Shown here: positions 1 to 64,000 of the stretch, in pieces
Position numbering within the stretch: the first letter of the stretch is position 1
Layout of the letters: each line of letters begins with the position of its first letter
Assembly (NCBI RefSeq): GCF_900105985.1
Contig: NZ_FNUB01000004.1
Location: 285,501-349,500, forward strand
Origin: Tenacibaculum sp. MAR_2010_89
Lineage (GTDB): Bacteria; Bacteroidota; Bacteroidia; Flavobacteriales; Flavobacteriaceae
Length of the DNA: 64,000 bases
Direction of reading: 5' to 3'
Made by a program: the position numbers and the translations under genes
Notes under the pieces: model-generated
The model's input: only the letters and a program-made list of their open reading frames with translations
Database searches by the model: none
What the model was told of the DNA's origin: nothing

Positions 1-2
1 CG

Positions 3-3000
3 TATTTTTCTGTAGAAGAATACAAACGTCCAAAATTTGAAACTGTCTTTAAACCTATTTCTAGCACTATTAAAATAAACGATTCTATAACTGTAAACGG
101 ATTTGCTAAAGCTTTTTCCGGAGTTAATATTACAGATGCTAAAGTTATATATCGCGTTCATAGAAAAGTACAATATCCTAGGTGGTGGTATTGGTATAGA
201 CCATATTTCACTTCACAACCTCAAGAAATTACTCAAGGTGAAGGCATCACAGATTCATCTGGTAATTTTTCTATACAGTTCAAAGCGCTGCCTGATGAAA
301 GTATTGCTAAAAAAGATTTACCTATTTTTATTTACGAAGTTTCTGCTGATGTAACTGATATTAACGGTGAAACTCGAAGTGCAACTACTGAAGTAAAAGT
401 TGGTTATCATGCCTTAGTAGCTGATATTGAAAGCCCTGAAAACCTAGATAAAACAAAGAACAGTCACTTACTAAAAATTAGCACTAAAAATTTAAATGAC
501 GAATTTGTAGCTAGCACAGGAACCTTAAAAATTTATAAACTACAAGCTCCTAATCGTATTTTACGCAAACGTCCTTGGACAACTCCTGATTACCAAACGA
601 TACCTAAAAAAGAGTTTGAAAATAAGTTTCCAAATGATGCTTACACAAATGAAGATAATTCTATTAATTGGAAAAAAGGAACTCTTGTTTTTAATACAAA
701 GTTTAATACCGAAAATCAAAAAGAAATAGCTTTAAACAGTATACGAAACTGGGAATCTGGCAAATATGTAATTATTTTAGATACCCAAGATAAATTTGGA
801 CAAAAGGTAACTGCTAAAGAGTTTGTTTCTGTTTTCTCTAAATTAGACAAACTACCTGCCGATACTAAATTAGTGCAAGTAACAACGAATAAGGCTTCAT
901 ACAATGTAGGAGATAAAGCTGAAATAACGATAAGCTCTAATTCAAAAGATATCACATTAATGCTCTTTATAGAAAAACAACATAAAACAGTAGAAAGAAA
1001 ATATATTCATTTAACTAAAAATCATACTAAAATATCTATTCCAGTAACTAAAGATGATATAGGTGGATTTGGGGTAAAATGGTATTTTGTTAATTATAAT
1101 GCTTTTGAAAAAGGAAATTTGTTAGTTAGTGTTCCTTATCCTAAAACTGATTTAGAAATTAGTACAAAAACATTTAGAGACAAACTACAACCTGGACAAA
1201 AACAAACATGGAGTTTCACCATCAAAGGGACTAAAAAAGATGTAGTAGCTGCTGAACTTTTAGCAGGAATGTATGACGCTTCTTTAGATGCTTTTAAACC
1301 ACACAAATGGAACTTCTCTCCTATTAAAAAACCAATATATTCTATATACAACAACTCTGAAGCAACTATAAGTTTTGGTAACAATTATTTTAGAGTTCAG
1401 AATTTAAACGACAATACGAATAGGTATTACAACAACTACCAAAGAAGAAATGTTCAATACAATTGGTTTGGTTTTAGTTTTATTAATGATAACTGGGTTA
1501 ACACTCAATATTTAAAAAGACTAACTTTTCAAAGAACCAAATTTGATGGAACTATATCTGGTGTAGTTCAGGATGAAAGTGGTCCGCTTCCTGGCGTAAC
1601 TGTATTAATAAAAGGAACCACATATGGAACAGAAACAGATTTTGATGGTAATTTTTCTTTAAATGCTAATAAAGGAGATGTACTTGTTTATAGTTTTGTA
1701 GGTATGAAAACGGTTGAAAAAACTGTAGGTGATTTTTCTAATATTATTATTTTAATGGAAAATGATAATGTCTTAGATGAAGTTGTTACTACCGCCTATG
1801 GAATTTCTGCTCCAAGAAGAAAAATGAGTAGAATGGCTGGAGGCGTTCCTGGAGTTAGTGCAAATCTTGCAGAAGTTGAAGAAAGTGCGGCTTTAGATGC
1901 TGTTCCACCTTCTCTTAAGAAAGAGTCTAAAACCACAAAAACCTCTTTAAAAGGGATTCAAATACGTAAAAACTTACAAGAAACAGCATTTTTCTATCCA
2001 CATTTAACAACAGATAAAAACGGAAATATTTCTTTTAATTTTACAGCACCTGAAGCATTAACTAAATGGAAGTTACAATTATTAGCTCATACCAAAGAAT
2101 TACATGCTGCTACTAAAACATTAGAAACTGTTACTCAAAAAGAGCTGATGGTTACACCAAATGCTCCTCGTTTTTTACGCCATGGAGATAAAATAACATT
2201 AAGCTCGAAAATCTCAAATCTTACTAGTAAAAACGTAACAGGAATTGCACAACTTATACTAACCAACCCTGTAACTGGAAAAGAAATTGATTTATTAAAT
2301 AATACTACAAAAACTCAATCTTTTTCGGTTGATGAAAACGGGAACACCACTGTTTCTTGGAATTTAACCATTCCTGAAACTATTGATGCTGTTCAATATA
2401 AAGTTTTTGCAAAAGCAGGTGATTTTTCTGATGGAGAACAAAATGCTTTACCTGTATTATCAAATAGAATGTTAGTTACTGAAACCCTACCTATGTGGGT
2501 ACGAAGTAATCAATCAAAAACATTTACCCTCGATAAACTTATAAATAATACCTCATCAACTTTAAAAAACCATAAATTAACGGTAGAAGTTACCTCTAAC
2601 CCTGCTTGGTATGCTGTACAAGCTTTACCATACTTAATGGAATACCCTCATGAATGTAGTGAACAAACTTTTGCTCGTTATTATGCTAATACACTTGCTA
2701 GTCATATCGCAAACTCAAATCCAAGAATACAAGAAGTTTTTAATCAATGGAAATCATCAGGAGCTTTAGTTAGTAACTTAGAGAAAAATCAAGAGTTAAA
2801 ATCATTAATAATTCAGGAAACTCCTTGGTTACGTGATGCACAATCAGAAACCGAACAAAAAAAGAGAATTGCGCTTTTATTTGACTTAAATAAATTGAGT
2901 AATGAAGAACAATTATCCATAAACAAGTTGAAGAATATGCAACTACCTAATGGAGGTTTTCCTTGGTTTAAAGGTAGTATGTATCCAAACAGATATATTA

Positions 3001-4325
3001 CACAACATATTGCTAGTGGTTTTGGTCATTTAAAAAAATTAGGCGTTACAAGTTTCAATAAAGATGTAAATACCATACTTCATAAAGCCATTAAATTTTT
3101 AGATCTTGAAATTACTGATGATTATAAAAAATTACTTAGAGAAGCAGACAAAATAAAACAAAAAAGTGGCGCTGAAAAAGCAGAAAAATTTCTAGCAAAG
3201 CAACATATAGGTTATTTTGAATTACAGTATTTATACATGCGTAGTTTTTATTCTGATATACCAGTTATTGATAAAGCTAGTCAAGCAATTGAATATTATA
3301 AAAATCAATCTGCCACTTACTGGAATGAATTCAATTTATATAGTAAAGGATTAATTGCTTTAATTCAACATAGAAATGGAGACAAAAAGATTGCCTCTAA
3401 AGTTTTAAATTCATTAAAAGAAAATAGTATCACCTCAGAAGAACTAGGTATGTATTGGAAAAACAACAAGCCTAGCTGGTATTGGTACCAAGCTCCTATT
3501 GAAACACAAGCTTTATTAATTGAAGCTTTTGCTGAAGTTGAAAACGATACAAAAACAGTAGATAACTTAAAAATATGGTTGTTAAAAAACAAGCAAGTTA
3601 GCCAATGGAAAACAACTAAAGCAACTACTGAAGCTGTTTATGCACTATTATTACAAGGTAGTGATTGGATTTCTGTAACCGATTTAGTAGATCTTAAAAT
3701 TGGTGATAAAAAAATTGACCCAACCAAAATTCCATCTGTAAAAGTTGAAGCTGGTACTGGGTACTTTAAAACCTCTTGGAACGGCAATGAAATTACTCCT
3801 AATATGGGAGAAGTTTCTATTAGCACAAAAGGAAAATCAATTGCTTGGGGTGGTTTGTATTGGCAATATTTTGAAGATTTAGATAAAATAACCTCTGCAA
3901 AAACACCTTTACAATTAAAGAAAAAACTATTTAAGAAGGTAAATTCTGATACTGGTAAAAAGTTAATTGAAGTTACTGACAATTCAATGTTAAAAGTAGG
4001 AGATTTACTAACGGTACGCATAGAATTACGTTCAGATAGAAATATGGAGTTCATTCATATGAAAGATATGAGAGCTAGTGGCGTAGAACCAATAAACGTT
4101 CTTTCTAAATACAAATGGCAAGATGGCTTAGGTTATTATGAAAGTACAAAAGACGCTTCAACAAATTTCTTTTTTGATCGTTTACCCAAAGGCGTATATG
4201 TGTTTGAATATGATGTAAGAATTAATAATGCAGGAGATTTTAGTAATGGAATTACAACCATACAAAATATGTACGCTCCTGAATTTAGCAGTCATTCTAA
4301 AGGAATACGAATTCGTGTAGAATAA
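3..4325 (+). CDS. alpha-2-macroglobulin family protein (5' end outside window), with inserted carboxypeptidase-regulatory-like domain
   Basis: The reading frame is open from base 3, so the gene starts upstream of the window; about 1440 residues are visible. The frame holds macroglobulin-type beta domains, then the thioester motif CSEQ (Cys codon at 2655, visible residue about 885) followed by the alpha-helical thioester domain and a receptor-binding-like C-terminus. In this family the thioester traps attacking proteases in the periplasm, often alongside a penicillin-binding protein. Oddly, visible residues 515-600 form a carboxypeptidase-D regulatory-like (CarboxypepD_reg) domain with the GVVQDESGPLPGVTV and TDFDGNFSL signatures, normally seen at the N-terminus of SusC-type TonB receptors. 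It ends in a strong terminator at 4363-4400. Family call is secure; the exact role is inferred. Confidence 0.9.
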   Translation, partial: YFSVEEYKRPKFETVFKPISSTIKINDSITVNGFAKAFSGVNITDAKVIYRVHRKVQYPRWWYWYRPYFTSQPQEITQGEGITDSSGNFSIQFKALPDESIAKKDLPIFIYEVSADVTDINGETRSATTEVKVGYHALVADIESPENLDKTKNSHLLKISTKNLNDEFVASTGTLKIYKLQAPNRILRKRPWTTPDYQTIPKKEFENKFPNDAYTNEDNSINWKKGTLVFNTKFNTENQKEIALNSIRNWESGKYVIILDTQDKFGQKVTAKEFVSVFSKLDKLPADTKLVQVTTNKASYNVGDKAEITISSNSKDITLMLFIEKQHKTVERKYIHLTKNHTKISIPVTKDDIGGFGVKWYFVNYNAFEKGNLLVSVPYPKTDLEISTKTFRDKLQPGQKQTWSFTIKGTKKDVVAAELLAGMYDASLDAFKPHKWNFSPIKKPIYSIYNNSEATISFGNNYFRVQNLNDNTNRYYNNYQRRNVQYNWFGFSFINDNWVNTQYLKRLTFQRTKFDGTISGVVQDESGPLPGVTVLIKGTTYGTETDFDGNFSLNANKGDVLVYSFVGMKTVEKTVGDFSNIIILMENDNVLDEVVTTAYGISAPRRKMSRMAGGVPGVSANLAEVEESAALDAVPPSLKKESKTTKTSLKGIQIRKNLQETAFFYPHLTTDKNGNISFNFTAPEALTKWKLQLLAHTKELHAATKTLETVTQKELMVTPNAPRFLRHGDKITLSSKISNLTSKNVTGIAQLILTNPVTGKEIDLLNNTTKTQSFSVDENGNTTVSWNLTIPETIDAVQYKVFAKAGDFSDGEQNALPVLSNRMLVTETLPMWVRSNQSKTFTLDKLINNTSSTLKNHKLTVEVTSNPAWYAVQALPYLMEYPHECSEQTFARYYANTLASHIANSNPRIQEVFNQWKSSGALVSNLEKNQELKSLIIQETPWLRDAQSETEQKKRIALLFDLNKLSNEEQLSINKLKNMQLPNGGFPWFKGSMYPNRYITQHIASGFGHLKKLGVTSFNKDVNTILHKAIKFLDLEITDDYKKLLREADKIKQKSGAEKAEKFLAKQHIGYFELQYLYMRSFYSDIPVIDKASQAIEYYKNQSATYWNEFNLYSKGLIALIQHRNGDKKIASKVLNSLKENSITSEELGMYWKNNKPSWYWYQAPIETQALLIEAFAEVENDTKTVDNLKIWLLKNKQVSQWKTTKATTEAVYALLLQGSDWISVTDLVDLKIGDKKIDPTKIPSVKVEAGTGYFKTSWNGNEITPNMGEVSISTKGKSIAWGGLYWQYFEDLDKITSAKTPLQLKKKLFKKVNSDTGKKLIEVTDNSMLKVGDLLTVRIELRSDRNMEFIHMKDMRASGVEPINVLSKYKWQDGLGYYESTKDASTNFFFDRLPKGVYVFEYDVRINNAGDFSNGITTIQNMYAPEFSSHSKGIRIRVE

Positions 4326-4362
4326 TATTTTTACCTTTATAAAACAATACTCAATATAACTG

Positions 4363-4400
4363 AAACACCTCTTGACAATTTAAAGTCAAGAGGTGTTTTT
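4363..4400 (+). terminator. intrinsic terminator after the macroglobulin gene
   Basis: A perfect stem of AACACCTCTTGAC and its complement GTCAAGAGGTGTT is separated by a short loop and followed by a T run. It closes the alpha-2-macroglobulin gene and lies before the convergent response regulator gene. Confidence 0.85.
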
Positions 4401-4469
4401 ATATAATTATCTATACTTTATTTAACGTAAAAACAGCAACCGAAATATTTAATCTTTCTTCTTATAAAA

Positions 4470-5201
4470 TTAAAAACTTAGCTGTTCTTTAAAAATATAA
4501 GATTGCCTTCTTGATATTTCAATCTCTTCTCCTGAAAGCATTTCTATTTTTAATTTACCATTAAACCACGATACAACCTTCTTTACATGATTAATATTTA
4601 TAATTTGTTGTCTATTGGCTCTAAAAAAAACAGTTTCTGGTAATTTTTCTTCTATTTGAATAAGTGATTTATAAACTAGCGCTTTATTACTTTCAAAAAA
4701 CACGCGGGTATAATTGCCTACTATTTCAAAGAATACAATATCTTTAATTTTCACGAGCCAACATTTTTCACCATCTTTTATAAAAATCTGCTTATCTAAA
4801 TTAAATGTATTCTTATCCTTCTCTTCAATAATTGGATTGCTATTTATTTGCTCAATAACCTTCTGTATTGTTTTAGAAAAACGTTTTTCATTTATTGGTT
4901 TTAACAAATAATCAAAGGCATTATACTCGAACGATTTTATAGCATATTCATCAAAAGCAGTTGTAAAAATAGTTATAGGAACCTCATCTAACATTTCTAA
5001 AAGCTCAAACCCATTTTTTTCAGGCATATTGATATCCAAGAATAATAAATCAGGCTTCGTATTATTTATTAACTCAAAACCTTCATCTACATTTTCAGCT
5101 TCCCCTATAATTTTTATTTCTTTATGTTGTTTAATCAGTTCTTTTAATTCATTTCTGGCTAAACGTGAATCTTCTACAATAACTGTATTTAATGGTATCA
5201 T
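4470..5201 (-). CDS. LytTR-family response regulator transcription factor
   Basis: The 243-residue protein has an N-terminal receiver domain (acid pocket E10-D11, phospho-acceptor D56 in the FLDINMPEKNG motif) and a C-terminal LytTR DNA-binding domain (about residues 140-240, with the FFRANRQQIININHV signature). It would be phosphorylated by the LytS-like kinase encoded immediately upstream; the kinase stop and this start overlap at base 5201, so the pair is translationally coupled. Targets cannot be read from the sequence. LytTR regulators in Bacteroidota typically control envelope or transport genes. Confidence 0.93.
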   Translation of the reverse strand: MIPLNTVIVEDSRLARNELKELIKQHKEIKIIGEAENVDEGFELINNTKPDLLFLDINMPEKNGFELLEMLDEVPITIFTTAFDEYAIKSFEYNAFDYLLKPINEKRFSKTIQKVIEQINSNPIIEEKDKNTFNLDKQIFIKDGEKCWLVKIKDIVFFEIVGNYTRVFFESNKALVYKSLIQIEEKLPETVFFRANRQQIININHVKKVVSWFNGKLKIEMLSGEEIEISRRQSYIFKEQLSF

Positions 5202-6235
5202 TATAATGGAATTTGAATAGTTGCAACTACATTTTTTTCTTCTTGGTGTAAGCTAAAAGTAGCTTTTTTATCGTACAATAAATCTAATCGCTTTTTTATA
5301 TTTTGAATACCTACCTGTGTACCTCTTTTATTACTTTGTAAAGTTCCTGAATTTATAACTTTTATCAATAATAAATTATTTACCACTTTTGCAATAACTG
5401 ATATTTTTCCTCCATGTTTTATATTAGAAATTCCATGTTTTATGGCATTTTCTACTAACATTTGAATGAGCATTGGTGGAATTTGAATACTCAATGAAGA
5501 TTCATCAACAATTAATTCAAATTGTAATCTGTTTTCAAATTGTACTTTTGAAATATCTACATATTTTTCAACCATTTCAAGTTCATCCTCTAAAGCTATT
5601 GCATCTATATTGTTTTGTGTAAGAGAATACCTAAGCGTTTCAGACAAAGATGTAAGCATATTTCTTGCTTTATTTACATCTTCCAACATTAACCCTCTTA
5701 TATTGTTTAAACTATTAAACATAAAATGAGGGTTGATTTGTCCTTTTAACGTATTTAATTGTGATTCTTTTAATGTAGCATCTAATTCAGCATTCTTTAA
5801 TTTAGTTTCCTTTACCTCATGATATAAATTAAATGCGGTATAACACACAAACCAAATAATCCAGTTAAGCCAATTAAAAATACGAGTTGCAAACTTACCA
5901 TGATAGCTCACTTTATGCATAAAATATTCAAACAAAGCATCAACTATTGGCCAAAATATAAAATTGAATAGTACCGATGCAATAATCATAAATGGTATTA
6001 AGTATACTACCTTATCTTTTACCGATTTATTCTTCGTAAATTTCTCTAAACCAATTTGAATACCCGCCGTTAATATAATTCCTACAAAAAACCAGGTAAA
6101 ACTTTCAAGAAGAAGATAGTTAACCAGTTCCTTATTTTTCTCTAAATCAATAATTTTCATTACATAATCTGGCAACAATGTTAGTAGCCAAACCATATAA
6201 TTAGGTACTGCTCTTTTTGAAAAAAAATAATTCAT
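5201..6235 (-). CDS. LytS/YehU-type sensor histidine kinase
   Basis: This 344-residue membrane kinase has an N-terminal region with about four hydrophobic segments (roughly residues 12-26, 42-62, 76-104 and 120-136), a His_kinase (PF06580) motif with the phospho-accepting His at H170 in QINPHFMFNSLNN, and a HATPase domain with the N-box around N263 (VENAIKHG). It has no large periplasmic sensor, so a membrane-borne signal or a partner is likely. It forms a two-gene operon with the LytTR regulator downstream. Confidence 0.92.
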   Translation of the reverse strand: MNYFFSKRAVPNYMVWLLTLLPDYVMKIIDLEKNKELVNYLLLESFTWFFVGIILTAGIQIGLEKFTKNKSVKDKVVYLIPFMIIASVLFNFIFWPIVDALFEYFMHKVSYHGKFATRIFNWLNWIIWFVCYTAFNLYHEVKETKLKNAELDATLKESQLNTLKGQINPHFMFNSLNNIRGLMLEDVNKARNMLTSLSETLRYSLTQNNIDAIALEDELEMVEKYVDISKVQFENRLQFELIVDESSLSIQIPPMLIQMLVENAIKHGISNIKHGGKISVIAKVVNNLLLIKVINSGTLQSNKRGTQVGIQNIKKRLDLLYDKKATFSLHQEEKNVVATIQIPL

Positions 6236-6345
6236 TTTAGTTTTTTAAATTATACAAATCTATACATTTAATAGTATACTAAAAGCACATAACTTTTCGG
6301 TTTTTCACTATCAAAATATCTAAAAAATTATGTGCACTAAATATA

Positions 6346-7659
6346 TTATTTTGTTGTTTTAAAATCTATTAAATACCTTTTTAAAGGAACGCCTTTCAAA
6401 TTTCTAAAGCCCCAACCTACTGTTAACTGATATCTTTTATTAAGTTGTAACGGTTCTATCTCAAAAGTTAATGACCTTCCATCTTTAGAGTACCCTATCA
6501 TTTTTTTAAATTTTACTACAGCTTCTTCTCCTAGAGGCCCATAATCAAAATTCATATACTTTTGGTGCATTGGTTCTGAAAACTCGATTGTTAACTTATT
6601 TAAAGAAGCTCTTACATCTTCACTTTTATTTTTAAATTGTTTTACAGCAACAACATAGGGTCTTTTATTCTGAAACTTTTCATACAAACTCTCAAGCGTT
6701 TCTGAAAAATACCCAGTACTATTTACAAAATTTTCAATTTCTACTTCATTCGTATAATCTAACTCAATTAGTTTTTTAATAGCATCACTTTTATTCTTTG
6801 CTTGCTGATAATACCTTTCACTTAACTCATAACCTATATGATATCCTAAATCACGAACGTCAAAATCATTAGGAGCATCACTCCATAACCATCTATGTGT
6901 ATTGTTACCATAAAACATAACCTCTTCAAACTTTTGCCTAACTTTTTCATTAAGCTTTCCATAAGCTAGTGCTGGTGTTACTGAAGGAATTCCCATAGCT
7001 TTTACCGATACAAATTCAGCCACTCCCTCTCTTATTACTTTTGATAACAGATTATTTACTGGCATGTTTTGTTGAGTATGTACATATTCATGAACATTTA
7101 AAAGAACCAAATTATCTATGGGGTTAGAATCAAAAAATATTCTCCTGTTTTTTTTCATCCTTCCTAAAAACTCTGAAGAAACTGTATTCTTATCTGCCAT
7201 TGCTAGTTCACTTCCTATAAGCACCAAACTATCTAAAGTAGTACCATTTGACATTAATCCACTTATTGTAAAATACAACTTTGCGGGTTTTAAACTTGGA
7301 TATATCTTTCGTAATTTTTCTATCCCTTCTTCTAACTTTATACTAAACTCGTTGGTTCTTAATGTGTTTTTTCTAACTGATTTCCAAAATTTCGGATATC
7401 TATTTATTGCTTTCAAATATTCTTGTGGAGTAACATTTTTTGCTTTCATCATTGCTTTTAAACCTATAGTTCCCTTATCAAAAAACAACTCTTTTAAATG
7501 TTTCATTTGTTGAATACTGTCTGAAGTTTTTTGAATTTTATCGTATGCCTTCCAAAAGTTCGTTATATCACTCGTTATAACATTAGCGGATTTTGATTTT
7601 TCAAAGCTGCACCCAACTATAATAAGTGCAATAATTAAAAAAAATAGCGTTTTATTCAT
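6346..7659 (-). CDS. lipoprotein with HEXXH zinc-peptidase motif (GldB/DUF2268-like)
   Basis: The start at 7659 (MNKTLFF) is preferred over the further upstream start because it gives a clean lipoprotein signal with Cys17 (IIVGC). The mature protein carries HEYVH (H190, E191, H194), a zinc metallopeptidase motif, in a context resembling the gliding-related GldB/DUF2268 group. The C-terminal hundred residues look like a bacterial Ig-like domain (a 'SEPMH' type strand). It is probably a periplasmic or outer-membrane-anchored protease. The family placement is tentative; the peptidase motif and the lipobox are directly visible. Confidence 0.7.
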   Translation of the reverse strand: MNKTLFFLIIALIIVGCSFEKSKSANVITSDITNFWKAYDKIQKTSDSIQQMKHLKELFFDKGTIGLKAMMKAKNVTPQEYLKAINRYPKFWKSVRKNTLRTNEFSIKLEEGIEKLRKIYPSLKPAKLYFTISGLMSNGTTLDSLVLIGSELAMADKNTVSSEFLGRMKKNRRIFFDSNPIDNLVLLNVHEYVHTQQNMPVNNLLSKVIREGVAEFVSVKAMGIPSVTPALAYGKLNEKVRQKFEEVMFYGNNTHRWLWSDAPNDFDVRDLGYHIGYELSERYYQQAKNKSDAIKKLIELDYTNEVEIENFVNSTGYFSETLESLYEKFQNKRPYVVAVKQFKNKSEDVRASLNKLTIEFSEPMHQKYMNFDYGPLGEEAVVKFKKMIGYSKDGRSLTFEIEPLQLNKRYQLTVGWGFRNLKGVPLKRYLIDFKTTK

Positions 7660-7900
7660 AATCGTTTTTATTAGTTTATTTTTATAACACCTCAAAACTA
7701 GTTTGAAACGCATAGAACAAAAACACAATTATGATGAGTGGTAAAATGAGGTTATTAAACGGAAGTATTAACTTTTGAAATGCTATTTCTTTTTAAATTT
7801 ATACGTTATTTAAAAGAAAAAGATTGGCTACAAATAAAAAAAGAAGTTTATTTGGCATATAATTTGTCAAGTAACAAACAAAACAATTAAGATTTTTATT

Positions 7901-8398
7901 ATGAGAAAATTATTTTTATTTATTGGTTTTTTAACAATTACTGCTTTAGCTGCCAATGCACAACAAATTTCTGAAAATGCAATTGGTATTCGTTTTGGAG
8001 ATAACAACGGATTTGGTGGTGAGATATCATACCAACGTAAATTAAGTAATACAAATCGTTTAGAGGTTGACTTAGGTATTAGAGGAAATAAAAACTATAG
8101 TGCTTTTAAAGCTACTGGTTTATACGAATGGGTATGGCAATTAGAAGATCGTTTTAATTGGTATGCTGGTGTTGGTGGTGGTTTTGGAAGTTGGAAAACA
8201 AAGTCGCAAACTATTAATGGCGTAACAGTTAATAGTAGTTCTAGTACTTCTTTATTTGGTGCTGGAGTTATTGGTGTTGAATATAGCTTTGATATTCCTT
8301 TAATGGTTTCTTTAGATTTTAGACCAGAGTTTGGTTTTAGTGATGCCTATGATGGTTTTAACTCTGATTTTGGATTAAGTGTTCGTTATCAGTTTTAA
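7901..8398 (+). CDS. small outer-membrane beta-barrel protein
   Basis: This 165-residue protein has a cleavable signal peptide ending ALAANA-QQ, followed by alternating hydrophobic/polar strands and a C-terminal aromatic residue (VRYQF), typical of an eight-stranded outer-membrane barrel. A terminator at 8421-8453 follows. It is transcribed alone, facing the peptidase gene across a 240-bp gap. The specific role is unknown. Confidence 0.85.
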   Translation: MRKLFLFIGFLTITALAANAQQISENAIGIRFGDNNGFGGEISYQRKLSNTNRLEVDLGIRGNKNYSAFKATGLYEWVWQLEDRFNWYAGVGGGFGSWKTKSQTINGVTVNSSSSTSLFGAGVIGVEYSFDIPLMVSLDFRPEFGFSDAYDGFNSDFGLSVRYQF

Positions 8399-8420
8399 CA
8401 TAAAAACTTAACAACAAAAA

Positions 8421-8453
8421 AAAAGGCTGTCTTCATCGACAGCCTCTTTTTTA
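8421..8453 (+). terminator. intrinsic terminator (bidirectional)
   Basis: The stem AGGCTGTC / GACAGCCT is flanked by an A run on the left and a T run on the right, so it can serve both the barrel gene (+) and the convergent lipoprotein gene (-). Confidence 0.85.
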
Positions 8454-8454
8454 T

Positions 8455-9198
8455 TTATTTCGTTGTTAACTCAACTACACTTTTTCCTCCATTGGTAATA
8501 GTACCATCATTATATTCAGCATAAGGTCTGAAATAATACGTTGTTTTAGCTGTTAGCCCTTTAATTACTAATACAGCATATTTAGTTACAAAAATATTTC
8601 CTTTAATATCTGTTGCTAATGCTTTTTTACTGTTCGAAAAATCTTTGTTTACACTATACTCAAAACCAATTTCTTTAGGAGACTCTTTTTCTAATTCAGT
8701 TACATCTAATTGAGGAGTCATTTCTGTTGATGAAACCCAGTGTGGTTTTGCCAACATTTCCATGCTTAATTTTCTTGTTTTGCTTGCATCAATGTTTGTA
8801 TTAAATACAATTTCTTTACCATAAAAGTAACTTCCATTTTTTAATCTAAAGTATCCTCTTACATAATAAACTTTTCCTTTTGCTATATTTCTAAAAACAC
8901 CAAAAACATTTTCTTGAATAGGACCAGCAGCAACAATTGTATTATTTAAATTTACTAATGGGTTAGAGCTTTCTCCATAAACAAAACCTCTTTCTTCTCC
9001 TTCTCCTCTTGGATCTTGAAAACCTCCATTAACTGTTACATTCACACTACCATCTCTATTCACAAAAAAATCTGTTGCCTTCTTAGTTACAAAACTTTTC
9101 TTAGCAAATTGATTTGCATTTAAGTTATCTTCTTTTGAACAACTCACTGCCATTAATGTAATCACACAGATTAACAATCCCTTCATTAAATTTCTCAT
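8455..9198 (-). CDS. lipoprotein with fibronectin-III-like repeats
   Basis: The 247-residue protein has a lipoprotein signal (Cys20 in MAVSC) and two beta-rich units ending in YYVRGYFRLKNG and TYYFRPYAEYNDG. The latter type is common in Bacteroidota surface lipoproteins built of FN3-like modules. The second Met (residue 5) is an equally good start. No enzyme motif is visible and its role is unknown. Confidence 0.75.
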   Translation of the reverse strand: MRNLMKGLLICVITLMAVSCSKEDNLNANQFAKKSFVTKKATDFFVNRDGSVNVTVNGGFQDPRGEGEERGFVYGESSNPLVNLNNTIVAAGPIQENVFGVFRNIAKGKVYYVRGYFRLKNGSYFYGKEIVFNTNIDASKTRKLSMEMLAKPHWVSSTEMTPQLDVTELEKESPKEIGFEYSVNKDFSNSKKALATDIKGNIFVTKYAVLVIKGLTAKTTYYFRPYAEYNDGTITNGGKSVVELTTK

Positions 9199-9585
9199 TT
9201 TATTATCTATTTTTATTTATGCAGAGGTTAAACAGACAAGGATTGAAACCCCCTAAAAAAAAAATGTTAAATTGTGTTAAAAGAAAATAACAAGGGAAAA
9301 TCTCCTTTAAAAAAGTTAAAAAAACTGCTAATAACTAACTGTTTATACGTCTTGCAAAAAGCAATTAATTTTCTTAGGTTTGGTATTGAAAAAAATTGTT
9401 CGAATATTCAATTGCTATATCTACATTTTTTTAGGCTATATACTTACCAAAAATAAAGAACTACGGATACCCGTAAAGTAATCTTAGTACCTCTTTATAT
9501 ATTTATCGACAGTTCCTTTTATCCGGAACTATAACCCTATAAACCAGAACTTTGTTATTTATATAACGAATTGTCTACAATTGCT
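9199..9585. other. intergenic region without a supported gene
   Basis: This AT-rich stretch lies between divergently transcribed genes. A 60-codon open frame at 9274 has no signal and low-complexity composition, so it is not called. The promoter of the lipoprotein gene (left) and that of the TIGR04141-like gene (right) must lie here. A short dyad GTTATTTATATAAC at 9554-9567 stands just upstream of the latter. Confidence 0.5.
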
Positions 9586-11388
9586 ATGAATTCAAATACA
9601 CTTCGAAACAACAAATTTGAATTAAAAATTTTTAAAATTGATAAGAATTTTCACGAATTAAAAGACCTGTCAAATGCTGAAATTATAATTCACATTACCG
9701 ATAACTATATAAAAAAATTAAGACACAAATTTAAAGATTTAGACATCGCAATTGTAAACCCTAAATTGAGTCATGAATTCGATAAGAGTTTTAAATTTTG
9801 GTCTTACTCTTTTAATCAACCTAAAGAAAAATTTTATTGGAAATTATTTTTGCCTGATAATTTAACTGAAAATCATGATTTTAAAATTGTTGAGTTTTCT
9901 TATGTACTATTTATCCAGTATGAAAATGAAATATATTGTATTATCAGTGGAAGTGGAATAAGTGTTATAAAAAAATATTTACATTCAACATTTGGAATTG
10001 AAATATATGAACGTATCTCTAGTCAGACAGAGGACAATGTAATTGAACTCAATACTAGAAGTATCGCAAACAATATTTCAAACAAGAAACAAACATTCAA
10101 TTTAAATCAAACAATATCTGAAACTTTAGATTATTCAGATATTCCAACCAAAATAAAATTAAAGGTTAGAAAAAGTTTAAAAGAAAATGAGTTTCATAAA
10201 TTCAAGTTGGATAATACTCTTACAATATTGGAAGTAGGTTCGTATTTTCTATTGAGAAAAAAAATTGATTTTGAAGAATTAAAAGAAATGATAATTCATA
10301 TTCATAACATACATAAAGATTATGCTCCAAAACAATTAACACTTTTCACTAAAATACACGATAGTAATTTAATAAAAGATCTGGATAATTCATTACTTGA
10401 AAGAATAATTGATGATGTTCAATCTAATAACGAGCCTAAAAAAGTGCAAAATGAAATAATTGAAATTGTTCATCCTAATAAATTAGAAAAATTTTATGAA
10501 TGTGATAATTTCCTTATTAGAAAAAAACATTCTCAAGGTAAGTCAGATATTACTACAGATAATAGAAATGACTTATACTACAAAGCAACAATGCATATTT
10601 TCGATAATTTAAAAAATATAAACAATCGGTATGATATAAAAGGTGAAGTTTTCAAATTAAATATAAGAGGTTTAATCAATCAAAAAGAAGTCACTTATGG
10701 AAATTTATACTCTCATATAATAGCTGAAATAGAATTAAATAATCATAAATATTTCAGAATAGATAGTAAGTGGTATTTACTTGAAGATAAGTTCTTAAAT
10801 AAAATGAATGAAGAAGCTAAAACATACTATTCAAAATATGAATTAAAAACTAATTTATTAAATCATTGGTATGAAAAAGACGACGAGGACTCTTATAATA
10901 AAAGTCATTACTCAAAAGGATACTATGTCCTCGATAAAGTAATTAAAGACAATGTTGAATTATGTGATTTATTAGTATTTAAAAATGATAGAATCTATTT
11001 TATCCATGTAAAAAATGGATTTGATACAAAAATGAGAGATTTATACATTCAAGTAATTTTATCTGCAAAAAGATTATCAAATGATCTCAAAAATTTTAAT
11101 GGTAGTTCTTATTTAAAAAAAACATTGAAACTTTACAATGAACGAAATCCAGATAATCAAATTGATATAGCTGAAACTCTTGATAATATAAAATTAAAAA
11201 AAATAACAATTTCATTTGTTATGGCTTTTAAAAACAATGCATATAAAAACAAAGGACTAACTAGTGTAGAACGAATAGATAAATCTAATTCTAATATTGC
11301 TAAATATTCTATTGTACAAGTTGTCAAGGAAATGAATCAGTACGATTTTGAAATTTATTTAAAAGACATTTCAGAAATACAACAGTAG
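9586..11388 (+). CDS. TIGR04141 family (DUF6119-like) sporadically distributed protein
   Basis: About 600 residues from the ATG at 9586; a TTG 15 bases earlier is possible. The C-terminal third has the arrangement I associate with TIGR04141/DUF6119: an ELCDLLVF stretch (D461) followed by FIHVKNG (H474) and a conserved YIQVILSAKRL helix. The E..D..HVK pattern resembles a restriction-endonuclease-like core, but this is inference. The family is patchily distributed and often lies in accessory or defence regions, matching the position here next to attC-like sites. Family recognition is from memory of the motif pattern. Confidence 0.6.
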   Translation: MNSNTLRNNKFELKIFKIDKNFHELKDLSNAEIIIHITDNYIKKLRHKFKDLDIAIVNPKLSHEFDKSFKFWSYSFNQPKEKFYWKLFLPDNLTENHDFKIVEFSYVLFIQYENEIYCIISGSGISVIKKYLHSTFGIEIYERISSQTEDNVIELNTRSIANNISNKKQTFNLNQTISETLDYSDIPTKIKLKVRKSLKENEFHKFKLDNTLTILEVGSYFLLRKKIDFEELKEMIIHIHNIHKDYAPKQLTLFTKIHDSNLIKDLDNSLLERIIDDVQSNNEPKKVQNEIIEIVHPNKLEKFYECDNFLIRKKHSQGKSDITTDNRNDLYYKATMHIFDNLKNINNRYDIKGEVFKLNIRGLINQKEVTYGNLYSHIIAEIELNNHKYFRIDSKWYLLEDKFLNKMNEEAKTYYSKYELKTNLLNHWYEKDDEDSYNKSHYSKGYYVLDKVIKDNVELCDLLVFKNDRIYFIHVKNGFDTKMRDLYIQVILSAKRLSNDLKNFNGSSYLKKTLKLYNERNPDNQIDIAETLDNIKLKKITISFVMAFKNNAYKNKGLTSVERIDKSNSNIAKYSIVQVVKEMNQYDFEIYLKDISEIQQ

Positions 11389-11585
11389 GCAACACCAGCT
11401 AAACTTCATTCGGGTTTTGTGCTAACTTCAAAGTTTTGTGTATATTTACTAAGTCGCCAAATCTTGTTGATTTGGCTTTGTGCAACCACAAAAAACAAAT
11501 CCAAACAAAAAGCTTCGGCTTAGTCCGTAATCGAAAATCTTGTCGATTTTCAATCCCGCACAAAGCCTAGCCAAAACCGTTAGGC
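11389..11585 (+). repeat. attC-like integron recombination site, long form
   Basis: The segment between two unrelated genes ends in GTTAGGC, which fits the attC core GTTRRRY (11579-11585). It is built of nested inverted repeats: GGTTTTGTGC against GCACAAAGCC outside, with stems around AAATCTTGTTGATTT, AAGCTTCGGCTT and GAAAATCTTGTCGATTTTC inside. The 5' simple site is degenerate and the length (about 197 bp) exceeds typical attC sites, so this is a moderate call. Confidence 0.45.
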
Positions 11586-11597
11586 AACATTAGAGAA

Positions 11598-12026
11598 ATG
11601 ACAAAAATCGAATTTCTTTTTCATTTACAAGGAGCAAGTTTTCAAGCTTTAAAGTTTGCAGAAAACTATATGAAAACGGAATTGAAAACCAATTTTAAAT
11701 ATAATGTCATATTCGCAGAATCTACAAATGACACAAATTATGAAGAATTTGACATCTACGAAGAAGATTGTGGAAAAATGAAACTTGATTTAACTGATTC
11801 CGAAGTTGTAGATTTACTATATAGAAAAGGAAAAGTTCCAATTTGGATTGATATAAATGTTCTAAAGCCAAGTCATAAAAGCACGACATTTAATTTACTT
11901 TGTGCTGGAAGATATTCTGACGACAGAGAAAAATTTTATTATAACCATAATGGTTCAGGGCCTTTTGGAGTTAAAAGCCCAAAACTCCCCATAGGATATA
12001 AAGAGGGAACAAAATTTAAATTATAA
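11598..12026 (+). CDS. hypothetical protein (cassette-borne)
   Basis: This 142-residue soluble protein has no recognised domain. It begins 13 bases after an attC-like core and is followed after 5 bases by a small winged-helix gene, so the two may share one gene cassette. The C-terminus is rich in Gly, Pro and Lys. Acidic residues dominate the middle. Confidence 0.6.
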   Translation: MTKIEFLFHLQGASFQALKFAENYMKTELKTNFKYNVIFAESTNDTNYEEFDIYEEDCGKMKLDLTDSEVVDLLYRKGKVPIWIDINVLKPSHKSTTFNLLCAGRYSDDREKFYYNHNGSGPFGVKSPKLPIGYKEGTKFKL

Positions 12027-12031
12027 TAACA

Positions 12032-12310
12032 TTGGATAACTTAGATATTAAAATACTCAATAGACTTTTCAAAGAGCTGTGGCTTCAATCCAACAATTGT
12101 AAAGAACCAATTGAAAATATGTGGTTTTCAATATCTGAAGTTTCAAAATCAACTGGAAAATCAAGAAATGAAGTTAGAAAACATCTTGAATTTCTGATTA
12201 AAAATAATATCATAGGAATAGTATCAGAAACTCCAATGCTTTACTCTTTTACTGTAAGCGGAGAAGAAATTAAAACGGAATCTGATATAGAAAAAATAAA
12301 CATTACCTAA
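12032..12310 (+). CDS. small winged-helix-like protein
   Basis: The 92-residue product, using TTG at 12032, contains a helix-turn-helix pattern (residues 30-60: ISEVSKSTGKSRNEVRKHLEFLIK) and a wing-like strand, so it probably binds DNA. It sits 5 bases after the preceding gene and ends inside an attC-like site. An internal ATG at 12119 would delete the first helix, so the TTG start is preferred. Confidence 0.55.
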   Translation: MDNLDIKILNRLFKELWLQSNNCKEPIENMWFSISEVSKSTGKSRNEVRKHLEFLIKNNIIGIVSETPMLYSFTVSGEEIKTESDIEKINIT

Positions 12311-12417
12311 CACGGTTTATAAAACATAGCTAGTAAGTGCTAAATCAAAAGGTTTGTGCTTATTCGAAAGGTTGGTTCCTTTTAATCCCCGCACTAACCA
12401 TAGCCGAGACGTTAAGC
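12305..12417 (+). repeat. attC-like integron recombination site
   Basis: This 113-bp segment begins with ACCTAAC (fits RYYYAAC) and ends with GTTAAGC (fits GTTRRRY). An internal imperfect inverted repeat lies between (AAAGGTTTGTGC region against CCCGCACTAACC region). Length and end motifs fit an attC site better than the copy at 11389. It overlaps the stop of the small winged-helix gene, as cassettes often do. Confidence 0.6.
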
Positions 12418-12422
12418 TAAAA

Positions 12423-13010
12423 ATGACATTAATTTTGAAAAAACACTTACTTTTAATATTCCTCGCTCTTTTATTTGTTGGTTGTGGATTGAAAACCTAC
12501 AAACTTAAAAATGGTTATAGCAAAGCTGCAATTAATAAGAAAGTATACTCTAATAAAGTTAAATTTAACGAATCCTTATTAAAAAATATTGACACTACTG
12601 TAATTTATGAAGAATTTAATACTGTTTCATATTTCGGACTAGAAGCTACAAATGTGAATATAGTAGCAAGGAAAAATTATCGTGACCCCTATACAAACTA
12701 TGGAGTTTATAGATTCTATAAAAACGGACTCTTTAATTTATTTATTCTCAATAGAAATGACAGCATACTCCAAAAAGAAATGTTCGACCCTTTATACACA
12801 GGTTGGAGAGGAGTTTTATATAAAGAAAAAGAAGAATTAAAAGGTGACTTAATTACACAAGTTTCTGGAACGGGAACGATTGGTAAAATAACAATAAACT
12901 TCCAGTTTAAAGGAGATACATTATTTGTATCTAGGAAAAATAAATGGAACTACATTTATATCAAAAGAAAAATACCAACTGAATTATTAAACCATAAAGC
13001 TGAATGGTAA
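12423..13010 (+). CDS. hypothetical lipoprotein (cassette-borne)
   Basis: The start at 12423 (MTLILKK) gives a lipoprotein signal with Cys in LFVGCG. It begins 5 bases after an attC-like core, as expected for the first ORF of a cassette. The mature part of about 175 residues is basic and beta-rich, with no known domain. It is probably periplasm-facing and membrane-anchored. Function unknown. Confidence 0.65.
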   Translation: MTLILKKHLLLIFLALLFVGCGLKTYKLKNGYSKAAINKKVYSNKVKFNESLLKNIDTTVIYEEFNTVSYFGLEATNVNIVARKNYRDPYTNYGVYRFYKNGLFNLFILNRNDSILQKEMFDPLYTGWRGVLYKEKEELKGDLITQVSGTGTIGKITINFQFKGDTLFVSRKNKWNYIYIKRKIPTELLNHKAEW

Positions 13011-13340
13011 AAGCCTAAATACAACAAAGAACTGTGGTAAAAAACAACTGATTTTTGATTAACTTTTAACCAAAGTACTTCTATAAGTTTCATCATATAT
13101 TAATCCTAATTTTGCAATTACAAATGCTTGTTTTAATACTTAAATTTACTACTTTGCAAACTTAAGGGGTGTATAAAAAACCTTAAACTGTTCTAAAAAA
13201 ACAAGTTAAGAGTTTATAAAATAGAGAGCCTAAAATTGAATAAAGTTTTTATTCTATTATAATGAAAAGTATGATTTTTAATAGTTTATGATTTATTTTA
13301 ATTTTTTAATTTTTTAATTTTTGTACCTTTGCTTTACAAG
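13011..13340. other. intergenic region upstream of the copper operon
   Basis: No ORF or RNA gene is supported in this very AT-rich stretch. Near its end is a run of repeated TTTTTTAA units and the promoter-like TACCTTTG (13324-13331). Confidence 0.5.
13324..13331 (+). promoter_or_regulatory. putative -7 element of the metal efflux operon
   Basis: TACCTTTG matches the Bacteroidota -7 consensus TAnnTTTG. It ends 9 bases before the ATG at 13341, so the transcript would be nearly leaderless. No clear -33 TTTG was found in the T-rich sequence upstream, which lowers confidence. Confidence 0.4.
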
Positions 13341-13760
13341 ATGAAAAATGTAGTAAATAAAATAACATCAATTTTAATGACTTTTGTAGTTGTCTTTTCT
13401 ACAATGTCATTTACCATAAGTAGTCATTTTTGTGGTGAAGAATTAGTTGATATAAGTTTTTTTAAAGAAGCTGCCTCTTGTGGGATGGAAAAAGGTGAAA
13501 AAAGTGTGCCCGATGTGTGTACAATGTCTACAAAAAATTGTTGTAGCGATGTTATTCAATTAATTGACGGACAAGATGATTTAAAATTATCATCGTTTGA
13601 TACATTGTCATTAGAGCAACATTTTTTTATAGCATCTTTTTACTATTCTTATATTAATTTATTTGAAGAATTACATGATAAAGTAATTCCTTTTAAAAAT
13701 TATTCTCCTCCACTAGTCGTCAAGGATATTCACGTTCTCGACGAAGTATATTTAATCTGA
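13341..13760 (+). CDS. HYC_CC_PP family protein
   Basis: About 139 residues from ATG 13341 (a TTG 12 bases upstream is less likely). A signal-peptide-like N-terminus is followed by the family landmarks: SSHFCGE (HYC-like), KNCCSD (CC) and YSPPL (PP). These proteins are common just upstream of heavy-metal RND pumps in Bacteroidota, as here, and the paired cysteines suggest a periplasmic metal contact. It is the first gene of the cus-like operon. Confidence 0.8.
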   Translation: MKNVVNKITSILMTFVVVFSTMSFTISSHFCGEELVDISFFKEAASCGMEKGEKSVPDVCTMSTKNCCSDVIQLIDGQDDLKLSSFDTLSLEQHFFIASFYYSYINLFEELHDKVIPFKNYSPPLVVKDIHVLDEVYLI

Positions 13761-13863
13761 TTTTAGAGTATTAGACCAATTATATCCATTGTTATTTCAA
13801 CGGATATATTGCTGTACAAGGTATTTAACATATCAAAGTCTAATTATTTAAAATCATTTTTTT

Positions 13864-16800
13864 ATGCTCAATAAAAGCATCAAATTTTTAATAGAAAACA
13901 AACTTATAGCCGTTTTACTACTCGTCTTGTTTATAGGTTGGGGAGTTATAAACGCACCTTTTAACTGGAATACAGGCTTTTTACCAAATGCACCCGTGGC
14001 GGTAGATGCTATCCCAGATATTGGTGAAAACCAACAAATTGTATTTACAAAATGGGACGGACGTTCACCACAAAACATAGAAGACCAAATAACCTATCCG
14101 TTAACCACGTCGTTGTTAGGCATACCAGGCGTAAAAACCATTCGTAGTTCCTCGATGTTTGGGTTTTCGAGCATCTATATAATTTTTGAAGAAGACGTCG
14201 AATTTTACTGGAGTCGTTCACGTATTCTCGAAAAACTCAACTCGTTACCAAGTGGTTTATTACCAGAGGGCGTTAATCCAACTTTAGGACCCGATGCCAC
14301 AGGTTTAGGACAAGTTTATTGGTACACATTAGAGGGTAGAGATAAAGACGGAAACGTAACTGGCGGTTGGGATTTACACGAACTACGAAGCATACAAGAT
14401 TACTATGTAAAATACGCCTTATCGTCGGCAGGTGGTGTGTCTGAAGTAGCATCAATTGGTGGATATGTTCAAGAATATCAAATTGACGTAAACCCTGAAT
14501 TAATGCGTCAATATAATATCAATCTGCAACAGGTTGTAAAAGCTGTAAAACAAAGCAACCAAGATATCGGAGCGCAAACCATAGAAATTAATCAAGTAGA
14601 ATATTTGGTGCGTGGTTTAGGTTATATCACATCTATAAAAGATATCGAAAATGCGGTAGTTTCATCAGCAAATTACACACCAATTAAAATACAAGACATC
14701 GCCAAAGTATCGCTCGGCGCAAAAACTCGTAGAGGAATTTTAGACAAAGAGGGCGCAGAAGTTGTAGGCGGTGTTGTGGTGGCACGTTATGGTGCAAATC
14801 CGTTAGAGGTTATCAATAATACCAAAAAAAAAATTAAAGAATTAAGCGCAGGATTACCCTCAAAAGTGTTGGCAGACGGCACAATATCACAGTTAACCAT
14901 TGTACCGTTTTACGACCGTTCTGAACTTATTCAAGAAACATTAGGTACGCTTAACGAAGCGCTTACATTAGAAATACTCATTACCATTTTAGTAATTATT
15001 GTAATGGTATATAATTTACGAGCATCCATTTTAATTTCGAGCTTGTTACCTGTGGCGGTTTTAATGGTATTTATCGCAATGAAAACCTTTGGTATTGATG
15101 CCAATATCGTAGCCTTATCAGGAATTGCAATCGCAATCGGAACAATGGTAGATGTAGGCGTAATTCTATCAGAAAACATCTTAAATCATTTAGAAAAAAA
15201 TGAAAATAATTTACCAATCAATACCGTAGTTTACAATGCTACTGCCGAAGTTTCAGGCGCTATTGTTACCGCAGTAATGACCACTATAATTAGCTTTTTA
15301 CCAGTATTTACAATGGTTGGCGCAGAAGGTAAATTATTTAGTCCGTTGGCTTTTACCAAAACCTTTGCACTTATTATGGCATTGGTGGTGGCGTTGTTTT
15401 TAATTCCGCCATTTGCAACTATCATTTTTAAACGAAGAAGTATTACCAAAAACCTATCGTACATCATCAATGCTGTATTAATTGGTTTGGGTATTATTTC
15501 TATTGTTTTCGGAAACTGGTTAGGAATACTCTTAATCGCTTTCGGCAGTACAGGCATTTTAAAACTACAACAAAAAGTTTCCAACAAACAAGTAAACCTT
15601 ATTAATATAGTTATTGCATCATTAGCTATTGTGTTTTTATTGGCTGAATATTGGCGACCTTTAGGTGTAGGCAAGAGCTTATTGTTAAACCTGTTGTTTG
15701 TGGCTATAATCTGTTTCGGGTTGTTAGGCGCATTCTCACTATTACGCAAATATTATACTCAAATTTTACAATGGGCATTAGCAAACAAAATGCTCTTTTT
15801 GGCAATTCCAACCACCATTAGCATTCTCGGATTTTTAATTTTCAAAAACACAGGAAAAGAGTTTATGCCCTCTTTAAACGAAGGCTCGTTTTTACTAATG
15901 CCAACCTCAATGCCACATTCGGGCGTTGAAGAAAATAAACGTGTTTTACAACAGTTGGATATGGGTGTTGCCAATATTCCTGAAATAAAAACGGTAGTTG
16001 GTAAAGCAGGACGAACCGAATCAGCTTTAGACCCTGCTCCACTTTCAATGTATGAAAATGTAATTATTTACAAACCCGAATATGCACTTAATAACCACGG
16101 CGAACGTCAACGTTATCAAATAAATAAAGACGGATTATTTGTATTGAAAAATGGCAAAACAGTGGCCAATCCAAATTCGACCTATGCGACTTCTAAAATT
16201 ATTTTTTCTGATGTTTCTACAGATGAATTAATTGAAGATAACGACGGCGAGTTTTACCGAAATTGGCGACCTAACATAAAATCTACCGACGATATTTGGA
16301 ACGAAATAATTAAGGCAACCAAAATACCAGGCGTTACATCTGCACCAAAATTGCAACCTATCGAAACCCGATTGGTAATGCTACAAACGGGGATGCGTGC
16401 GCCAATGGGTATCAAAGTAAAAGGACAAAATTTAAAAGAAATTGAAGCCTTTGGTGTGCAATTAGAAAGCATTTTAAAAACAGTAACAGGTGTTAAAAAA
16501 GAAGCTGTTTTTGCTGATCGAATTGTAGGAAAACCATATCTGTTAATCGACATCAACAGAGAGAAAATAGCACGTTATGGTGTTTCTATTCAAGAGGTAC
16601 AAGATGTTTTAAAAGTTGCCGTTGGTGGTATGTCATTAACCCAAACCGTCGAGGGACGAGAGCGTTACGGCGTACGTGTTCGTTACCCAAGAGAACTACG
16701 AACCACACCAACCGATTTAGAACAAATTTATGTACCTATAAACAAAGGAAATTCTGTACCATTAAGTGAGTTAGCAACTATTCGTTACGAACAAGGCGCA

Positions 16801-17589
16801 CAAGTAATTAAAAGTGAAGACACCTTTCTAATTGGCTACGTGTTGTTTGATAAACTTAACGATTTTGCCGAAGTAACCGTGGTTGAAAATGCGCAAAAAG
16901 TCATTCAGCAAAAAATAGAAAGTGGCAAATTAATTGTACCAAAAGGTATTAATTTTCAATTTACAGGAACATACGAAAATCAGATACGAGCTGAAAAAAC
17001 CTTATCCTTAGTTGTACCATTGGCATTGCTTATCATTTTCATCATTTTATATTTTCAGTTCCGTTCAGCAACCACTTCTTTAATGGTGTTTACAGCAATT
17101 ATTGTAGCCTTTGCAGGCGGATTTATAATGATGTGGCTTTACGGACAATCGTGGTTTCTAGACTTTAGCGTTTTTGGGCAAAATATTCGAGAGCTGTTCC
17201 AAATGCACCCAATTAATTTAAGTGTAGCAGTTTGGGTAGGTTTTATTGCCTTATTTGGTATTGCCACCGACGACGGTGTAGTAATGGCAACCTATTTAAA
17301 ACAAACCTTTGCCAAAAATGAACCAAAAACAAAAACCGATATACGAAAATCGGTTGTAGAAGCAGGCGAAAAACGTATCAGACCGTGTTTAATGACAACG
17401 GCAACAACCGTATTGGCATTACTGCCTGTACTAACATCGACAGGACGAGGAAGCGATATTATGATACCAATGGCAATTCCTGCCTTTGGAGGTATGATTA
17501 TCGACGTTGCATCCTATTTTTTACTGCCTGTATTGTATAGTTTACGAGAAGAATTTTTATTAAAAAGAAAGACAATAAATGAAAACTAA
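13864..17589 (+). CDS. cusA: CusA/CzcA-type heavy-metal efflux RND permease
   Basis: This inner-membrane RND proton antiporter exports metal cations (Cu(I)/Ag(I) most likely) across the envelope with CusB and CusC homologues. Visible signatures are DAIPDIGENQQIV near the N-terminus, the TM4 motif GTMVDVGVILSEN with its proton-relay Asp, GRERYGVRVRYPRELR in the porter domain, and GIATDDGVVMATYL in TM10. At 1241 residues it is about 200 longer than E. coli CusA; extra hydrophobic segments lie around residues 520-600 and an extended loop around 735-800. The gene overlaps cusC by 11 bases. Copper specificity is inferred from the neighbours. Confidence 0.93.
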   Translation: MLNKSIKFLIENKLIAVLLLVLFIGWGVINAPFNWNTGFLPNAPVAVDAIPDIGENQQIVFTKWDGRSPQNIEDQITYPLTTSLLGIPGVKTIRSSSMFGFSSIYIIFEEDVEFYWSRSRILEKLNSLPSGLLPEGVNPTLGPDATGLGQVYWYTLEGRDKDGNVTGGWDLHELRSIQDYYVKYALSSAGGVSEVASIGGYVQEYQIDVNPELMRQYNINLQQVVKAVKQSNQDIGAQTIEINQVEYLVRGLGYITSIKDIENAVVSSANYTPIKIQDIAKVSLGAKTRRGILDKEGAEVVGGVVVARYGANPLEVINNTKKKIKELSAGLPSKVLADGTISQLTIVPFYDRSELIQETLGTLNEALTLEILITILVIIVMVYNLRASILISSLLPVAVLMVFIAMKTFGIDANIVALSGIAIAIGTMVDVGVILSENILNHLEKNENNLPINTVVYNATAEVSGAIVTAVMTTIISFLPVFTMVGAEGKLFSPLAFTKTFALIMALVVALFLIPPFATIIFKRRSITKNLSYIINAVLIGLGIISIVFGNWLGILLIAFGSTGILKLQQKVSNKQVNLINIVIASLAIVFLLAEYWRPLGVGKSLLLNLLFVAIICFGLLGAFSLLRKYYTQILQWALANKMLFLAIPTTISILGFLIFKNTGKEFMPSLNEGSFLLMPTSMPHSGVEENKRVLQQLDMGVANIPEIKTVVGKAGRTESALDPAPLSMYENVIIYKPEYALNNHGERQRYQINKDGLFVLKNGKTVANPNSTYATSKIIFSDVSTDELIEDNDGEFYRNWRPNIKSTDDIWNEIIKATKIPGVTSAPKLQPIETRLVMLQTGMRAPMGIKVKGQNLKEIEAFGVQLESILKTVTGVKKEAVFADRIVGKPYLLIDINREKIARYGVSIQEVQDVLKVAVGGMSLTQTVEGRERYGVRVRYPRELRTTPTDLEQIYVPINKGNSVPLSELATIRYEQGAQVIKSEDTFLIGYVLFDKLNDFAEVTVVENAQKVIQQKIESGKLIVPKGINFQFTGTYENQIRAEKTLSLVVPLALLIIFIILYFQFRSATTSLMVFTAIIVAFAGGFIMMWLYGQSWFLDFSVFGQNIRELFQMHPINLSVAVWVGFIALFGIATDDGVVMATYLKQTFAKNEPKTKTDIRKSVVEAGEKRIRPCLMTTATTVLALLPVLTSTGRGSDIMIPMAIPAFGGMIIDVASYFLLPVLYSLREEFLLKRKTINEN

Positions 17590-18802
17590 AAACATATTAT
17601 CCATATTATTCATTCTTATGTTTAGTGGATTTTCTTATGCACAAGAACTACAATCGCTTATTGATGAAGCCTTGGCAAATAATCCAAAAATTAAACAGTT
17701 TGAATTGCAATACAAACGTGTTTCAGAAAAGGTAAACGAAGTAAATACCTTACCCAATACCAACATTGCCATAGGTTATTTTGTAAGCGAACCCGAAACG
17801 CGAACAGGCGCACAACGATTTAAAGTTTCAATAAACCAAATGTTGCCTTGGTTTGGTACAATTAGTTCGAGAGAAGATTATGTAAGTTCCTTAGCCGATG
17901 CCAAGTTTGAAGATATTACCATTGCTAAACGACAATTAATCGCGTCGATATCAACTTCGTTTTACAATTTGTACGCAATTAAGGCTAAACAGCAGGTTTT
18001 AACCGAAAACATTAACTTGCTAAAAACCTACGAAACTATGGCGTTAACGTCGGTTGAAGTTGGTAAAGCATCTGCCGTAGATGTCTTGCGTTTACAAATG
18101 CGACAAAACGATTTAAACCAATCCAAAGCCATTTTACAACAACAATTTTTAGCTGAACAAACAGCCTTTAACAAGCTATTAAACAGAGATAAAAACACAG
18201 CGATAAATGTGGTTTCAGAATTAGAAATCCCGTTGAACGACAGCACAATAAATACAGATAGTTTACAATTTCATCCTGAATTAATAAAGTACGACAAGTT
18301 TTATCAATCAGTTGAAAAATCTGAACTATTAAACCAAAAGGAAAGTAGCCCAATGATAGGTTTCGGGTTAGATTATGTTAACGTTACCCAACGTCCTGAT
18401 ATGAATTTTAACGATAACGGAAAAGATATTGTAATGCCAATGGTATCGTTTTCTATTCCAATTTTCAATAAAAAATATAAGTCGAAAACCAAACAAAACG
18501 AAATTCAGCAAGAAGAATTTAACAGTCAAAAACAAGAGCGATTTAACAGGTTAGAAACCTTGTTAGATAAAGCAATTAAAGAGCGTACATCGGCAAGAAT
18601 ACGCAAAAACACACAAAGCAAAAACTTGAAACAAGCAAAAAATGCCGAAACCATTCTTGTTAAAAGCTACGAAACAGGCACGATTGATTTTAACGATGTT
18701 CTCGATATTCAAGAATTGCAGTTAAAGTTTCAGTTAAACCAAATTAAGGCGGTGCAAAATTATTATGTACAAAGCACCATTATTAACTATTTAATTCAGT
18801 AA
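17579..18802 (+). CDS. TolC family outer-membrane efflux protein (CusC-like)
   Basis: The 407-residue protein has a signal peptide ending SYAQ and two copies of the long coiled-coil outer-membrane efflux protein domain (for example KQQVLTENINLLKTYETMAL and QSKNLKQAKNAETILVKSYE). It would form the outer-membrane channel of the tripartite pump. It overlaps the pump gene by 11 bases and is followed after 2 bases by the HMA membrane protein, so the operon is tightly packed. Confidence 0.9.
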   Translation: MKTKNILSILFILMFSGFSYAQELQSLIDEALANNPKIKQFELQYKRVSEKVNEVNTLPNTNIAIGYFVSEPETRTGAQRFKVSINQMLPWFGTISSREDYVSSLADAKFEDITIAKRQLIASISTSFYNLYAIKAKQQVLTENINLLKTYETMALTSVEVGKASAVDVLRLQMRQNDLNQSKAILQQQFLAEQTAFNKLLNRDKNTAINVVSELEIPLNDSTINTDSLQFHPELIKYDKFYQSVEKSELLNQKESSPMIGFGLDYVNVTQRPDMNFNDNGKDIVMPMVSFSIPIFNKKYKSKTKQNEIQQEEFNSQKQERFNRLETLLDKAIKERTSARIRKNTQSKNLKQAKNAETILVKSYETGTIDFNDVLDIQELQLKFQLNQIKAVQNYYVQSTIINYLIQ

Positions 18803-18804
18803 AA

Positions 18805-19536
18805 ATGAAACACACATATAAAATTGACGGAATGACTTGCGGAAGCTGTAAAGCTAACGTAGAAAAAAGTTTAGATAGTTTAGATAACGTTACCGATGTA
18901 AAGGTAAATCTTGAAAATAAAGAAGCTGAAATAACTATGAGTAAGCATATTGGTTTATCAGATTTGCAAAATGTATTGAAAGAAAAATACACCATTTCTG
19001 AAAAACTACCTGTTAAAAAGGTAGCTACAAACACCTTTTCGGACTTTGAAATGACACAAGAAAAAAGCAAATTCGAGCAATTAAAACCCTTGTTTTTAAT
19101 CTTATTATACATTACAGTAGCAAGTATATTGTTACACTATAAAAATTGGAGTTGGCGTGAGTTTATGCTCGATTTTATGGGCTTATTTTATATCATATTC
19201 AGTTTTTTTAAAATGTTAGATTTAAAAGGTTTTCCAGATAGTTTTAGAATGTACGACCCGTTAGCAAAACGAGTGCCTGTATATGCCAAAGTTTATCCAT
19301 TTATAGAAACTATTTTAGGGTTGATGTTTTTAATGCGATTTGAAATTAACATAGCACTAATTATAACCATTTTCGTATTGGGAATAACTACCGTGGGTGT
19401 AACCAAAACATTACTTGATAAAAAGGCAATTCGTTGTGCGTGTTTAGGTACAGCTTTAAAACTACCAATGACCGAAGCAACTTTTATAGAAAACGCTATT
19501 ATGTTAGTAATGGCTGTATTAATGTTAATCTTTTAA
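18805..19536 (+). CDS. HMA domain fused to a MauE/DoxX-like membrane domain
   Basis: Residues 1-65 form a heavy-metal-associated domain with GMTCGSC, the copper-binding CxxC. Residues about 90-243 contain four hydrophobic segments of the MauE/DoxX-like type, with a cysteine pair AIRCACLG between TM3 and TM4. It probably receives metal or redox equivalents at the inner membrane for the neighbouring pump. Gaps to the flanking genes are 2-3 bases. Confidence 0.85.
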   Translation: MKHTYKIDGMTCGSCKANVEKSLDSLDNVTDVKVNLENKEAEITMSKHIGLSDLQNVLKEKYTISEKLPVKKVATNTFSDFEMTQEKSKFEQLKPLFLILLYITVASILLHYKNWSWREFMLDFMGLFYIIFSFFKMLDLKGFPDSFRMYDPLAKRVPVYAKVYPFIETILGLMFLMRFEINIALIITIFVLGITTVGVTKTLLDKKAIRCACLGTALKLPMTEATFIENAIMLVMAVLMLIF

Positions 19537-19539
19537 AAA

Positions 19540-21246
19540 ATGAAAAAATACATCATATACATTATAATTTTAATGGTAGGATTAATTTTTGGAAAACTAT
19601 TCTTTGGTAATTCATCAGATAACGAAACAAACCACAATCATCAAGCCGAAAGTAACTTATCGCAAAAATGGACATGTTCAATGCACCCACAAATTATGCA
19701 ACCCGAAGCAGGCGATTGTCCAATTTGTGGTATGGATTTAATTCCTGCCGAAGCTGATGCAGACGGTTTATCGCCTAATCAATTTAAACTTACAAAAAAC
19801 GCAATGGCGTTGGCAAACGTGCAAACTACCATTATTGGTAATGCTACTGCTAATTCGGATAATGGAATAACCTTATCAGGAAAAATTGCCGAAAACGAAA
19901 AAGCCAACGCAGTACAAGTAAGTTATTTTACAGGACGAATAGAACGTTTAAATATCAGTTTTACAGGCGAAAGTATTAGAAAAGGGCAACTTTTAGCCAC
20001 CATTTATTCACCCGAATTGGTTAAAGCACAACAAGAACTACTAACAGCATCTACCTTAAAAGAAACACAACCTGCATTGTATAAAGCAGTGCGTAATAAG
20101 TTAAAATTATGGAAGCTGTCTGACAACCAAATCAATCAAATTGAAAGTTCTAAAAAGGTAAAAGAAAATTTTCCTGTGTACGCTACTGTATCAGGAACAG
20201 TTTCAGAAAAATTAGTAGAACAAGGAGATTATACAAAACAAGGGCAACCGTTATTAAAAATTGCCAATTTGAATACGGTTTGGGCAAACTTTGATGTGTA
20301 CGAAAATCAAGTTAGTAATTTCAAAGTTGGACAAGCTATTGCTATTTCTACAAATGCGTATCCTAACGAAGTTTTTAATGCTAAAATTTCGTTTATCAAT
20401 CCTGTTCTAAATCCACAAACACGTACCGTAACTGTTCGAGCGGTTTTAAACAATCAAAAAGAACTCTTTAAACCCGAAATGTTTGTAACAGGAAAAGTAG
20501 ATGCCACAGTAAAAGAAACCAAAGCACAATTATTGATACCTGCATCGGCTGTTTTATGGACAGGAAAACGCTCAATAGTATATGTAAAACCAGATACCAA
20601 CAATCCTATTTTTGAAATGAGAGAAATAGTATTAGGTAACAAATTAGGCGATAATTATGAAGTAAAAAATGGCTTACAATCAGGCGACGAAGTGGTAACC
20701 AATGGTGTATTTACTATTGATGCATCGGCACAATTACAAGGAAAAAAGTCGATGATGAACCATAAAAAAGAAATGAATGAACAGTTTGAAGTGAGCAAAA
20801 AATTCACATCGCAATTACAAACTGCCTACGATGCGTACATCAAACTAAAAGATAACCTTATAAAATCGGATGCTGAATTATCAAAAAATAGTGCATCAAC
20901 TTTAAATAAGGCATTACAAAATATCAATATGAAATTGCTAACCACTAACGAAGCTCACAAGCAATGGATGCCGTTAGTTAAAACACTAAAATCAAGTAGT
21001 AATGCCATTACCAATTCCGATGATATTAAAGTGCAACGAAATCAATTTAAAATACTTTCAGAGTATTTTATTTTGGCTGTACAGTCGTTCGGAATTAACG
21101 AGGTTAGCTACAAGCAATATTGCTCAATGGCAGATAGCGACAAAGGTGCATATTGGTTAAGTAAAGAAAAACTAGTATTAAATCCGTATTTCGGCGATAT
21201 GATGCTGAAATGTGGCGAAGTAAAACAAGTAATAAATAACAAGTAA
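19540..21246 (+). CDS. cusB: CusB-type RND periplasmic adaptor with metal-binding and DUF3347 domains
   Basis: The 568-residue membrane-fusion protein has an N-terminal membrane anchor (residues 2-22), then a heavy-metal-binding YHS-like module (TCSMHPQIMQP and CPICGMDL), the barrel-sandwich/beta-barrel adaptor core (TGRIERLNISFTGESIRKGQ; VSEKLVEQGDYTKQGQ), and a C-terminal DUF3347-type helical region (from about residue 420). It bridges CusA and the TolC-like channel and can hand metal to the pump. Confidence 0.92.
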   Translation: MKKYIIYIIILMVGLIFGKLFFGNSSDNETNHNHQAESNLSQKWTCSMHPQIMQPEAGDCPICGMDLIPAEADADGLSPNQFKLTKNAMALANVQTTIIGNATANSDNGITLSGKIAENEKANAVQVSYFTGRIERLNISFTGESIRKGQLLATIYSPELVKAQQELLTASTLKETQPALYKAVRNKLKLWKLSDNQINQIESSKKVKENFPVYATVSGTVSEKLVEQGDYTKQGQPLLKIANLNTVWANFDVYENQVSNFKVGQAIAISTNAYPNEVFNAKISFINPVLNPQTRTVTVRAVLNNQKELFKPEMFVTGKVDATVKETKAQLLIPASAVLWTGKRSIVYVKPDTNNPIFEMREIVLGNKLGDNYEVKNGLQSGDEVVTNGVFTIDASAQLQGKKSMMNHKKEMNEQFEVSKKFTSQLQTAYDAYIKLKDNLIKSDAELSKNSASTLNKALQNINMKLLTTNEAHKQWMPLVKTLKSSSNAITNSDDIKVQRNQFKILSEYFILAVQSFGINEVSYKQYCSMADSDKGAYWLSKEKLVLNPYFGDMMLKCGEVKQVINNK

Positions 21247-21257
21247 ATTTTTAAACA

Positions 21258-21692
21258 ATGAAAAAAGTAATGTTAAGCGTAGCAATTATAACTACAATGA
21301 GTTTAGTAAGTTGTAAAAACGAAACAAAAAAAGAAACAACTATAACAGAGCAAACAATAACCAAACAAGTAGCCTCTACCCAAACAACATTTGGTGTTCG
21401 TGGTAACTGCGGAATGTGTAAAAATACCATTGAAAAAGCGGTTAATAGTATTGATGGAGTAACATCAGCTGAATGGGATAAATTAAAGAAGCAAATAAAT
21501 GTTTCGTATGATGAATCTAAAACAAATTTGAATGCAATCCATAAAGCAATTGTTAATTCAGGTTATGATACAGATAAAGTGATGGGAAGTGAATCTGCTT
21601 ATAAAAATTTACCTGCATGTTGTAAATATGATCATGAAATGGAGATGAGTTTAAAAGGAGAAGTAAAAGAAGATGAAAATTCAAATCATTAA
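21258..21692 (+). CDS. periplasmic HMA-domain lipoprotein
   Basis: The 144-residue protein has a lipoprotein signal (Cys in LVSC) and one heavy-metal-associated domain with GNCGMC (CxxC). A CCKYDHEMEM tail adds further Cys, His and Met ligands. It is the last gene of the copper efflux operon, 11 bases after cusB, and probably acts as a metal chaperone. It is followed by the hairpin at 21731-21757 and the leftmost att core. Confidence 0.87.
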   Translation: MKKVMLSVAIITTMSLVSCKNETKKETTITEQTITKQVASTQTTFGVRGNCGMCKNTIEKAVNSIDGVTSAEWDKLKKQINVSYDESKTNLNAIHKAIVNSGYDTDKVMGSESAYKNLPACCKYDHEMEMSLKGEVKEDENSNH

Positions 21693-21730
21693 GTTGTAAT
21701 GTCATCTAAACTGACACCTATAAACAACAA

Positions 21731-21757
21731 ACCCTGTAAACATAATACTTACAGGGT
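21731..21757. terminator. bidirectional terminator: copper operon (+) and original tmRNA terminator (-)
   Basis: The stem ACCCTGTAA / TTACAGGGT is flanked by AT-rich sequence on both sides. On the minus strand it stands just after the att core in the position where each element end carries its own terminator. I therefore infer it terminated the tmRNA before integration. Confidence 0.65.
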
Positions 21758-21761
21758 TTAT

Positions 21762-21772
21762 TTGTGGAGACG
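21762..21772 (+). other. att core J1 (distal end of element A)
   Basis: TTGTGGAGACG, in the same orientation as the tmRNA end at 55249. Inward the sequence continues CCGAG, so 14 bases of the tmRNA end (TGGAGACGCCGAG plus flank) are shared here. Outward lies the host terminator. Confidence 0.85.
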
Positions 21773-21936
21773 CCGAGTAGGAAAGGTGTATTTTTTATGT
21801 TTTCTATTTAATCTGTTTTTACCGATTTTAGATCATAACAAAACCCCTACAACACTTTACCAACAAGGATTTAGATTAAGTTGACACTTGGTAGTTAAAA
21901 GGATTGCCCCTCTCTGATAAAACTCGTAACTTAATC
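21762..21936 (+). repeat. element A C-end inverted repeat, left copy
   Basis: This 175-bp segment is identical, on my base-by-base reading, to the reverse complement of 29328-29502. It begins at the att core and ends 72 bp before the integrase start. It contains no gene. Confidence 0.9.
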
Positions 21937-22008
21937 CAAAATATATGTATTTGAGCCCCTCCTCAGCACCACCTGATTCCTACAGAAAACTTACCAAATC
22001 TATTTATT

Positions 22009-23277
22009 ATGGCAAGTGTAAAGTTTTTTATAAAAGGGAAAAGTAATCCTACTACAATTTATGTTCGATTATCCGCTTCTAATAGAATATTGTTAAGAAA
22101 AAGTACTTCACTATTAATTAATCCTGATTTTTTTAATAGAAAAAAAGGAGTTGTTAAATTGATAAAAGCTAATGAAGGTTTAATTAATTTAAATAATGAT
22201 TTAGAAGCTTTAAAAATTAAAATAATAACTTCTTATAATAAGGAAATATCAAAAGGTGTTAATATAAACTCATTGTGGTTAACTAGCATTATAGATGTGC
22301 ATTTCGATAGGGTAAAAGAAAGTAAATTAGACTTTATAATAAATTATGCAGATGATTTTATAAAAAGGCTACCTACTAAAACTAATCCAAAAGGAGGAGT
22401 TGGAGTTTCAATAGCTACTATTAAGAAATATAAAACTATTAGAAGAAAATTAAGAAAATATGAAATCAGTAGAAAGTTAAAATTAAAACTAACAGATATT
22501 AATTTAAGTTTTAGAGAGGATTATTTAAAATTCTTATTAGTTGATGAAAGAATGAGTATGAATACTGCTGGAAGAGATATCAAATTTGTTAAAACCATTT
22601 GTTTAGACGCTAAAAATAATGGTATCGAGGTTAGTTCTCAGTTAGAATCAATAAAAGGTTTTTCAGTTAAGGTTGAAAGTATATTTTTAAATTTTGATGA
22701 GATAGAAATTATAAGTAATACTAAGTTTTTAGATGAGAACTTATCAAATGCGAGAGATTGGTTAGTTATGGGCTGTTATCTAGGTCAAAGAGTTAGTGAT
22801 TTGTTGGTTATGAGAAAAGAAAATATAAAGGAAAAAGGAAATCTTAAAGTTATTGAACTTACTCAAAAAAAGACAAAGAAAAAAGTAAATGTTTTATTAC
22901 ATCCAAAGGTTATTGAAATATTAGAAAGAAGGAATTGGGAGTTTCCTAAAACGTTTTCTAATAATTTGGAAAGTAATAAAACATTATTTAATAAATATAT
23001 AAAGGAAGTAGCAAGAGAGGCTGGTTTAATTTATAAAGTAGCAGGAGGAAAGGTGAATAAAAAAACTAATCGTAAAGAGAAAGGGGTATATAAAAAATAT
23101 GAATTAATTACTTCTCATATTTGTCGTAGAAGTTTTGCTAGTAATTATTATGCAACTGTTCCAACACCTTTATTGATGAGTGTTACTGGGCATTCTACAG
23201 AGAAAGATTTTCTTTTGTATATCGGTAAAACATCTGCTGATTATGTTGATAATTTAGCAAAATATTGGGGGTTATAA
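22009..23277 (+). CDS. int: tyrosine recombinase (integrase of element A)
   Basis: This 422-residue site-specific recombinase should act on the tmRNA att cores. It has an N-terminal arm-type-binding region (residues 1-90), a SAM-like core-binding domain (about 105-215) and a catalytic domain with the full set of residues: R261 in GQRVSD, a Lys in the KKTKKK strand, H370 and R373 in HICRR, H395 in TGHS, and nucleophile Y404. It lies 72 bp inside the left C-end repeat and points into the element. The family is the Bacteroidota phage/ICE integrase type. Confidence 0.92.
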   Translation: MASVKFFIKGKSNPTTIYVRLSASNRILLRKSTSLLINPDFFNRKKGVVKLIKANEGLINLNNDLEALKIKIITSYNKEISKGVNINSLWLTSIIDVHFDRVKESKLDFIINYADDFIKRLPTKTNPKGGVGVSIATIKKYKTIRRKLRKYEISRKLKLKLTDINLSFREDYLKFLLVDERMSMNTAGRDIKFVKTICLDAKNNGIEVSSQLESIKGFSVKVESIFLNFDEIEIISNTKFLDENLSNARDWLVMGCYLGQRVSDLLVMRKENIKEKGNLKVIELTQKKTKKKVNVLLHPKVIEILERRNWEFPKTFSNNLESNKTLFNKYIKEVAREAGLIYKVAGGKVNKKTNRKEKGVYKKYELITSHICRRSFASNYYATVPTPLLMSVTGHSTEKDFLLYIGKTSADYVDNLAKYWGL

Positions 23278-23393
23278 AGTAATGAAAAATGATTTCTATT
23301 TAGGTATATTTATCAAATAAATTGTAACGAAACTCCAAGTCATTTGAAGTACTTAGCTTTTTCTGAGAGGAGTATAATAAATTAAAAATGTAA

Positions 23394-24401
23394 ATGGGAA
23401 AATCTATAGAACTTTTAAAAAATTACTCAAAGGAGAAGCATCGTGATTTACTGTACTCAACCTTTGATGTTATTCCATTTTCTATTCATACTATTAATAG
23501 TGAAGTATGGGAAGAAGAACTTTGGCTTAATGGACATGAGGTTCCATATGTGTCATTAACACATCTATTAGATTCTTATGATTGTTTACCTGAAAGACCT
23601 GATATGGGATTTACTTTTCTATGGAAAGCAATAAATAATACATACAAAGAACTTGGTGTAAATAAAAAGATTTTGCAATCAGACACATCAAGACTTTCCG
23701 ACTCAGATGGGATAAATTATTTAATTAATGAGATTGATAATATAAAAACATTGTCAGTATCAACAGAGTACTCAGTTTTAGAGTTAATAGAGGAGTATGT
23801 TAGTTTAATGCCTATGAAGCCTTTAAAATTTGTTAGTAATTATGTTTTAAAAGGAAATACTATGGAAAACTCAAATATTTTACCAATATTAAGAGGTTCA
23901 TCATATGCATCATTTAAATCAAATCATAGTGATATTTTTAATAAAATTAAAAACACTTATGGTAATGCATATAATAATATTACAAATCCAGTAATTGTAA
24001 ATAGTAAATGTAATTTAAATATTACTGAATTTGAAAAATCAAAATCTATACCTAAAAGTCTTGCTGTAAAATTAAGAGAATTGTTAGTTAATAGAACATC
24101 AATTATAAGTAATTCTAATCAGAGTCAAGACTACACATTATCTCTTTCTGATGATAAAGAATATTTTAAGTTTCTAATTAAAACTATTTTATATGCTATA
24201 AGAAATAATAGTGTACATGGTAATCTGGTTTCTAGATTAAACAGTGAGTACTCATCTGTAGGTTCACTTAAAACAGCTATTTATATTTATTTTTTAGGTC
24301 ATTTATTCTTATCACTAGGGTTATATATTAATGATAAAATAGAAGTTAATAATTTATCAAATAATATTAAAAACCTTGAATTGCTTAAATCTTTATTGTA
24401 A
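23394..24401 (+). CDS. unknown protein with HEPN-like Rx4H motif
   Basis: I do not recognise this 335-residue protein overall. Near the C-terminus, in a helical region, is AIRNNSVHGN with R270 and H275 spaced as in the Rx4-6H motif of HEPN ribonucleases, followed by a hydrophobic helix. HEPN proteins are frequent toxins and defence effectors. It lies between the integrase and another unknown gene in arm 1 of element A. The HEPN assignment rests only on the motif and helical context. Confidence 0.5.
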   Translation: MGKSIELLKNYSKEKHRDLLYSTFDVIPFSIHTINSEVWEEELWLNGHEVPYVSLTHLLDSYDCLPERPDMGFTFLWKAINNTYKELGVNKKILQSDTSRLSDSDGINYLINEIDNIKTLSVSTEYSVLELIEEYVSLMPMKPLKFVSNYVLKGNTMENSNILPILRGSSYASFKSNHSDIFNKIKNTYGNAYNNITNPVIVNSKCNLNITEFEKSKSIPKSLAVKLRELLVNRTSIISNSNQSQDYTLSLSDDKEYFKFLIKTILYAIRNNSVHGNLVSRLNSEYSSVGSLKTAIYIYFLGHLFLSLGLYINDKIEVNNLSNNIKNLELLKSLL

Positions 24402-24509
24402 TTTTTAATCGTATTCAAAGTAAGTTTTCAAGAGTTTTATTGTTGCTTATAAAGTTTGAAGTAGATTTAATAGGTCAGGGAGATAGTAAATATTAATATT
24501 TTAATTTGG

Positions 24510-25232
24510 ATGAAATTAAAAAAAGCAGAGTTTGAAAATTTAAGAAAAAGAGTTCAAAAGATTAGCGTCGATTTAATGAGACATGAAAATAAAAATCATG
24601 CAAAAGTGGGCTTTCCAATAACGAACTATAGGAAATGCGAAATTGATGGAAAACCTTTTTATTATACTGGGTCAAATATATTTTTGATTTTAGTTGAAGA
24701 GGTACTGATTAAAGCGAGAAAAATTTTCCCGAAAAATTTTGGTAATGGGAATGCAGTAAGTGTATTACATGCTTTAAACAAAACTAGATTTTTGTGTAAT
24801 AATTTAAAAGATGCTATTAGAGTTTATGGAAATGAAAATTTTATTTTAGTTTTTGATAATGAAAATGAAGAAGAAGAAAACAGAATTCTTAGAATTGATT
24901 TGTTTAGGCAGTTAAATAAAATAAGACATAAGAAAAGAAGATATGATTTTACAGGAGGTTTGTTCCATGTTTTAAAACATTTTAGTATTAATAATGAACC
25001 ATTATCTACAGGAACAGATATTAATAATGTAGAGACACCTACAGATGTAATTAAATTAATTATTAAAGCATTTTACTTATTTTCTGGAAAATTTGATGAA
25101 GACGACAGTAATAAATACACAGTAATAGAACCTTTAGATGATAAAAATGAAATGTGTTATGTTTTTTACTTTGAAGAAGTGACTAGAGTCTTTTTTCTTA
25201 AAACAGTATTTAAAAGAAAGATTAAAATTTAA
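24510..25232 (+). CDS. hypothetical protein of element A
   Basis: The 240-residue basic protein has no recognised domain. It has a charged helical N-terminus, a central acidic loop (NENEEEEN) and a basic tail (FKRKIKI). A stretch RQLNKIRHKKRRYDF could again be HEPN-like or DNA-binding. It is followed 120 bp later by the DUF262 pair, so it may belong to the same defence module. Confidence 0.5.
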   Translation: MKLKKAEFENLRKRVQKISVDLMRHENKNHAKVGFPITNYRKCEIDGKPFYYTGSNIFLILVEEVLIKARKIFPKNFGNGNAVSVLHALNKTRFLCNNLKDAIRVYGNENFILVFDNENEEEENRILRIDLFRQLNKIRHKKRRYDFTGGLFHVLKHFSINNEPLSTGTDINNVETPTDVIKLIIKAFYLFSGKFDEDDSNKYTVIEPLDDKNEMCYVFYFEEVTRVFFLKTVFKRKIKI

Positions 25233-25351
25233 CTTTATAAGGGAGAGAGTTAGTTTATCAGTAAAACAAAGTAAACAAAGGTGTTTTGAAATAGTACTTC
25301 TTTATAAAAAAGAAGCTTACAGATATAAAATAATAAAGAATAGGCGTAACA

Positions 25352-27163
25352 ATGGATAAATTAGAGCTAATCCCAGTTGAAAAATTACTACAGAAAGATT
25401 TTTTTATACCTTCCTATCAGAGAGGGTATCGTTGGAAAGAAAGACAAGTAATAGATTTATTAGAAGATGTTCTTGAGTTTCAAAACAAAGGAAAGCTGAG
25501 AGAGGAAGGTGAGTTTTATTGTTTACAACCTTTAGTAATTACAAGGAAAGAAATAAAAGGTAAATTGAAATGGGAAGTAATAGATGGTCAACAAAGGTTA
25601 ACCACTCTCTATCTAATATTAACTTATTTTAAAAGTTTACTAATAGAAGAGCATGGAATTGAAGGATTATATACAATTGACTATGAAACAAGACAAGGAA
25701 GTTGGTCTTTTTTAGAAAAAATAGAATCGAGTGGTGAAATTAGTAAAGAAAATCCTGATTATTACCATATTAGTATGGCTTATAGAACAATAGTTGATTG
25801 GTTTTCTGATAAGATAAAAAATAAAGAAGGCAAAAAAAGATTTTCAAAAAGGCAATATTTAGAAAGTTTGATACTAACTGATGTAAATGAAAGTGATATA
25901 GATACTGCTAATAACGTTCGTTTTATTTGGTATGAAGTTCAAACTAAGGATGAGTTAGAAGCAAAAAGTATCTTCACAAGAATAAACATGGGGAAAATAC
26001 CACTTACAAACGCAGAACTTATAAAAGCACTTTTTTTTATAAATGGGACTAATTCAAGTAAAGAAAGAGAAAAGCATCAGCAAAAACTAGCCTATGAATG
26101 GGACGGTATTGAAAAAAGCTTGCAAAATAAAGATTTTTGGTTTTTTCTGAACAAAGTAAATTATTCAAAACCAACTAAAATTGAATTTATATTTGATTTA
26201 ATAGCAAATAAATACAAAGAGAAGGTCTCCATTAAAGTTAACAAAGACATTGATAAGTATTATACGTTTTATGTTTTTAATAATTTGATTAGTAGCGGAG
26301 TGGTGTCAAAAGAGGAGTTGTGGAAAGAAGTAAAAGTGTATTCTAAAACTTTTGATGAGTGGTTTAGAAATAATGAATATTATCATCTAATCGGGTATTT
26401 GATACATACAGGGAAAGATATTGAACTCATAAAAGAATTATCAAATAATATATCAAAATCAGGGTTTAAAAAAGAATTATTTAAACTAATTAAAGGAGGT
26501 ATTCAATTAAATTTTGAGAAAAATAAAATCGAAAATTTAATTGAATTGTCTTATCAGGATAATAGTCAAATTATAAGGGATTTATTACTTCTTTTTAACG
26601 TTGTGTCAACAATGGATAGCAAATATTCAAAATTTCCATTTGAAAGATATGTGTATGAAAAATGGAGTTTGGAACACATTCATGCACAAAACTCTGAAGA
26701 TTTAAAGATAGATAAACATAGGAAGTCGCTTTTAGAAGAACAAAAAATATATTTTAAAAGTTTGAAAGAAGAAAATTTAACTAGTAAAATAATTGAAATT
26801 TTAGAAAGTGATGTTATAAATGTTGACTTGTTTACTAATTTACAGGAAGAAATTTTTAAAAAGTATACAAAAGATGAAAATGTAAATATTCATTCCATTG
26901 ATAATATGGCTCTTTTGGCAAGAGCTGATAATTCAGTTTTAAACAATAATATTTTTCCTATTAAAAGGGACAAAATAATTGAACTTGATGAAAAAGGTTC
27001 TTTTATTCCAATCTGTACTAAAAATGTTTTTCTAAAGTATTATAGTAAAGATGTCATTCAAAATTCTGAATGGACAAAAAAAGATAGGAAAGCTTATTTA
27101 ATTGAAATTAAGAAAAAAATAGCTAATTATTTGCCACATGAAGAAGGGAAGAATGAAAACTAA
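25352..27163 (+). CDS. DUF262/DUF1524 protein (GmrSD-like nuclease)
   Basis: This 603-residue protein combines an N-terminal DUF262 (ParB-like NTPase/nuclease fold) with QRGYRW (residues 23-28) and DGQQRLTTL (78-86), and a C-terminal DUF1524 HNH-type region with EHIHAQN (H442, H444). This is the layout of GmrSD-type type IV restriction enzymes, which attack modified phage DNA. It overlaps a second DUF262 gene. The substrate cannot be read from the sequence. Confidence 0.8.
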   Translation: MDKLELIPVEKLLQKDFFIPSYQRGYRWKERQVIDLLEDVLEFQNKGKLREEGEFYCLQPLVITRKEIKGKLKWEVIDGQQRLTTLYLILTYFKSLLIEEHGIEGLYTIDYETRQGSWSFLEKIESSGEISKENPDYYHISMAYRTIVDWFSDKIKNKEGKKRFSKRQYLESLILTDVNESDIDTANNVRFIWYEVQTKDELEAKSIFTRINMGKIPLTNAELIKALFFINGTNSSKEREKHQQKLAYEWDGIEKSLQNKDFWFFLNKVNYSKPTKIEFIFDLIANKYKEKVSIKVNKDIDKYYTFYVFNNLISSGVVSKEELWKEVKVYSKTFDEWFRNNEYYHLIGYLIHTGKDIELIKELSNNISKSGFKKELFKLIKGGIQLNFEKNKIENLIELSYQDNSQIIRDLLLLFNVVSTMDSKYSKFPFERYVYEKWSLEHIHAQNSEDLKIDKHRKSLLEEQKIYFKSLKEENLTSKIIEILESDVINVDLFTNLQEEIFKKYTKDENVNIHSIDNMALLARADNSVLNNNIFPIKRDKIIELDEKGSFIPICTKNVFLKYYSKDVIQNSEWTKKDRKAYLIEIKKKIANYLPHEEGKNEN

Positions 27164-29333
27164 ATATACTTTTTGGGAATTGTTAAGTAACTATAGAATA
27201 GAAATTCCTAAAATTCAACGTGATTATGCGCAAGGAAGAAAAGAGCCAGATATTATTAATATAGTTGATACTTTTCTTGAAGATATAAAGAAATCAATAA
27301 TAGAGCATAAGGAATTGAACCTTGATTTTGTTTATGGAAAAGTTGAGGATACAGTTTTGATACCTCTAGATGGTCAACAACGTTTAACCACATTGTTTTT
27401 AATTCACTGGTATATTGCTTTAAAAGAGAATAAACTAACAAGTGAAGTGAAATCTATTCTGTTAAAATTCTCTTACGAGACTAGAGTTAGTTCAGAAGAT
27501 TTTTGTAAATACCTAGTATCTGAAAATATTGATTATAGTATAATAAACAATAATATTAGTGATGAAATAACAGATAGTGAATGGTTCTTTCTATCATGGG
27601 AATTTGACCCGACTGTCTCAGCGATGCTGAATATGTTAGATTTAATACACGATAAATTTAAAAGAGTTAAAGAGAAAATATTTGATAAGTTAGTTGAGGG
27701 AATTAATGTAACTTTTCAATTTTTACCATTAGAGCAATTTAAATTAACTGATGAGCTTTATATAAAGATGAATGCAAGAGGTAAGCCTCTTACTGAGTTT
27801 GAAAATTTTAAAGCTAATTTTTCTCAATATTTAACAAGACTAGAAGATAAGTCTAAATTAGATAATGAATGGTTAGATGTTTTTTGGGATTTTGAAAAAA
27901 ATAATGAGACTGAAATTTTAACAGATAATGTAGATAAACAGTTCTTTAGTTTTTTTAAAAATATTACTTTAAATTTTTACACAGAAGAAAATTATATTGA
28001 TAAAGATTTTATAGATAATTATAATCTTTTTAAAAATTATAATAATGTTTATGATAGTGAAAAATATATTTCTGAAATTATAAGTGTTTTTAATGGACTT
28101 ATAACTTATAACGATACAGAAGATGTTTTTAAAAACTTCCTATCTTCTTCTGTAAATTATTGGGAAAGATTAAGGTTTTATTCATTGTCTAAGTTTTTTA
28201 TCCAATTTGGTCAAGTAGATAAAGAAAATGTTGAGTATTTAAATAAATGGATGAGAATAACAGGGAATCTAATAAATAATACACTTATTCAAAGTCCTTC
28301 TAATTATGTAGATGCAATTCGTTCTGTAAATGATTTAAGTGCTAATATTTCTACTATTTATGAGTTTGTAAGTAATTCAAATGAAAAAATAAAATATTTT
28401 TCAAGAATACAGATAAATGAAGAAAATCAGAAAGCTAAACTAATTTTAAATGATTTAAGATGGGAAAGTATTTTGATTAGCATTGAGAAACATTCTTATT
28501 TTGATGGTCAAGTAGGTTTTCTTTTAGATTTCTCTAGAAATAATGAGGGTAAACATGAAAAAAAATATTTTAAAGAGTATTCTCTAAAATCTATCAAATT
28601 ATTTAGTGAACAATTTAGTGAGGGTTATGATTTTCTATTTCAGAGAGCTTTATTAGTAAAAGGTGATTATTTAGTTGATAAAAATCAAAACAAAACATTT
28701 TGTTTATTTGATAAAGCATTAAGGACTAAAAATGATAATTGGCGAAAAGTATTTAATGATGAGCGGAAAAAACTTTACCTGAAAGAATTATTAGATGAAA
28801 TTGACGATTCAAATATTGAGTTAAGTTTAAAGAAAGTTATTGATAATAATACGGTTAAAGATTGGAGAAAATCGATAATTGAAGACCCTTCAAATATAGC
28901 TTATTGTCAATATCGAGAAATAAGACAGTATTCTGATAATAATGTTTACTTATTATCCAAAAGACAAATGAATGGGCGTCATAAAGAAATATATAGTTGG
29001 GATTTATTTAAAAGAGAATTTCAGCACAAGAATTTTTTTCCTTTTAAAAATGTTTGGTATTGGGAAAGTACATCTTGGGAAGAGCCTTGTATAATAATAT
29101 CAGAATTTAATTATAATGGAGGTAGGTTTGTGTTTGAAATTGAGTTTGACGATAGAAATAATAAATACAGAGTGTCATTCAAAGATAGAAATGAAGGAGC
29201 ATTTCCAGATATAATTATAAAAATTTTAAAGAAATTTGGATTTAAAAATGATTTCTTAAGCTTGAAAGAAGATAAGTTGTCTGATAAAATTAAAGAAATA
29301 AGTTTAGAGTTATCGAACCTCAATAAAGATTAA
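27153..29333 (+). CDS. second DUF262 protein, partner of the upstream DUF262 gene
   Basis: About 726 residues from ATG 27153; an in-frame ATG at 27138 would lengthen the overlap with the upstream gene from 11 to 26 bases. The N-terminus carries IQRDYAQGR and PLDGQQRLTTL, the DUF262 signatures. The middle has YIKMNARGKPL, and the large C-terminal part is unassigned. Tandem overlapping DUF262 genes suggest a two-subunit restriction-like system. The last six bases, including the stop codon, lie inside the right C-end repeat of element A. Confidence 0.8.
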   Translation: MKTKYTFWELLSNYRIEIPKIQRDYAQGRKEPDIINIVDTFLEDIKKSIIEHKELNLDFVYGKVEDTVLIPLDGQQRLTTLFLIHWYIALKENKLTSEVKSILLKFSYETRVSSEDFCKYLVSENIDYSIINNNISDEITDSEWFFLSWEFDPTVSAMLNMLDLIHDKFKRVKEKIFDKLVEGINVTFQFLPLEQFKLTDELYIKMNARGKPLTEFENFKANFSQYLTRLEDKSKLDNEWLDVFWDFEKNNETEILTDNVDKQFFSFFKNITLNFYTEENYIDKDFIDNYNLFKNYNNVYDSEKYISEIISVFNGLITYNDTEDVFKNFLSSSVNYWERLRFYSLSKFFIQFGQVDKENVEYLNKWMRITGNLINNTLIQSPSNYVDAIRSVNDLSANISTIYEFVSNSNEKIKYFSRIQINEENQKAKLILNDLRWESILISIEKHSYFDGQVGFLLDFSRNNEGKHEKKYFKEYSLKSIKLFSEQFSEGYDFLFQRALLVKGDYLVDKNQNKTFCLFDKALRTKNDNWRKVFNDERKKLYLKELLDEIDDSNIELSLKKVIDNNTVKDWRKSIIEDPSNIAYCQYREIRQYSDNNVYLLSKRQMNGRHKEIYSWDLFKREFQHKNFFPFKNVWYWESTSWEEPCIIISEFNYNGGRFVFEIEFDDRNNKYRVSFKDRNEGAFPDIIIKILKKFGFKNDFLSLKEDKLSDKIKEISLELSNLNKD

Positions 29334-29502
29334 GTTACGAGTTTTATCAGAGAGGGGCAATCCTTTTAACTACCAAGTGTCAACTTAATCTAAATCCTTG
29401 TTGGTAAAGTGTTGTAGGGGTTTTGTTATGATCTAAAATCGGTAAAAACAGATTAAATAGAAAACATAAAAAATACACCTTTCCTACTCGGCGTCTCCAC
29501 AA
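29328..29502 (-). repeat. element A C-end inverted repeat, internal copy
   Basis: Reverse complement of 21762-21936 (175 bp, no differences seen). Its inner edge includes the stop codon of the DUF262 gene, and its outer edge is the internal att core. Confidence 0.9.
29492..29502 (-). other. att core J2 (internal, inverted; attP of element A)
   Basis: CGTCTCCACAA on the plus strand, opposite to J1 and J3. The flanks are C-end on the left and T-end on the right, exactly the junction that circularisation at J1 x J3 would generate. So this is an intact attP inside the integrated element. Confidence 0.85.
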
Positions 29503-29504
29503 AT

Positions 29505-29538
29505 AACCTCGTAAGTCATTGATTTTGCGAGGTTTTTT
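29505..29538 (+). terminator. element-borne terminator at the T-end, internal copy
   Basis: The stem AACCTCG / CGAGGTT is followed by a T run, reading away from the att core. Confidence 0.8.
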
Positions 29539-29672
29539 ATTTTAGTGGTGCTCCATAGTATAATTTTTTGATAAAAAACGTCTCAGAACTTCATTTTCCT
29601 TTAGAAAACTTTTCTTCAAATATAGATAAAATTTAAATTTTACTTAGAAGGAGACATTGAGAAGTATGAAAT

Positions 29673-29741
29673 ACAAATTATGGTCTGATGATTTGATTTA
29701 AATACTTAAATATATTTGTCAGACTATTATTTGTAAAAGTA
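29673..29741. repeat. dyad R1 of element A
   Basis: Arms ACAAATTATGGTCTGA and its imperfect complement CAGACTATTATTTGT surround a TTTAAATACTTAAA centre. Three such imperfect palindromes occur in each T-end repeat, possibly iterons or partition/termination sites. Confidence 0.75.
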
Positions 29742-29950
29742 TTCTAAAACTAATTCTAATAATTATTTTGAGCGGTATAGAAGCACATTCGTAATAGCTT
29801 TATCAAGCTTAATTAAATTGTATGTTTAATCAATATAATTTGAAAACCGTAGTTTTAATCTTAGGAAAAAAAGATAGAATAGAATTTTACTAGAATTAAG
29901 TATAATGATTTTGTTGTTAATTATATTTATTCAGTAAGGAAAGTTGTTTA

Positions 29951-30017
29951 ACAAATTATAGCCTGAGGTTCGTTTAAATACTTAAATAATTTTATTAAGC
30001 CATAATTTGTAAAAGTA
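29951..30017. repeat. dyad R2 of element A
   Basis: Arms ACAAATTATAGCCTGA and GCCATAATTTGT around TTTAAATACTTAAA; same family as R1 and R3. Confidence 0.75.
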
Positions 30018-30136
30018 TGATAACAATTAATTCATTTATTTTCTTTTTAAAAAGTAGAAATGACATTAAAACGACAATATATAATCTATTAGTATCAATA
30101 CCTGTTAAACTATGTTTTAGTAATAAAAAATATAGA

Positions 30137-30203
30137 ACAAATTATGGTCTGAGGTTTAGGTTTAAATACTTAAAAATATTTATCAAACCATAATTTGTAA
30201 AAA
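30137..30203. repeat. dyad R3 of element A
   Basis: Arms ACAAATTATGGTCTGA and AACCATAATTTGT around TTTAAATACTTAAA; the most symmetrical member of the family. Confidence 0.75.
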
Positions 30204-30270
30204 ATAGATTAAACATTTTATAAAAGTTTAAAATTTAGGATTAAGCTAATTTTCTTCTTTCCAAATAACA

Positions 30271-30587
30271 TTATAAAACCAATTCATTAATTTCATTCAG
30301 CGGAATTTTTCTATAAACTGTAAAATTCATACACTGATTAGTTTTTTCTTTTTTCTTAAAATTATTAATCTTGGTATAATCATAACTTTCAAGGCTCAGC
30401 ATTTTATCTAAAATCCCTTTTTCAAGTAATTTAGAATGTAATAATTTTAAACTTTTTGCAAGAAATACTTCTTTAGTTTTATTATCTATTATTGCATAAG
30501 CAAAATTAGAACGCTTGTTTTCTGTTTGACTTTTGAACTCTATTAACTTATCCCTGTATACATCAATAAATTCAGATAATAATAGTT
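30271..30587 (-). pseudogene. 3' fragment of the primase/helicase gene (duplicated in the inverted repeat)
   Basis: The reverse complement matches the last 317 bases of the gene at 39243-43286, including its stop codon. No start belongs to it, and the adjoining hsdR gene ends at the fragment edge. It is a by-product of the inverted duplication and is probably not expressed as protein. Confidence 0.85.
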
Positions 30588-33500
30588 TATACTGTTTTTC
30601 TCATTAAATCCTTCACCATATTAAAAACCATTGCATTAAACTCTTCCTTAGCTTCAGCATTATCATTAATTATTTTATAGAAATCAAAATTTGTGGTAAT
30701 ATGTTTCAGTAATTCTTCCTGTGCTATTTTATCACTTGTAATACGTGCATTTTGTTCATCAGAATGATGTATAGAGTTTAACATATCCTCATTTTTAGCT
30801 ACGCCATTGACTACACTTTCTGCCATCTGTCTAACCTTGTCTGCATCTTCAAATTCAGTTCCATAACGCTCATTAAATGATTTTATAATATTAGAAAGTT
30901 GGTCTATCTCAGGCTCATTAACACTACCTCTCATTTCTGTAGGTATAGCTTTTAAATCTTCACCTTGCTCCATTGCAATATTAGAAGTAGCTTCTAACTG
31001 TAAACGGTAACTATCCATATCAATATTGTCTAATACTCCTTGTGATAAATCTGGTTCTACATCTGTAACTAATTTATTTTGCAAATGATTTAAGAATATA
31101 TACAAACGTTCTAAGTAGGCATTTTCGAAATCAACAATTTGTGATAAGAAAATATATAAACGTACATAAGTTTTTACTTTAGCTCTAAAATCAGCTTGCT
31201 CTTCTTCATCTAACTCACCTCTATATATAGTGCTTGACTGGTCTAATATAGCATGTAACTGGTCTATAGGTACATTAGCTAATATTTTATTTGAGAACTC
31301 TTCAATTTGTTCACGAGAATATACTTGAAAATTATCCAAAGCATCTTGTAAATCAAATAATTTATTAGGGTCAGTTCCTTCCCCTAAGATTGTACTTTCA
31401 AAATAAGGAGAAAAAGCTTTTCGTATTTCATCGGAAGAGTTTGCAAAATCTAATACAAAAGTATCCTTTTTTAAGGGGTGGCTTCTATTTAAACGAGATA
31501 ATGTTTGAACTGCATTTACTCCTCCCAACTTTTTATCTACATACATTGTATGTAGTAATGGTTGGTCAAATCCAGTTTGAAATTTATTAGCTACCAATAA
31601 AAATTTATACTCATCTTTTTCAAATTCTTCAGGAATATCACCACTAGGAAAGCTATTTAAACTGGATTCTGTTTCTCCATCTACTTCTCCAGAAAACCCT
31701 ACAATTGCTTTATAAGGACTGTTAATAGATTTTAAATAAGTATCAAAAGCATGCTTATACTCTACCGCTTTAGCTCGACTACTTGTAACCACCATTGCTT
31801 TAGCTTTACCTTGCATTTTTTTCTTTCGGATAACATTATTAATAAAATGCTCTATCATTAAGATAGATTTCTTTTTTATGGCATGGTCATGAGCTTCTAC
31901 ATAAGCTTTTAATTTTTTTTGAGCTCTTTTCTTATCATATTCGGGGTCGTCTTCTATTTTTTTTAATAGAGCGTAAAAACTCTGGTAAGTTGTATAATTT
32001 AATAATACATCTTTTATAAAACCTTCTTCAATAGCTTGTTTCATCGAATATAAATGAAACGCTCTATATTTAGTTTTACCATCTTGTTCAAATGGTTCTC
32101 CAAATAATTCTAAGGTTTTGTTTTTAGGTGTTGCTGTAAAAGCAAAATAACTAGCATTAGGTAATAGTTTTCGAGCTTTTATCATTGCTCTTATAAAATC
32201 TTCTCCAGTTACTTCATTACTTTCAGTTTCATCATAATCTTCTAACTCTTTCTCCAACTCTGCTTCATCAGAAACTTTAGCAAGTGTTTCGTTTAATTTA
32301 CGAGCCATTTGACCACTTAAACTACTATGTGCTTCATCTATTATAATACCAAAATTATTACTAGGTAAATTGCCAATATCCTCAACAATGTATGGGAATT
32401 TTTGAATGGTAGTAATAATAATTTTCTTTCCTTCTTCCAAGGCTGTTTTTAGTTGTTTACTACCTTCTGTAATTGCAGCTACTACACCTTTTACTTGCTG
32501 ATATTGTTTTATATTTTCTCGTATCTGCTTATCTAAAACTCTACGGTCTGTAATTACTATAACAGAATCAAAAATAGTTTTAGTTCCTGCTTTATCGTGT
32601 AATCCTACCAGTTGATGAGCTAACCAAGAGATAGAATTACTCTTTCCAGAGCCAGCTGAATGTTGAATTAAATATTTTTGTCCAGCTCCTTTTTCTTGTG
32701 CATTTCTTAAAATTTTCGATACGGCAGTTAATTGGTGGAAACGAGGGAAAATAAGTTTTTTAGTTTTCTTTATTTTCTTCTTTCCACTAGCATCTTTATA
32801 TTCTTTTTCTTCAGTAATTAACTTTGCATAATTTTGTAAAATATTGGTAAGTTTATCTTTAGTTAAAATTTCTTTCCAAAGATAATCTGTTTTTATACCT
32901 CCATTTGGTTCATTTCCAGCTCCATTATTACAACCTTTATTAAAAGGTAAAAAATAAGAGCTTTCGCCTTTTAATTGTGTACACATCCAAACCTCTTCAG
33001 TATCAACAGCAAAATTGACCACCATTCTTCCTAAACGAAATAATTCTTCATTTGGGTTACGGTCTGTTTTATATTGCTTAATAGCATGTTTTACATTTTG
33101 CTTGGTTAGTTCATTTTTTAACTCAAAGCTAATAATTGGTAAACCATTGATAAAAGTAACTATATCTAAAGAGTTTTTATTTTTACTAGAATAATAAACT
33201 TGTCTCATTACGGAAAACAAATTAGCATCATATAACTCTTTTGCTTTCTTATTATAAGTAGAGACAGGTTTATCGTAAAACAAACGAATTTTAGTATCCG
33301 TAAAACCATCGGTAACTCCTTTACGCAATACCTCAATAATACCTTTAAGTTTTATTTGGTCGTTAATACGTTTGATTATTTTTTGTTGATATAATTCTTT
33401 GTGATAGCGTTTTAGTTTTTCTATTGCTTTAGGTTGCGTAGTTTCCAAAAACTGGAATAAAATATCTGTATCGACGCAGTTTACATTATCATAATTTTTT

Positions 33501-33592
33501 GATGTGCGTAATACATAACCATTTGTATTAATTAAATAGTCTACAATATGTTTTTCAAAACCATTTTCTTTGGTGTTAGTTCTTTTAATCAT
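30587..33592 (-). CDS. hsdR: type I restriction enzyme subunit R (element A)
   Basis: The 1001-residue translocating nuclease subunit has the PD-(D/E)xK nuclease residues D143, E157 and K159 (ISFELKN), a Walker A motif GSGKS (about 314-318), a DEAH box (IIIDEAHSS) and motif III FTATP. With HsdM and HsdS it cuts unmodified DNA. Its start is 2 bases from the hsdS stop, and the three genes form one operon read leftward. Its stop codon is the last unique sequence before the internal T-end repeat. Confidence 0.93.
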   Translation of the reverse strand: MIKRTNTKENGFEKHIVDYLINTNGYVLRTSKNYDNVNCVDTDILFQFLETTQPKAIEKLKRYHKELYQQKIIKRINDQIKLKGIIEVLRKGVTDGFTDTKIRLFYDKPVSTYNKKAKELYDANLFSVMRQVYYSSKNKNSLDIVTFINGLPIISFELKNELTKQNVKHAIKQYKTDRNPNEELFRLGRMVVNFAVDTEEVWMCTQLKGESSYFLPFNKGCNNGAGNEPNGGIKTDYLWKEILTKDKLTNILQNYAKLITEEKEYKDASGKKKIKKTKKLIFPRFHQLTAVSKILRNAQEKGAGQKYLIQHSAGSGKSNSISWLAHQLVGLHDKAGTKTIFDSVIVITDRRVLDKQIRENIKQYQQVKGVVAAITEGSKQLKTALEEGKKIIITTIQKFPYIVEDIGNLPSNNFGIIIDEAHSSLSGQMARKLNETLAKVSDEAELEKELEDYDETESNEVTGEDFIRAMIKARKLLPNASYFAFTATPKNKTLELFGEPFEQDGKTKYRAFHLYSMKQAIEEGFIKDVLLNYTTYQSFYALLKKIEDDPEYDKKRAQKKLKAYVEAHDHAIKKKSILMIEHFINNVIRKKKMQGKAKAMVVTSSRAKAVEYKHAFDTYLKSINSPYKAIVGFSGEVDGETESSLNSFPSGDIPEEFEKDEYKFLLVANKFQTGFDQPLLHTMYVDKKLGGVNAVQTLSRLNRSHPLKKDTFVLDFANSSDEIRKAFSPYFESTILGEGTDPNKLFDLQDALDNFQVYSREQIEEFSNKILANVPIDQLHAILDQSSTIYRGELDEEEQADFRAKVKTYVRLYIFLSQIVDFENAYLERLYIFLNHLQNKLVTDVEPDLSQGVLDNIDMDSYRLQLEATSNIAMEQGEDLKAIPTEMRGSVNEPEIDQLSNIIKSFNERYGTEFEDADKVRQMAESVVNGVAKNEDMLNSIHHSDEQNARITSDKIAQEELLKHITTNFDFYKIINDNAEAKEEFNAMVFNMVKDLMRKTV

Positions 33593-33594
33593 TG

Positions 33595-34902
33595 TTAATT
33601 AGGGGACTTATAATTTATAGTTTCTTCAGCGACCATTGCTAAAGGTTTTTCAGTTTCGGGTATTTTAAATTCTCTAACGTCTATCTTACCTGTAACCACT
33701 TCTGCTATTATAGCATTTTTATATTCCACTACCATGTCTATTTCTTTATTTATGGAAGCAATAATTTTATCTATTTTATTAAGTTCATCATCTATGTAAT
33801 TAGCTATTTGATTTTGCTCTTCTAACGGTACGTTTGGAAAGTAACTATTTTTTATATCATTATAGTTAAGAGTTTGTCTTACTCCAGAACCAAATGTTTT
33901 CATAAATAGAATATCAAATACGTGTAATAACCACTTTAAATACCTTTTATTTAGATTTTCATTGGCTTGAAGAACTATGTAACCTGAACTTACAACAACA
34001 TCTTTATCAGAGAGTGCAGTTCTAAGGCTTTTAAGGTCAAAATTTAAGTTCAATGGGTTTATTAAAAATTCACCTTTTAATAGTTCCTGATAAGCTGCTT
34101 TGGTTTCAATAGGTACTTTTTTATCATCTTTATAAACAACATTTCCAAAACTAATTGAACCACAGTTTAGGTCTGGATTTGAGGTTTTCTTTTTATGAGA
34201 TAGAATATGTTTTATTTTAATTGTGTCCCAGTTCTCAGGAGTCGACCCCAACCATTGAATGTTACTTGTTTTCATTCTAACATTTTCATCTAGTCCATTT
34301 GTTATTGTCTTTATAACCTTGGAAGATTTAAGTTCATTTAACCTTGAAATAGTCTTCTCTTTTTTGGCTATAAAGCGTTCTATTTTTTCTAGTTTGTATT
34401 CTAGAAAATTAGCAATAGTATTCTGCTCTTTCAAAGAGACTTTCGGAAAATAACTGTTTTTGATATGAGTGTAACTGAGTGTTTGTCTTACTCCAGACCC
34501 CAATGTTTTCATATAAGAAACGTCAAATACGTGTAATAACCACTTTAAATACCTTTTATTTAGATTCTCATTGGCTTGAAGAACTATGTAACCTGAACTT
34601 ACAACAACATCTTTATCAGAGAGTGCAGTTCTAAGGCTTTTAAGGTCAAAATTTAAGTTCAATGGGTTTATTAAAAATTCACCTTTTAATAGTTCTTGAT
34701 AAGCTGCTTTGGTTTCAATAGGTACTTTTTTATCATCTTTATAAACAACATTTCCAAAACTAATTGAACCACAGTTTAGGTTTGGATTTGAGGTTTTCTT
34801 TTTATGAGATAGAATATGTTTTATTTTACAAACTTCCCAATGTTCAGGAATTTTGTCAAGCCAATCAATGTCAACTTTTTTATATTTTAAATATTTCTCC
34901 AT
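33595..34902 (-). CDS. hsdS: type I specificity subunit S with two near-identical target domains (element A)
   Basis: This 435-residue subunit has the usual two target-recognition halves plus conserved helical spacers (LEEQNQIANYIDDEL type). Unusually the two recognition domains, residues about 26-127 and 229-330, are almost identical, encoded by a 306-bp direct repeat. Such a protein should recognise a symmetrical bipartite site. It overlaps hsdM by one base (TAATG). Confidence 0.92.
   Translation of the reverse strand: MEKYLKYKKVDIDWLDKIPEHWEVCKIKHILSHKKKTSNPNLNCGSISFGNVVYKDDKKVPIETKAAYQELLKGEFLINPLNLNFDLKSLRTALSDKDVVVSSGYIVLQANENLNKRYLKWLLHVFDVSYMKTLGSGVRQTLSYTHIKNSYFPKVSLKEQNTIANFLEYKLEKIERFIAKKEKTISRLNELKSSKVIKTITNGLDENVRMKTSNIQWLGSTPENWDTIKIKHILSHKKKTSNPDLNCGSISFGNVVYKDDKKVPIETKAAYQELLKGEFLINPLNLNFDLKSLRTALSDKDVVVSSGYIVLQANENLNKRYLKWLLHVFDILFMKTFGSGVRQTLNYNDIKNSYFPNVPLEEQNQIANYIDDELNKIDKIIASINKEIDMVVEYKNAIIAEVVTGKIDVREFKIPETEKPLAMVAEETINYKSPN
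33914..34219 (-). repeat. hsdS internal direct repeat, copy 2
   Basis: Matches 34523-34828 at an offset of 609 bases (203 codons), with only about three base differences noticed. Encodes the second target-recognition domain. Confidence 0.85.
34523..34828 (-). repeat. hsdS internal direct repeat, copy 1
   Basis: Partner of 33914-34219. Encodes the first target-recognition domain. Confidence 0.85.
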
Positions 34903-36710
34903 TAAGATATAATTTCTTTTAATAAACCATCAGTTTCCTTTTCTAGTTTTATTATATCTAATGTAATGTCATAGGTGCTTCTTATGTTTTTATATTCAAA
35001 AAAATATTTAGTAAATGGAATTTCGTAGCCAATTTTAATTTTCTTTTTATCATACCAAGCATCTTCGGTAAAGGGTAATACCTCACGAGCAAAATAATCG
35101 TCAATATTTTCAGTGATAGGAACATTTTCAAAATCTTTTAATTCTTTGTTAGATTTTGGATTACCATATTTATCATTTATAATAGAGCCATTTTCGTCTT
35201 TTTCTGGTTGATGTATGGTTATCTGATAAAAACCAAAATCTTCATTATTAAATATTTTTGAGTATTCATTTTCTTCAAATTCAAAATAAAGATTTTGAAT
35301 ATCTAAAATATGATTAGGGGACAATTCTACTTTTTTATCTCCTAATCCTTTACGCATTTTATCATAAAACACTGTTGAAGTAGCATTAATTAACTGTACT
35401 TTATTTTTACGTTTCTGACTTTTGTTATTGCTTAATATCCATAAGTAAGTTGCAATACCAGTATTATAAAACATATCATTGGGAAGTTGTATAATACATT
35501 CTAAAAAATCGTTTTCCAAAATGTATTGTCGTATGCCACTTTCGCCACTTCCTGCATCTCCTGTTATTAAAGCTGACGCATTATGTACAGATGCAATTCT
35601 ACTACCACCATCTTTAGGGGATTTCATTTTAGATAACATATGTAACATAAACATTAACTGCCCATCACCACTACGAGATGTTAAGCATTTTCTTTCTAAT
35701 TCACCTTTAAAGTTTTTAATTTCTAGATTAAAACGAGTATCTTTTATTTCTATTTTCTTACCAACTCCTTCGTTTAATTCTTTTTGGTCTTCTTTCCAAC
35801 TTGTACCATATGGAGGGTTGGTAAGCATAAAATTAAACTTTAAGTTAGGGTCAAAACCATATTTACTAAGTGTAGAGCCAAATTGTATTTTATCTGGGTC
35901 TTCTCCTTTTAATAACATATCCGATTTACAAACGGCATACATTTCTCCAGTATTTTCTTGCCCATATAGATGAAAGCTTGCCTTTGACTTTATTTCACCT
36001 TCAGGATTGGTTGCATACTTTTTAGATTGTGTAAGCATTGCTCCAGAACCAGCACATGGGTCATATACCAAATATGTTCCTTTTTGTATTTTATCTTTTA
36101 CAGGTAGATACACCAAGTGAGTCATCAACTCTATGATTTCTCTAGGGGTAAAATGTCGTCCTGCTGCTGCATTAGTTTTTTCATTAAACCTACGAATCAG
36201 GTCTTCAAACATATAACCCATTGCCATAGGAGATATTTTTTCTGGACTTAACTCAACTTTAGGACTACAAAATTTTTCTAATAATGAAAAAGTAATTCCC
36301 GTAGATTCAAAAGTATCTAATTGGTTACGAAATTTAAATTTTTGAATAATGTCTTGGACATTTTCAGAAAAACCATTTAAATAATCTAAAAAATTAGCAT
36401 CAATGTTATTAGGGTCTTCTAATAACATTTTCATTGTGTATGGTGAAGTATTATAAAATTCTAATCCAGAACCATGGTCTTTACTGGTTAAAATCCCAGT
36501 AAGATTGTCCATTTTACTTTTAAATTCGTTGTGGGTTTTAAGTACTTTGTCTTTTGTTGGCTCTAAAGCCAAATCTAAACGTCTTAAAACCGTCATGGGT
36601 AAAATAACGTCTTGGTATTGGTTTTCTAAATATTTGTTTATTAATACATCATCTGCAACTGTCCAGATGAAGTTTATAATTGGCTGTAGACTTTGTGTAT
36701 CTAAATTCAT
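34902..36710 (-). CDS. hsdM: type I DNA methyltransferase subunit M (element A)
   Basis: The 602-residue adenine methyltransferase has an HsdM N-terminal helical domain, the SAM-binding motif DPCAGSG (217-223) and the catalytic motif NPPYG (298-302). It methylates the adenine in the HsdS target. The start overlaps the stop of a small XRE regulator gene by four bases, suggesting coupled expression. Confidence 0.93.
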   Translation of the reverse strand: MNLDTQSLQPIINFIWTVADDVLINKYLENQYQDVILPMTVLRRLDLALEPTKDKVLKTHNEFKSKMDNLTGILTSKDHGSGLEFYNTSPYTMKMLLEDPNNIDANFLDYLNGFSENVQDIIQKFKFRNQLDTFESTGITFSLLEKFCSPKVELSPEKISPMAMGYMFEDLIRRFNEKTNAAAGRHFTPREIIELMTHLVYLPVKDKIQKGTYLVYDPCAGSGAMLTQSKKYATNPEGEIKSKASFHLYGQENTGEMYAVCKSDMLLKGEDPDKIQFGSTLSKYGFDPNLKFNFMLTNPPYGTSWKEDQKELNEGVGKKIEIKDTRFNLEIKNFKGELERKCLTSRSGDGQLMFMLHMLSKMKSPKDGGSRIASVHNASALITGDAGSGESGIRQYILENDFLECIIQLPNDMFYNTGIATYLWILSNNKSQKRKNKVQLINATSTVFYDKMRKGLGDKKVELSPNHILDIQNLYFEFEENEYSKIFNNEDFGFYQITIHQPEKDENGSIINDKYGNPKSNKELKDFENVPITENIDDYFAREVLPFTEDAWYDKKKIKIGYEIPFTKYFFEYKNIRSTYDITLDIIKLEKETDGLLKEIIS

Positions 36711-36907
36711 TTTTTATCCTTCGATTCTACTAAAAGTTCTTTGGCTTCAATGCCTAATATTTCTCCAATTCTATAAAGGTCTTCAATACTAGGTTGTCTT
36801 CTGTTTTGAGCGTATGAGTTTACCATATTGTAACTTTTACCCAATTGTTTAGCCAACCAAATTTGCTTAATTCCTTTTTTCTCTAAAACCTCTTTTATAC
36901 GGTTCAT
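36707..36907 (-). CDS. XRE-family regulator, first gene of the element A R-M operon
   Basis: About 66 residues from the start MNRIKEV (36907), preferred over the longer frame because the helix-turn-helix (KQIWLAKQLGKSYNMVNSYAQNRR) then sits near the N-terminus as usual. It overlaps hsdM by four bases. Small XRE proteins in this position act as controllers that delay restriction after entry into a new cell; this role is inferred from position. Confidence 0.82.
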   Translation of the reverse strand: MNRIKEVLEKKGIKQIWLAKQLGKSYNMVNSYAQNRRQPSIEDLYRIGEILGIEAKELLVESKDKK

Positions 36908-37042
36908 TTTTGAATTGTTGTATTCAAAGTACAAAGTAATAATTTTATTTAAAAACATCTCACAAAATGAGTATAAAATGAATCGTTATATTTAAATTCA
37001 TTGACTATTAAATTATGTTGCAACCTCATTTATTAATAACAT

Positions 37043-37357
37043 ATGAATTTCGAAGAAAAACACCAATACTTAGTCAAAAACATTTATGATGGACTAACAA
37101 ATCTAAATACTGGTTTTGATAGTCCATACATTTATTATTTTAATGAATCAGATTTTGAAATTATTTTGGATAGAGTCGAAAAACATAATATTACTATATC
37201 AGGAATTGAGCCATGGAAAAATGGCGAATACTACGATGTTAGAGTTATGGAAGAGTACCCTGATGATAAGCTATGGTATAGAAAGGTTTTTGAAGATTAT
37301 AAAGCTTTAAAAGAGAATTTTCAATACGCAGCTAGTTATTTATTACCAAGTAAATAA
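37043..37357 (+). CDS. hypothetical small protein of element A
   Basis: This 104-residue acidic, aromatic-rich protein has no recognised domain. It is divergent from the R-M operon and faces the second XRE gene. It could be an anti-restriction or regulatory partner, but nothing in the sequence proves it. Confidence 0.5.
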   Translation: MNFEEKHQYLVKNIYDGLTNLNTGFDSPYIYYFNESDFEIILDRVEKHNITISGIEPWKNGEYYDVRVMEEYPDDKLWYRKVFEDYKALKENFQYAASYLLPSK

Positions 37358-37365
37358 ATAATATC

Positions 37366-37614
37366 TTATTTTTTTTCTTCAAACTTTAATAATTCTGAAG
37401 GGTGCATTAAAAATGCATCAGCTATTCTTTTAAGCATAGATATTTTCATTTCTTGTTTACCTAATTCATATTTACGAAGGTTTTGTGCATCTATACCAGC
37501 TTTAAAAGCTATTTCTTCAATAGGTATATTTTTCTCATTTCTTAATTTTCTTATGTGTTTTCCTAATTCAATACAGAACTCTGGAATTTCACGTTTTCGT
37601 GTTCGTTTATCCAT
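37366..37614 (-). CDS. XRE-family transcriptional regulator
   Basis: About 82 residues from MDKRTRKRE. The helix-turn-helix is IEEIAFKAGIDAQNLRKYELGK, typical of XRE/Cro repressors. It is convergent with the 104-residue gene and divergent from the secreted protein gene at 37719, whose promoter it may control. Confidence 0.82.
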   Translation of the reverse strand: MDKRTRKREIPEFCIELGKHIRKLRNEKNIPIEEIAFKAGIDAQNLRKYELGKQEMKISMLKRIADAFLMHPSELLKFEEKK

Positions 37615-37665
37615 GAAACAAATCTGCACACAAGAAACCAAAAACAACCAATTGTAATCAATGGG

Positions 37666-37694
37666 TTGTTTGTAACCTTTTTTGATTATTTTTG
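37666..37694 (+). promoter_or_regulatory. putative Bacteroidota promoter for the secreted protein gene
   Basis: TTG at 37666-37668 and TATTTTTG at 37687-37694 fit the -33 and -7 (TAnnTTTG) elements with an 18-bp spacer. The start codon follows 24 bases later. Confidence 0.55.
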
Positions 37695-37718
37695 CATAAA
37701 TAATATAACATATAAATT

Positions 37719-39017
37719 ATGAAAAGAACATTAATAGCCAATAAACTAATTTTGTTTATTACCATTTTTTCTAACTTAATTTCATATAGTCAAGAAAAAA
37801 TAAGATTTATTAATCTAAAAAAATTGAATAGTACTATCTATGAGAAATCAACTAAAGATACAGAACTACCTGATTTTACCTATCCTATAACTGATGAAAA
37901 TTATTTAGAGAGTATAAAGGATACATTAGCTATTTATAATGAAAAATTAATAGTATTTAAACGTATAGAAGATTTAGAAGAATTGGTTGGTAACTTTCAG
38001 CAGCTTAAACTAAACACAAATTCCAAAAAAGAAAGAAAAAAACTTCTGGAAAGGTCATTTAAAATCTATGAACAAAACAAACAAAAAAGGTTAGATTTTT
38101 CTCCATTAAAAATAGAGAAATCTGAATTTAAACCTTCTCTTTTTGGTTATTCTTATAATTCAGATGACATAATTTTAAAAACCAAAAAAGTAATTAAGTT
38201 TCTGAACGAAAGAGTTATTATTAAGCATAATAAAGAAATACAAGAAAAAATAAGAAATGCTAAAAATAATTTGAGTCAAGGTTTAATTAAGTCATTACCT
38301 AAAATAAATAGAAAACTCCAAACTTTAAAAGAAAATACTGATTTAGAGACTATAAAGGGAGAGTATACTCATAAAGGCGTGATATATGTATCTTATAAAA
38401 ATGATTATTTTAACAAAAGATATAAAGGAGAAATAGTTAATTCTTACATACAAGGGAGTACATATACATATGAATATTATAAAAATATAAATGGTGATGG
38501 AAAAGATGTTTATATACGTGACTTTAGATATCCTAAAGAATTTACTATTGAAGCTAATGTTTATAAAACTATATCTGAAGGAGCAAAACAAATGGGTGGT
38601 ACATTTAATATTACTGCCTTAGATTGGACTATAAAGCTAAAAAATGGGAAAAAGATTAATGTTACAAAGGATATTTATAATGCTTTAGAAGCTAAAAATT
38701 ATAAATACATTCTAAATAAATCAAAGATACCGTCGAAAGTTAAGTACTATTTAAAACAAGCTACCCCATATTTAAAAACAATGTATAATGGGATTTTAGC
38801 TCATAAAAATTGGACATTAACAAAAGCCAAGAAAACTTCATGGATAAATGCTACGAAAAAAGTAAAATTGATTGATAAAAAAATTAGAGCTTTATATGAT
38901 AATAATGAAGATAATTATTATGATTTTCAAAAATTACTTGATACAAAAACGATAGAAGACAAAACCTATTTTGACACCGTCCTTAATAACTCCAAAAAAA
39001 TATTAGGGATTATCTAG
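37719..39017 (+). CDS. secreted protein of unknown function (element A)
   Basis: The 432-residue product starts with a signal peptide (hydrophobic stretch to about residue 22, then SYSQEK). The rest is lysine-rich, with a coiled-coil-prone middle (residues about 85-120 and 160-200), a beta-rich segment (KGEYTHKGVIYVSYKNDY) and a helical C-terminus. No domain is recognised. It has its own promoter and terminator inside the mobile element, so it is an independent cargo gene acting in the periplasm or outside. Confidence 0.65.
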   Translation: MKRTLIANKLILFITIFSNLISYSQEKIRFINLKKLNSTIYEKSTKDTELPDFTYPITDENYLESIKDTLAIYNEKLIVFKRIEDLEELVGNFQQLKLNTNSKKERKKLLERSFKIYEQNKQKRLDFSPLKIEKSEFKPSLFGYSYNSDDIILKTKKVIKFLNERVIIKHNKEIQEKIRNAKNNLSQGLIKSLPKINRKLQTLKENTDLETIKGEYTHKGVIYVSYKNDYFNKRYKGEIVNSYIQGSTYTYEYYKNINGDGKDVYIRDFRYPKEFTIEANVYKTISEGAKQMGGTFNITALDWTIKLKNGKKINVTKDIYNALEAKNYKYILNKSKIPSKVKYYLKQATPYLKTMYNGILAHKNWTLTKAKKTSWINATKKVKLIDKKIRALYDNNEDNYYDFQKLLDTKTIEDKTYFDTVLNNSKKILGII

Positions 39018-39041
39018 CTAATTTTAATACTATATTTTAAA

Positions 39042-39068
39042 AGCCATCTTTTTAAAGATGGTTTTTTT
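39042..39068 (+). terminator. intrinsic terminator after the secreted protein gene
   Basis: The stem CCATCTTT / AAAGATGG with a short loop is followed by a seven-base T run. Confidence 0.85.
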
Positions 39069-39242
39069 GGGTTTAAACGATTTTAAATAAAAACAAATAA
39101 AGACCTGAAAGACAAATACTTAACCTTGTGTTTGATTTATTTAAGCATCACTATAAACCTTCAGTTCTGACAAAAAAATAAAAACTTCGTTATATTGATG
39201 TAGAAGGATATTCAAAGTGAATATTCATTAAAAATATTTTAT

Positions 39243-42200
39243 ATGAATAAAATAATTATAAAAGCAAATCAAGAAAAAACAATTTTAGATTACGATGTCA
39301 AATTCTTTTCAGATTACCATCCAAGGTTTACTAATAAGTATGGAGAAAGAGAAAGAAAAACTATTTATTCTCAACAACCCTTGAAAGAAAGATTTATTAC
39401 AGCAAATAATAAAATAAACGAACGTTGTAATTATAATGGTAAAAAAGGAAAAGACGAGACTATTAATGGTATATATGCCCATCTTTCTTTAAATGAACTT
39501 GTATATGCTATCAATAAATCTTCTGCAAAAAATCACTATTTCATTTTTAAAAAGAAAGAAAAAGGAGAAATTATAAAAGGACATGGGCTTTGCATATCTA
39601 AATTACTTCTACAGGGAGGTATAAGTCCTATCAAGAATTCCATTGGTAATGGTTCTCCGTTTTTATTTTACGATATTGATGTAAAAAGTCAATTAGATAA
39701 AAAAGAGAATATTACTCTATACTCAGAAGATGGCAAACCAAATGCTTTGAACAAGAATGTTTTTGATTTTATGAAGTCTATATCACTTATAACAGCCCGT
39801 TCGTCAAGTGGTCTAGGAATTTGTGGAGTTCTATACTGTCCTTTCTTGGAAAATATTAATAATAATAATTTACATAAAGAAATAGGTATAACAGTTTATC
39901 GTTTTATAAATGAGAACTTAAACCCTCCAACTCAAATTGAATTTGATGAAGCACAAGCCCAATTTACACAAGGAAGGATGTTTCCTGTTCAACTTTCTAA
40001 TACTACTAATGCTGACTGGGATAGGGTTGAACTAAATAAGGAAGCTTTAGAATTTGATGTGGAACTTACACATAACGAAGAAAGTTTTAATAAGGAAACT
40101 ATTAAAAAAAATAGTTTAGCAAAGACATCTGAAAAAAAGGAAAGTAAAATATTAAATTTAAATAATAGTTTTAGCTCTGAATTTGACAATAAAAAAAATG
40201 TAAAATTATTTAATCAAAGAATTAAATGTTCATACTTATTAAATATTAGTGAGTATTATGAGTATGTATGTATTAATAATAGTGGGTTCGAAGTTTACCA
40301 AAAAGTAGGAAAAAATAATAAGTCGGTAAATGTTAATCCAGAAAGGAATTTCTTTACTTGTTTTACAGGTAGTTTAAATGGGTATACTCCATTCCATTTA
40401 TACGCACAACTTTTTTTTAAAGGTGACTTTAAAAAAACATATTTTTCATTGGAAAAACAACTAGAATACGAAAAAATAGTAGATGATAATTATTGGTTAG
40501 ACTATTTAGAACCTTTATCTGTGATATACAATTGGCAGGAGATTATAGAAATATTAAACTCTAGTTATAAGTACTCTGATATATATTTATCTGAAGATGG
40601 AGTAATAAAATCCAGAAGTAAAAGTCTTGTAGATATTTTAGGTATAGATGAAAGAGATATTACTAACTCACTTCATTTATTATTAAAAACTAGAGGTTTC
40701 GAATATCCTATATTTGATATTTTAAATGACAAAAATATTACTTCAGACTTAAAAATAAACAAGTATTTAAGTCCTGAATTGATAATAAATAATTGTATAG
40801 AATTCATAAATTATGTTTTCTCTCCTTGTGGTACAGGTAAGACAACTACTTTTTTAGGAAGTCAAGAAACTAATATTAATGGAATATCTAAAAATAACAG
40901 TGTACTATTCATAGTTCCTAGAAAACTTATGGTAGAGCAACAATCTAAAAGCTGCAAAAAAAGCCATAATATTATTTCTTCTACTGGAGATGAACAATTA
41001 GGTTTCGACATTAATACAGAATACATTTCTTCAATAGGAAATAATGTAAACAAACTTTTTGATAATAAAAACAAATTAAGGTCAGTTATAACCACATATG
41101 ACCAATTTGTAAATATTCCTAATTCAATAATAAATGAGTATGATTATGTAGTTTTGGATGAAGCTCACCTGTTAGCATCTGATGATTTTAGAGAAGCAAT
41201 ATCAGAAACTTATTTAAAATTAAAGGAGTCGCATAATAATAGAAATGTAAAGTATATTTTATTGTCAGCAACTCCTAGTATGGAGGTATTTACACTTAAA
41301 GAATATTTTAAAAATAATTTTAAAATATTAAATATTAAAAAAAACGAAGATTTAAAGCCTTGTGTTTTAATTAATGGAATAGATGGAATTTCTAAAGAGA
41401 AAAAAGGGCTTTTAATTTTTAAGCAAATTTTAAATGATATTTCAGAAAATCGAAAAGCAATTATTTTCTGTGAGAATAAAGAAAAAATAATTCACAAGAT
41501 AAATGCATTCAAAAGTTATTGTGACTCAATATGTCAATCAACACCTACTATTGGAATTATAAGTGCTGATTCTAAAGAAATGAATGCATATAAACAAATT
41601 GTTAATAATGAGTATTTAGAGCCTAAAGTAACTTTTACAACCTCTGTTCTAAATGTAGGAGTAAACATCACCAAAGGTACAGAAGGAGGAGCAAGTTTTT
41701 TCTTTGATTTTAGCTCAACTGCACACCATACTTCTGCATGCAGTTTATTACAACTAATGTTTAGGAATAGAAATAAAAAAACAAAAGTTCATTGTTATGC
41801 TGAAGTTTTTAAAGTCGATGATAGAAAATTAAAAACTAATTTAGTAGATAGGTTTAATAATTTTAAAAAAAATAAATTATATGAAAATGAAAGTATCAAA
41901 AAGAGATATAAGTTTAGTGAAGTGAAATTAAAGACTCAGAATCAAGTATCTGAAACCTATATAGCAACATCAGATTTAGAGAAAAACACTAAAATAGAAC
42001 AAAAATCTTTAGGTAGTTTTGTTAACTTAGCCGTTAAAAATGGGTGTTATATTGATTATACCTACAAAACGATAGAGCCTGAAAAAGGTATTAAAAGTGA
42101 TAATATTATAAATTCTTTGGTTTATAATATTCTAAAACAACTTTTGGAAATTAAAACAAATAATAGAATTAAATTAATTAATTTAAGTGAATTTAACAAT

Positions 42201-43286
42201 GAATTAATTACCCCAGAAATTTCTATTGCTAAATCGCCTAATAAACTAGAAGATGGACAAGAATTTTATGAATGCCAATATAATCCAAGTCTAAAAAGTA
42301 TAGAAGAAAAAATAACACGATGTTTCAATTTCTTGAAAATTAAATACGGAAGTAGAAATAAAGTTAAAAATGTTTTAAACTTTATTTTAAATGATAAAAA
42401 AAATAAAAAGAGATTGGATAGAAAATTGATAAATTATATTGATACTCTAAAAATAATTGAAAAAGAATCTATTATTAGTAAAATATTATTATCAGAAATA
42501 GAGAGGTTAGAAGATTTTTCAAAGAAAAAAATGGAATATATTTTAGAGACTAAAATTCCTAGTAAAATTTTATCCATTCTTGATGATGAAATTACAAATA
42601 CCAATCTAGAAAATATTCATCTAGATTTAGTTAAAAACAAAAACTTTAGAGAATCTTTCGAAGAGTATATAATAGGAGAAACAAATAAAACTTTTAAAGC
42701 CTTATTTCTAACTAAAGAAGAGCAAAAGAAGTTCACTTTGACAGAAAAAATGATTCTAAACATAGAAAAAGAAAAAAACATTACTGAAGAAGACTTTAGA
42801 GATATTCTCATTAAACTGAACCTTAATAATAGTATTATAGAAGAAAATATATTTGATGCTTTATCTCATAAATTATCTTTAAATTATACAGGTGTTACAT
42901 TAGATAAATTCAAGGCAGAATTTAATACTTCTTTAAAAGATTATTTCAATGATGAACTCCATGAAAATGAACTATTATTATCTGAATTTATTGATGTATA
43001 CAGGGATAAGTTAATAGAGTTCAAAAGTCAAACAGAAAACAAGCGTTCTAATTTTGCTTATGCAATAATAGATAATAAAACTAAAGAAGTATTTCTTGCA
43101 AAAAGTTTAAAATTATTACATTCTAAATTACTTGAAAAAGGGATTTTAGATAAAATGCTGAGCCTTGAAAGTTATGATTATACCAAGATTAATAATTTTA
43201 AGAAAAAAGAAAAAACTAATCAGTGTATGAATTTTACAGTTTATAGAAAAATTCCGCTGAATGAAATTAATGAATTGGTTTTATAA
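39243..43286 (+). CDS. large primase/helicase-like replication protein of element A
   Basis: In this 1347-residue protein, residues about 100-280 resemble the BT4734/VirE N-terminal primase-like domain of Bacteroidota mobile elements (LFYDIDVK, ARSSSGLGICGVLYC, QGRMFPV). Residues 520-850 form a superfamily 2 helicase: Walker A GTGKTT (530-535), DEAH (639-642), SATPS, and a motif VI-like QLMFRNRN. The C-terminal 450 residues are helical and unassigned. The layout recalls viral origin-binding helicases. It likely initiates replication of the excised circle. The last 317 bases lie within the T-end repeat. Confidence 0.65.
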   Translation: MNKIIIKANQEKTILDYDVKFFSDYHPRFTNKYGERERKTIYSQQPLKERFITANNKINERCNYNGKKGKDETINGIYAHLSLNELVYAINKSSAKNHYFIFKKKEKGEIIKGHGLCISKLLLQGGISPIKNSIGNGSPFLFYDIDVKSQLDKKENITLYSEDGKPNALNKNVFDFMKSISLITARSSSGLGICGVLYCPFLENINNNNLHKEIGITVYRFINENLNPPTQIEFDEAQAQFTQGRMFPVQLSNTTNADWDRVELNKEALEFDVELTHNEESFNKETIKKNSLAKTSEKKESKILNLNNSFSSEFDNKKNVKLFNQRIKCSYLLNISEYYEYVCINNSGFEVYQKVGKNNKSVNVNPERNFFTCFTGSLNGYTPFHLYAQLFFKGDFKKTYFSLEKQLEYEKIVDDNYWLDYLEPLSVIYNWQEIIEILNSSYKYSDIYLSEDGVIKSRSKSLVDILGIDERDITNSLHLLLKTRGFEYPIFDILNDKNITSDLKINKYLSPELIINNCIEFINYVFSPCGTGKTTTFLGSQETNINGISKNNSVLFIVPRKLMVEQQSKSCKKSHNIISSTGDEQLGFDINTEYISSIGNNVNKLFDNKNKLRSVITTYDQFVNIPNSIINEYDYVVLDEAHLLASDDFREAISETYLKLKESHNNRNVKYILLSATPSMEVFTLKEYFKNNFKILNIKKNEDLKPCVLINGIDGISKEKKGLLIFKQILNDISENRKAIIFCENKEKIIHKINAFKSYCDSICQSTPTIGIISADSKEMNAYKQIVNNEYLEPKVTFTTSVLNVGVNITKGTEGGASFFFDFSSTAHHTSACSLLQLMFRNRNKKTKVHCYAEVFKVDDRKLKTNLVDRFNNFKKNKLYENESIKKRYKFSEVKLKTQNQVSETYIATSDLEKNTKIEQKSLGSFVNLAVKNGCYIDYTYKTIEPEKGIKSDNIINSLVYNILKQLLEIKTNNRIKLINLSEFNNELITPEISIAKSPNKLEDGQEFYECQYNPSLKSIEEKITRCFNFLKIKYGSRNKVKNVLNFILNDKKNKKRLDRKLINYIDTLKIIEKESIISKILLSEIERLEDFSKKKMEYILETKIPSKILSILDDEITNTNLENIHLDLVKNKNFRESFEEYIIGETNKTFKALFLTKEEQKKFTLTEKMILNIEKEKNITEEDFRDILIKLNLNNSIIEENIFDALSHKLSLNYTGVTLDKFKAEFNTSLKDYFNDELHENELLLSEFIDVYRDKLIEFKSQTENKRSNFAYAIIDNKTKEVFLAKSLKLLHSKLLEKGILDKMLSLESYDYTKINNFKKKEKTNQCMNFTVYRKIPLNEINELVL

Positions 43287-43353
43287 TGTTATTTGGAAAG
43301 AAGAAAATTAGCTTAATCCTAAATTTTAAACTTTTATAAAATGTTTAATCTAT

Positions 43354-43420
43354 TTTTTACAAATTATGGTTTGATAAATATTTTTAAGTATTTAAACCTA
43401 AACCTCAGACCATAATTTGT
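43354..43420. repeat. dyad R3, right copy
   Basis: Mirror of 30137-30203. Confidence 0.75.
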
Positions 43421-43539
43421 TCTATATTTTTTATTACTAAAACATAGTTTAACAGGTATTGATACTAATAGATTATATATTGTCGTTTTAATGTCATTTC
43501 TACTTTTTAAAAAGAAAATAAATGAATTAATTGTTATCA

Positions 43540-43606
43540 TACTTTTACAAATTATGGCTTAATAAAATTATTTAAGTATTTAAACGAACCTCAGGCTATA
43601 ATTTGT
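43540..43606. repeat. dyad R2, right copy
   Basis: Mirror of 29951-30017. Confidence 0.75.
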
Positions 43607-43815
43607 TAAACAACTTTCCTTACTGAATAAATATAATTAACAACAAAATCATTATACTTAATTCTAGTAAAATTCTATTCTATCTTTTTTTCCTAAGATT
43701 AAAACTACGGTTTTCAAATTATATTGATTAAACATACAATTTAATTAAGCTTGATAAAGCTATTACGAATGTGCTTCTATACCGCTCAAAATAATTATTA
43801 GAATTAGTTTTAGAA

Positions 43816-43884
43816 TACTTTTACAAATAATAGTCTGACAAATATATTTAAGTATTTAAATCAAATCATCAGACCATAATTTGT
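43816..43884. repeat. dyad R1, right copy
   Basis: Mirror of 29673-29741. Confidence 0.75.
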
Positions 43885-44018
43885 ATTTCATACTTCTCAA
43901 TGTCTCCTTCTAAGTAAAATTTAAATTTTATCTATATTTGAAGAAAAGTTTTCTAAAGGAAAATGAAGTTCTGAGACGTTTTTTATCAAAAAATTATACT
44001 ATGGAGCACCACTAAAAT

Positions 44019-44052
44019 AAAAAACCTCGCAAAATCAATGACTTACGAGGTT
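44019..44052 (-). terminator. element-borne terminator at the T-end, right copy
   Basis: Mirror of 29505-29538, reading leftward from the core. If element A sat directly against the tmRNA gene it would terminate the tmRNA transcript. Confidence 0.8.
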
Positions 44053-44054
44053 AT

Positions 44055-44065
44055 TTGTGGAGACG
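44055..44065 (+). other. att core J3 (junction of elements A and B)
   Basis: TTGTGGAGACG in direct orientation; left flank is the T-end of A, right flank the C-end of B (AAAGGACTCG). Confidence 0.85.
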
Positions 44066-44166
44066 AAAGGACTCGTAACTTCATCTACTCACTCAACACT
44101 ATAAGATATTGAATATCAATTATTTGAGTGTCAATATCTAAGTTTCAAACAACACCTCAAATTCGT

Positions 44167-44187
44167 GTTAGGTGCATATATTCCAAC
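44167..44187 (+). repeat. candidate integrase arm-type site, C-end copy 1
   Basis: GTTAGGTGCA then T, then ATATTCCAAC; the same motif (one base different) is at 55033-55053 and mirrored at 53398-53418. Confidence 0.55.
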
Positions 44188-44264
44188 CAAATCGAGTTTT
44201 GAGTACTGATTTACTACAAATTTAACGCAACTGCATTGATGGTCCTAATTGAGGTATTATTTAC

Positions 44265-44282
44265 TGTGCCGATAACAATTGA
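44265..44282 (+). repeat. 18-bp GATAACAATT repeat, first copy in B
   Basis: TGTGCCGATAACAATTGA. Two relatives at 44487 and 44538 form an inverted pair. Confidence 0.6.
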
Positions 44283-44412
44283 GAATGATCTTATACATGT
44301 AAGATTTTTACATCTTTTAGTTGGTGGTGTATTATCTAAGTAGATATTATTAGTTCCCCCGCGGATTCACTTATTCGTGTATCACGGTTATACCATTATA
44401 TAAATTAAATGA

Positions 44413-44464
44413 ACCATAATATGGTACAACTGTAGACCTATTCAATTTTAGACCATTCAATGGT
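44413..44464. repeat. pair of 13-bp palindromes, left copy
   Basis: ACCATAATATGGT (44413-44425) and ACCATTCAATGGT (44452-44464) are near-perfect palindromes 39 bp apart, suggesting dimer-binding operators. Confidence 0.55.
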
Positions 44465-44486
44465 GTAGTTTAAAAATGATATTATT

Positions 44487-44555
44487 TGTGCAGATAACAT
44501 TTATGGACAGGATCTCACCTGCAGTGATCTGATCTCTTCAATTGTTATCCGCACA
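44487..44555. repeat. 69-bp dyad of element B, left copy
   Basis: TGTGCAGATAACA at one end and TGTTATCCGCACA at the other give an imperfect palindrome of 69 bp, close to the size of the 67-69 bp dyads of element A. The right arm contains GCGGATAACAATT on the minus strand, identical to half of the lac operator, probably by chance. Likely protein-binding site. Confidence 0.6.
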
Positions 44556-44610
44556 GAAACATCAGAATTGACTCTGGTAATGTGGTTCATCTATATATAT
44601 TGTTCCCCCC

Positions 44611-44640
44611 GGGATGGGGTTCCTTCAGGTCCCACATCCC
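44611..44640. repeat. GC-rich hairpin, left copy
   Basis: GGGATGGGG pairs with CCCACATCCC around a TCCTTCAGG apex, a very stable stem in AT-rich surroundings and preceded by six C residues. Mirror copy at 52945-52974. Its form suits a single-strand origin or transcript structure. Confidence 0.6.
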
Positions 44641-44728
44641 CCCTTAAATGGTGGTAAAACGATGATATTATAATGGGGGTCAATACCCTCTAAAAAATAT
44701 TATGAAAAAATGAGTGAGATATTGGGAA

Positions 44729-45136
44729 TTAATTTTCAATATCATCTAAAAAGTATTCAAAACTCTCACAAAATGATTCTTCCTCTTGCTCTTCATTTTG
44801 TATGGATATTTCCAGAATAATGTTTTCTTCTTTTAAACAGAATGAACAATCATGGAAATCACTTAGAAGATGATCATTCATACACACAAACTGAAAAAAA
44901 TCTAAATGAATCCATTCCTTTAAATCTTTCGCTAATTCTAACTCAAGTAAATTTCCTTGTGGTATATTTTCATATCGGTTTTCTGTAGAATTATAAGTAT
45001 ACACCTCTCCAATACTTTTGTTGTTTAGTTCAATATTTACCAAAGGACCGCCTTGCCTTTTGTTATCAGAGGTAAAAGATAGGACTTCACGATTTTTTAA
45101 GAGATTAAATATTTTTATTTTTAATGTATCTTCCAT
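44729..45136 (-). CDS. hypothetical acidic protein of element B
   Basis: This 135-residue protein has a Cys-containing centre (NDHLLSDFHDCSFCLKEE) and a strongly acidic C-terminus (EEQEEESFCESFEYFLDD), not recognised. It is encoded just downstream of hsdR on the same strand and its stop codon abuts the inverted repeat. An acidic DNA-mimic anti-restriction role is conceivable but unproven. Confidence 0.55.
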   Translation of the reverse strand: MEDTLKIKIFNLLKNREVLSFTSDNKRQGGPLVNIELNNKSIGEVYTYNSTENRYENIPQGNLLELELAKDLKEWIHLDFFQFVCMNDHLLSDFHDCSFCLKEENIILEISIQNEEQEEESFCESFEYFLDDIEN

Positions 45137-45234
45137 TTAAGTTTTTTTTTGAAAATGTGACAACGTTTTATGTATGGAACGTATCACTAAAGATATGTAC
45201 TACACAACTTGTTCTTTATTCTTTCTAATATTAC

Positions 45235-48081
45235 CTAAACCCCAACTCCAGTATTGTAAGTCTCAACAAAGTCAACAATTCGATTTTTTAATCTCTTTGA
45301 AGTAGAAGATCTTTCCTTTAATGAAGGTCTTTTATGTAACATGTCAATCAAATCATCTCGCAGTGGTTCTTTTTCAGTAAACATGTAATCTCCGATTACC
45401 TTCTCAAGTTTGTCTTTATCTAAGTTCTCTTCTTCAACTAACTTGTTAATATATTTTACTCGTTCCTTGTTCCAGAATTTCTCAAATTCTTCAGGAATGT
45501 TGTCACTGTCTTCAATATTTGGAAGGTTGTCATCAATAAAACGTTCGATGAGTTCTCGTTTACTTCTCAGATCTGATTGACCTGTAATGATTTCAATAAT
45601 TTTCTTTTTCTGCGTCTCTTGTTCCTCAATTGGACTGTTTTTGAGGGTAGAAAGGAGATTAAGGATGTAGGAGACATTGATTTCATCTCTATGGATAAGT
45701 TCTAACTCAAAGTCAATATCATTAATAATGGATACCTTTTCTTTAGAATCACCTTTATGTCTATCATAAAGGTCCAAGTACTTACTCTTGTAGTCTTCAA
45801 ACTCTTGACCCTCCATTTCAGTTTCTTCCATTTCAAACTGAGTAAAGGTGTTAAGAACGTTTTTCACCCGCATTAGATCTCTGAAGAGTTTAATAAACTC
45901 GAATTGATCATCCTCACTAATTAAGTCGTTGACACTGTCAACGCTGGGGGTGAGTTTTGTTAGGTTGTTATACGCATCATTAAATCTTTCTAAATAAACC
46001 TCGTAAGGTTCCATAACAATGAGATCCTTATTGTCTAAATTAGAGAACAATCGAATTGCGTCATCAGTCTGTTTCTTTAGATTTCTGAAGGAAACTATAT
46101 TTCCTTGAGATTTCAACTCCCCAAAAATCCTGTTGGTTCTCGAGTACGCCTGAATAAGACCGTGAAATTTCAAGTTTTTATCAACGTAAAGGGTGTTTAA
46201 TAACTTACTGTCAAATCCAGTAAGGAACATGTTAACTACCAATAGAACATCAATCTGTTTCTCCTTTACTTTCCTTGCAATGTCATTGTAATAATTGTAG
46301 TAGGATTGACTATCCTTAGTAGTGTAATTAGTCCCAAAAGTTTTGTTGTAATCCCCAATAAAGTCCTCTAAGTAATCTCTCGAGTGTTGAGTTACATATT
46401 CAGATTCAGGTTCTGCTGCAGTAGAAAACTCTTCTCCAAAATTCCCAAGGGTGTCTTTGTCCTCTTCGTTGGATTGGTAGGAGAAAATAGTTGCAATTTT
46501 TAATTTCTTGTCATTATCTAAGTCTTTTTGTTTCTCCCTGAAGATCTTATAATATTCTACCAATACCGATACGCTGGAAACACAAAATATAGAGGTGAAT
46601 TTTCTATTATGGGTTTTACGGTCATGGTTGTTAATGATATAATCAACTACACCCTCTAATCGTGCGGGAGAATTCATTACCTCTGTCTCATCAATATCTT
46701 CAACATTGATATCTACAATACTTTCCTTTTTCTTAAAGGTACTTATGTACTCTACAGAGAACTTTAAGACATTATCGTCTCTAATTGCATCAGTAATAAC
46801 ATACTTGTGTAGACACTTATCAAACAACATGGTGGTTGTTCGTTTTCCAAATTCATTTGACCCTGCATTTTCTTCAAAGATCGGTGTTCCTGTAAATCCG
46901 AACATCTGAGAACTTGGAAAGAATTTTCTGATCTCCTCATGGGTCTTTCCAAACTGACTACGGTGACACTCATCAAAAATAAACACCACTTTTTTATCTG
47001 CAAGACCTTCAACTCTTGATTGATACCTATTTTTGGTGATCGCAGTGTTTAGTTTCTGAATTGTGGTTATAATAAGTTTGGTATCTCCCGCCAATTGATT
47101 CGCAAGAGTGTTTGTGTTGTTTGTTCCGTCTATACTTCCCTTAGAGAAAGAATTAAACTCTTTAGTTGTTTGATAATCCAAGTCCTTTCTATCTACTACA
47201 AACACTACTTTATGGACATTAGGTAGTTGCGTAAGAATCTGTGCGGTCTTAAATGAGGTTAGTGTTTTACCACTTCCTGTAGTGTGCCAGATGTATCCAA
47301 ATTTATCAGTCGATTTAACACGTTCTACGATGTTTTCTGTTGCGTAGTATTGATATGGTCGCAACACCATCAATACTCTATGAGTTTCGTTTAAAACGAT
47401 GTATTTGGTAATCATTTTGGAAAGGTGACAAGGTTCCAAAAAGATGTCTGTGAATTTTGATAGTTGGGTGATGAGTTTGTTGTTTTCATCACTCCAATAG
47501 AAGGTCTGTTTAAATGACCTTTCTTTGATCGGATTGTTTGCGAAGTACTTTGTGTTTACTCCATTGGAAATCACAAAGAGTTGAATGAATTGAAAGAGTC
47601 CGTGACCAGAACCATAGGAATGTCTCTCGTAACGGTTGGTTTGATTAAACGCCTCTTTGAGTTCTAACCCTCTACGTTTGAGTTCTATTTGAACAAGGGG
47701 TAAACCATTAACTAAAATAGTTACATCATAACGGTTCTCGTATTGTCCTTTTATGGTGATTTGATTGGTTACCTGAAACTCATTCTGACACCAAAATTGT
47801 TGATTGATCAGTTCAATGGTCTTAGTCTCATTCTTATCGTTGATGTAAGGAACACGATCTCTTAAAGTCTTAGACCTTTCAAAGATATTTCCTTTACTGA
47901 TGTAGTTTAGAATCTGTTTGAACTCGTTATCATTGAACTTAGTTTTATTATGTTTCTCCAATTGAGATTTTAAATTCAACACCAAATCCCCCTCGTCTTT
48001 AATTGAGACAGGAGAATACCCTAAACCTACTAATTGGTCTACTAAGTTATTTTCTAATATGAGTTCAGGTTGTTTAGTCAT
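45235..48081 (-). CDS. hsdR: type I restriction enzyme subunit R (element B)
   Basis: The 948-residue EcoR124-like subunit has nuclease residues D119, E133 and K135 (VQIELKRRG), Walker A TGSGKT (268-273), DECH box (VFIFDECHRSQFG) and motif III FTGTP. Its start codon abuts the hsdS stop directly. It differs clearly in sequence and length from the subunit in element A, so the two systems were acquired independently. Confidence 0.93.
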   Translation of the reverse strand: MTKQPELILENNLVDQLVGLGYSPVSIKDEGDLVLNLKSQLEKHNKTKFNDNEFKQILNYISKGNIFERSKTLRDRVPYINDKNETKTIELINQQFWCQNEFQVTNQITIKGQYENRYDVTILVNGLPLVQIELKRRGLELKEAFNQTNRYERHSYGSGHGLFQFIQLFVISNGVNTKYFANNPIKERSFKQTFYWSDENNKLITQLSKFTDIFLEPCHLSKMITKYIVLNETHRVLMVLRPYQYYATENIVERVKSTDKFGYIWHTTGSGKTLTSFKTAQILTQLPNVHKVVFVVDRKDLDYQTTKEFNSFSKGSIDGTNNTNTLANQLAGDTKLIITTIQKLNTAITKNRYQSRVEGLADKKVVFIFDECHRSQFGKTHEEIRKFFPSSQMFGFTGTPIFEENAGSNEFGKRTTTMLFDKCLHKYVITDAIRDDNVLKFSVEYISTFKKKESIVDINVEDIDETEVMNSPARLEGVVDYIINNHDRKTHNRKFTSIFCVSSVSVLVEYYKIFREKQKDLDNDKKLKIATIFSYQSNEEDKDTLGNFGEEFSTAAEPESEYVTQHSRDYLEDFIGDYNKTFGTNYTTKDSQSYYNYYNDIARKVKEKQIDVLLVVNMFLTGFDSKLLNTLYVDKNLKFHGLIQAYSRTNRIFGELKSQGNIVSFRNLKKQTDDAIRLFSNLDNKDLIVMEPYEVYLERFNDAYNNLTKLTPSVDSVNDLISEDDQFEFIKLFRDLMRVKNVLNTFTQFEMEETEMEGQEFEDYKSKYLDLYDRHKGDSKEKVSIINDIDFELELIHRDEINVSYILNLLSTLKNSPIEEQETQKKKIIEIITGQSDLRSKRELIERFIDDNLPNIEDSDNIPEEFEKFWNKERVKYINKLVEEENLDKDKLEKVIGDYMFTEKEPLRDDLIDMLHKRPSLKERSSTSKRLKNRIVDFVETYNTGVGV

Positions 48082-49230
48082 CTACACAAACATTTTTTGA
48101 AGGAGACCTTTTTTCCAAGTCTTTGATTTTTCGATTTGGGTTTCTAACAATTCTATTTGATTTCCAATAGTTGATAAGAAACTTGATATAGTTTTCTGTT
48201 CATTTATAGAAGGTATTAAAATATGAAAACTGTCAATCTCTCTTTTTTGAATATTAGGTAATCCTGAACCTACTCTTAAATTCATGATTGATGATTCTCT
48301 AAATTTCAGATATTCAAATAAATAAACCTTTTGTAAATAATTTTGAATTTCTAAAAGAGAGTAACAATGACCCCCACACCAAAAATTGGTTTTAATATAA
48401 TTTACGTATCCACAAGAATTTCCACCTTCACTTATTGTTATTGTATCTGCAACCGTATTCCATTCATCAGTATATCCTGAAGGATTTATACCTCCATTAA
48501 TCGCAGGATATTCACCTGTATCGATTAACTCAGACTTATTTAACTGTTTACCTTTTTGAATTTTACAAACCTCACCCAACCTCTTCTCCTCCCAATCAGG
48601 AAAGTCGTTACCACTGTCGTCTTTGAATCGAATCTCTTGGTTGAAGATCTTTTTCATCACACCCTTCTTGTAGGTTTCCAAACGGGTCTTTTTCTTCTCT
48701 AAAAGTTCAATTCGTTTGTCTACCGCAGTCAAGAAGTCTGCAATTTTTTGTTGTTCAGGGAGGGAGGGGATATCAAATGTAATTTTTTTTAAATCTGAAG
48801 AATTAATTGCAGGATAATTTGAACCTGTGCTTCTAAGAAGAACTCTATTAACAAATTTTTCAGTGTGAAGTAATTGGTACAAAAAAGAGTTGTTTTGTTT
48901 CGATCTTAATTGCGCATAACCTGTTGATGCTACATAATCACCTTCCAAATCAAATAAGTAATTATTCTTTTGATAAGGTCTTACTGTTTGATAAATTATG
49001 TCACCGCTTTCAAGTAATCTTTGTGCTCGACTTGGAGAACCATCCTTTAGAATTTTATTTTGAAATAATAATTTTCCACTATTAACAGATTCTAAATCAA
49101 TATAAACAAAACTATTTGGTAACTCCGTAGATCGAGGATTGACCTCACAAACGTTTTGTAAAACTGTTTTGTCCCAATTTTTATCAAATTCAGGAAATCG
49201 TAATCCCGGTATGTTCTTAACCTCACTCAT
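48082..49230 (-). CDS. hsdS: type I specificity subunit S (element B)
   Basis: 382 residues from MSEVKNIPGLRFPEF at 49230, one base after the hsdM stop; a longer frame from 49284 would overlap hsdM by 53 bases and lacks family similarity. It has two different target-recognition domains separated and followed by coiled-coil spacers (LPEQQKIADFLTAVDKRIELLEKKK; NEQKTISSFLSTIGNQIELLE). The target-domain DNA looks more AT-rich than the spacers, a usual sign of domain exchange. Confidence 0.92.
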   Translation of the reverse strand: MSEVKNIPGLRFPEFDKNWDKTVLQNVCEVNPRSTELPNSFVYIDLESVNSGKLLFQNKILKDGSPSRAQRLLESGDIIYQTVRPYQKNNYLFDLEGDYVASTGYAQLRSKQNNSFLYQLLHTEKFVNRVLLRSTGSNYPAINSSDLKKITFDIPSLPEQQKIADFLTAVDKRIELLEKKKTRLETYKKGVMKKIFNQEIRFKDDSGNDFPDWEEKRLGEVCKIQKGKQLNKSELIDTGEYPAINGGINPSGYTDEWNTVADTITISEGGNSCGYVNYIKTNFWCGGHCYSLLEIQNYLQKVYLFEYLKFRESSIMNLRVGSGLPNIQKREIDSFHILIPSINEQKTISSFLSTIGNQIELLETQIEKSKTWKKGLLQKMFV

Positions 49231-49231
49231 A

Positions 49232-50785
49232 TTAAAATGGTGTTGAGATGTTAAGTTCTTTACAGAACAATTGAATGGTTTCATTCGTTTCAGACAGGTC
49301 CTTTTCCAATAATTGAATCTCTTCTGAGACCTGTTCTAAGTCCACATCTTCTTCTTCCTCAAAAGTGTCTACATATCGAGGGATATTAAGGTTGTAATCG
49401 TTCTCTTCAATTTCTTGAAGGGTAACTACAGAACTGTATTTATCAATCGATTCACGGTTACGGTAGGATTCAACTATCAATTCTACATCTTCATTTCTTA
49501 ATACGTTTTGGTTTCCTTCTTTGATAAAGTGATCATCTCCACTCGCATCTATAAAGACAATGTTGTCGTCTTGTTCTCTACATTTTTTTAAAACAAGGAT
49601 ACAAGTAGGAATACTCGTTCCAAAGAAGATGTTTGAAGGTAATCCAATTACTGCATCCAAATAGTTTAAATCGTTGATTAGATACTTTCTTATGACTTCT
49701 TCACTTGATCCTCTAAATAATACTCCGTGCGGTAAAACGCACGCCATAGTTCCGTTGTCTGCTAACTGATAGACCATGTGTTGAACGAACGCAAAGTCCG
49801 CTTTAGATTTTGGTGCGAGTCTACCATATTGAGAGAATCTTTCATCTGATGCGTATAATGGGTTTGCATCACTCTTCCAGTTTAAGGAAAAAGGTGGATT
49901 TGCAACAATACCCTCAAATCGTTTATCAAGGTGTTGCGGTTCCTCTAAAGTATCCTCTTGACGAATATCAAAATCACGGTAATGAACATCGTGAAGAATC
50001 ATATTCATTCGTGCAAGGTTAAAGGTAGTTCTATTGAGTTCTTGTCCGTAAAATTCACCAACTTCTACTTCTCTTGCAACACGAAGTAATAACGATCCTG
50101 AACCACAGGTTGGATCGTATACACTCTTGAGTTTAGTTTTACCAGTGGTAATAATTTTGGATAGAATCTTTGATACCTGTTGAGGGGTATAGAATTCTCC
50201 CGCAGACTTTCCAGCACCTGATGCAAACTTCGCAATAAGATACTCGTACGCGTCACCTATTACATCACTCTCTACTTCATCCAATCTAAAGTCAATTTCA
50301 TCTAAGTAGGTAAGAATGTTGACAATGATCTCATTTCGTGCGTTGGGAGTTCTTCCCAACTTAGTTGAGTTGAGATCCAAATCTTCAAACAGTGCGTTGA
50401 AGTCATCTTCACTTTCAGTACCTGAAGTAGATTGTTCAATGTGATTGAGAACAGATTGAAGATCATCTAAAATATAGGAATTGGTGTTCCCTCTTTTGGT
50501 AATTGAAGAGAAGAGTTCCTCTGGTTTTAAAAAGTACCCTATTGAAATAAGACTTTCCTCTTGAATTGCATCCAGAGTTTCTTGATCTTTTACCAGTTCA
50601 AAATCAGTTACAGATTCTCCCTGTAGTAGTCCATCTGCGTACAAATGTTGTTTCTCACTAAGGTACTTGTAAAAGATAAATCCAAGAATGTAGTCGCGGT
50701 AGTCATCGGGATCTACTTTTCCTCTTAGGAGGTTTGCAATCCCCCACAATTGCGCATCAAGTTGACGTCTCTGTTCTTCTGACAT
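49232..50785 (-). CDS. hsdM: type I DNA methyltransferase subunit M (element B)
   Basis: The 517-residue subunit has an N-terminal helical HsdM domain, SAM-binding DPTCGSG (224-230) and catalytic NPPF (296-299), as in EcoR124/StySBLI-like adenine methyltransferases. It is preceded after 16 bases by a small XRE regulator, the same order as in element A. Confidence 0.93.
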   Translation of the reverse strand: MSEEQRRQLDAQLWGIANLLRGKVDPDDYRDYILGFIFYKYLSEKQHLYADGLLQGESVTDFELVKDQETLDAIQEESLISIGYFLKPEELFSSITKRGNTNSYILDDLQSVLNHIEQSTSGTESEDDFNALFEDLDLNSTKLGRTPNARNEIIVNILTYLDEIDFRLDEVESDVIGDAYEYLIAKFASGAGKSAGEFYTPQQVSKILSKIITTGKTKLKSVYDPTCGSGSLLLRVAREVEVGEFYGQELNRTTFNLARMNMILHDVHYRDFDIRQEDTLEEPQHLDKRFEGIVANPPFSLNWKSDANPLYASDERFSQYGRLAPKSKADFAFVQHMVYQLADNGTMACVLPHGVLFRGSSEEVIRKYLINDLNYLDAVIGLPSNIFFGTSIPTCILVLKKCREQDDNIVFIDASGDDHFIKEGNQNVLRNEDVELIVESYRNRESIDKYSSVVTLQEIEENDYNLNIPRYVDTFEEEEDVDLEQVSEEIQLLEKDLSETNETIQLFCKELNISTPF

Positions 50786-50801
50786 AGATTTTTATAATTT
50801 A

Positions 50802-51008
50802 TTACCCGATTTTGTTATTGATTAACTGGTCGGGAGTTACTTCTAAAATTTTTGAAATTTCAAATAGAGTGCGAATAGAGGGTTGAGATTTTTGGTTACA
50901 CCAATAATTGATGGTAACAACGGACACTCCCATTAGATCAGATAATTTCTTCTGAGAAATTTCTTTTTCTTCCAAAACGGATTTAATTCTATTGTACTGC
51001 ATTCTCAT
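50802..51008 (-). CDS. XRE-family regulator, first gene of the element B R-M operon
   Basis: The 68-residue protein is almost only a helix-turn-helix domain (ISQKKLSDLMGVSVVTINYWCNQKSQPS). It begins the R-M operon as its counterpart in element A does, and may control R-M expression. Confidence 0.85.
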   Translation of the reverse strand: MRMQYNRIKSVLEEKEISQKKLSDLMGVSVVTINYWCNQKSQPSIRTLFEISKILEVTPDQLINNKIG

Positions 51009-51044
51009 TTGAGTTTTAACAAATATAAAAAAATTAAGGGAATT

Positions 51045-51743
51045 CTAATATAAGTTTTCCCTTAATTTACTGTTGTTAATTTCAACTATCTCCTTAATAT
51101 TATTTTCAACTTTGTTCCAAATGTGATCTGGTACTTTTTTACGACTTTCTATAATCTCCTCCTCGGTAGTAATTGATAATAGTTGAGGATATCCTGGATA
51201 CTTTTTTTGAATAATATCCTTCAACTTTTTTGTTTTACTATATCTCCAATTGTCAAATACCTTTTGTTGATATTCATTTACCACTTCAGTTTCAACAATT
51301 ACATCTTTACAATTTTCAGTATTCAATTCACGATTACCGGTTGTCTTTATACTATTGTCTATTTCCCTTTTACTGTTATCAATTTCCACTTTACTGTTAT
51401 CGGGTTTTTTGGGTTTCTCTTTAAACCCATCGGTTTTGTATAGGTTTTCAATAAACCCATTGGGTTTTTCAGTTTCTGCTGCTTCTTTTTTAGGTCTACC
51501 ACCTTTTTTCCCATTTTCTCGATTTCTCTCAATCGTTTTTTGATATTTTAAATTGTTTACCTCCAACCCAGGTAGGACACCGTTCCATAAAAGTTTGTCA
51601 TATTTTGATTCTAAAACTACTTCACCACCATCATGGTAAGAGAGTAAATTGTTAATGAATTTTCTGAGTTCGGAATCATCAAGAATATCGATTTGAGTCT
51701 TCCATGATTGATAGAATAAGAATGATTTTTTATTTTCTTTCAT
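51045..51743 (-). CDS. DUF6291-like protein, possible replication function (element B)
   Basis: The 232-residue protein has an N-terminal KSFLFYQSWKTQIDILDDSE module and the GKKGGRPKKE basic linker, typical of DUF6291 proteins in phages and mobile elements. A low-complexity part has repeated EIDNSK units (residues about 115-130), and the helical C-terminus is DnaD/replisome-organiser-like. It could be the replication initiator of element B, inferred because no other candidate is present. Confidence 0.55.
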   Translation of the reverse strand: MKENKKSFLFYQSWKTQIDILDDSELRKFINNLLSYHDGGEVVLESKYDKLLWNGVLPGLEVNNLKYQKTIERNRENGKKGGRPKKEAAETEKPNGFIENLYKTDGFKEKPKKPDNSKVEIDNSKREIDNSIKTTGNRELNTENCKDVIVETEVVNEYQQKVFDNWRYSKTKKLKDIIQKKYPGYPQLLSITTEEEIIESRKKVPDHIWNKVENNIKEIVEINNSKLRENLY

Positions 51744-51920
51744 AATTTAAAAAATGAATCCTCAATCGAAAAAGTGAACCTTACAACACTTAATCAAATG
51801 AGGATTTTTTTAGTTTATATTATTTGATTGTAAGGTTTATATAATGGATACACAATTAAATTTTAAGAATCAACCCCTTTTGGTGTATTGCAATGTATTT
51901 ATTGTAAAATACTTATTAAC

Positions 51921-52100
51921 ATGAGAGAATCACTTGATAGAAAACTCGTCGTCCGTATCACGGAAGATCAATATCGTAGACTTCAACTCAACATCGTTGA
52001 GGACAAAGTAACTATGTCTCAAGTTATCCGAGAGGCGTTGAGAAATAAACTAAATAGAATAGAAATAGATGATACGAGGAAAAGAAAATTTAGATATTAA
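51921..52100 (+). CDS. ribbon-helix-helix DNA-binding protein
   Basis: About 59 residues from MRESLDRKLVVRITEDQ; an upstream in-frame start at 51888 adds an unlikely Cys-rich extension. The pattern RLVVRITEDQYRRLQ...MSQVIREAL matches CopG/Arc/MobC-like ribbon-helix-helix proteins. It overlaps the next gene by 32 bases. It may be a copy-number, partition or excision regulator. Confidence 0.75.
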   Translation: MRESLDRKLVVRITEDQYRRLQLNIVEDKVTMSQVIREALRNKLNRIEIDDTRKRKFRY

Positions 52101-52281
52101 ATATTGGAGCAGACATATTCCATCAAATTTGGAAATAACCTCCTGGGAGCGAAAACAAATACGGGAGTACTTTATTGAGGAATTAGGAATGACTGATGAC
52201 CTTGAGTTGGACTTTCAGTCAACTCAACTCAAATTAGTAGTTGATGTGTACAGAAGAATCAGTTACAATTTGTCGGAATAA
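52069..52281 (+). CDS. small hypothetical protein of element B
   Basis: The 70-residue frame overlaps the ribbon-helix-helix gene by 32 bases on the same strand, so it is translationally coupled. It is helical and acidic at the C-terminus, not recognised. Confidence 0.5.
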   Translation: MIRGKENLDIKYWSRHIPSNLEITSWERKQIREYFIEELGMTDDLELDFQSTQLKLVVDVYRRISYNLSE

Positions 52282-52371
52282 TTACTTATACCTATTTCAA
52301 TCAAGAGTTAATAAAACCCTCTTTAAATTGGTTTAAATCGAGTTTGACTATATATTTCCATTTGTAGGGTT

Positions 52372-52875
52372 CTATACCTTGTAACGAATAAGACCCTTTT
52401 TTTTCAAAACTCTATGAATTGATTTGAACTTATCTCGCGCATAAACTTTTGCAGCGTACTCGAGAGGGTTGTTGTCGTAACCGACTTTTTTATCGTATAA
52501 TTCATAAATTTTTATACCTGATTTTGTTGATACAAATATGGAATGATGGATCTCCTCAAGAAGAGTAAGTATAAATGAATGAACATTATCTAAATTTTCA
52601 AGAAACAAGGTTATGGAGTGATTTTCTTGTTGATAGAACCCTTTAAATTCATCGTTGGGAGAATAATCATAGATGACTGTCAAACCCTTAATTTGGACAC
52701 CCAAATCCTCTTGAATCAACTCTAATACACAATTATAAACTTCACTTTTATATTCAGCGACTTCATCAATAGTAAAGATGTGTTGAGGGATTAATAGTTT
52801 TATAATCACTATAATCAAAGAAGCACCAGTTACAACTAAGTACCCAACCAACAATAATCCCAATATCTCACTCAT
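52372..52875 (-). CDS. membrane-anchored degenerate peptidase-like protein (element B)
   Basis: The 167-residue protein has one N-terminal transmembrane segment (residues 5-27) and a cytoplasmic domain resembling ImmA/phage Zn-peptidase folds: LLEEIHHS stands where HExxH is expected (first His replaced by Glu), and NPLEYAAKVYARD matches the downstream NPxExxA motif. Its first six codons and promoter lie inside the C-end repeat, so an identical start is present at the other end of the arm. Confidence 0.55.
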   Translation of the reverse strand: MSEILGLLLVGYLVVTGASLIIVIIKLLIPQHIFTIDEVAEYKSEVYNCVLELIQEDLGVQIKGLTVIYDYSPNDEFKGFYQQENHSITLFLENLDNVHSFILTLLEEIHHSIFVSTKSGIKIYELYDKKVGYDNNPLEYAAKVYARDKFKSIHRVLKKKGLIRYKV

Positions 52876-52944
52876 TTTTTCATAATATTTTTTAGAGGGT
52901 ATTGACCCCCATTATAATATCATCGTTTTACCACCATTTAAGGG

Positions 52945-52974
52945 GGGATGTGGGACCTGAAGGAACCCCATCCC
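52945..52974. repeat. GC-rich hairpin, internal copy
   Basis: Mirror of 44611-44640, about 70 bp upstream of the gene starting at 52875. Confidence 0.6.
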
Positions 52975-53029
52975 GGGGGGAACAATATATATAGATGAAC
53001 CACATTACCAGAGTCAATTCTGATGTTTC

Positions 53030-53098
53030 TGTGCGGATAACAATTGAAGAGATCAGATCACTGCAGGTGAGATCCTGTCCATAAATGTTATCTGCACA
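53030..53098. repeat. 69-bp dyad of element B, internal copy
   Basis: Mirror of 44487-44555. Confidence 0.6.
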
Positions 53099-53397
53099 AA
53101 TAATATCATTTTTAAACTACACCATTGAATGGTCTAAAATTGAATAGGTCTACAGTTGTACCATATTATGGTTCATTTAATTTATATAATGGTATAACCG
53201 TGATACACGAATAAGTGAATCCGCGGGGGAACTAATAATATCTACTTAGATAATACACCACCAACTAAAAGATGTAAAAATCTTACATGTATAAGATCAT
53301 TCTCAATTGTTATCGGCACAGTAAATAATACCTCAATTAGGACCATCAATGCAGTTGCGTTAAATTTGTAGTAAATCAGTACTCAAAACTCGATTTG

Positions 53398-53418
53398 GTT
53401 GGAATATATGCACCTAAC
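53398..53418 (-). repeat. candidate integrase arm-type site, C-end copy 2
   Basis: Mirror of 44167-44187, about 100 bp from the internal core. Confidence 0.55.
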
Positions 53419-53519
53419 ACGAATTTGAGGTGTTGTTTGAAACTTAGATATTGACACTCAAATAATTGATATTCAATATCTTATAGTGTTGAGTGAGTAG
53501 ATGAAGTTACGAGTCCTTT

Positions 53520-53530
53520 CGTCTCCACAA
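53520..53530 (-). other. att core J4 (internal, inverted; attP of element B)
   Basis: CGTCTCCACAA on the plus strand. The left flank GAGTCCTTT is the C-end and the right flank TTTACCC the T-end, equal to the attP predicted by joining J3 and J5. Confidence 0.85.
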
Positions 53531-53541
53531 TTTACCCACAA

Positions 53542-53589
53542 ACACTGAGGATTTAGTCCATTAATTTGGCACTATCCTCGGTGTTTTTT
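53542..53589 (+). terminator. element-borne terminator, internal copy
   Basis: The stem ACACTGAGGAT / ATCCTCGGTGT with a 21-base loop is followed by a T run. Confidence 0.75.
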
Positions 53590-53636
53590 CTTCCTATCAA
53601 ATAACACCCAAACTCAATGTTTACAGATCATTAGAC

Positions 53637-54923
53637 TTAATTTAATGAGTTTTTTAATAGATTTTGTAGGGTGTTAAGATCTATAGGTCCATCCTTAGGG
53701 ATCTCTACTCTTTGATTTAGTTTTTCATCCAATAACTTCATTCCCTCTTTCACATGAGAATCTTCCACATGGGTGTAATACATTAGAGATGTTGATAGTG
53801 ATTTATGGGATAACACCTTTTGAAGGATTTGTAATGGAATTCCCGCTTTCATCATTATTGAACTTGTAGATCTCCTGGCACTGTGCCAGGTCACTTTTTC
53901 ATAATCTTTTATTCTTGACATTGAACATATCTGTTTGATCTCATAATTGAGTCTCACGTTAGATTTCATCGGAAGTAGTTTTCCCTTTTGGATCTGAAAA
54001 TCTCCATTAGTTAAAATATTTAATGATTTTAGTGCATTCGATATCAGTGGAATGGATACTCTTGATTTAGATTTTTGTCTTGTGGTTTTGATCCACATCA
54101 TTCCTTCATCATCTGTATATAGATCATTTTTAGATAATTTATTCATATCAGCGTACGCAAGACCTGTATAGACAGAGAATAGAAACAGGTGTTTGACATG
54201 ATAGAGTCTTGGTAGGTCTACATTTAGATTTTCTAATTTCTCAATGTCTTCAAAACTCAGGTAGTGACCTTGTTTTTGTATCATCTTTATAGAGTAATTA
54301 GAGAAGGGGTAACGATCTAAATTTCCATTGGATACTTCTAATCGAATGAATCGTGTAAACCTTTGATACGTCTTATAAACCGTATTGTGTGCAACCTTAT
54401 ATTTATCTCGTAACCACAGATCAAAATTCTCCATAAATTCCGAATCTAACTCATAAAGAAAGATGTCATTTCTCTTGGTGTAGTGTTTTATAAACTCTTC
54501 GACCCTGAGTTTGGTGTTTAGGTACTTTACATAAGTAGATCTTGTGTACTTGGTTGGAATCTTTTTTTCCATCTTCTCTAAAAATAAATTGTAAGACTCT
54601 ATAGTTTTTAGGTTTTTGGAGAATCCGTTCTTTAATTTGTCTTTGACAGTATTTGGATTAAATGGTTTTCCTGAAACTACCAGTTCATTTACAACCCTTC
54701 GTCCTCTGGAAATAAAAGAGAGTAGGGTATCATTAATTGATTTTGAATCGGGATCAGTTCCGATCACTTTAGAATACTTTTGATTCCATTTCGATTTCAC
54801 TGTCCATAGACCTGTGAACATTTGTGTTCGTTCCCCCGACATGATGATTGTCATCACAATTGGGAGTTCTCTTTTGTTGTTCGGGTTGTTTTTTAAAAAG
54901 TAGTTGAACTTGACATTACTCAT
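53637..54923 (-). CDS. int: tyrosine recombinase (integrase of element B), Arg I replaced
   Basis: The 428-residue recombinase has the Arm-DNA-bind_5/SAM-like layout of Bacteroidota integrases. The catalytic set is K284 or K286, H347 and R350 (HSAR), H373 and Y382, but the first catalytic Arg is replaced by Ala (TGLAYAD, A256). The CTnDOT integrase also lacks this Arg, so activity is plausible. The last 12 codons lie in the T-end repeat. It is the only gene in this arm, and its promoter region carries repeated ACCTAA/TTAGGT motifs. Confidence 0.92.
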   Translation of the reverse strand: MSNVKFNYFLKNNPNNKRELPIVMTIIMSGERTQMFTGLWTVKSKWNQKYSKVIGTDPDSKSINDTLLSFISRGRRVVNELVVSGKPFNPNTVKDKLKNGFSKNLKTIESYNLFLEKMEKKIPTKYTRSTYVKYLNTKLRVEEFIKHYTKRNDIFLYELDSEFMENFDLWLRDKYKVAHNTVYKTYQRFTRFIRLEVSNGNLDRYPFSNYSIKMIQKQGHYLSFEDIEKLENLNVDLPRLYHVKHLFLFSVYTGLAYADMNKLSKNDLYTDDEGMMWIKTTRQKSKSRVSIPLISNALKSLNILTNGDFQIQKGKLLPMKSNVRLNYEIKQICSMSRIKDYEKVTWHSARRSTSSIMMKAGIPLQILQKVLSHKSLSTSLMYYTHVEDSHVKEGMKLLDEKLNQRVEIPKDGPIDLNTLQNLLKNSLN

Positions 54924-54959
54924 AATTTCCTGTTTTTTAATAAGTTAATAACTAATTGA

Positions 54960-55053
54960 TAAACAGTACTCTATGACCTAAAAAATCGATTTCTGTGACC
55001 TAAATGCACCTAAATTGGGAGTATTAGGTTTAGTTAGGTGCAGATATTCCAAC
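54960..55053. promoter_or_regulatory. integrase upstream region with repeated TTAGGT motifs and an arm-type site
   Basis: TGACCTAAA occurs twice, CACCTAAAT once and TTAGGT twice in under 100 bases upstream of int. The last copy is part of GTTAGGTGCA at 55033, which recurs in the C-end repeats. Such clustered sites fit integrase arm binding or autoregulation. Confidence 0.55.
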
Positions 55054-55190
55054 GGAAAATCGGTTTAAAGAGACAAAAACAGGATGTGGTAAAAGATCTA
55101 TGGAACACCCTACAAAATCTATTAAAAAACTCATTAAATTAAGTCTAATGATCTGTAAACATTGAGTTTGGGTGTTATTTGATAGGAAGA

Positions 55191-55239
55191 AAAAACACCG
55201 AGGATAGTGCCAAATTAATGGACTAAATCCTCAGTGTTT
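55191..55239 (-). terminator. current tmRNA terminator, supplied by element B
   Basis: Mirror of the terminator at 53542-53589, starting about 13 bases after the tmRNA 3' end and reading leftward. Confidence 0.75.
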
Positions 55240-55248
55240 GTGGGTAAA

Positions 55249-55259
55249 TTGTGGAGACG
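55249..55259 (+). other. att core J5 (tmRNA side)
   Basis: TTGTGGAGACG; bases 55252-55259 are the tmRNA acceptor strand and discriminator, so integration leaves the tmRNA intact. Confidence 0.88.
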
Positions 55260-55643
55260 CCGAGAATCGAACTCGGGTCCAAACAAGCAGCTCAAAGGCT
55301 TTCTACATACTTAGTTTTTGTTTAGTTTTCATCCTAAAGCTGACCAAAAACTGCCTACTTTAAGCCTATCTTCTTTAGTTTCAAAAACCTATCGAAGTGC
55401 TAAGTTTTCTATGTTTATTTTTACGATGCCCAAAAGTGGAACGCCATAAACCAAGGCTTTCCGTGGACATAAAGCTTGCGCACCTTGTGCGCCGAGGCTA
55501 ATCTTACTATTAATTCAGATTATGCAGCTAAAGCGTAGTTATCTTCGCCGTTTAAAAAGTTGAAATAAGTTTTACGAGTTATCATTTCACTCCTCGGTAT
55601 GCTTACATTATCACTGACCTTGCTGTCAAAACCAGTCGTCCCC
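55252..55643 (-). ncRNA. ssrA: transfer-messenger RNA
   Basis: The 5' end GGGGACGACTGG pairs with the 3' CGTCTCC (one G-U) to form the acceptor stem. The T arm reads GAGTTCGATTCTC, and the CCA is not encoded. The tag frame at 55520-55549 encodes GEDNYALAA then TAA, close to Bacteroidota tags of the GETNYALAA type. tmRNA rescues stalled ribosomes with SmpB. Its 3' end is the attachment site used by both elements. Confidence 0.97.
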
Positions 55644-55650
55644 AATATGT

Positions 55651-55675
55651 CAAAGAATTACTTATTTATGTCAAA
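55651..55675 (-). promoter_or_regulatory. possible tmRNA promoter
   Basis: On the minus strand TTTG at 55675-55672 and again at 55654-55651 stand about 17 bases apart, the second 7 bases before the mature 5' end. The TA of the -7 consensus is not at the ideal spacing. An alternative TATATTTG lies at 55734-55741. Confidence 0.35.
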
Positions 55676-55850
55676 AAACATACCATCTAACAAAATATTA
55701 AATGAAATCTTATTCTATTTAAATAAGCGAAGGCAAATATAAAAAAATACTACTTGTAAATTACTTTTAAAAAAAGTATTTTCGCAGAAGTTGTTGTAAA
55801 CTACAACATTTATAGATAAATTGTTTAATTTTAATACAAATAGAATAGAT

Positions 55851-57056
55851 ATGAAATTCGGAATTATAAGAGAACGCAAAAATCCACCAGATCGAAGAGT
55901 TGTGTTTTCACCTCAAAAATTGCAAGAATTTCAACAACAGTTTCCTCAAGCTGAAATTGTAATAGAAAGTTCTGATATTAGAGTTTTTAATGATGATGCT
56001 TATAAAAATGCAGGATTTAAAGTTACTGATGATATTAGTGATTGTGATGTTTTATTAGGAGTAAAAGAAGTTCCTATTGAAAATTTAATTCCAAATAAAA
56101 AATACTTTTTCTTTTCACACACTATTAAAAAGCAACCTTATAATAGGAAATTGTTAAAAGCAATGTTAGAAAAAAACATTGAGCTATTTGACCATGAAAC
56201 TATTATAAAAGAAAATGGTGCTCGTTTAATTGGTTTCGGGCGTTATGCTGGTTTAGTAGGTGCTTATAATGGACTTAGAGCTATTGGTTTAAAGGATGGT
56301 TCTTTTACTTTACCTAAAGTTGAAAGTTTATCCGATTTAGATGCTGTAAAGGCCGAATTAGATAAAATTACATTACCAAATATCAAAATTTTACTTTCTG
56401 GTACAGGTAAAGTTGCCTATGGAGCCAAAGAAATTTTAGATCATTTAAAAATAAAAGAAATAAGTGATGCTTTATATTTAACGGCTAAATTTACTGAACC
56501 TACGTATTGTATGGTAGATGTTATGGAATATAGCAAGCGTACAGATGGTAAAGTAGGAGATAAATTTGAGTTTTATAAAGATCCTAGTGGTTATGAAAGT
56601 AACTTTATGCCATACGCTAAAGAAACTGACTTTTTTATTGCTGGTCATTTTTATGGTGATGGAGCTCCTTACTTATTTACTAGAGATGATGCTAAAAAAG
56701 AAGATTTTAACATCAAATTTGTAGCAGATATTTCATGTGATGTTGACGGACCTGTTGCTTCAACAATAAGACCTTCAACAATAGCAGATCCAATATACGG
56801 TTATAATCCTGTAACAGAATCTGAAATTGATTTTAAAGATGATGATGCTATAGTAGTTATGGCTGTTGACAATTTGCCTTGTGAACTACCTAAAGATGCT
56901 AGTGAAGGGTTTGGTGATATGTTTTTAGAACATGTTATTCCTTCTTTTTACAATAATGATAAAGATGGTATATTAGCCCGCGCTAAAATGACAGAAACCG
57001 GAAAATTAACCAATCGTTATTCCTACCTTCAAGATTTTGTAGAAGGAAAAGAATAA
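55851..57056 (+). CDS. NAD(P)-dependent saccharopine/alanine dehydrogenase-like protein
   Basis: About 401 residues from MKFGIIRERK at 55851; an in-frame ATG 30 bases upstream is possible. The N-terminal alanine dehydrogenase/PNT-type domain (IRERKNPPDRRVVFSP) and a Rossmann region (ILLSGTGKVAYGAKEIL) place it in the saccharopine/lysine-oxidoreductase group. The substrate is not certain; related enzymes act in lysine metabolism. It is divergent from tmRNA across 207 bp. Confidence 0.82.
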   Translation: MKFGIIRERKNPPDRRVVFSPQKLQEFQQQFPQAEIVIESSDIRVFNDDAYKNAGFKVTDDISDCDVLLGVKEVPIENLIPNKKYFFFSHTIKKQPYNRKLLKAMLEKNIELFDHETIIKENGARLIGFGRYAGLVGAYNGLRAIGLKDGSFTLPKVESLSDLDAVKAELDKITLPNIKILLSGTGKVAYGAKEILDHLKIKEISDALYLTAKFTEPTYCMVDVMEYSKRTDGKVGDKFEFYKDPSGYESNFMPYAKETDFFIAGHFYGDGAPYLFTRDDAKKEDFNIKFVADISCDVDGPVASTIRPSTIADPIYGYNPVTESEIDFKDDDAIVVMAVDNLPCELPKDASEGFGDMFLEHVIPSFYNNDKDGILARAKMTETGKLTNRYSYLQDFVEGKE

Positions 57057-57093
57057 TAACAATACTATTCCCGCTGCAAAGCGGGATTTTTTT

Positions 57094-57312
57094 ATGCTAC
57101 CTGACAAACAATTTTTAATTGATACTGCAAACATGAAAATGCCTTTTGGTAAATATAAAGGCACTTTTTTAATTGATATACCTGAGTATTATTTAGTGTG
57201 GTATAAGAACAAAGGTTTTCCTGCAGGAAAATTAGGAAAAATGATGGCGCTTGTTTATGAATTACAACTTAATGGATTAGAAGATATTTTAAGAAAGATT
57301 AGAACCTTCTAA
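57094..57312 (+). CDS. DUF3820 family protein
   Basis: The 72-residue protein has the family core MPFGKYKGTFLIDIPEYYLVWY. It follows the dehydrogenase gene after a small GC-rich hairpin (CCCGCTGCAAAGCGGG) that probably terminates the upstream transcript. Members are small and uncharacterised. Its end overlaps the convergent DUF2809 gene by 24 bases. Confidence 0.85.
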   Translation: MLPDKQFLIDTANMKMPFGKYKGTFLIDIPEYYLVWYKNKGFPAGKLGKMMALVYELQLNGLEDILRKIRTF

Positions 57313-57666
57313 TTTTTTCGTTTTTTCTAAATAAAGAACAGTAGCTATACCTAGTGTATACGCTATTAGATCACCAATACTAAATGTTGCTCCAAATATT
57401 ATAGTTGCTAATTTATTGTTTTGCATCCCTATATATTCTAAAAAAAAGGTTAACTGTAAAAACTCAACTAAAAAAGAAAAAAGTAATACTCCTATTCCTA
57501 TTGTTATATTTGAGAAATTGGAAAAAGCTTTCATCAAATAAAAGAGTAAAATCACTACCAAAAAGTCGCCCAATGTGTGCCTTATAAAACCAGAAGTTTG
57601 AGCTATTAATAGCTCTACTATAAAAACTAAAACAGCTTTCTTAAAATAATTTAAACTAATATTCAT
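57289..57666 (-). CDS. DUF2809 family membrane protein
   Basis: The 125-residue protein has four hydrophobic segments and the family motifs FIRHTLGDFLVV, LVEFLQ and IGDLIAYTLG. It is an inner-membrane protein of unknown function, transcribed alone. Confidence 0.82.
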   Translation of the reverse strand: MNISLNYFKKAVLVFIVELLIAQTSGFIRHTLGDFLVVILLFYLMKAFSNFSNITIGIGVLLFSFLVEFLQLTFFLEYIGMQNNKLATIIFGATFSIGDLIAYTLGIATVLYLEKTKKLEGSNLS

Positions 57667-57738
57667 TTATAAAGTTTTAAAAGTAAAGTACCATACCCAG
57701 TATGGTACTTTATTATATTCATTAATACCTATAGCTTG

Positions 57739-59127
57739 TTAATCGTTTTGCCAATCAATTTTTCTTGATGCATACATTACGGAAGCTAAGATTATAAATA
57801 ACCCTACACTACCAACCAATAATGCGTAGTTTTCTAATTGGATAATGATGTAAATGAAGGTATATAAAATAACAAGGGAAGCTCCAATAAATAATGGGAA
57901 CTTAATATTTTTTAAAATAGATTTAGAATAGGCTGTTATTACAGATACTACTGAAATTCCTGCTATTAAATATGCCTTAAAAAAACTACTATGCTCAGAT
58001 ATTGATATTAACAATGTATAAAACATAATTAATGCGATACCAATCATTAAATATTGAAATGTATGTATAGATATTTTACTCATGGTTTGAATTAAGAAAA
58101 ATACCAAAAAGGTTAACCCAATAACCAAAAAACCATATTTAGCTGAACGTTCACTTTGTTGATATTCATCTACAGGAATCATGAAATTAACTCCAAATGC
58201 ATATTCTTTTAAATTAGGCAACCCTTTAAAAAATTGTTGTGGGTATGGTCTATTTATTTCAAGTACTTTCCATTTAGCATTAAACCCAGTATCAGATATT
58301 TTATCAGAATTATAAGGTAAATATTCTCCTAAGAAATTAGCGGTTTTCCAATCGGATCTTATTTCAATAGTAGTTTCTTTACCAACAGGTATAAAACGAA
58401 TTTGTTTACTCCCATTTATGTTCATATCTAAACTAAAATTTACTTCTTTTTTTAAAGGTATATCCTCTAATTTTAGATACTTGCTTTCTAACTTATGCAA
58501 TTTAACATGTTTAGTATATGATTTAGCAGAATTATAAGTATCTCTTTTTGAACTGAACGCATAAGTACTATTATTCAGTTTTAATTCTACAAGGCTATTT
58601 ACACCTTTTAAATTTGAAGTTTTAATTATTAATTTTGATTTTTCCCAAATTATATTTTCAGGTTTTATATCTAATTCACTAAAGTCTGGTTTTACAAAAC
58701 TTCCTGAAATTGCTATTGAGCTTTTATATACTGCTGTTTTATAAATTCCTCGTTTTTTTTCTTCAGGATTAATCGTAGATGCTACATTTAGTTTTTTAGG
58801 AAAAAAATAAGCGTATTTTATATTCTCTATGCTTTCTTCACTGTTTTGTTGGGTTGCCGTGTTGAATATATTTTTAACTTTATACGTTTTGTAGGGCACT
58901 TTTAATATTGGACCATACAACAATACTTCTTTACCCCATTTTTTATTGATTTCATTAACTACTTCCTGTTGCCTTCCCATACGTTCATAAATCAAGCTTT
59001 TAATAAAGGATAAAGGAATTAATAGAATTACTATTAATAAGCCAATCATTAACATTCTTGCCGTAATTGAGTTTTTTAGCCATTTGCCAAATTTCCCATT
59101 TTGTTGATTTGATATTTCCATTTTCAT
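57739..59127 (-). CDS. creD: CreD family inner-membrane protein
   Basis: The 462-residue protein has an N-terminal transmembrane helix (residues about 24-46), a long periplasmic region (50-315; LLYGPILKVPY and RIRSDWKT-like strands typical of CreD) and five C-terminal transmembrane helices (330-455). CreD proteins act in envelope stress and beta-lactam response. The small regulator and membrane protein genes upstream on the same strand are the usual Bacteroidota neighbours. Confidence 0.9.
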   Translation of the reverse strand: MKMEISNQQNGKFGKWLKNSITARMLMIGLLIVILLIPLSFIKSLIYERMGRQQEVVNEINKKWGKEVLLYGPILKVPYKTYKVKNIFNTATQQNSEESIENIKYAYFFPKKLNVASTINPEEKKRGIYKTAVYKSSIAISGSFVKPDFSELDIKPENIIWEKSKLIIKTSNLKGVNSLVELKLNNSTYAFSSKRDTYNSAKSYTKHVKLHKLESKYLKLEDIPLKKEVNFSLDMNINGSKQIRFIPVGKETTIEIRSDWKTANFLGEYLPYNSDKISDTGFNAKWKVLEINRPYPQQFFKGLPNLKEYAFGVNFMIPVDEYQQSERSAKYGFLVIGLTFLVFFLIQTMSKISIHTFQYLMIGIALIMFYTLLISISEHSSFFKAYLIAGISVVSVITAYSKSILKNIKFPLFIGASLVILYTFIYIIIQLENYALLVGSVGLFIILASVMYASRKIDWQND

Positions 59128-59381
59128 CTTTTATTTAAAATATTTGTTATTATATTCTCCAATTTATCTAAGTAACTAGTCATCTTTTTTTTATAATAAC
59201 CTGAGTTTAATTAATAGCTGTTTATTACAGCACAGTTCTCTTTTTCAATTCACTATACATTTTACGAACTCTTTTATTAAACTCAGGATATCCATAGCAA
59301 TCTCCCCCTATTATTCAAGACATTTACAACAAAAAAAATACAAAGGACTTTGAAATACAAAGTAATTATTCAAAAAAAATA

Positions 59382-59678
59382 CTACTTATTTTTTATTAAT
59401 TTTTCTAATGCGCTTATGTGCTTTTTAAATTCTAATTTTCCTTTTTCAGTAGCATAATACCTTGTATTAGGCTTTCTTCCTATAAATTGTTTTTCAATTC
59501 TTATAAATTCAACTTTTTCTAATGCTTTAGAATGACTTGCTAAATTTCCGTCTGTAGCTCCTAATAACTCTTTTAAAGTTTTAAAATCTGCATACTCATT
59601 CACCATTAGAACTGACATTATACCTAGTCTGATTCTATGATCAAAAGCTTTATTTATATTTAAAATAATATTTTTCAA
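59382..59678 (-). CDS. winged-helix transcriptional regulator (HTH_34 type)
   Basis: The 98-residue MarR/ArsR-like protein starts HRIRLGIMSVLMVNEYADF and continues ELLGATDGNLASHSKALEKVEFI, the PF13601 signature. It is commonly encoded beside creD in Bacteroidota and probably regulates it. It is 5 bases downstream of the membrane protein gene. Confidence 0.88.
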   Translation of the reverse strand: MKNIILNINKAFDHRIRLGIMSVLMVNEYADFKTLKELLGATDGNLASHSKALEKVEFIRIEKQFIGRKPNTRYYATEKGKLEFKKHISALEKLIKNK

Positions 59679-59683
59679 AAAAA

Positions 59684-60292
59684 CTATTTTTTATCATATT
59701 TATAATACATTAAAGTACCGTAAATAATGTGCATTACTCCAAAACCTAGTACCCAAAACCAAAATCCGTATCCAGGAAAAATAGCACTAATTAAACCTAA
59801 AACGATTTCAGTTAAACCTAAATATTTAACGTAACCCAATGTATATTTTGATGCATTGAATAATGAAATACCATAGAAAAGTAACATTAAAGCTCCAGAT
59901 TGTCCATAACGCCCCTGACTCAAAACTATTATTACATATATACCACCCGCAACTAAAGGCACTAAAAAGTTAAATAATAATCTTCTTGTAGTTGGATCCC
60001 ATATTTTCTCTTGATTTTTCTTTGCCTTTTTTGTTGTTAAAAAAATGGCAGTTCCTACACTCAAAATCCCAATCAATAAAAGTACAATACTTAATAACTG
60101 AAATACTTTTCCATCTAAAGTTAAATAGCCCCTTCCATTAATATTCACTACCCAATAGGCATATCCTGCACCTAATAAAGCATATATACCAGCTAAAATA
60201 CCAGAAAGACCACTTAATGAAATAAAACGTGATGATTTATTCATTAAATTTTTAATTTCAGATATATCTTTTAAATATTCTTCTCTACTCAT
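59684..60292 (-). CDS. hypothetical membrane protein, operon with the regulator
   Basis: The 202-residue protein has about six hydrophobic segments after a charged N-terminus (EEYLKDISEIKNLMNKSSRF). It lies 5 bases upstream of the regulator gene, so one operon with it and probably creD. No domain function is known to me. Confidence 0.78.
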   Translation of the reverse strand: MSREEYLKDISEIKNLMNKSSRFISLSGLSGILAGIYALLGAGYAYWVVNINGRGYLTLDGKVFQLLSIVLLLIGILSVGTAIFLTTKKAKKNQEKIWDPTTRRLLFNFLVPLVAGGIYVIIVLSQGRYGQSGALMLLFYGISLFNASKYTLGYVKYLGLTEIVLGLISAIFPGYGFWFWVLGFGVMHIIYGTLMYYKYDKK

Positions 60293-60379
60293 TTTTTAAA
60301 GTACTTTGAACCACAAAGTAAGTATTTTTATTTCATTATAACAAATATTTTTTTTCAAAAAATCAAAAACTGAAAAGAG

Positions 60380-61354
60380 TTATTCTACTAATACTTTGTA
60401 TTGCATTACTAGCTCATTATTTACATAAATATTTAAGTTGGTATTTTCTTTAGGCTTTTTAAAATAAATTCGACTTGTAGAATTAGTATTCTTAACATGA
60501 GGAACTCTTAGATATTTATCATTAGAATACGTGTATAGTATTGAAGCCTTTTTATCTATTCCTTTAAGTTTTAAATATAGTTTTTCTCTTTTTTTAACTT
60601 TAATCTCTCCTAATTTTGGAGTGATGATTTCAATATTTGATGTTAAAAAAGAGTCATGAAAAAAAGGATCATTACAAAACTCTTTTAAAGGCTTTTGTTT
60701 TAAATACTTTCTCCAAAAAACTTTAGAAGGAAAGTGAGTTAATCTAAGTTTATCTTTATTCACATCAAAAAAACTTACATCTAAATATTTTTGCCAAACA
60801 CCTCTATAATTATACCCTGCTCCATATGTTAAATCAATAAGTTTCCATTCATTTTCTACATACACCGCATTCCAAACATGGTTTTTATTAGAAACTATCT
60901 TACCAATTTGTTCTACGGATGATCTAGTATATCCATAAATTAATTCATTTTTAATTTTAAGGGCATTACAAACCTTATTAAACAATAATGCATATCCTAA
61001 GCATACTGCTTTTTTCGTTTCAAATGCTTCTACTATGGTTTGCCTATTTTTATAGTCCTTTAGTCTTTTAAGGCTTTCTTTATTCTGATAAATCAAAAAT
61101 TCAGGAGAAAATAATACATTTGAATTTTCATAGGCTATGTTTAAGGCTATCCAAGTATATACTGCCCTTGCCTTCTCTATATTAGTTTCAAAATCGTAAT
61201 CTATTTTTTCAACTAAATGATTTATAGATTTTATATTGTTATATGAGTGAATAATTTTATCAACCTTAGTAAGTTTTACGTCAAATACCCCCTCTTGCGA
61301 AAAGATAAATGTTGATACGGTGAAAAGTAAAAAAGTAATTAGTGATTTTTTCAT
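60380..61354 (-). CDS. transglutaminase-like secreted protein
   Basis: The 324-residue protein has a signal peptide (to IFSQEG) and a transglutaminase-like core: Cys in KKAVCLGYALLFNKVC, His in NKNHVWNAVY and Asp in WKLIDLTYG form the triad. The C-terminus is beta-rich. It is paralogous to the next gene upstream on the same strand (61504-62451), pointing to a tandem duplication. Acts in the periplasm or on peptidoglycan-linked peptides by inference. Confidence 0.88.
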   Translation of the reverse strand: MKKSLITFLLFTVSTFIFSQEGVFDVKLTKVDKIIHSYNNIKSINHLVEKIDYDFETNIEKARAVYTWIALNIAYENSNVLFSPEFLIYQNKESLKRLKDYKNRQTIVEAFETKKAVCLGYALLFNKVCNALKIKNELIYGYTRSSVEQIGKIVSNKNHVWNAVYVENEWKLIDLTYGAGYNYRGVWQKYLDVSFFDVNKDKLRLTHFPSKVFWRKYLKQKPLKEFCNDPFFHDSFLTSNIEIITPKLGEIKVKKREKLYLKLKGIDKKASILYTYSNDKYLRVPHVKNTNSTSRIYFKKPKENTNLNIYVNNELVMQYKVLVE

Positions 61355-61503
61355 AACATCATTTTCAAATAAATATACAAATTAATATTCAACTGAAGTA
61401 AAACCTAATACAGTACCTTTCTTATTAAATTTATGCAAAGTAAAATCTATTAGAAAACATCTAATATTTAATCTTATATAGCAGTTCTATTTAAGCTTAT
61501 ATT

Positions 61504-62451
61504 CTAAATTAATTTGTACTCTATATAAATTTTACCGTCAACAACTAAAAATAACTTGTTACAATTTTTTGTAGGTGTAATTTTAATATAACCAACATCA
61601 TTTTTATAAATAAGACTTGGTTTTTTTGCAAATCTGTAACTACTTAATCCACACAAAACAGTTTGAAAAGACGAAAGGTTTTTTACTTTTAAAAGTACAG
61701 TATTTTTCGTTTTAATAATCCCTTTTAAAGGCCCTAATAACTCTAAATTAGTTTTTAAAAAGTCAGAGGAATAAATTGGCTGATCATAAAATTCTTTTTT
61801 TGAAAGCTTCATTCCAAACAACCATTTTTTATCTTTTGGGTAATGCGTTTTCAAATAATGCTTTTTAGGAAAGTTAAAAAAGTATTCATTAAAATTTGGT
61901 TGCCATCTTCCATTTATCACTGCTCCTGATGCCCAAGTAGCATCCATAAGAACCCATTTATTATTTATTTTAACAACATTCCAAGCATGGTTTGGTACAT
62001 TTAATTTTTCTCCTATATCATAAATAGAATTTCTTACATACCCCTTTATTACTTCATTTTCAAAACCTAAATAACTAAAAACCTTGGCTAAAGTTTGTGC
62101 ATATCCTTCACAAACTCCTTTGTTTGTTTTTAATGTTTTTGCAACAATACTATCTTTAATGGCTTGTATTTTCTGTAATCTGTCTTCTTCATTTTTATAA
62201 CTAAAACCAATTCTTTTTTGAGACTGATTTTGATAAGCAGACAGGTTATATTTTATATTGTTAGATACCCAATAAAACACAGCCTTAGCTTGACCTTCTT
62301 TAGAAGAAAAATCTTTTGCTACTTTTTTAGCAAGACGTTTAGCTGTTATTTGTTTAGGGTATTTTTTTAGCTTCTCATTAATTTCTTTAAAGTTTTGAGA
62401 TGTAACATTAAAAGAAATCAATAAAATTAAATATAAAAAAAGTTTGCGCAT
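61504..62451 (-). CDS. transglutaminase-like secreted protein (paralogue)
   Basis: The 315-residue protein has a signal peptide (to NVTSQ) and the same layout: Cys in NKGVCEGYAQTLAKV, His in NHAWNVV and Asp in WVLMDATWASG. Both copies keep the catalytic triad. Confidence 0.88.
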   Translation of the reverse strand: MRKLFLYLILLISFNVTSQNFKEINEKLKKYPKQITAKRLAKKVAKDFSSKEGQAKAVFYWVSNNIKYNLSAYQNQSQKRIGFSYKNEEDRLQKIQAIKDSIVAKTLKTNKGVCEGYAQTLAKVFSYLGFENEVIKGYVRNSIYDIGEKLNVPNHAWNVVKINNKWVLMDATWASGAVINGRWQPNFNEYFFNFPKKHYLKTHYPKDKKWLFGMKLSKKEFYDQPIYSSDFLKTNLELLGPLKGIIKTKNTVLLKVKNLSSFQTVLCGLSSYRFAKKPSLIYKNDVGYIKITPTKNCNKLFLVVDGKIYIEYKLI

Positions 62452-62498
62452 ATTATATTAAGGGATTATAATTTTAACTAACTAACCAAAAACTATGC

Positions 62499-63317
62499 CT
62501 ACAATTTAATAATTGTTTTTCTAATAGCAATTAAATTAGTTAATAATGCCTCTAAATATTTTAAATCTAACATATTTGCACCATCACTTTTAGCATTTGA
62601 AGGGTCAAAATGAGTTTCAATAAAAAGCCCATCTACATTATTTACAACACCTGCTCTTGCTATTGTTTCAATCATATCAGGTCTACCACCAGTTACTCCA
62701 CTTGATTGATTTGGTTGTTGCAAAGAATGTGTAACATCTAATACGGTAGGTGCATATTCTCTCATTGTAGGTATCCCTCTAAAATCAACTATCATATCTT
62801 GATAACCGAACATAGTACCTCTATCAGTTATCCAAGCGTTCTTATTTCCAGAATCGTGAACTTTTTTTACTGCATGTTGCATTGCTTCTGGGCTCATAAA
62901 TTGCCCCTTTTTAAGATTTACAACTTTACCAGTTTTTGCAGCAGCTACCACTAAATCTGTTTGTCGCACTAAAAATGCAGGTATTTGTAAAACATCAACA
63001 AACTCTGCTGCTTTTTCGGCATCAGATACTTCGTGAATATCGGTAACAGTAGGTACATTAAATGTTTCAGAAACTTTACGTAAAATTTTTAATGCTTTCT
63101 CATCTCCTATTCCAGTAAAACTATCAACTCTACTCCTATTCGCCTTTTTAAAACTCCCTTTAAATATATAAGGTATCTCTAACTTGTCAGTTATGGAAAT
63201 TACTTTTTCAGCAATTCTTAAAGCCATATCTTCACCTTCTATAGCACAAGGTCCAGCTAAAAGAAAAAAGTTATTTGAATTACTATGTTTTATATTAGGA
63301 ATATCTGATAAATGCAT
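62499..63317 (-). CDS. kdsA: 3-deoxy-8-phosphooctulonate synthase
   Basis: The 272-residue enzyme condenses phosphoenolpyruvate and arabinose-5-phosphate to KDO-8-phosphate in lipopolysaccharide biosynthesis. Signatures are LLAGPCAIEGED, FKGSFKKANRSR, GQFMSPEAMQ and ERGTMFGYQD-like DRGTMFGYQDMIVD. The catalytic site and length match the family. Confidence 0.97.
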   Translation of the reverse strand: MHLSDIPNIKHSNSNNFFLLAGPCAIEGEDMALRIAEKVISITDKLEIPYIFKGSFKKANRSRVDSFTGIGDEKALKILRKVSETFNVPTVTDIHEVSDAEKAAEFVDVLQIPAFLVRQTDLVVAAAKTGKVVNLKKGQFMSPEAMQHAVKKVHDSGNKNAWITDRGTMFGYQDMIVDFRGIPTMREYAPTVLDVTHSLQQPNQSSGVTGGRPDMIETIARAGVVNNVDGLFIETHFDPSNAKSDGANMLDLKYLEALLTNLIAIRKTIIKL

Positions 63318-63388
63318 ATTAGTTATTTATTTAAAAACAAAAATAAGAAATTAAATTAGCTATATTTAGACTTTAAAATCAATTTAAC

Positions 63389-64000
63389 ATGAATAAAAAA
63401 CCAATATTCCTTTTAGCATTAATTTTCTCGTTTATTTCTTGTAAACAAACAAAAAATATTAAACGAAATAACACAAAAGTTACTCAAAAAAAGAATATTT
63501 CAATAGATTCTTCATTAGTACGTAAACATTTATATACATTATCCTCTGATGAAATGGAAGGGAGAAAGCCTGGAACAGAAGGGATGGAAAAAACTACTGT
63601 ATATATTGAAAACGAATATAAAAAAATAGGCTTAAAAACTTTTGGTGACCTTAAAAGTTATCGTCAAAACTTTACTCATAAAGGAATTAAAATGAGTAAT
63701 ATTATTGGTGTATTGGAAGGAAAAACTAAGAAAAATGAATTTGTTATTGTATCGGCTCATCATGATCATTTAGGTGTTAAAAAAAGTGGAGATGGTGATC
63801 GCATATTTAACGGTGCTAATGATGATGCTTCTGGTGTAGTTGGTGTTTTAACTTTAGCTGAATATTTTGCAAAAAGTGATACTAACGAACGTAGTATTTT
63901 ATTTGTTTGTTTTACAGCTGAAGAAATGGGGTTAATAGGGTCTACATACTTTGGTAAAGGAATTGACCCAACTAAATTTGTTGCTGGAATTAACTTAGAA
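63389..64000 (+). CDS. M28 family metallopeptidase lipoprotein (3' end outside window)
   Basis: The frame opens at 63389 with a lipoprotein signal (Cys in SFISC) and runs to the window edge (204 codons). M28 zinc-ligand motifs are visible: SAHHDHLG, GANDDASG and TAEEMGLIGS. Aminopeptidase or glutaminyl-cyclase-like activity at the envelope is expected. Divergent from kdsA. Confidence 0.92.
   Translation, partial: MNKKPIFLLALIFSFISCKQTKNIKRNNTKVTQKKNISIDSSLVRKHLYTLSSDEMEGRKPGTEGMEKTTVYIENEYKKIGLKTFGDLKSYRQNFTHKGIKMSNIIGVLEGKTKKNEFVIVSAHHDHLGVKKSGDGDRIFNGANDDASGVVGVLTLAEYFAKSDTNERSILFVCFTAEEMGLIGSTYFGKGIDPTKFVAGINLE

Follow-up and report, generated by a model that had tools for sequence, protein, structure and literature searches.

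A second, inverted attP region in two neighbouring integrative elements at the ssrA gene of Tenacibaculum: a possible bacterial counterpart of the yeast 2-micron plan

The window, by which we refer to the whole stretch of 64,000 nucleotides of Tenacibaculum sp. MAR_2010_89 that was analysed, contains the tmRNA gene ssrA (55251–55643, minus strand), which is the attB gene of two adjoining elements, A (21761–44065) and B (44055–55259). The core TTGTGGAGAC is present five times in the window, viz. on the plus strand at 21762, 44055, and 55249 and on the minus strand at 29493 and 53521, a number that was reached in none of 100 shuffles. The first of these copies lies in the attL of element A (J1, 21761–21772, plus strand; core TTTGTGGAGACG), and the second in its attR, which is also the attL of element B (J3, 44054–44065, plus strand). 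The outer flank of J1 resembles the native sequence 3′ of ssrA, being 95.6% identical, over an alignment of 45 bp, to what immediately follows this gene in another genome (G441). On this evidence, A and B together are located between ssrA and its apparent native downstream hairpin.

Both ends of element A are repeated in inverted orientation in its interior. The left end (P′; 21773–21936, plus strand) has an inverted copy at 29328–29490, and the right end (P; 42970–44053, plus strand) has one within the internal attP-region copy J2 (29328–30587, minus strand), which also contains the inverted core (29491–29502, minus strand). The inverted copies are exact over 179 bp for the left end (21758–21936 and 29328–29506) and over 1,096 bp for the right end (29492–30587 and 42970–44065), and 20 base-shuffled windows gave no inverted 24-mer by chance. 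When element A is closed in silico by joining J3 to J1, the resulting attP matches the reverse complement of J2 at all 1,260 positions. Hence the deduced circular form of A contains not a single attP but two attP regions in inverted orientation, which separate two unique arms of 7,391 and 12,376 bp. The original prediction for this locus had described direct att cores at the ends of A with an inverted core between them, long inverted copies of both ends, the recreation of J2 upon closure, and a circle of two arms, and its anatomy is correct in all of these respects. A fusion of two elements at J2 was also considered and rejected, as the cores would then be direct and not inverted as seen.

The first arm of element A, all of whose genes are on the plus strand, begins with a tyrosine integrase of 422 aa (22009–23277; Pfam PF13102 and PF00589, PHROG integrase), followed by a protein of 335 aa without a Pfam match (23394–24401), another of 240 aa without a Pfam match at an E value of 0.001 (24510–25232), and two GmrSD-like genes (Pfam PF03235), viz. 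a defence gene at 25352–27163, which also matched the PADLOC Orf5, HEC-06, and SspE models, and a second gene at 27138–29333, whose 3′ end is at J2. In the second arm, an hsdR-like gene (30587–33592; 1001 aa, with 87% identity to its counterpart in the element of genome G068, see below), an hsdS-like gene whose two halves are almost identical (33595–34902), an hsdM-like gene (34902–36710), and a helix-turn-helix regulator (36707–36958) are on the minus strand, and the plus strand carries two conserved proteins of 104 aa (37043–37357) and 432 aa (37719–39017), with 47 and 26% identity to their G068 relatives, and a Rep-like protein (see below). The integrase of A matched 12 plasmid records, in every one with less than 60% identity. 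Its closest named relative (L008; 84%) lies beside other cargo on a contig that begins 44 bases before the integrase, and another contig of the same genome (C21; L080) has at its start an inverted sequence related to the left end. In three other regions that contain a relative of this integrase together with ssrA (G154, G269, and G032), inverted repeats of this sort were not found.

The Rep-like protein (1347 aa; 39243–43286, plus strand) contains a DEAD helicase domain and its final codons are inside the inverted repeat. A protein search with it matched five proteins among the 7,989 candidates sharing most words with it. Its N-terminal part, which may carry a VirE/BT4734-like primase motif, matched no named domain in Pfam, NCBIfam, or PHROGs, and is itself matched by the proteins L014 and L015, both of which hit DNA helicases in PHROGs; L015 also resembles the helicase of small Clostridioides difficile plasmids (26.5% identity over 320 aa). 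A profile search of the PDB gave one weak match, to an RNA helicase (E 0.0032), and the predicted fold of the first 1,200 residues was uninformative (mean pLDDT 38.8). No match to the Rep-like protein was found in IMG/VR, among phages, or in the plasmid collection, and its assignment as a viral or plasmid gene was rejected on this ground. One homolog, a protein named as partial from an uncultured Tenacibaculum (P0001; 96% identical) and encoded on a contig of 12,952 bases, stops at residue 1242 of the protein in the window (codon 42966–42968), beside the start of the repeat (42967–42970), as would be expected if its contig broke at the same repeat.

On the 3′ side of the Rep-like gene there are three inverted box pairs of the ACAAATTATGGTYTGA type with about 30 bp between the boxes (43359–43884, plus strand; 43359–43420, 43547–43606, and 43823–43884), which are mirrored by three pairs in J2 (29673–30198, minus strand; 29673–29734, 29951–30010, and 30137–30198), both sets being origin-like in appearance. 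Twelve of the 13 box matches in the window are inside the two repeats of A, whereas 1.69 are expected by chance. Similar pairs, with arms of 14–16 bp about 30 bp apart, follow the stop codon of the Rep-like gene within about 110 bp in A and in the elements of G068 and G063, and a box pair is present in each repeat of both A and G068. Because of this position, the box pairs may be regarded as a candidate replication origin. GC skew was discarded as a sign of replication direction, as it follows the gene strand and is uninformative here.

Element B has the same plan as A, a feature that the original prediction did not mention, and an integrase that differs from that of A. Its inverted pairs are 44055–44731 with 52855–53530 and 53520–53675 with 55104–55259; the left-end copies match at all but one of 677 positions and those of the right end are identical. 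The left end (P′; 44066–44731, plus strand) has its inverted copy at 52855–53519 and the right end (P; 55104–55248, plus strand) has it in the internal attP-region copy J4 (52855–53675, minus strand), where the exact run is 818 bp; the attR of B (J5, 55249–55259, plus strand) is at the 3′ end of ssrA. All genes of B are on the minus strand, viz. those for a protein of 135 aa (44729–45136), hsdR-like (45235–48081), hsdS-like (48082–49284), and hsdM-like (49232–50785) proteins, a DUF6291 protein (51045–51743), a protein of 167 aa whose first 7 codons lie within the inverted repeat (52372–52875), and a tyrosine integrase of 428 aa (53637–54923), which makes up essentially all of the second arm. 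Neither a Rep-like helicase (Pfam scan) nor origin-like boxes were found in B. The integrases of both A and B match bacterial phage-integrase families (Pfam and PHROG). The 19 proteins of A and B contained no relaxase or conjugation genes in Pfam, and no capsid, packaging, or tail genes were detected in Pfam (19 proteins) or PHROGs (8 proteins).

Other relatives sharing the plan of A, of the kind to which the original prediction had looked for confirmation, were found in addition to B. A second species (G555) contains an orthologue of B with the same plan, the same arm orientation, and largely collinear cargo arms. Its right-end copies match each other at 145 of 145 positions, and at the 8 sites where the right ends of G555 and B differ, every difference is common to both copies. 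This pattern points to concerted evolution rather than a fresh duplication, and judged from these sequences the right-end copies of B and G555 evolve in concert. In G555, as in B, the left-end duplication ends within the same gene, 7 codons from its start; the two left-end copies of G555 agree at only 293 of 432 aligned bases (68%), so the homogenisation is not uniform. G068 belongs to another genus, and its element, which is located at a glmS-like gene and encodes a large serine integrase, follows the same plan, with 1,710 bases identical between the copies and a resolvase gene inside each repeat. Three elements (A, B, and that of G068), which between them use three different integrases and two target genes, carry exact attP copies that each extend through the core into both ends, and the copies are near-identical within each element except at the left end of G555. 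The element of G063 lacks an inverted copy although a Rep-like gene (36%), a box pair, and a resolvase are all present in it, indicating that the plan is dispensable for a replicon of this type.

The plan is rare among ssrA loci of the genus. In a survey of 50 such loci besides the window, which extended 40 kb beyond ssrA and could detect repeats of 60 bp or more with at least 80% identity, it was present in one and absent from 49, and 10 of the 50 carried a displaced direct 14-base att copy. Inverted repeats were detected in 2 of 60 loci with flanks of about 1.5 kb, viz. the window's own and G555, such flanks sufficing for the short arm of B but being too short for the plan of A. Twelve of the 14 sequences (several of them short) in an inverted-repeat scan lacked the plan. 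An inverted pair near ssrA in G406 was rejected as an example since no att core is present there. Our literature searches did not find a described element with this two-armed, inverted-attP plan.

The layout itself is observed in A, in B and its G555 orthologue, and in the G068 element. The interpretation that we prefer, which in our estimate falls just short of an even chance, is that the two inverted attP regions split the circle into arms that isomerise and amplify as the yeast 2-micron plasmid does. The element would be excised by recombination of attL with attR, and the Rep-like helicase would start replication at the box-pair origin. A fork from one repeat would copy that attP at once, the other attP being 7–12 kb away in A, and a crossover of the copied with the uncopied attP would reverse one fork, after which the two forks would follow one another round the circle and multiply it ahead of its re-integration. 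Crossovers between repeats in such an amplified stage would also keep the repeats alike. Inversion and amplification themselves are inferred from this geometry, and against them B and G555 show one and the same arm orientation. The proposal that the integrase drives the flipping suits A and B, whose tyrosine integrases would carry out the crossover, better than it suits G068. Large serine integrases are not generally known to recombine attP with attP, and hence the integrase cannot be expected to be the flipper everywhere; in G068, homologous recombination or the repeat-borne resolvase may serve instead. A broader reading, which we put forward more tentatively, is that a class of bacterial elements with a second inverted attP and a tyrosine or serine integrase has arisen at least three times as a counterpart of 2-micron hidden in the chromosome, in which attP would serve both for integration and as the site of the flips that drive double rolling-circle amplification by recombination, with the origin alongside in those bearing a Rep.

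The most serious alternative, which we nevertheless regard as unlikely, is that each lineage acquired its inverted copy of the attP region by a chance duplication, which simply persisted because inverted copies, unlike direct ones, do not excise half of the element; ordinary gene conversion would then keep the copies alike, and there would be no amplification. The rarity of the plan in the genus, its absence from G063, and the divergence of the left-end copies in G555 are all in accordance with this, as are the gene fragments that the copies include (the 3′ ends of the Rep-like gene in A and of the integrase in G068, and the 5′ end of the 167-aa gene in B). However, accident accounts less readily for copies that run through the core into both ends in three elements with different integrases, or for a box pair in the repeat of both Rep-bearing examples, and the duplication in B looks older than its split from G555, yet its left copies differ at a single position.

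It is improbable, in our view, that the two inverted attP sites are a platform for cassette exchange, where a double crossover would swap one arm (cargo) and leave the other (core) in place. The arms are indeed modular, in that the HsdR proteins of A and G068 are highly similar in spite of different integrases and targets, the second arm of B holds hardly anything besides the integrase, and the closest named relative of the A integrase has different cargo. Against this, the hsd similarity ends inside the second arm of A, with att cores not on both sides, and the cargo arms of B and G555 have remained largely collinear. Somewhat less probable still is an invertible switch in the integrated element, where recombination of the internal attP with attL or attR would flip an arm and change integrase or restriction expression; judged by the anatomy either flip would restore att sites of the types already present, and the arms carry defence genes and the integrase, but a pattern search of the repeats found only lone −7-like motifs and no full promoters of the Bacteroidetes type, and B and G555 have the same orientation. 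An assembly error is very improbable, for although repeats of this kind can trap assemblers, the same plan occurs with different sequences in three separate genomes, two of which (G555 and G068) are recorded as a single contig, and the genes that adjoin the copies on either side are open.

An integrating element is usually assumed to carry a single attP. If the second, inverted attP is a working part, some elements would be able to change their arm order and to multiply after excision from one initiation, by a device that yeast plasmids are known to use and that has been proposed for herpesviruses and chloroplasts, and their repeats would stay identical. Short-read assemblies would break such elements at the repeats, and they would be easily overlooked.

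Among known systems, A and B resemble the genomic islands at ssrA and tRNA genes in possessing an integrase, direct att copies at their ends, and an insertion at the 3′ end of ssrA; they differ from these in the inverted 11-base core, which was found in none of the 50 surveyed ssrA loci by a pattern that misses G555, whose inner core differs. The small C. difficile plasmids of the pCD630 type have a DEAD/DEAH helicase akin to L015, a distant relative of the Rep-like protein, but they are not integrated and the Rep-like protein of the window has no match in the plasmid collection. Herpes simplex and chloroplast genomes likewise have two arms between inverted repeats and flip-flop isomers, and no integration site is known inside their repeats. 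Double rolling-circle replication has been suggested to be involved in these genomes (PMC3147054). The tyrosine-type integrase of pTN3 from Thermococcales can invert, in vitro, a DNA segment bounded by att sites in opposite orientation; the templates were designed ones, and in the accessible portion of that report a second inverted attP is not seen in any element (PMC5495485). The closest likeness is to the 2-micron plasmid with its Flp/FRT system, as the circle (here a would-be circle) is split into two unique arms by inverted repeats that contain a recombinase target, and the recombinase is encoded on the element (the integrases of A and B and the large serine recombinase of G068). The 2-micron repeats are 599 bp long (PMC6594588), compared with exact runs of 818–1,710 bp here. 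Unlike 2-micron, the present elements are bacterial and integrated in the chromosome, either at ssrA or at a glmS-like gene, the recombinase target within their repeats is the attP used for integration, origin-like sites are present in both repeats of A and G068, and one of the integrases is of the serine type.

At both ends of element A (21761-44065), direct att cores were present (21762 and 44055), and an inverted core was found within it (29493-29502). The right end of A recurs as an exact inverted copy of 1,096 bp (29492-30587 / 42970-44065) and the left end as one of 179 bp (21758-21936 / 29328-29506). When the ends of A are joined as in excision, the deduced circle attP is the reverse complement of the internal copy J2 over 1,260 bases with 0 mismatches, which bears out the original prediction that closing the circle would recreate the sequence at J2. 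As a control for chance, inverted 24-mers were sought in 20 base-shuffled windows and were present in none. The ssrA gene (55251-55643, minus strand) is followed by element B and then by A. As the flank outside J1, the attL of A, is 95.6% identical over 45 aligned bp to the sequence directly behind ssrA of genome G441, A and B appear to lie as a pair between ssrA and its native downstream side.

The same plan, consisting of att sites at the ends and an inverted internal attP copy, is also present in B, where the copies lie at 44055-44731 / 52855-53530 and 53520-53675 / 55104-55259, and the deduced closed attP matches the internal copy J4 in an exact run of 818 bases. The integrase of B (53637-54923) was not among the matches of a whole-genome search with the A integrase, and hence the two integrases differ. 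In a self-comparison of 14 sequences for inverted copies, the plan was found in two, viz. the window's own region and G068, a one-contig genome from a different genus of the family; it was absent from the other 12, some of which are short (7-20 kb). The G068 element, which encodes a large serine recombinase, ends inside the 3' portion of a glmS-like gene whose product has SIS and glutamine amidotransferase domains. Its deduced closed attP matches the inner copy in an exact run of 1,710 bases. One layout is thus common to three elements, each with an integrase of its own (tyrosine type in A and B, serine type in G068).

The architecture, for which a search at ssrA in relatives had been suggested, is also present in G555, which carries a B orthologue with a 97% identical integrase. 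A tmRNA search covered 121 genomes with a completeness of 95% or more, of which 50 with few contigs (44 single-contig) were chosen, and the 40 kb behind ssrA were read in each for inverted pairs with a minimum of 60 bp and 80% identity. Such pairs were found at three of the 50 loci (G406, G436 and G555), and no att core was found with those of G406 and G436. The G406 pair (L107, 2993-3173 / 8530-8716) has GTGTACCAGTTGGGG-type boxes and flanks the gene of a 1,600-aa protein behind ssrA. Ten of the 50 loci have the usual kind of direct repeat, a displaced 14-mer copy of the ssrA end. In G556, full-length tmRNA matches lie near both ends of a 3,019,213-base contig (C1:17315 and C1:3006870), which may be a circular overlap left unclosed.

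Among 397 genomes of the family, the B integrase was matched at E below 1e-60 only in the window's own genome. Besides the window and G555, relatives in 166 genomes of the genus were limited to distant ones (25-32%) and one partial, degenerate 73% match with five stops (L209; G498 C11:26133-26489). The right-end copies are identical within G555 (145/145) and likewise within B, and the 8 differences between the right ends of B and G555 are all present in both copies. In B the left-end copies match at 676 of 677 positions, in G555 at only 293 of 432 aligned bases (best stretches 83% over 131 bp and about 80% over 92 bp), and in both elements the left-end duplication ends 7 codons into the gene of the same 167-aa protein. 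Due to these shared right-end differences, uneven left-end identity and common endpoint, a single old duplication, unevenly homogenised, would account for the pattern better than two recent ones.

The gene for the Rep-like protein of A (39243-43286, plus strand, 1347 aa), which has a DEAD helicase domain, is followed by three box pairs of ACAAATTATGGTYTGA type; the boxes of a pair lie about 30 bp apart and deviate from the search pattern at 0-3 positions. Of 13 box matches in the window (1.69 expected), 12 are within the two repeats of A. G068 has an inverse pair behind its Rep (ACAAATTTTGACCTGT, 29 bp) within its repeat, which also includes a small resolvase gene (206 aa) that looks complete, and a similar pair is present behind the Rep of G063, where there is no repeat. 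The box pairs are interpreted as a cis site linked to Rep, and likely as the origin. The G063 element (L023-L025, joined about 13100-32500), which has no inverted copy, carries the Rep-like gene, the box pair, a resolvase-like gene and another, longer gene of serine-recombinase type, and appears to split a comM/yifB-like gene (gene names assigned by inspecting the translations). Two further sequences, L014 and L015, match the N-terminal part of Rep and each also has a helicase domain; L015 resembles the helicase carried by small plasmids of C. difficile.

P0001, a Rep homologue named partial (96% identity), ends at window Rep residue 1242 (codon 42966-42968), beside the repeat start (42967-42970). 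This end may be the break expected from short-read assembly of the same repeat, an independent hint at the plan of A. P0003 (49-51% identical) likewise ends prematurely, some 19 residues short; the ends of the remaining three homologues (P0002, P0004 and P0005) look complete.

At the DNA level, hsdR and hsdM of A share about 80% identity with their counterparts in the G068 element (window 30609-36910; G068 joined 45963-55727), and HsdR is 87% identical in protein despite the different integrase and target. The halves of the A HsdS (33798-34219 / 34407-34828) are nearly identical (423 bp, 92%); therefore both recognition domains are alike, and a symmetric target sequence would follow.

These elements may multiply through an inversion that takes place during replication. 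From the integrated form (attL, arm 1, inverted attP, arm 2, attR), attL x attR recombination would excise a circle carrying a pair of attP regions in inverted orientation. Recombination between this pair would reverse the arms relative to each other and re-form the same sites. If an origin lay next to one attP, a fork would replicate that attP immediately, the second being 7-12 kb away, and a flip while the latter is uncopied would send both forks the same way round. The main rival is neutral persistence, in which inverted attP copies stay on because they are unable to excise half of the element. Counting against the replicative mechanism, the plan is uncommon, G063 does without it, neither a second arm isomer nor a circle came to light, and neither a Rep-like gene nor a box was found in B. 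Nor would a serine integrase normally be expected to recombine one attP with another.

Searches of open-access papers turned up no bacterial integrative element recognisable as having a second attP in inverted orientation. For the replicative mechanism, the model is the 2-micron plasmid, for which Futcher reportedly proposed the scheme of forks running in the same direction after a flip. Work on the pTN3 integrase (PMC5495485) is among the nearest that these searches found, as are PMC6594588 on the 2-micron plasmid and PMC3147054, the latter connecting this mode of replication with frequent inversion and recombination of repeats.
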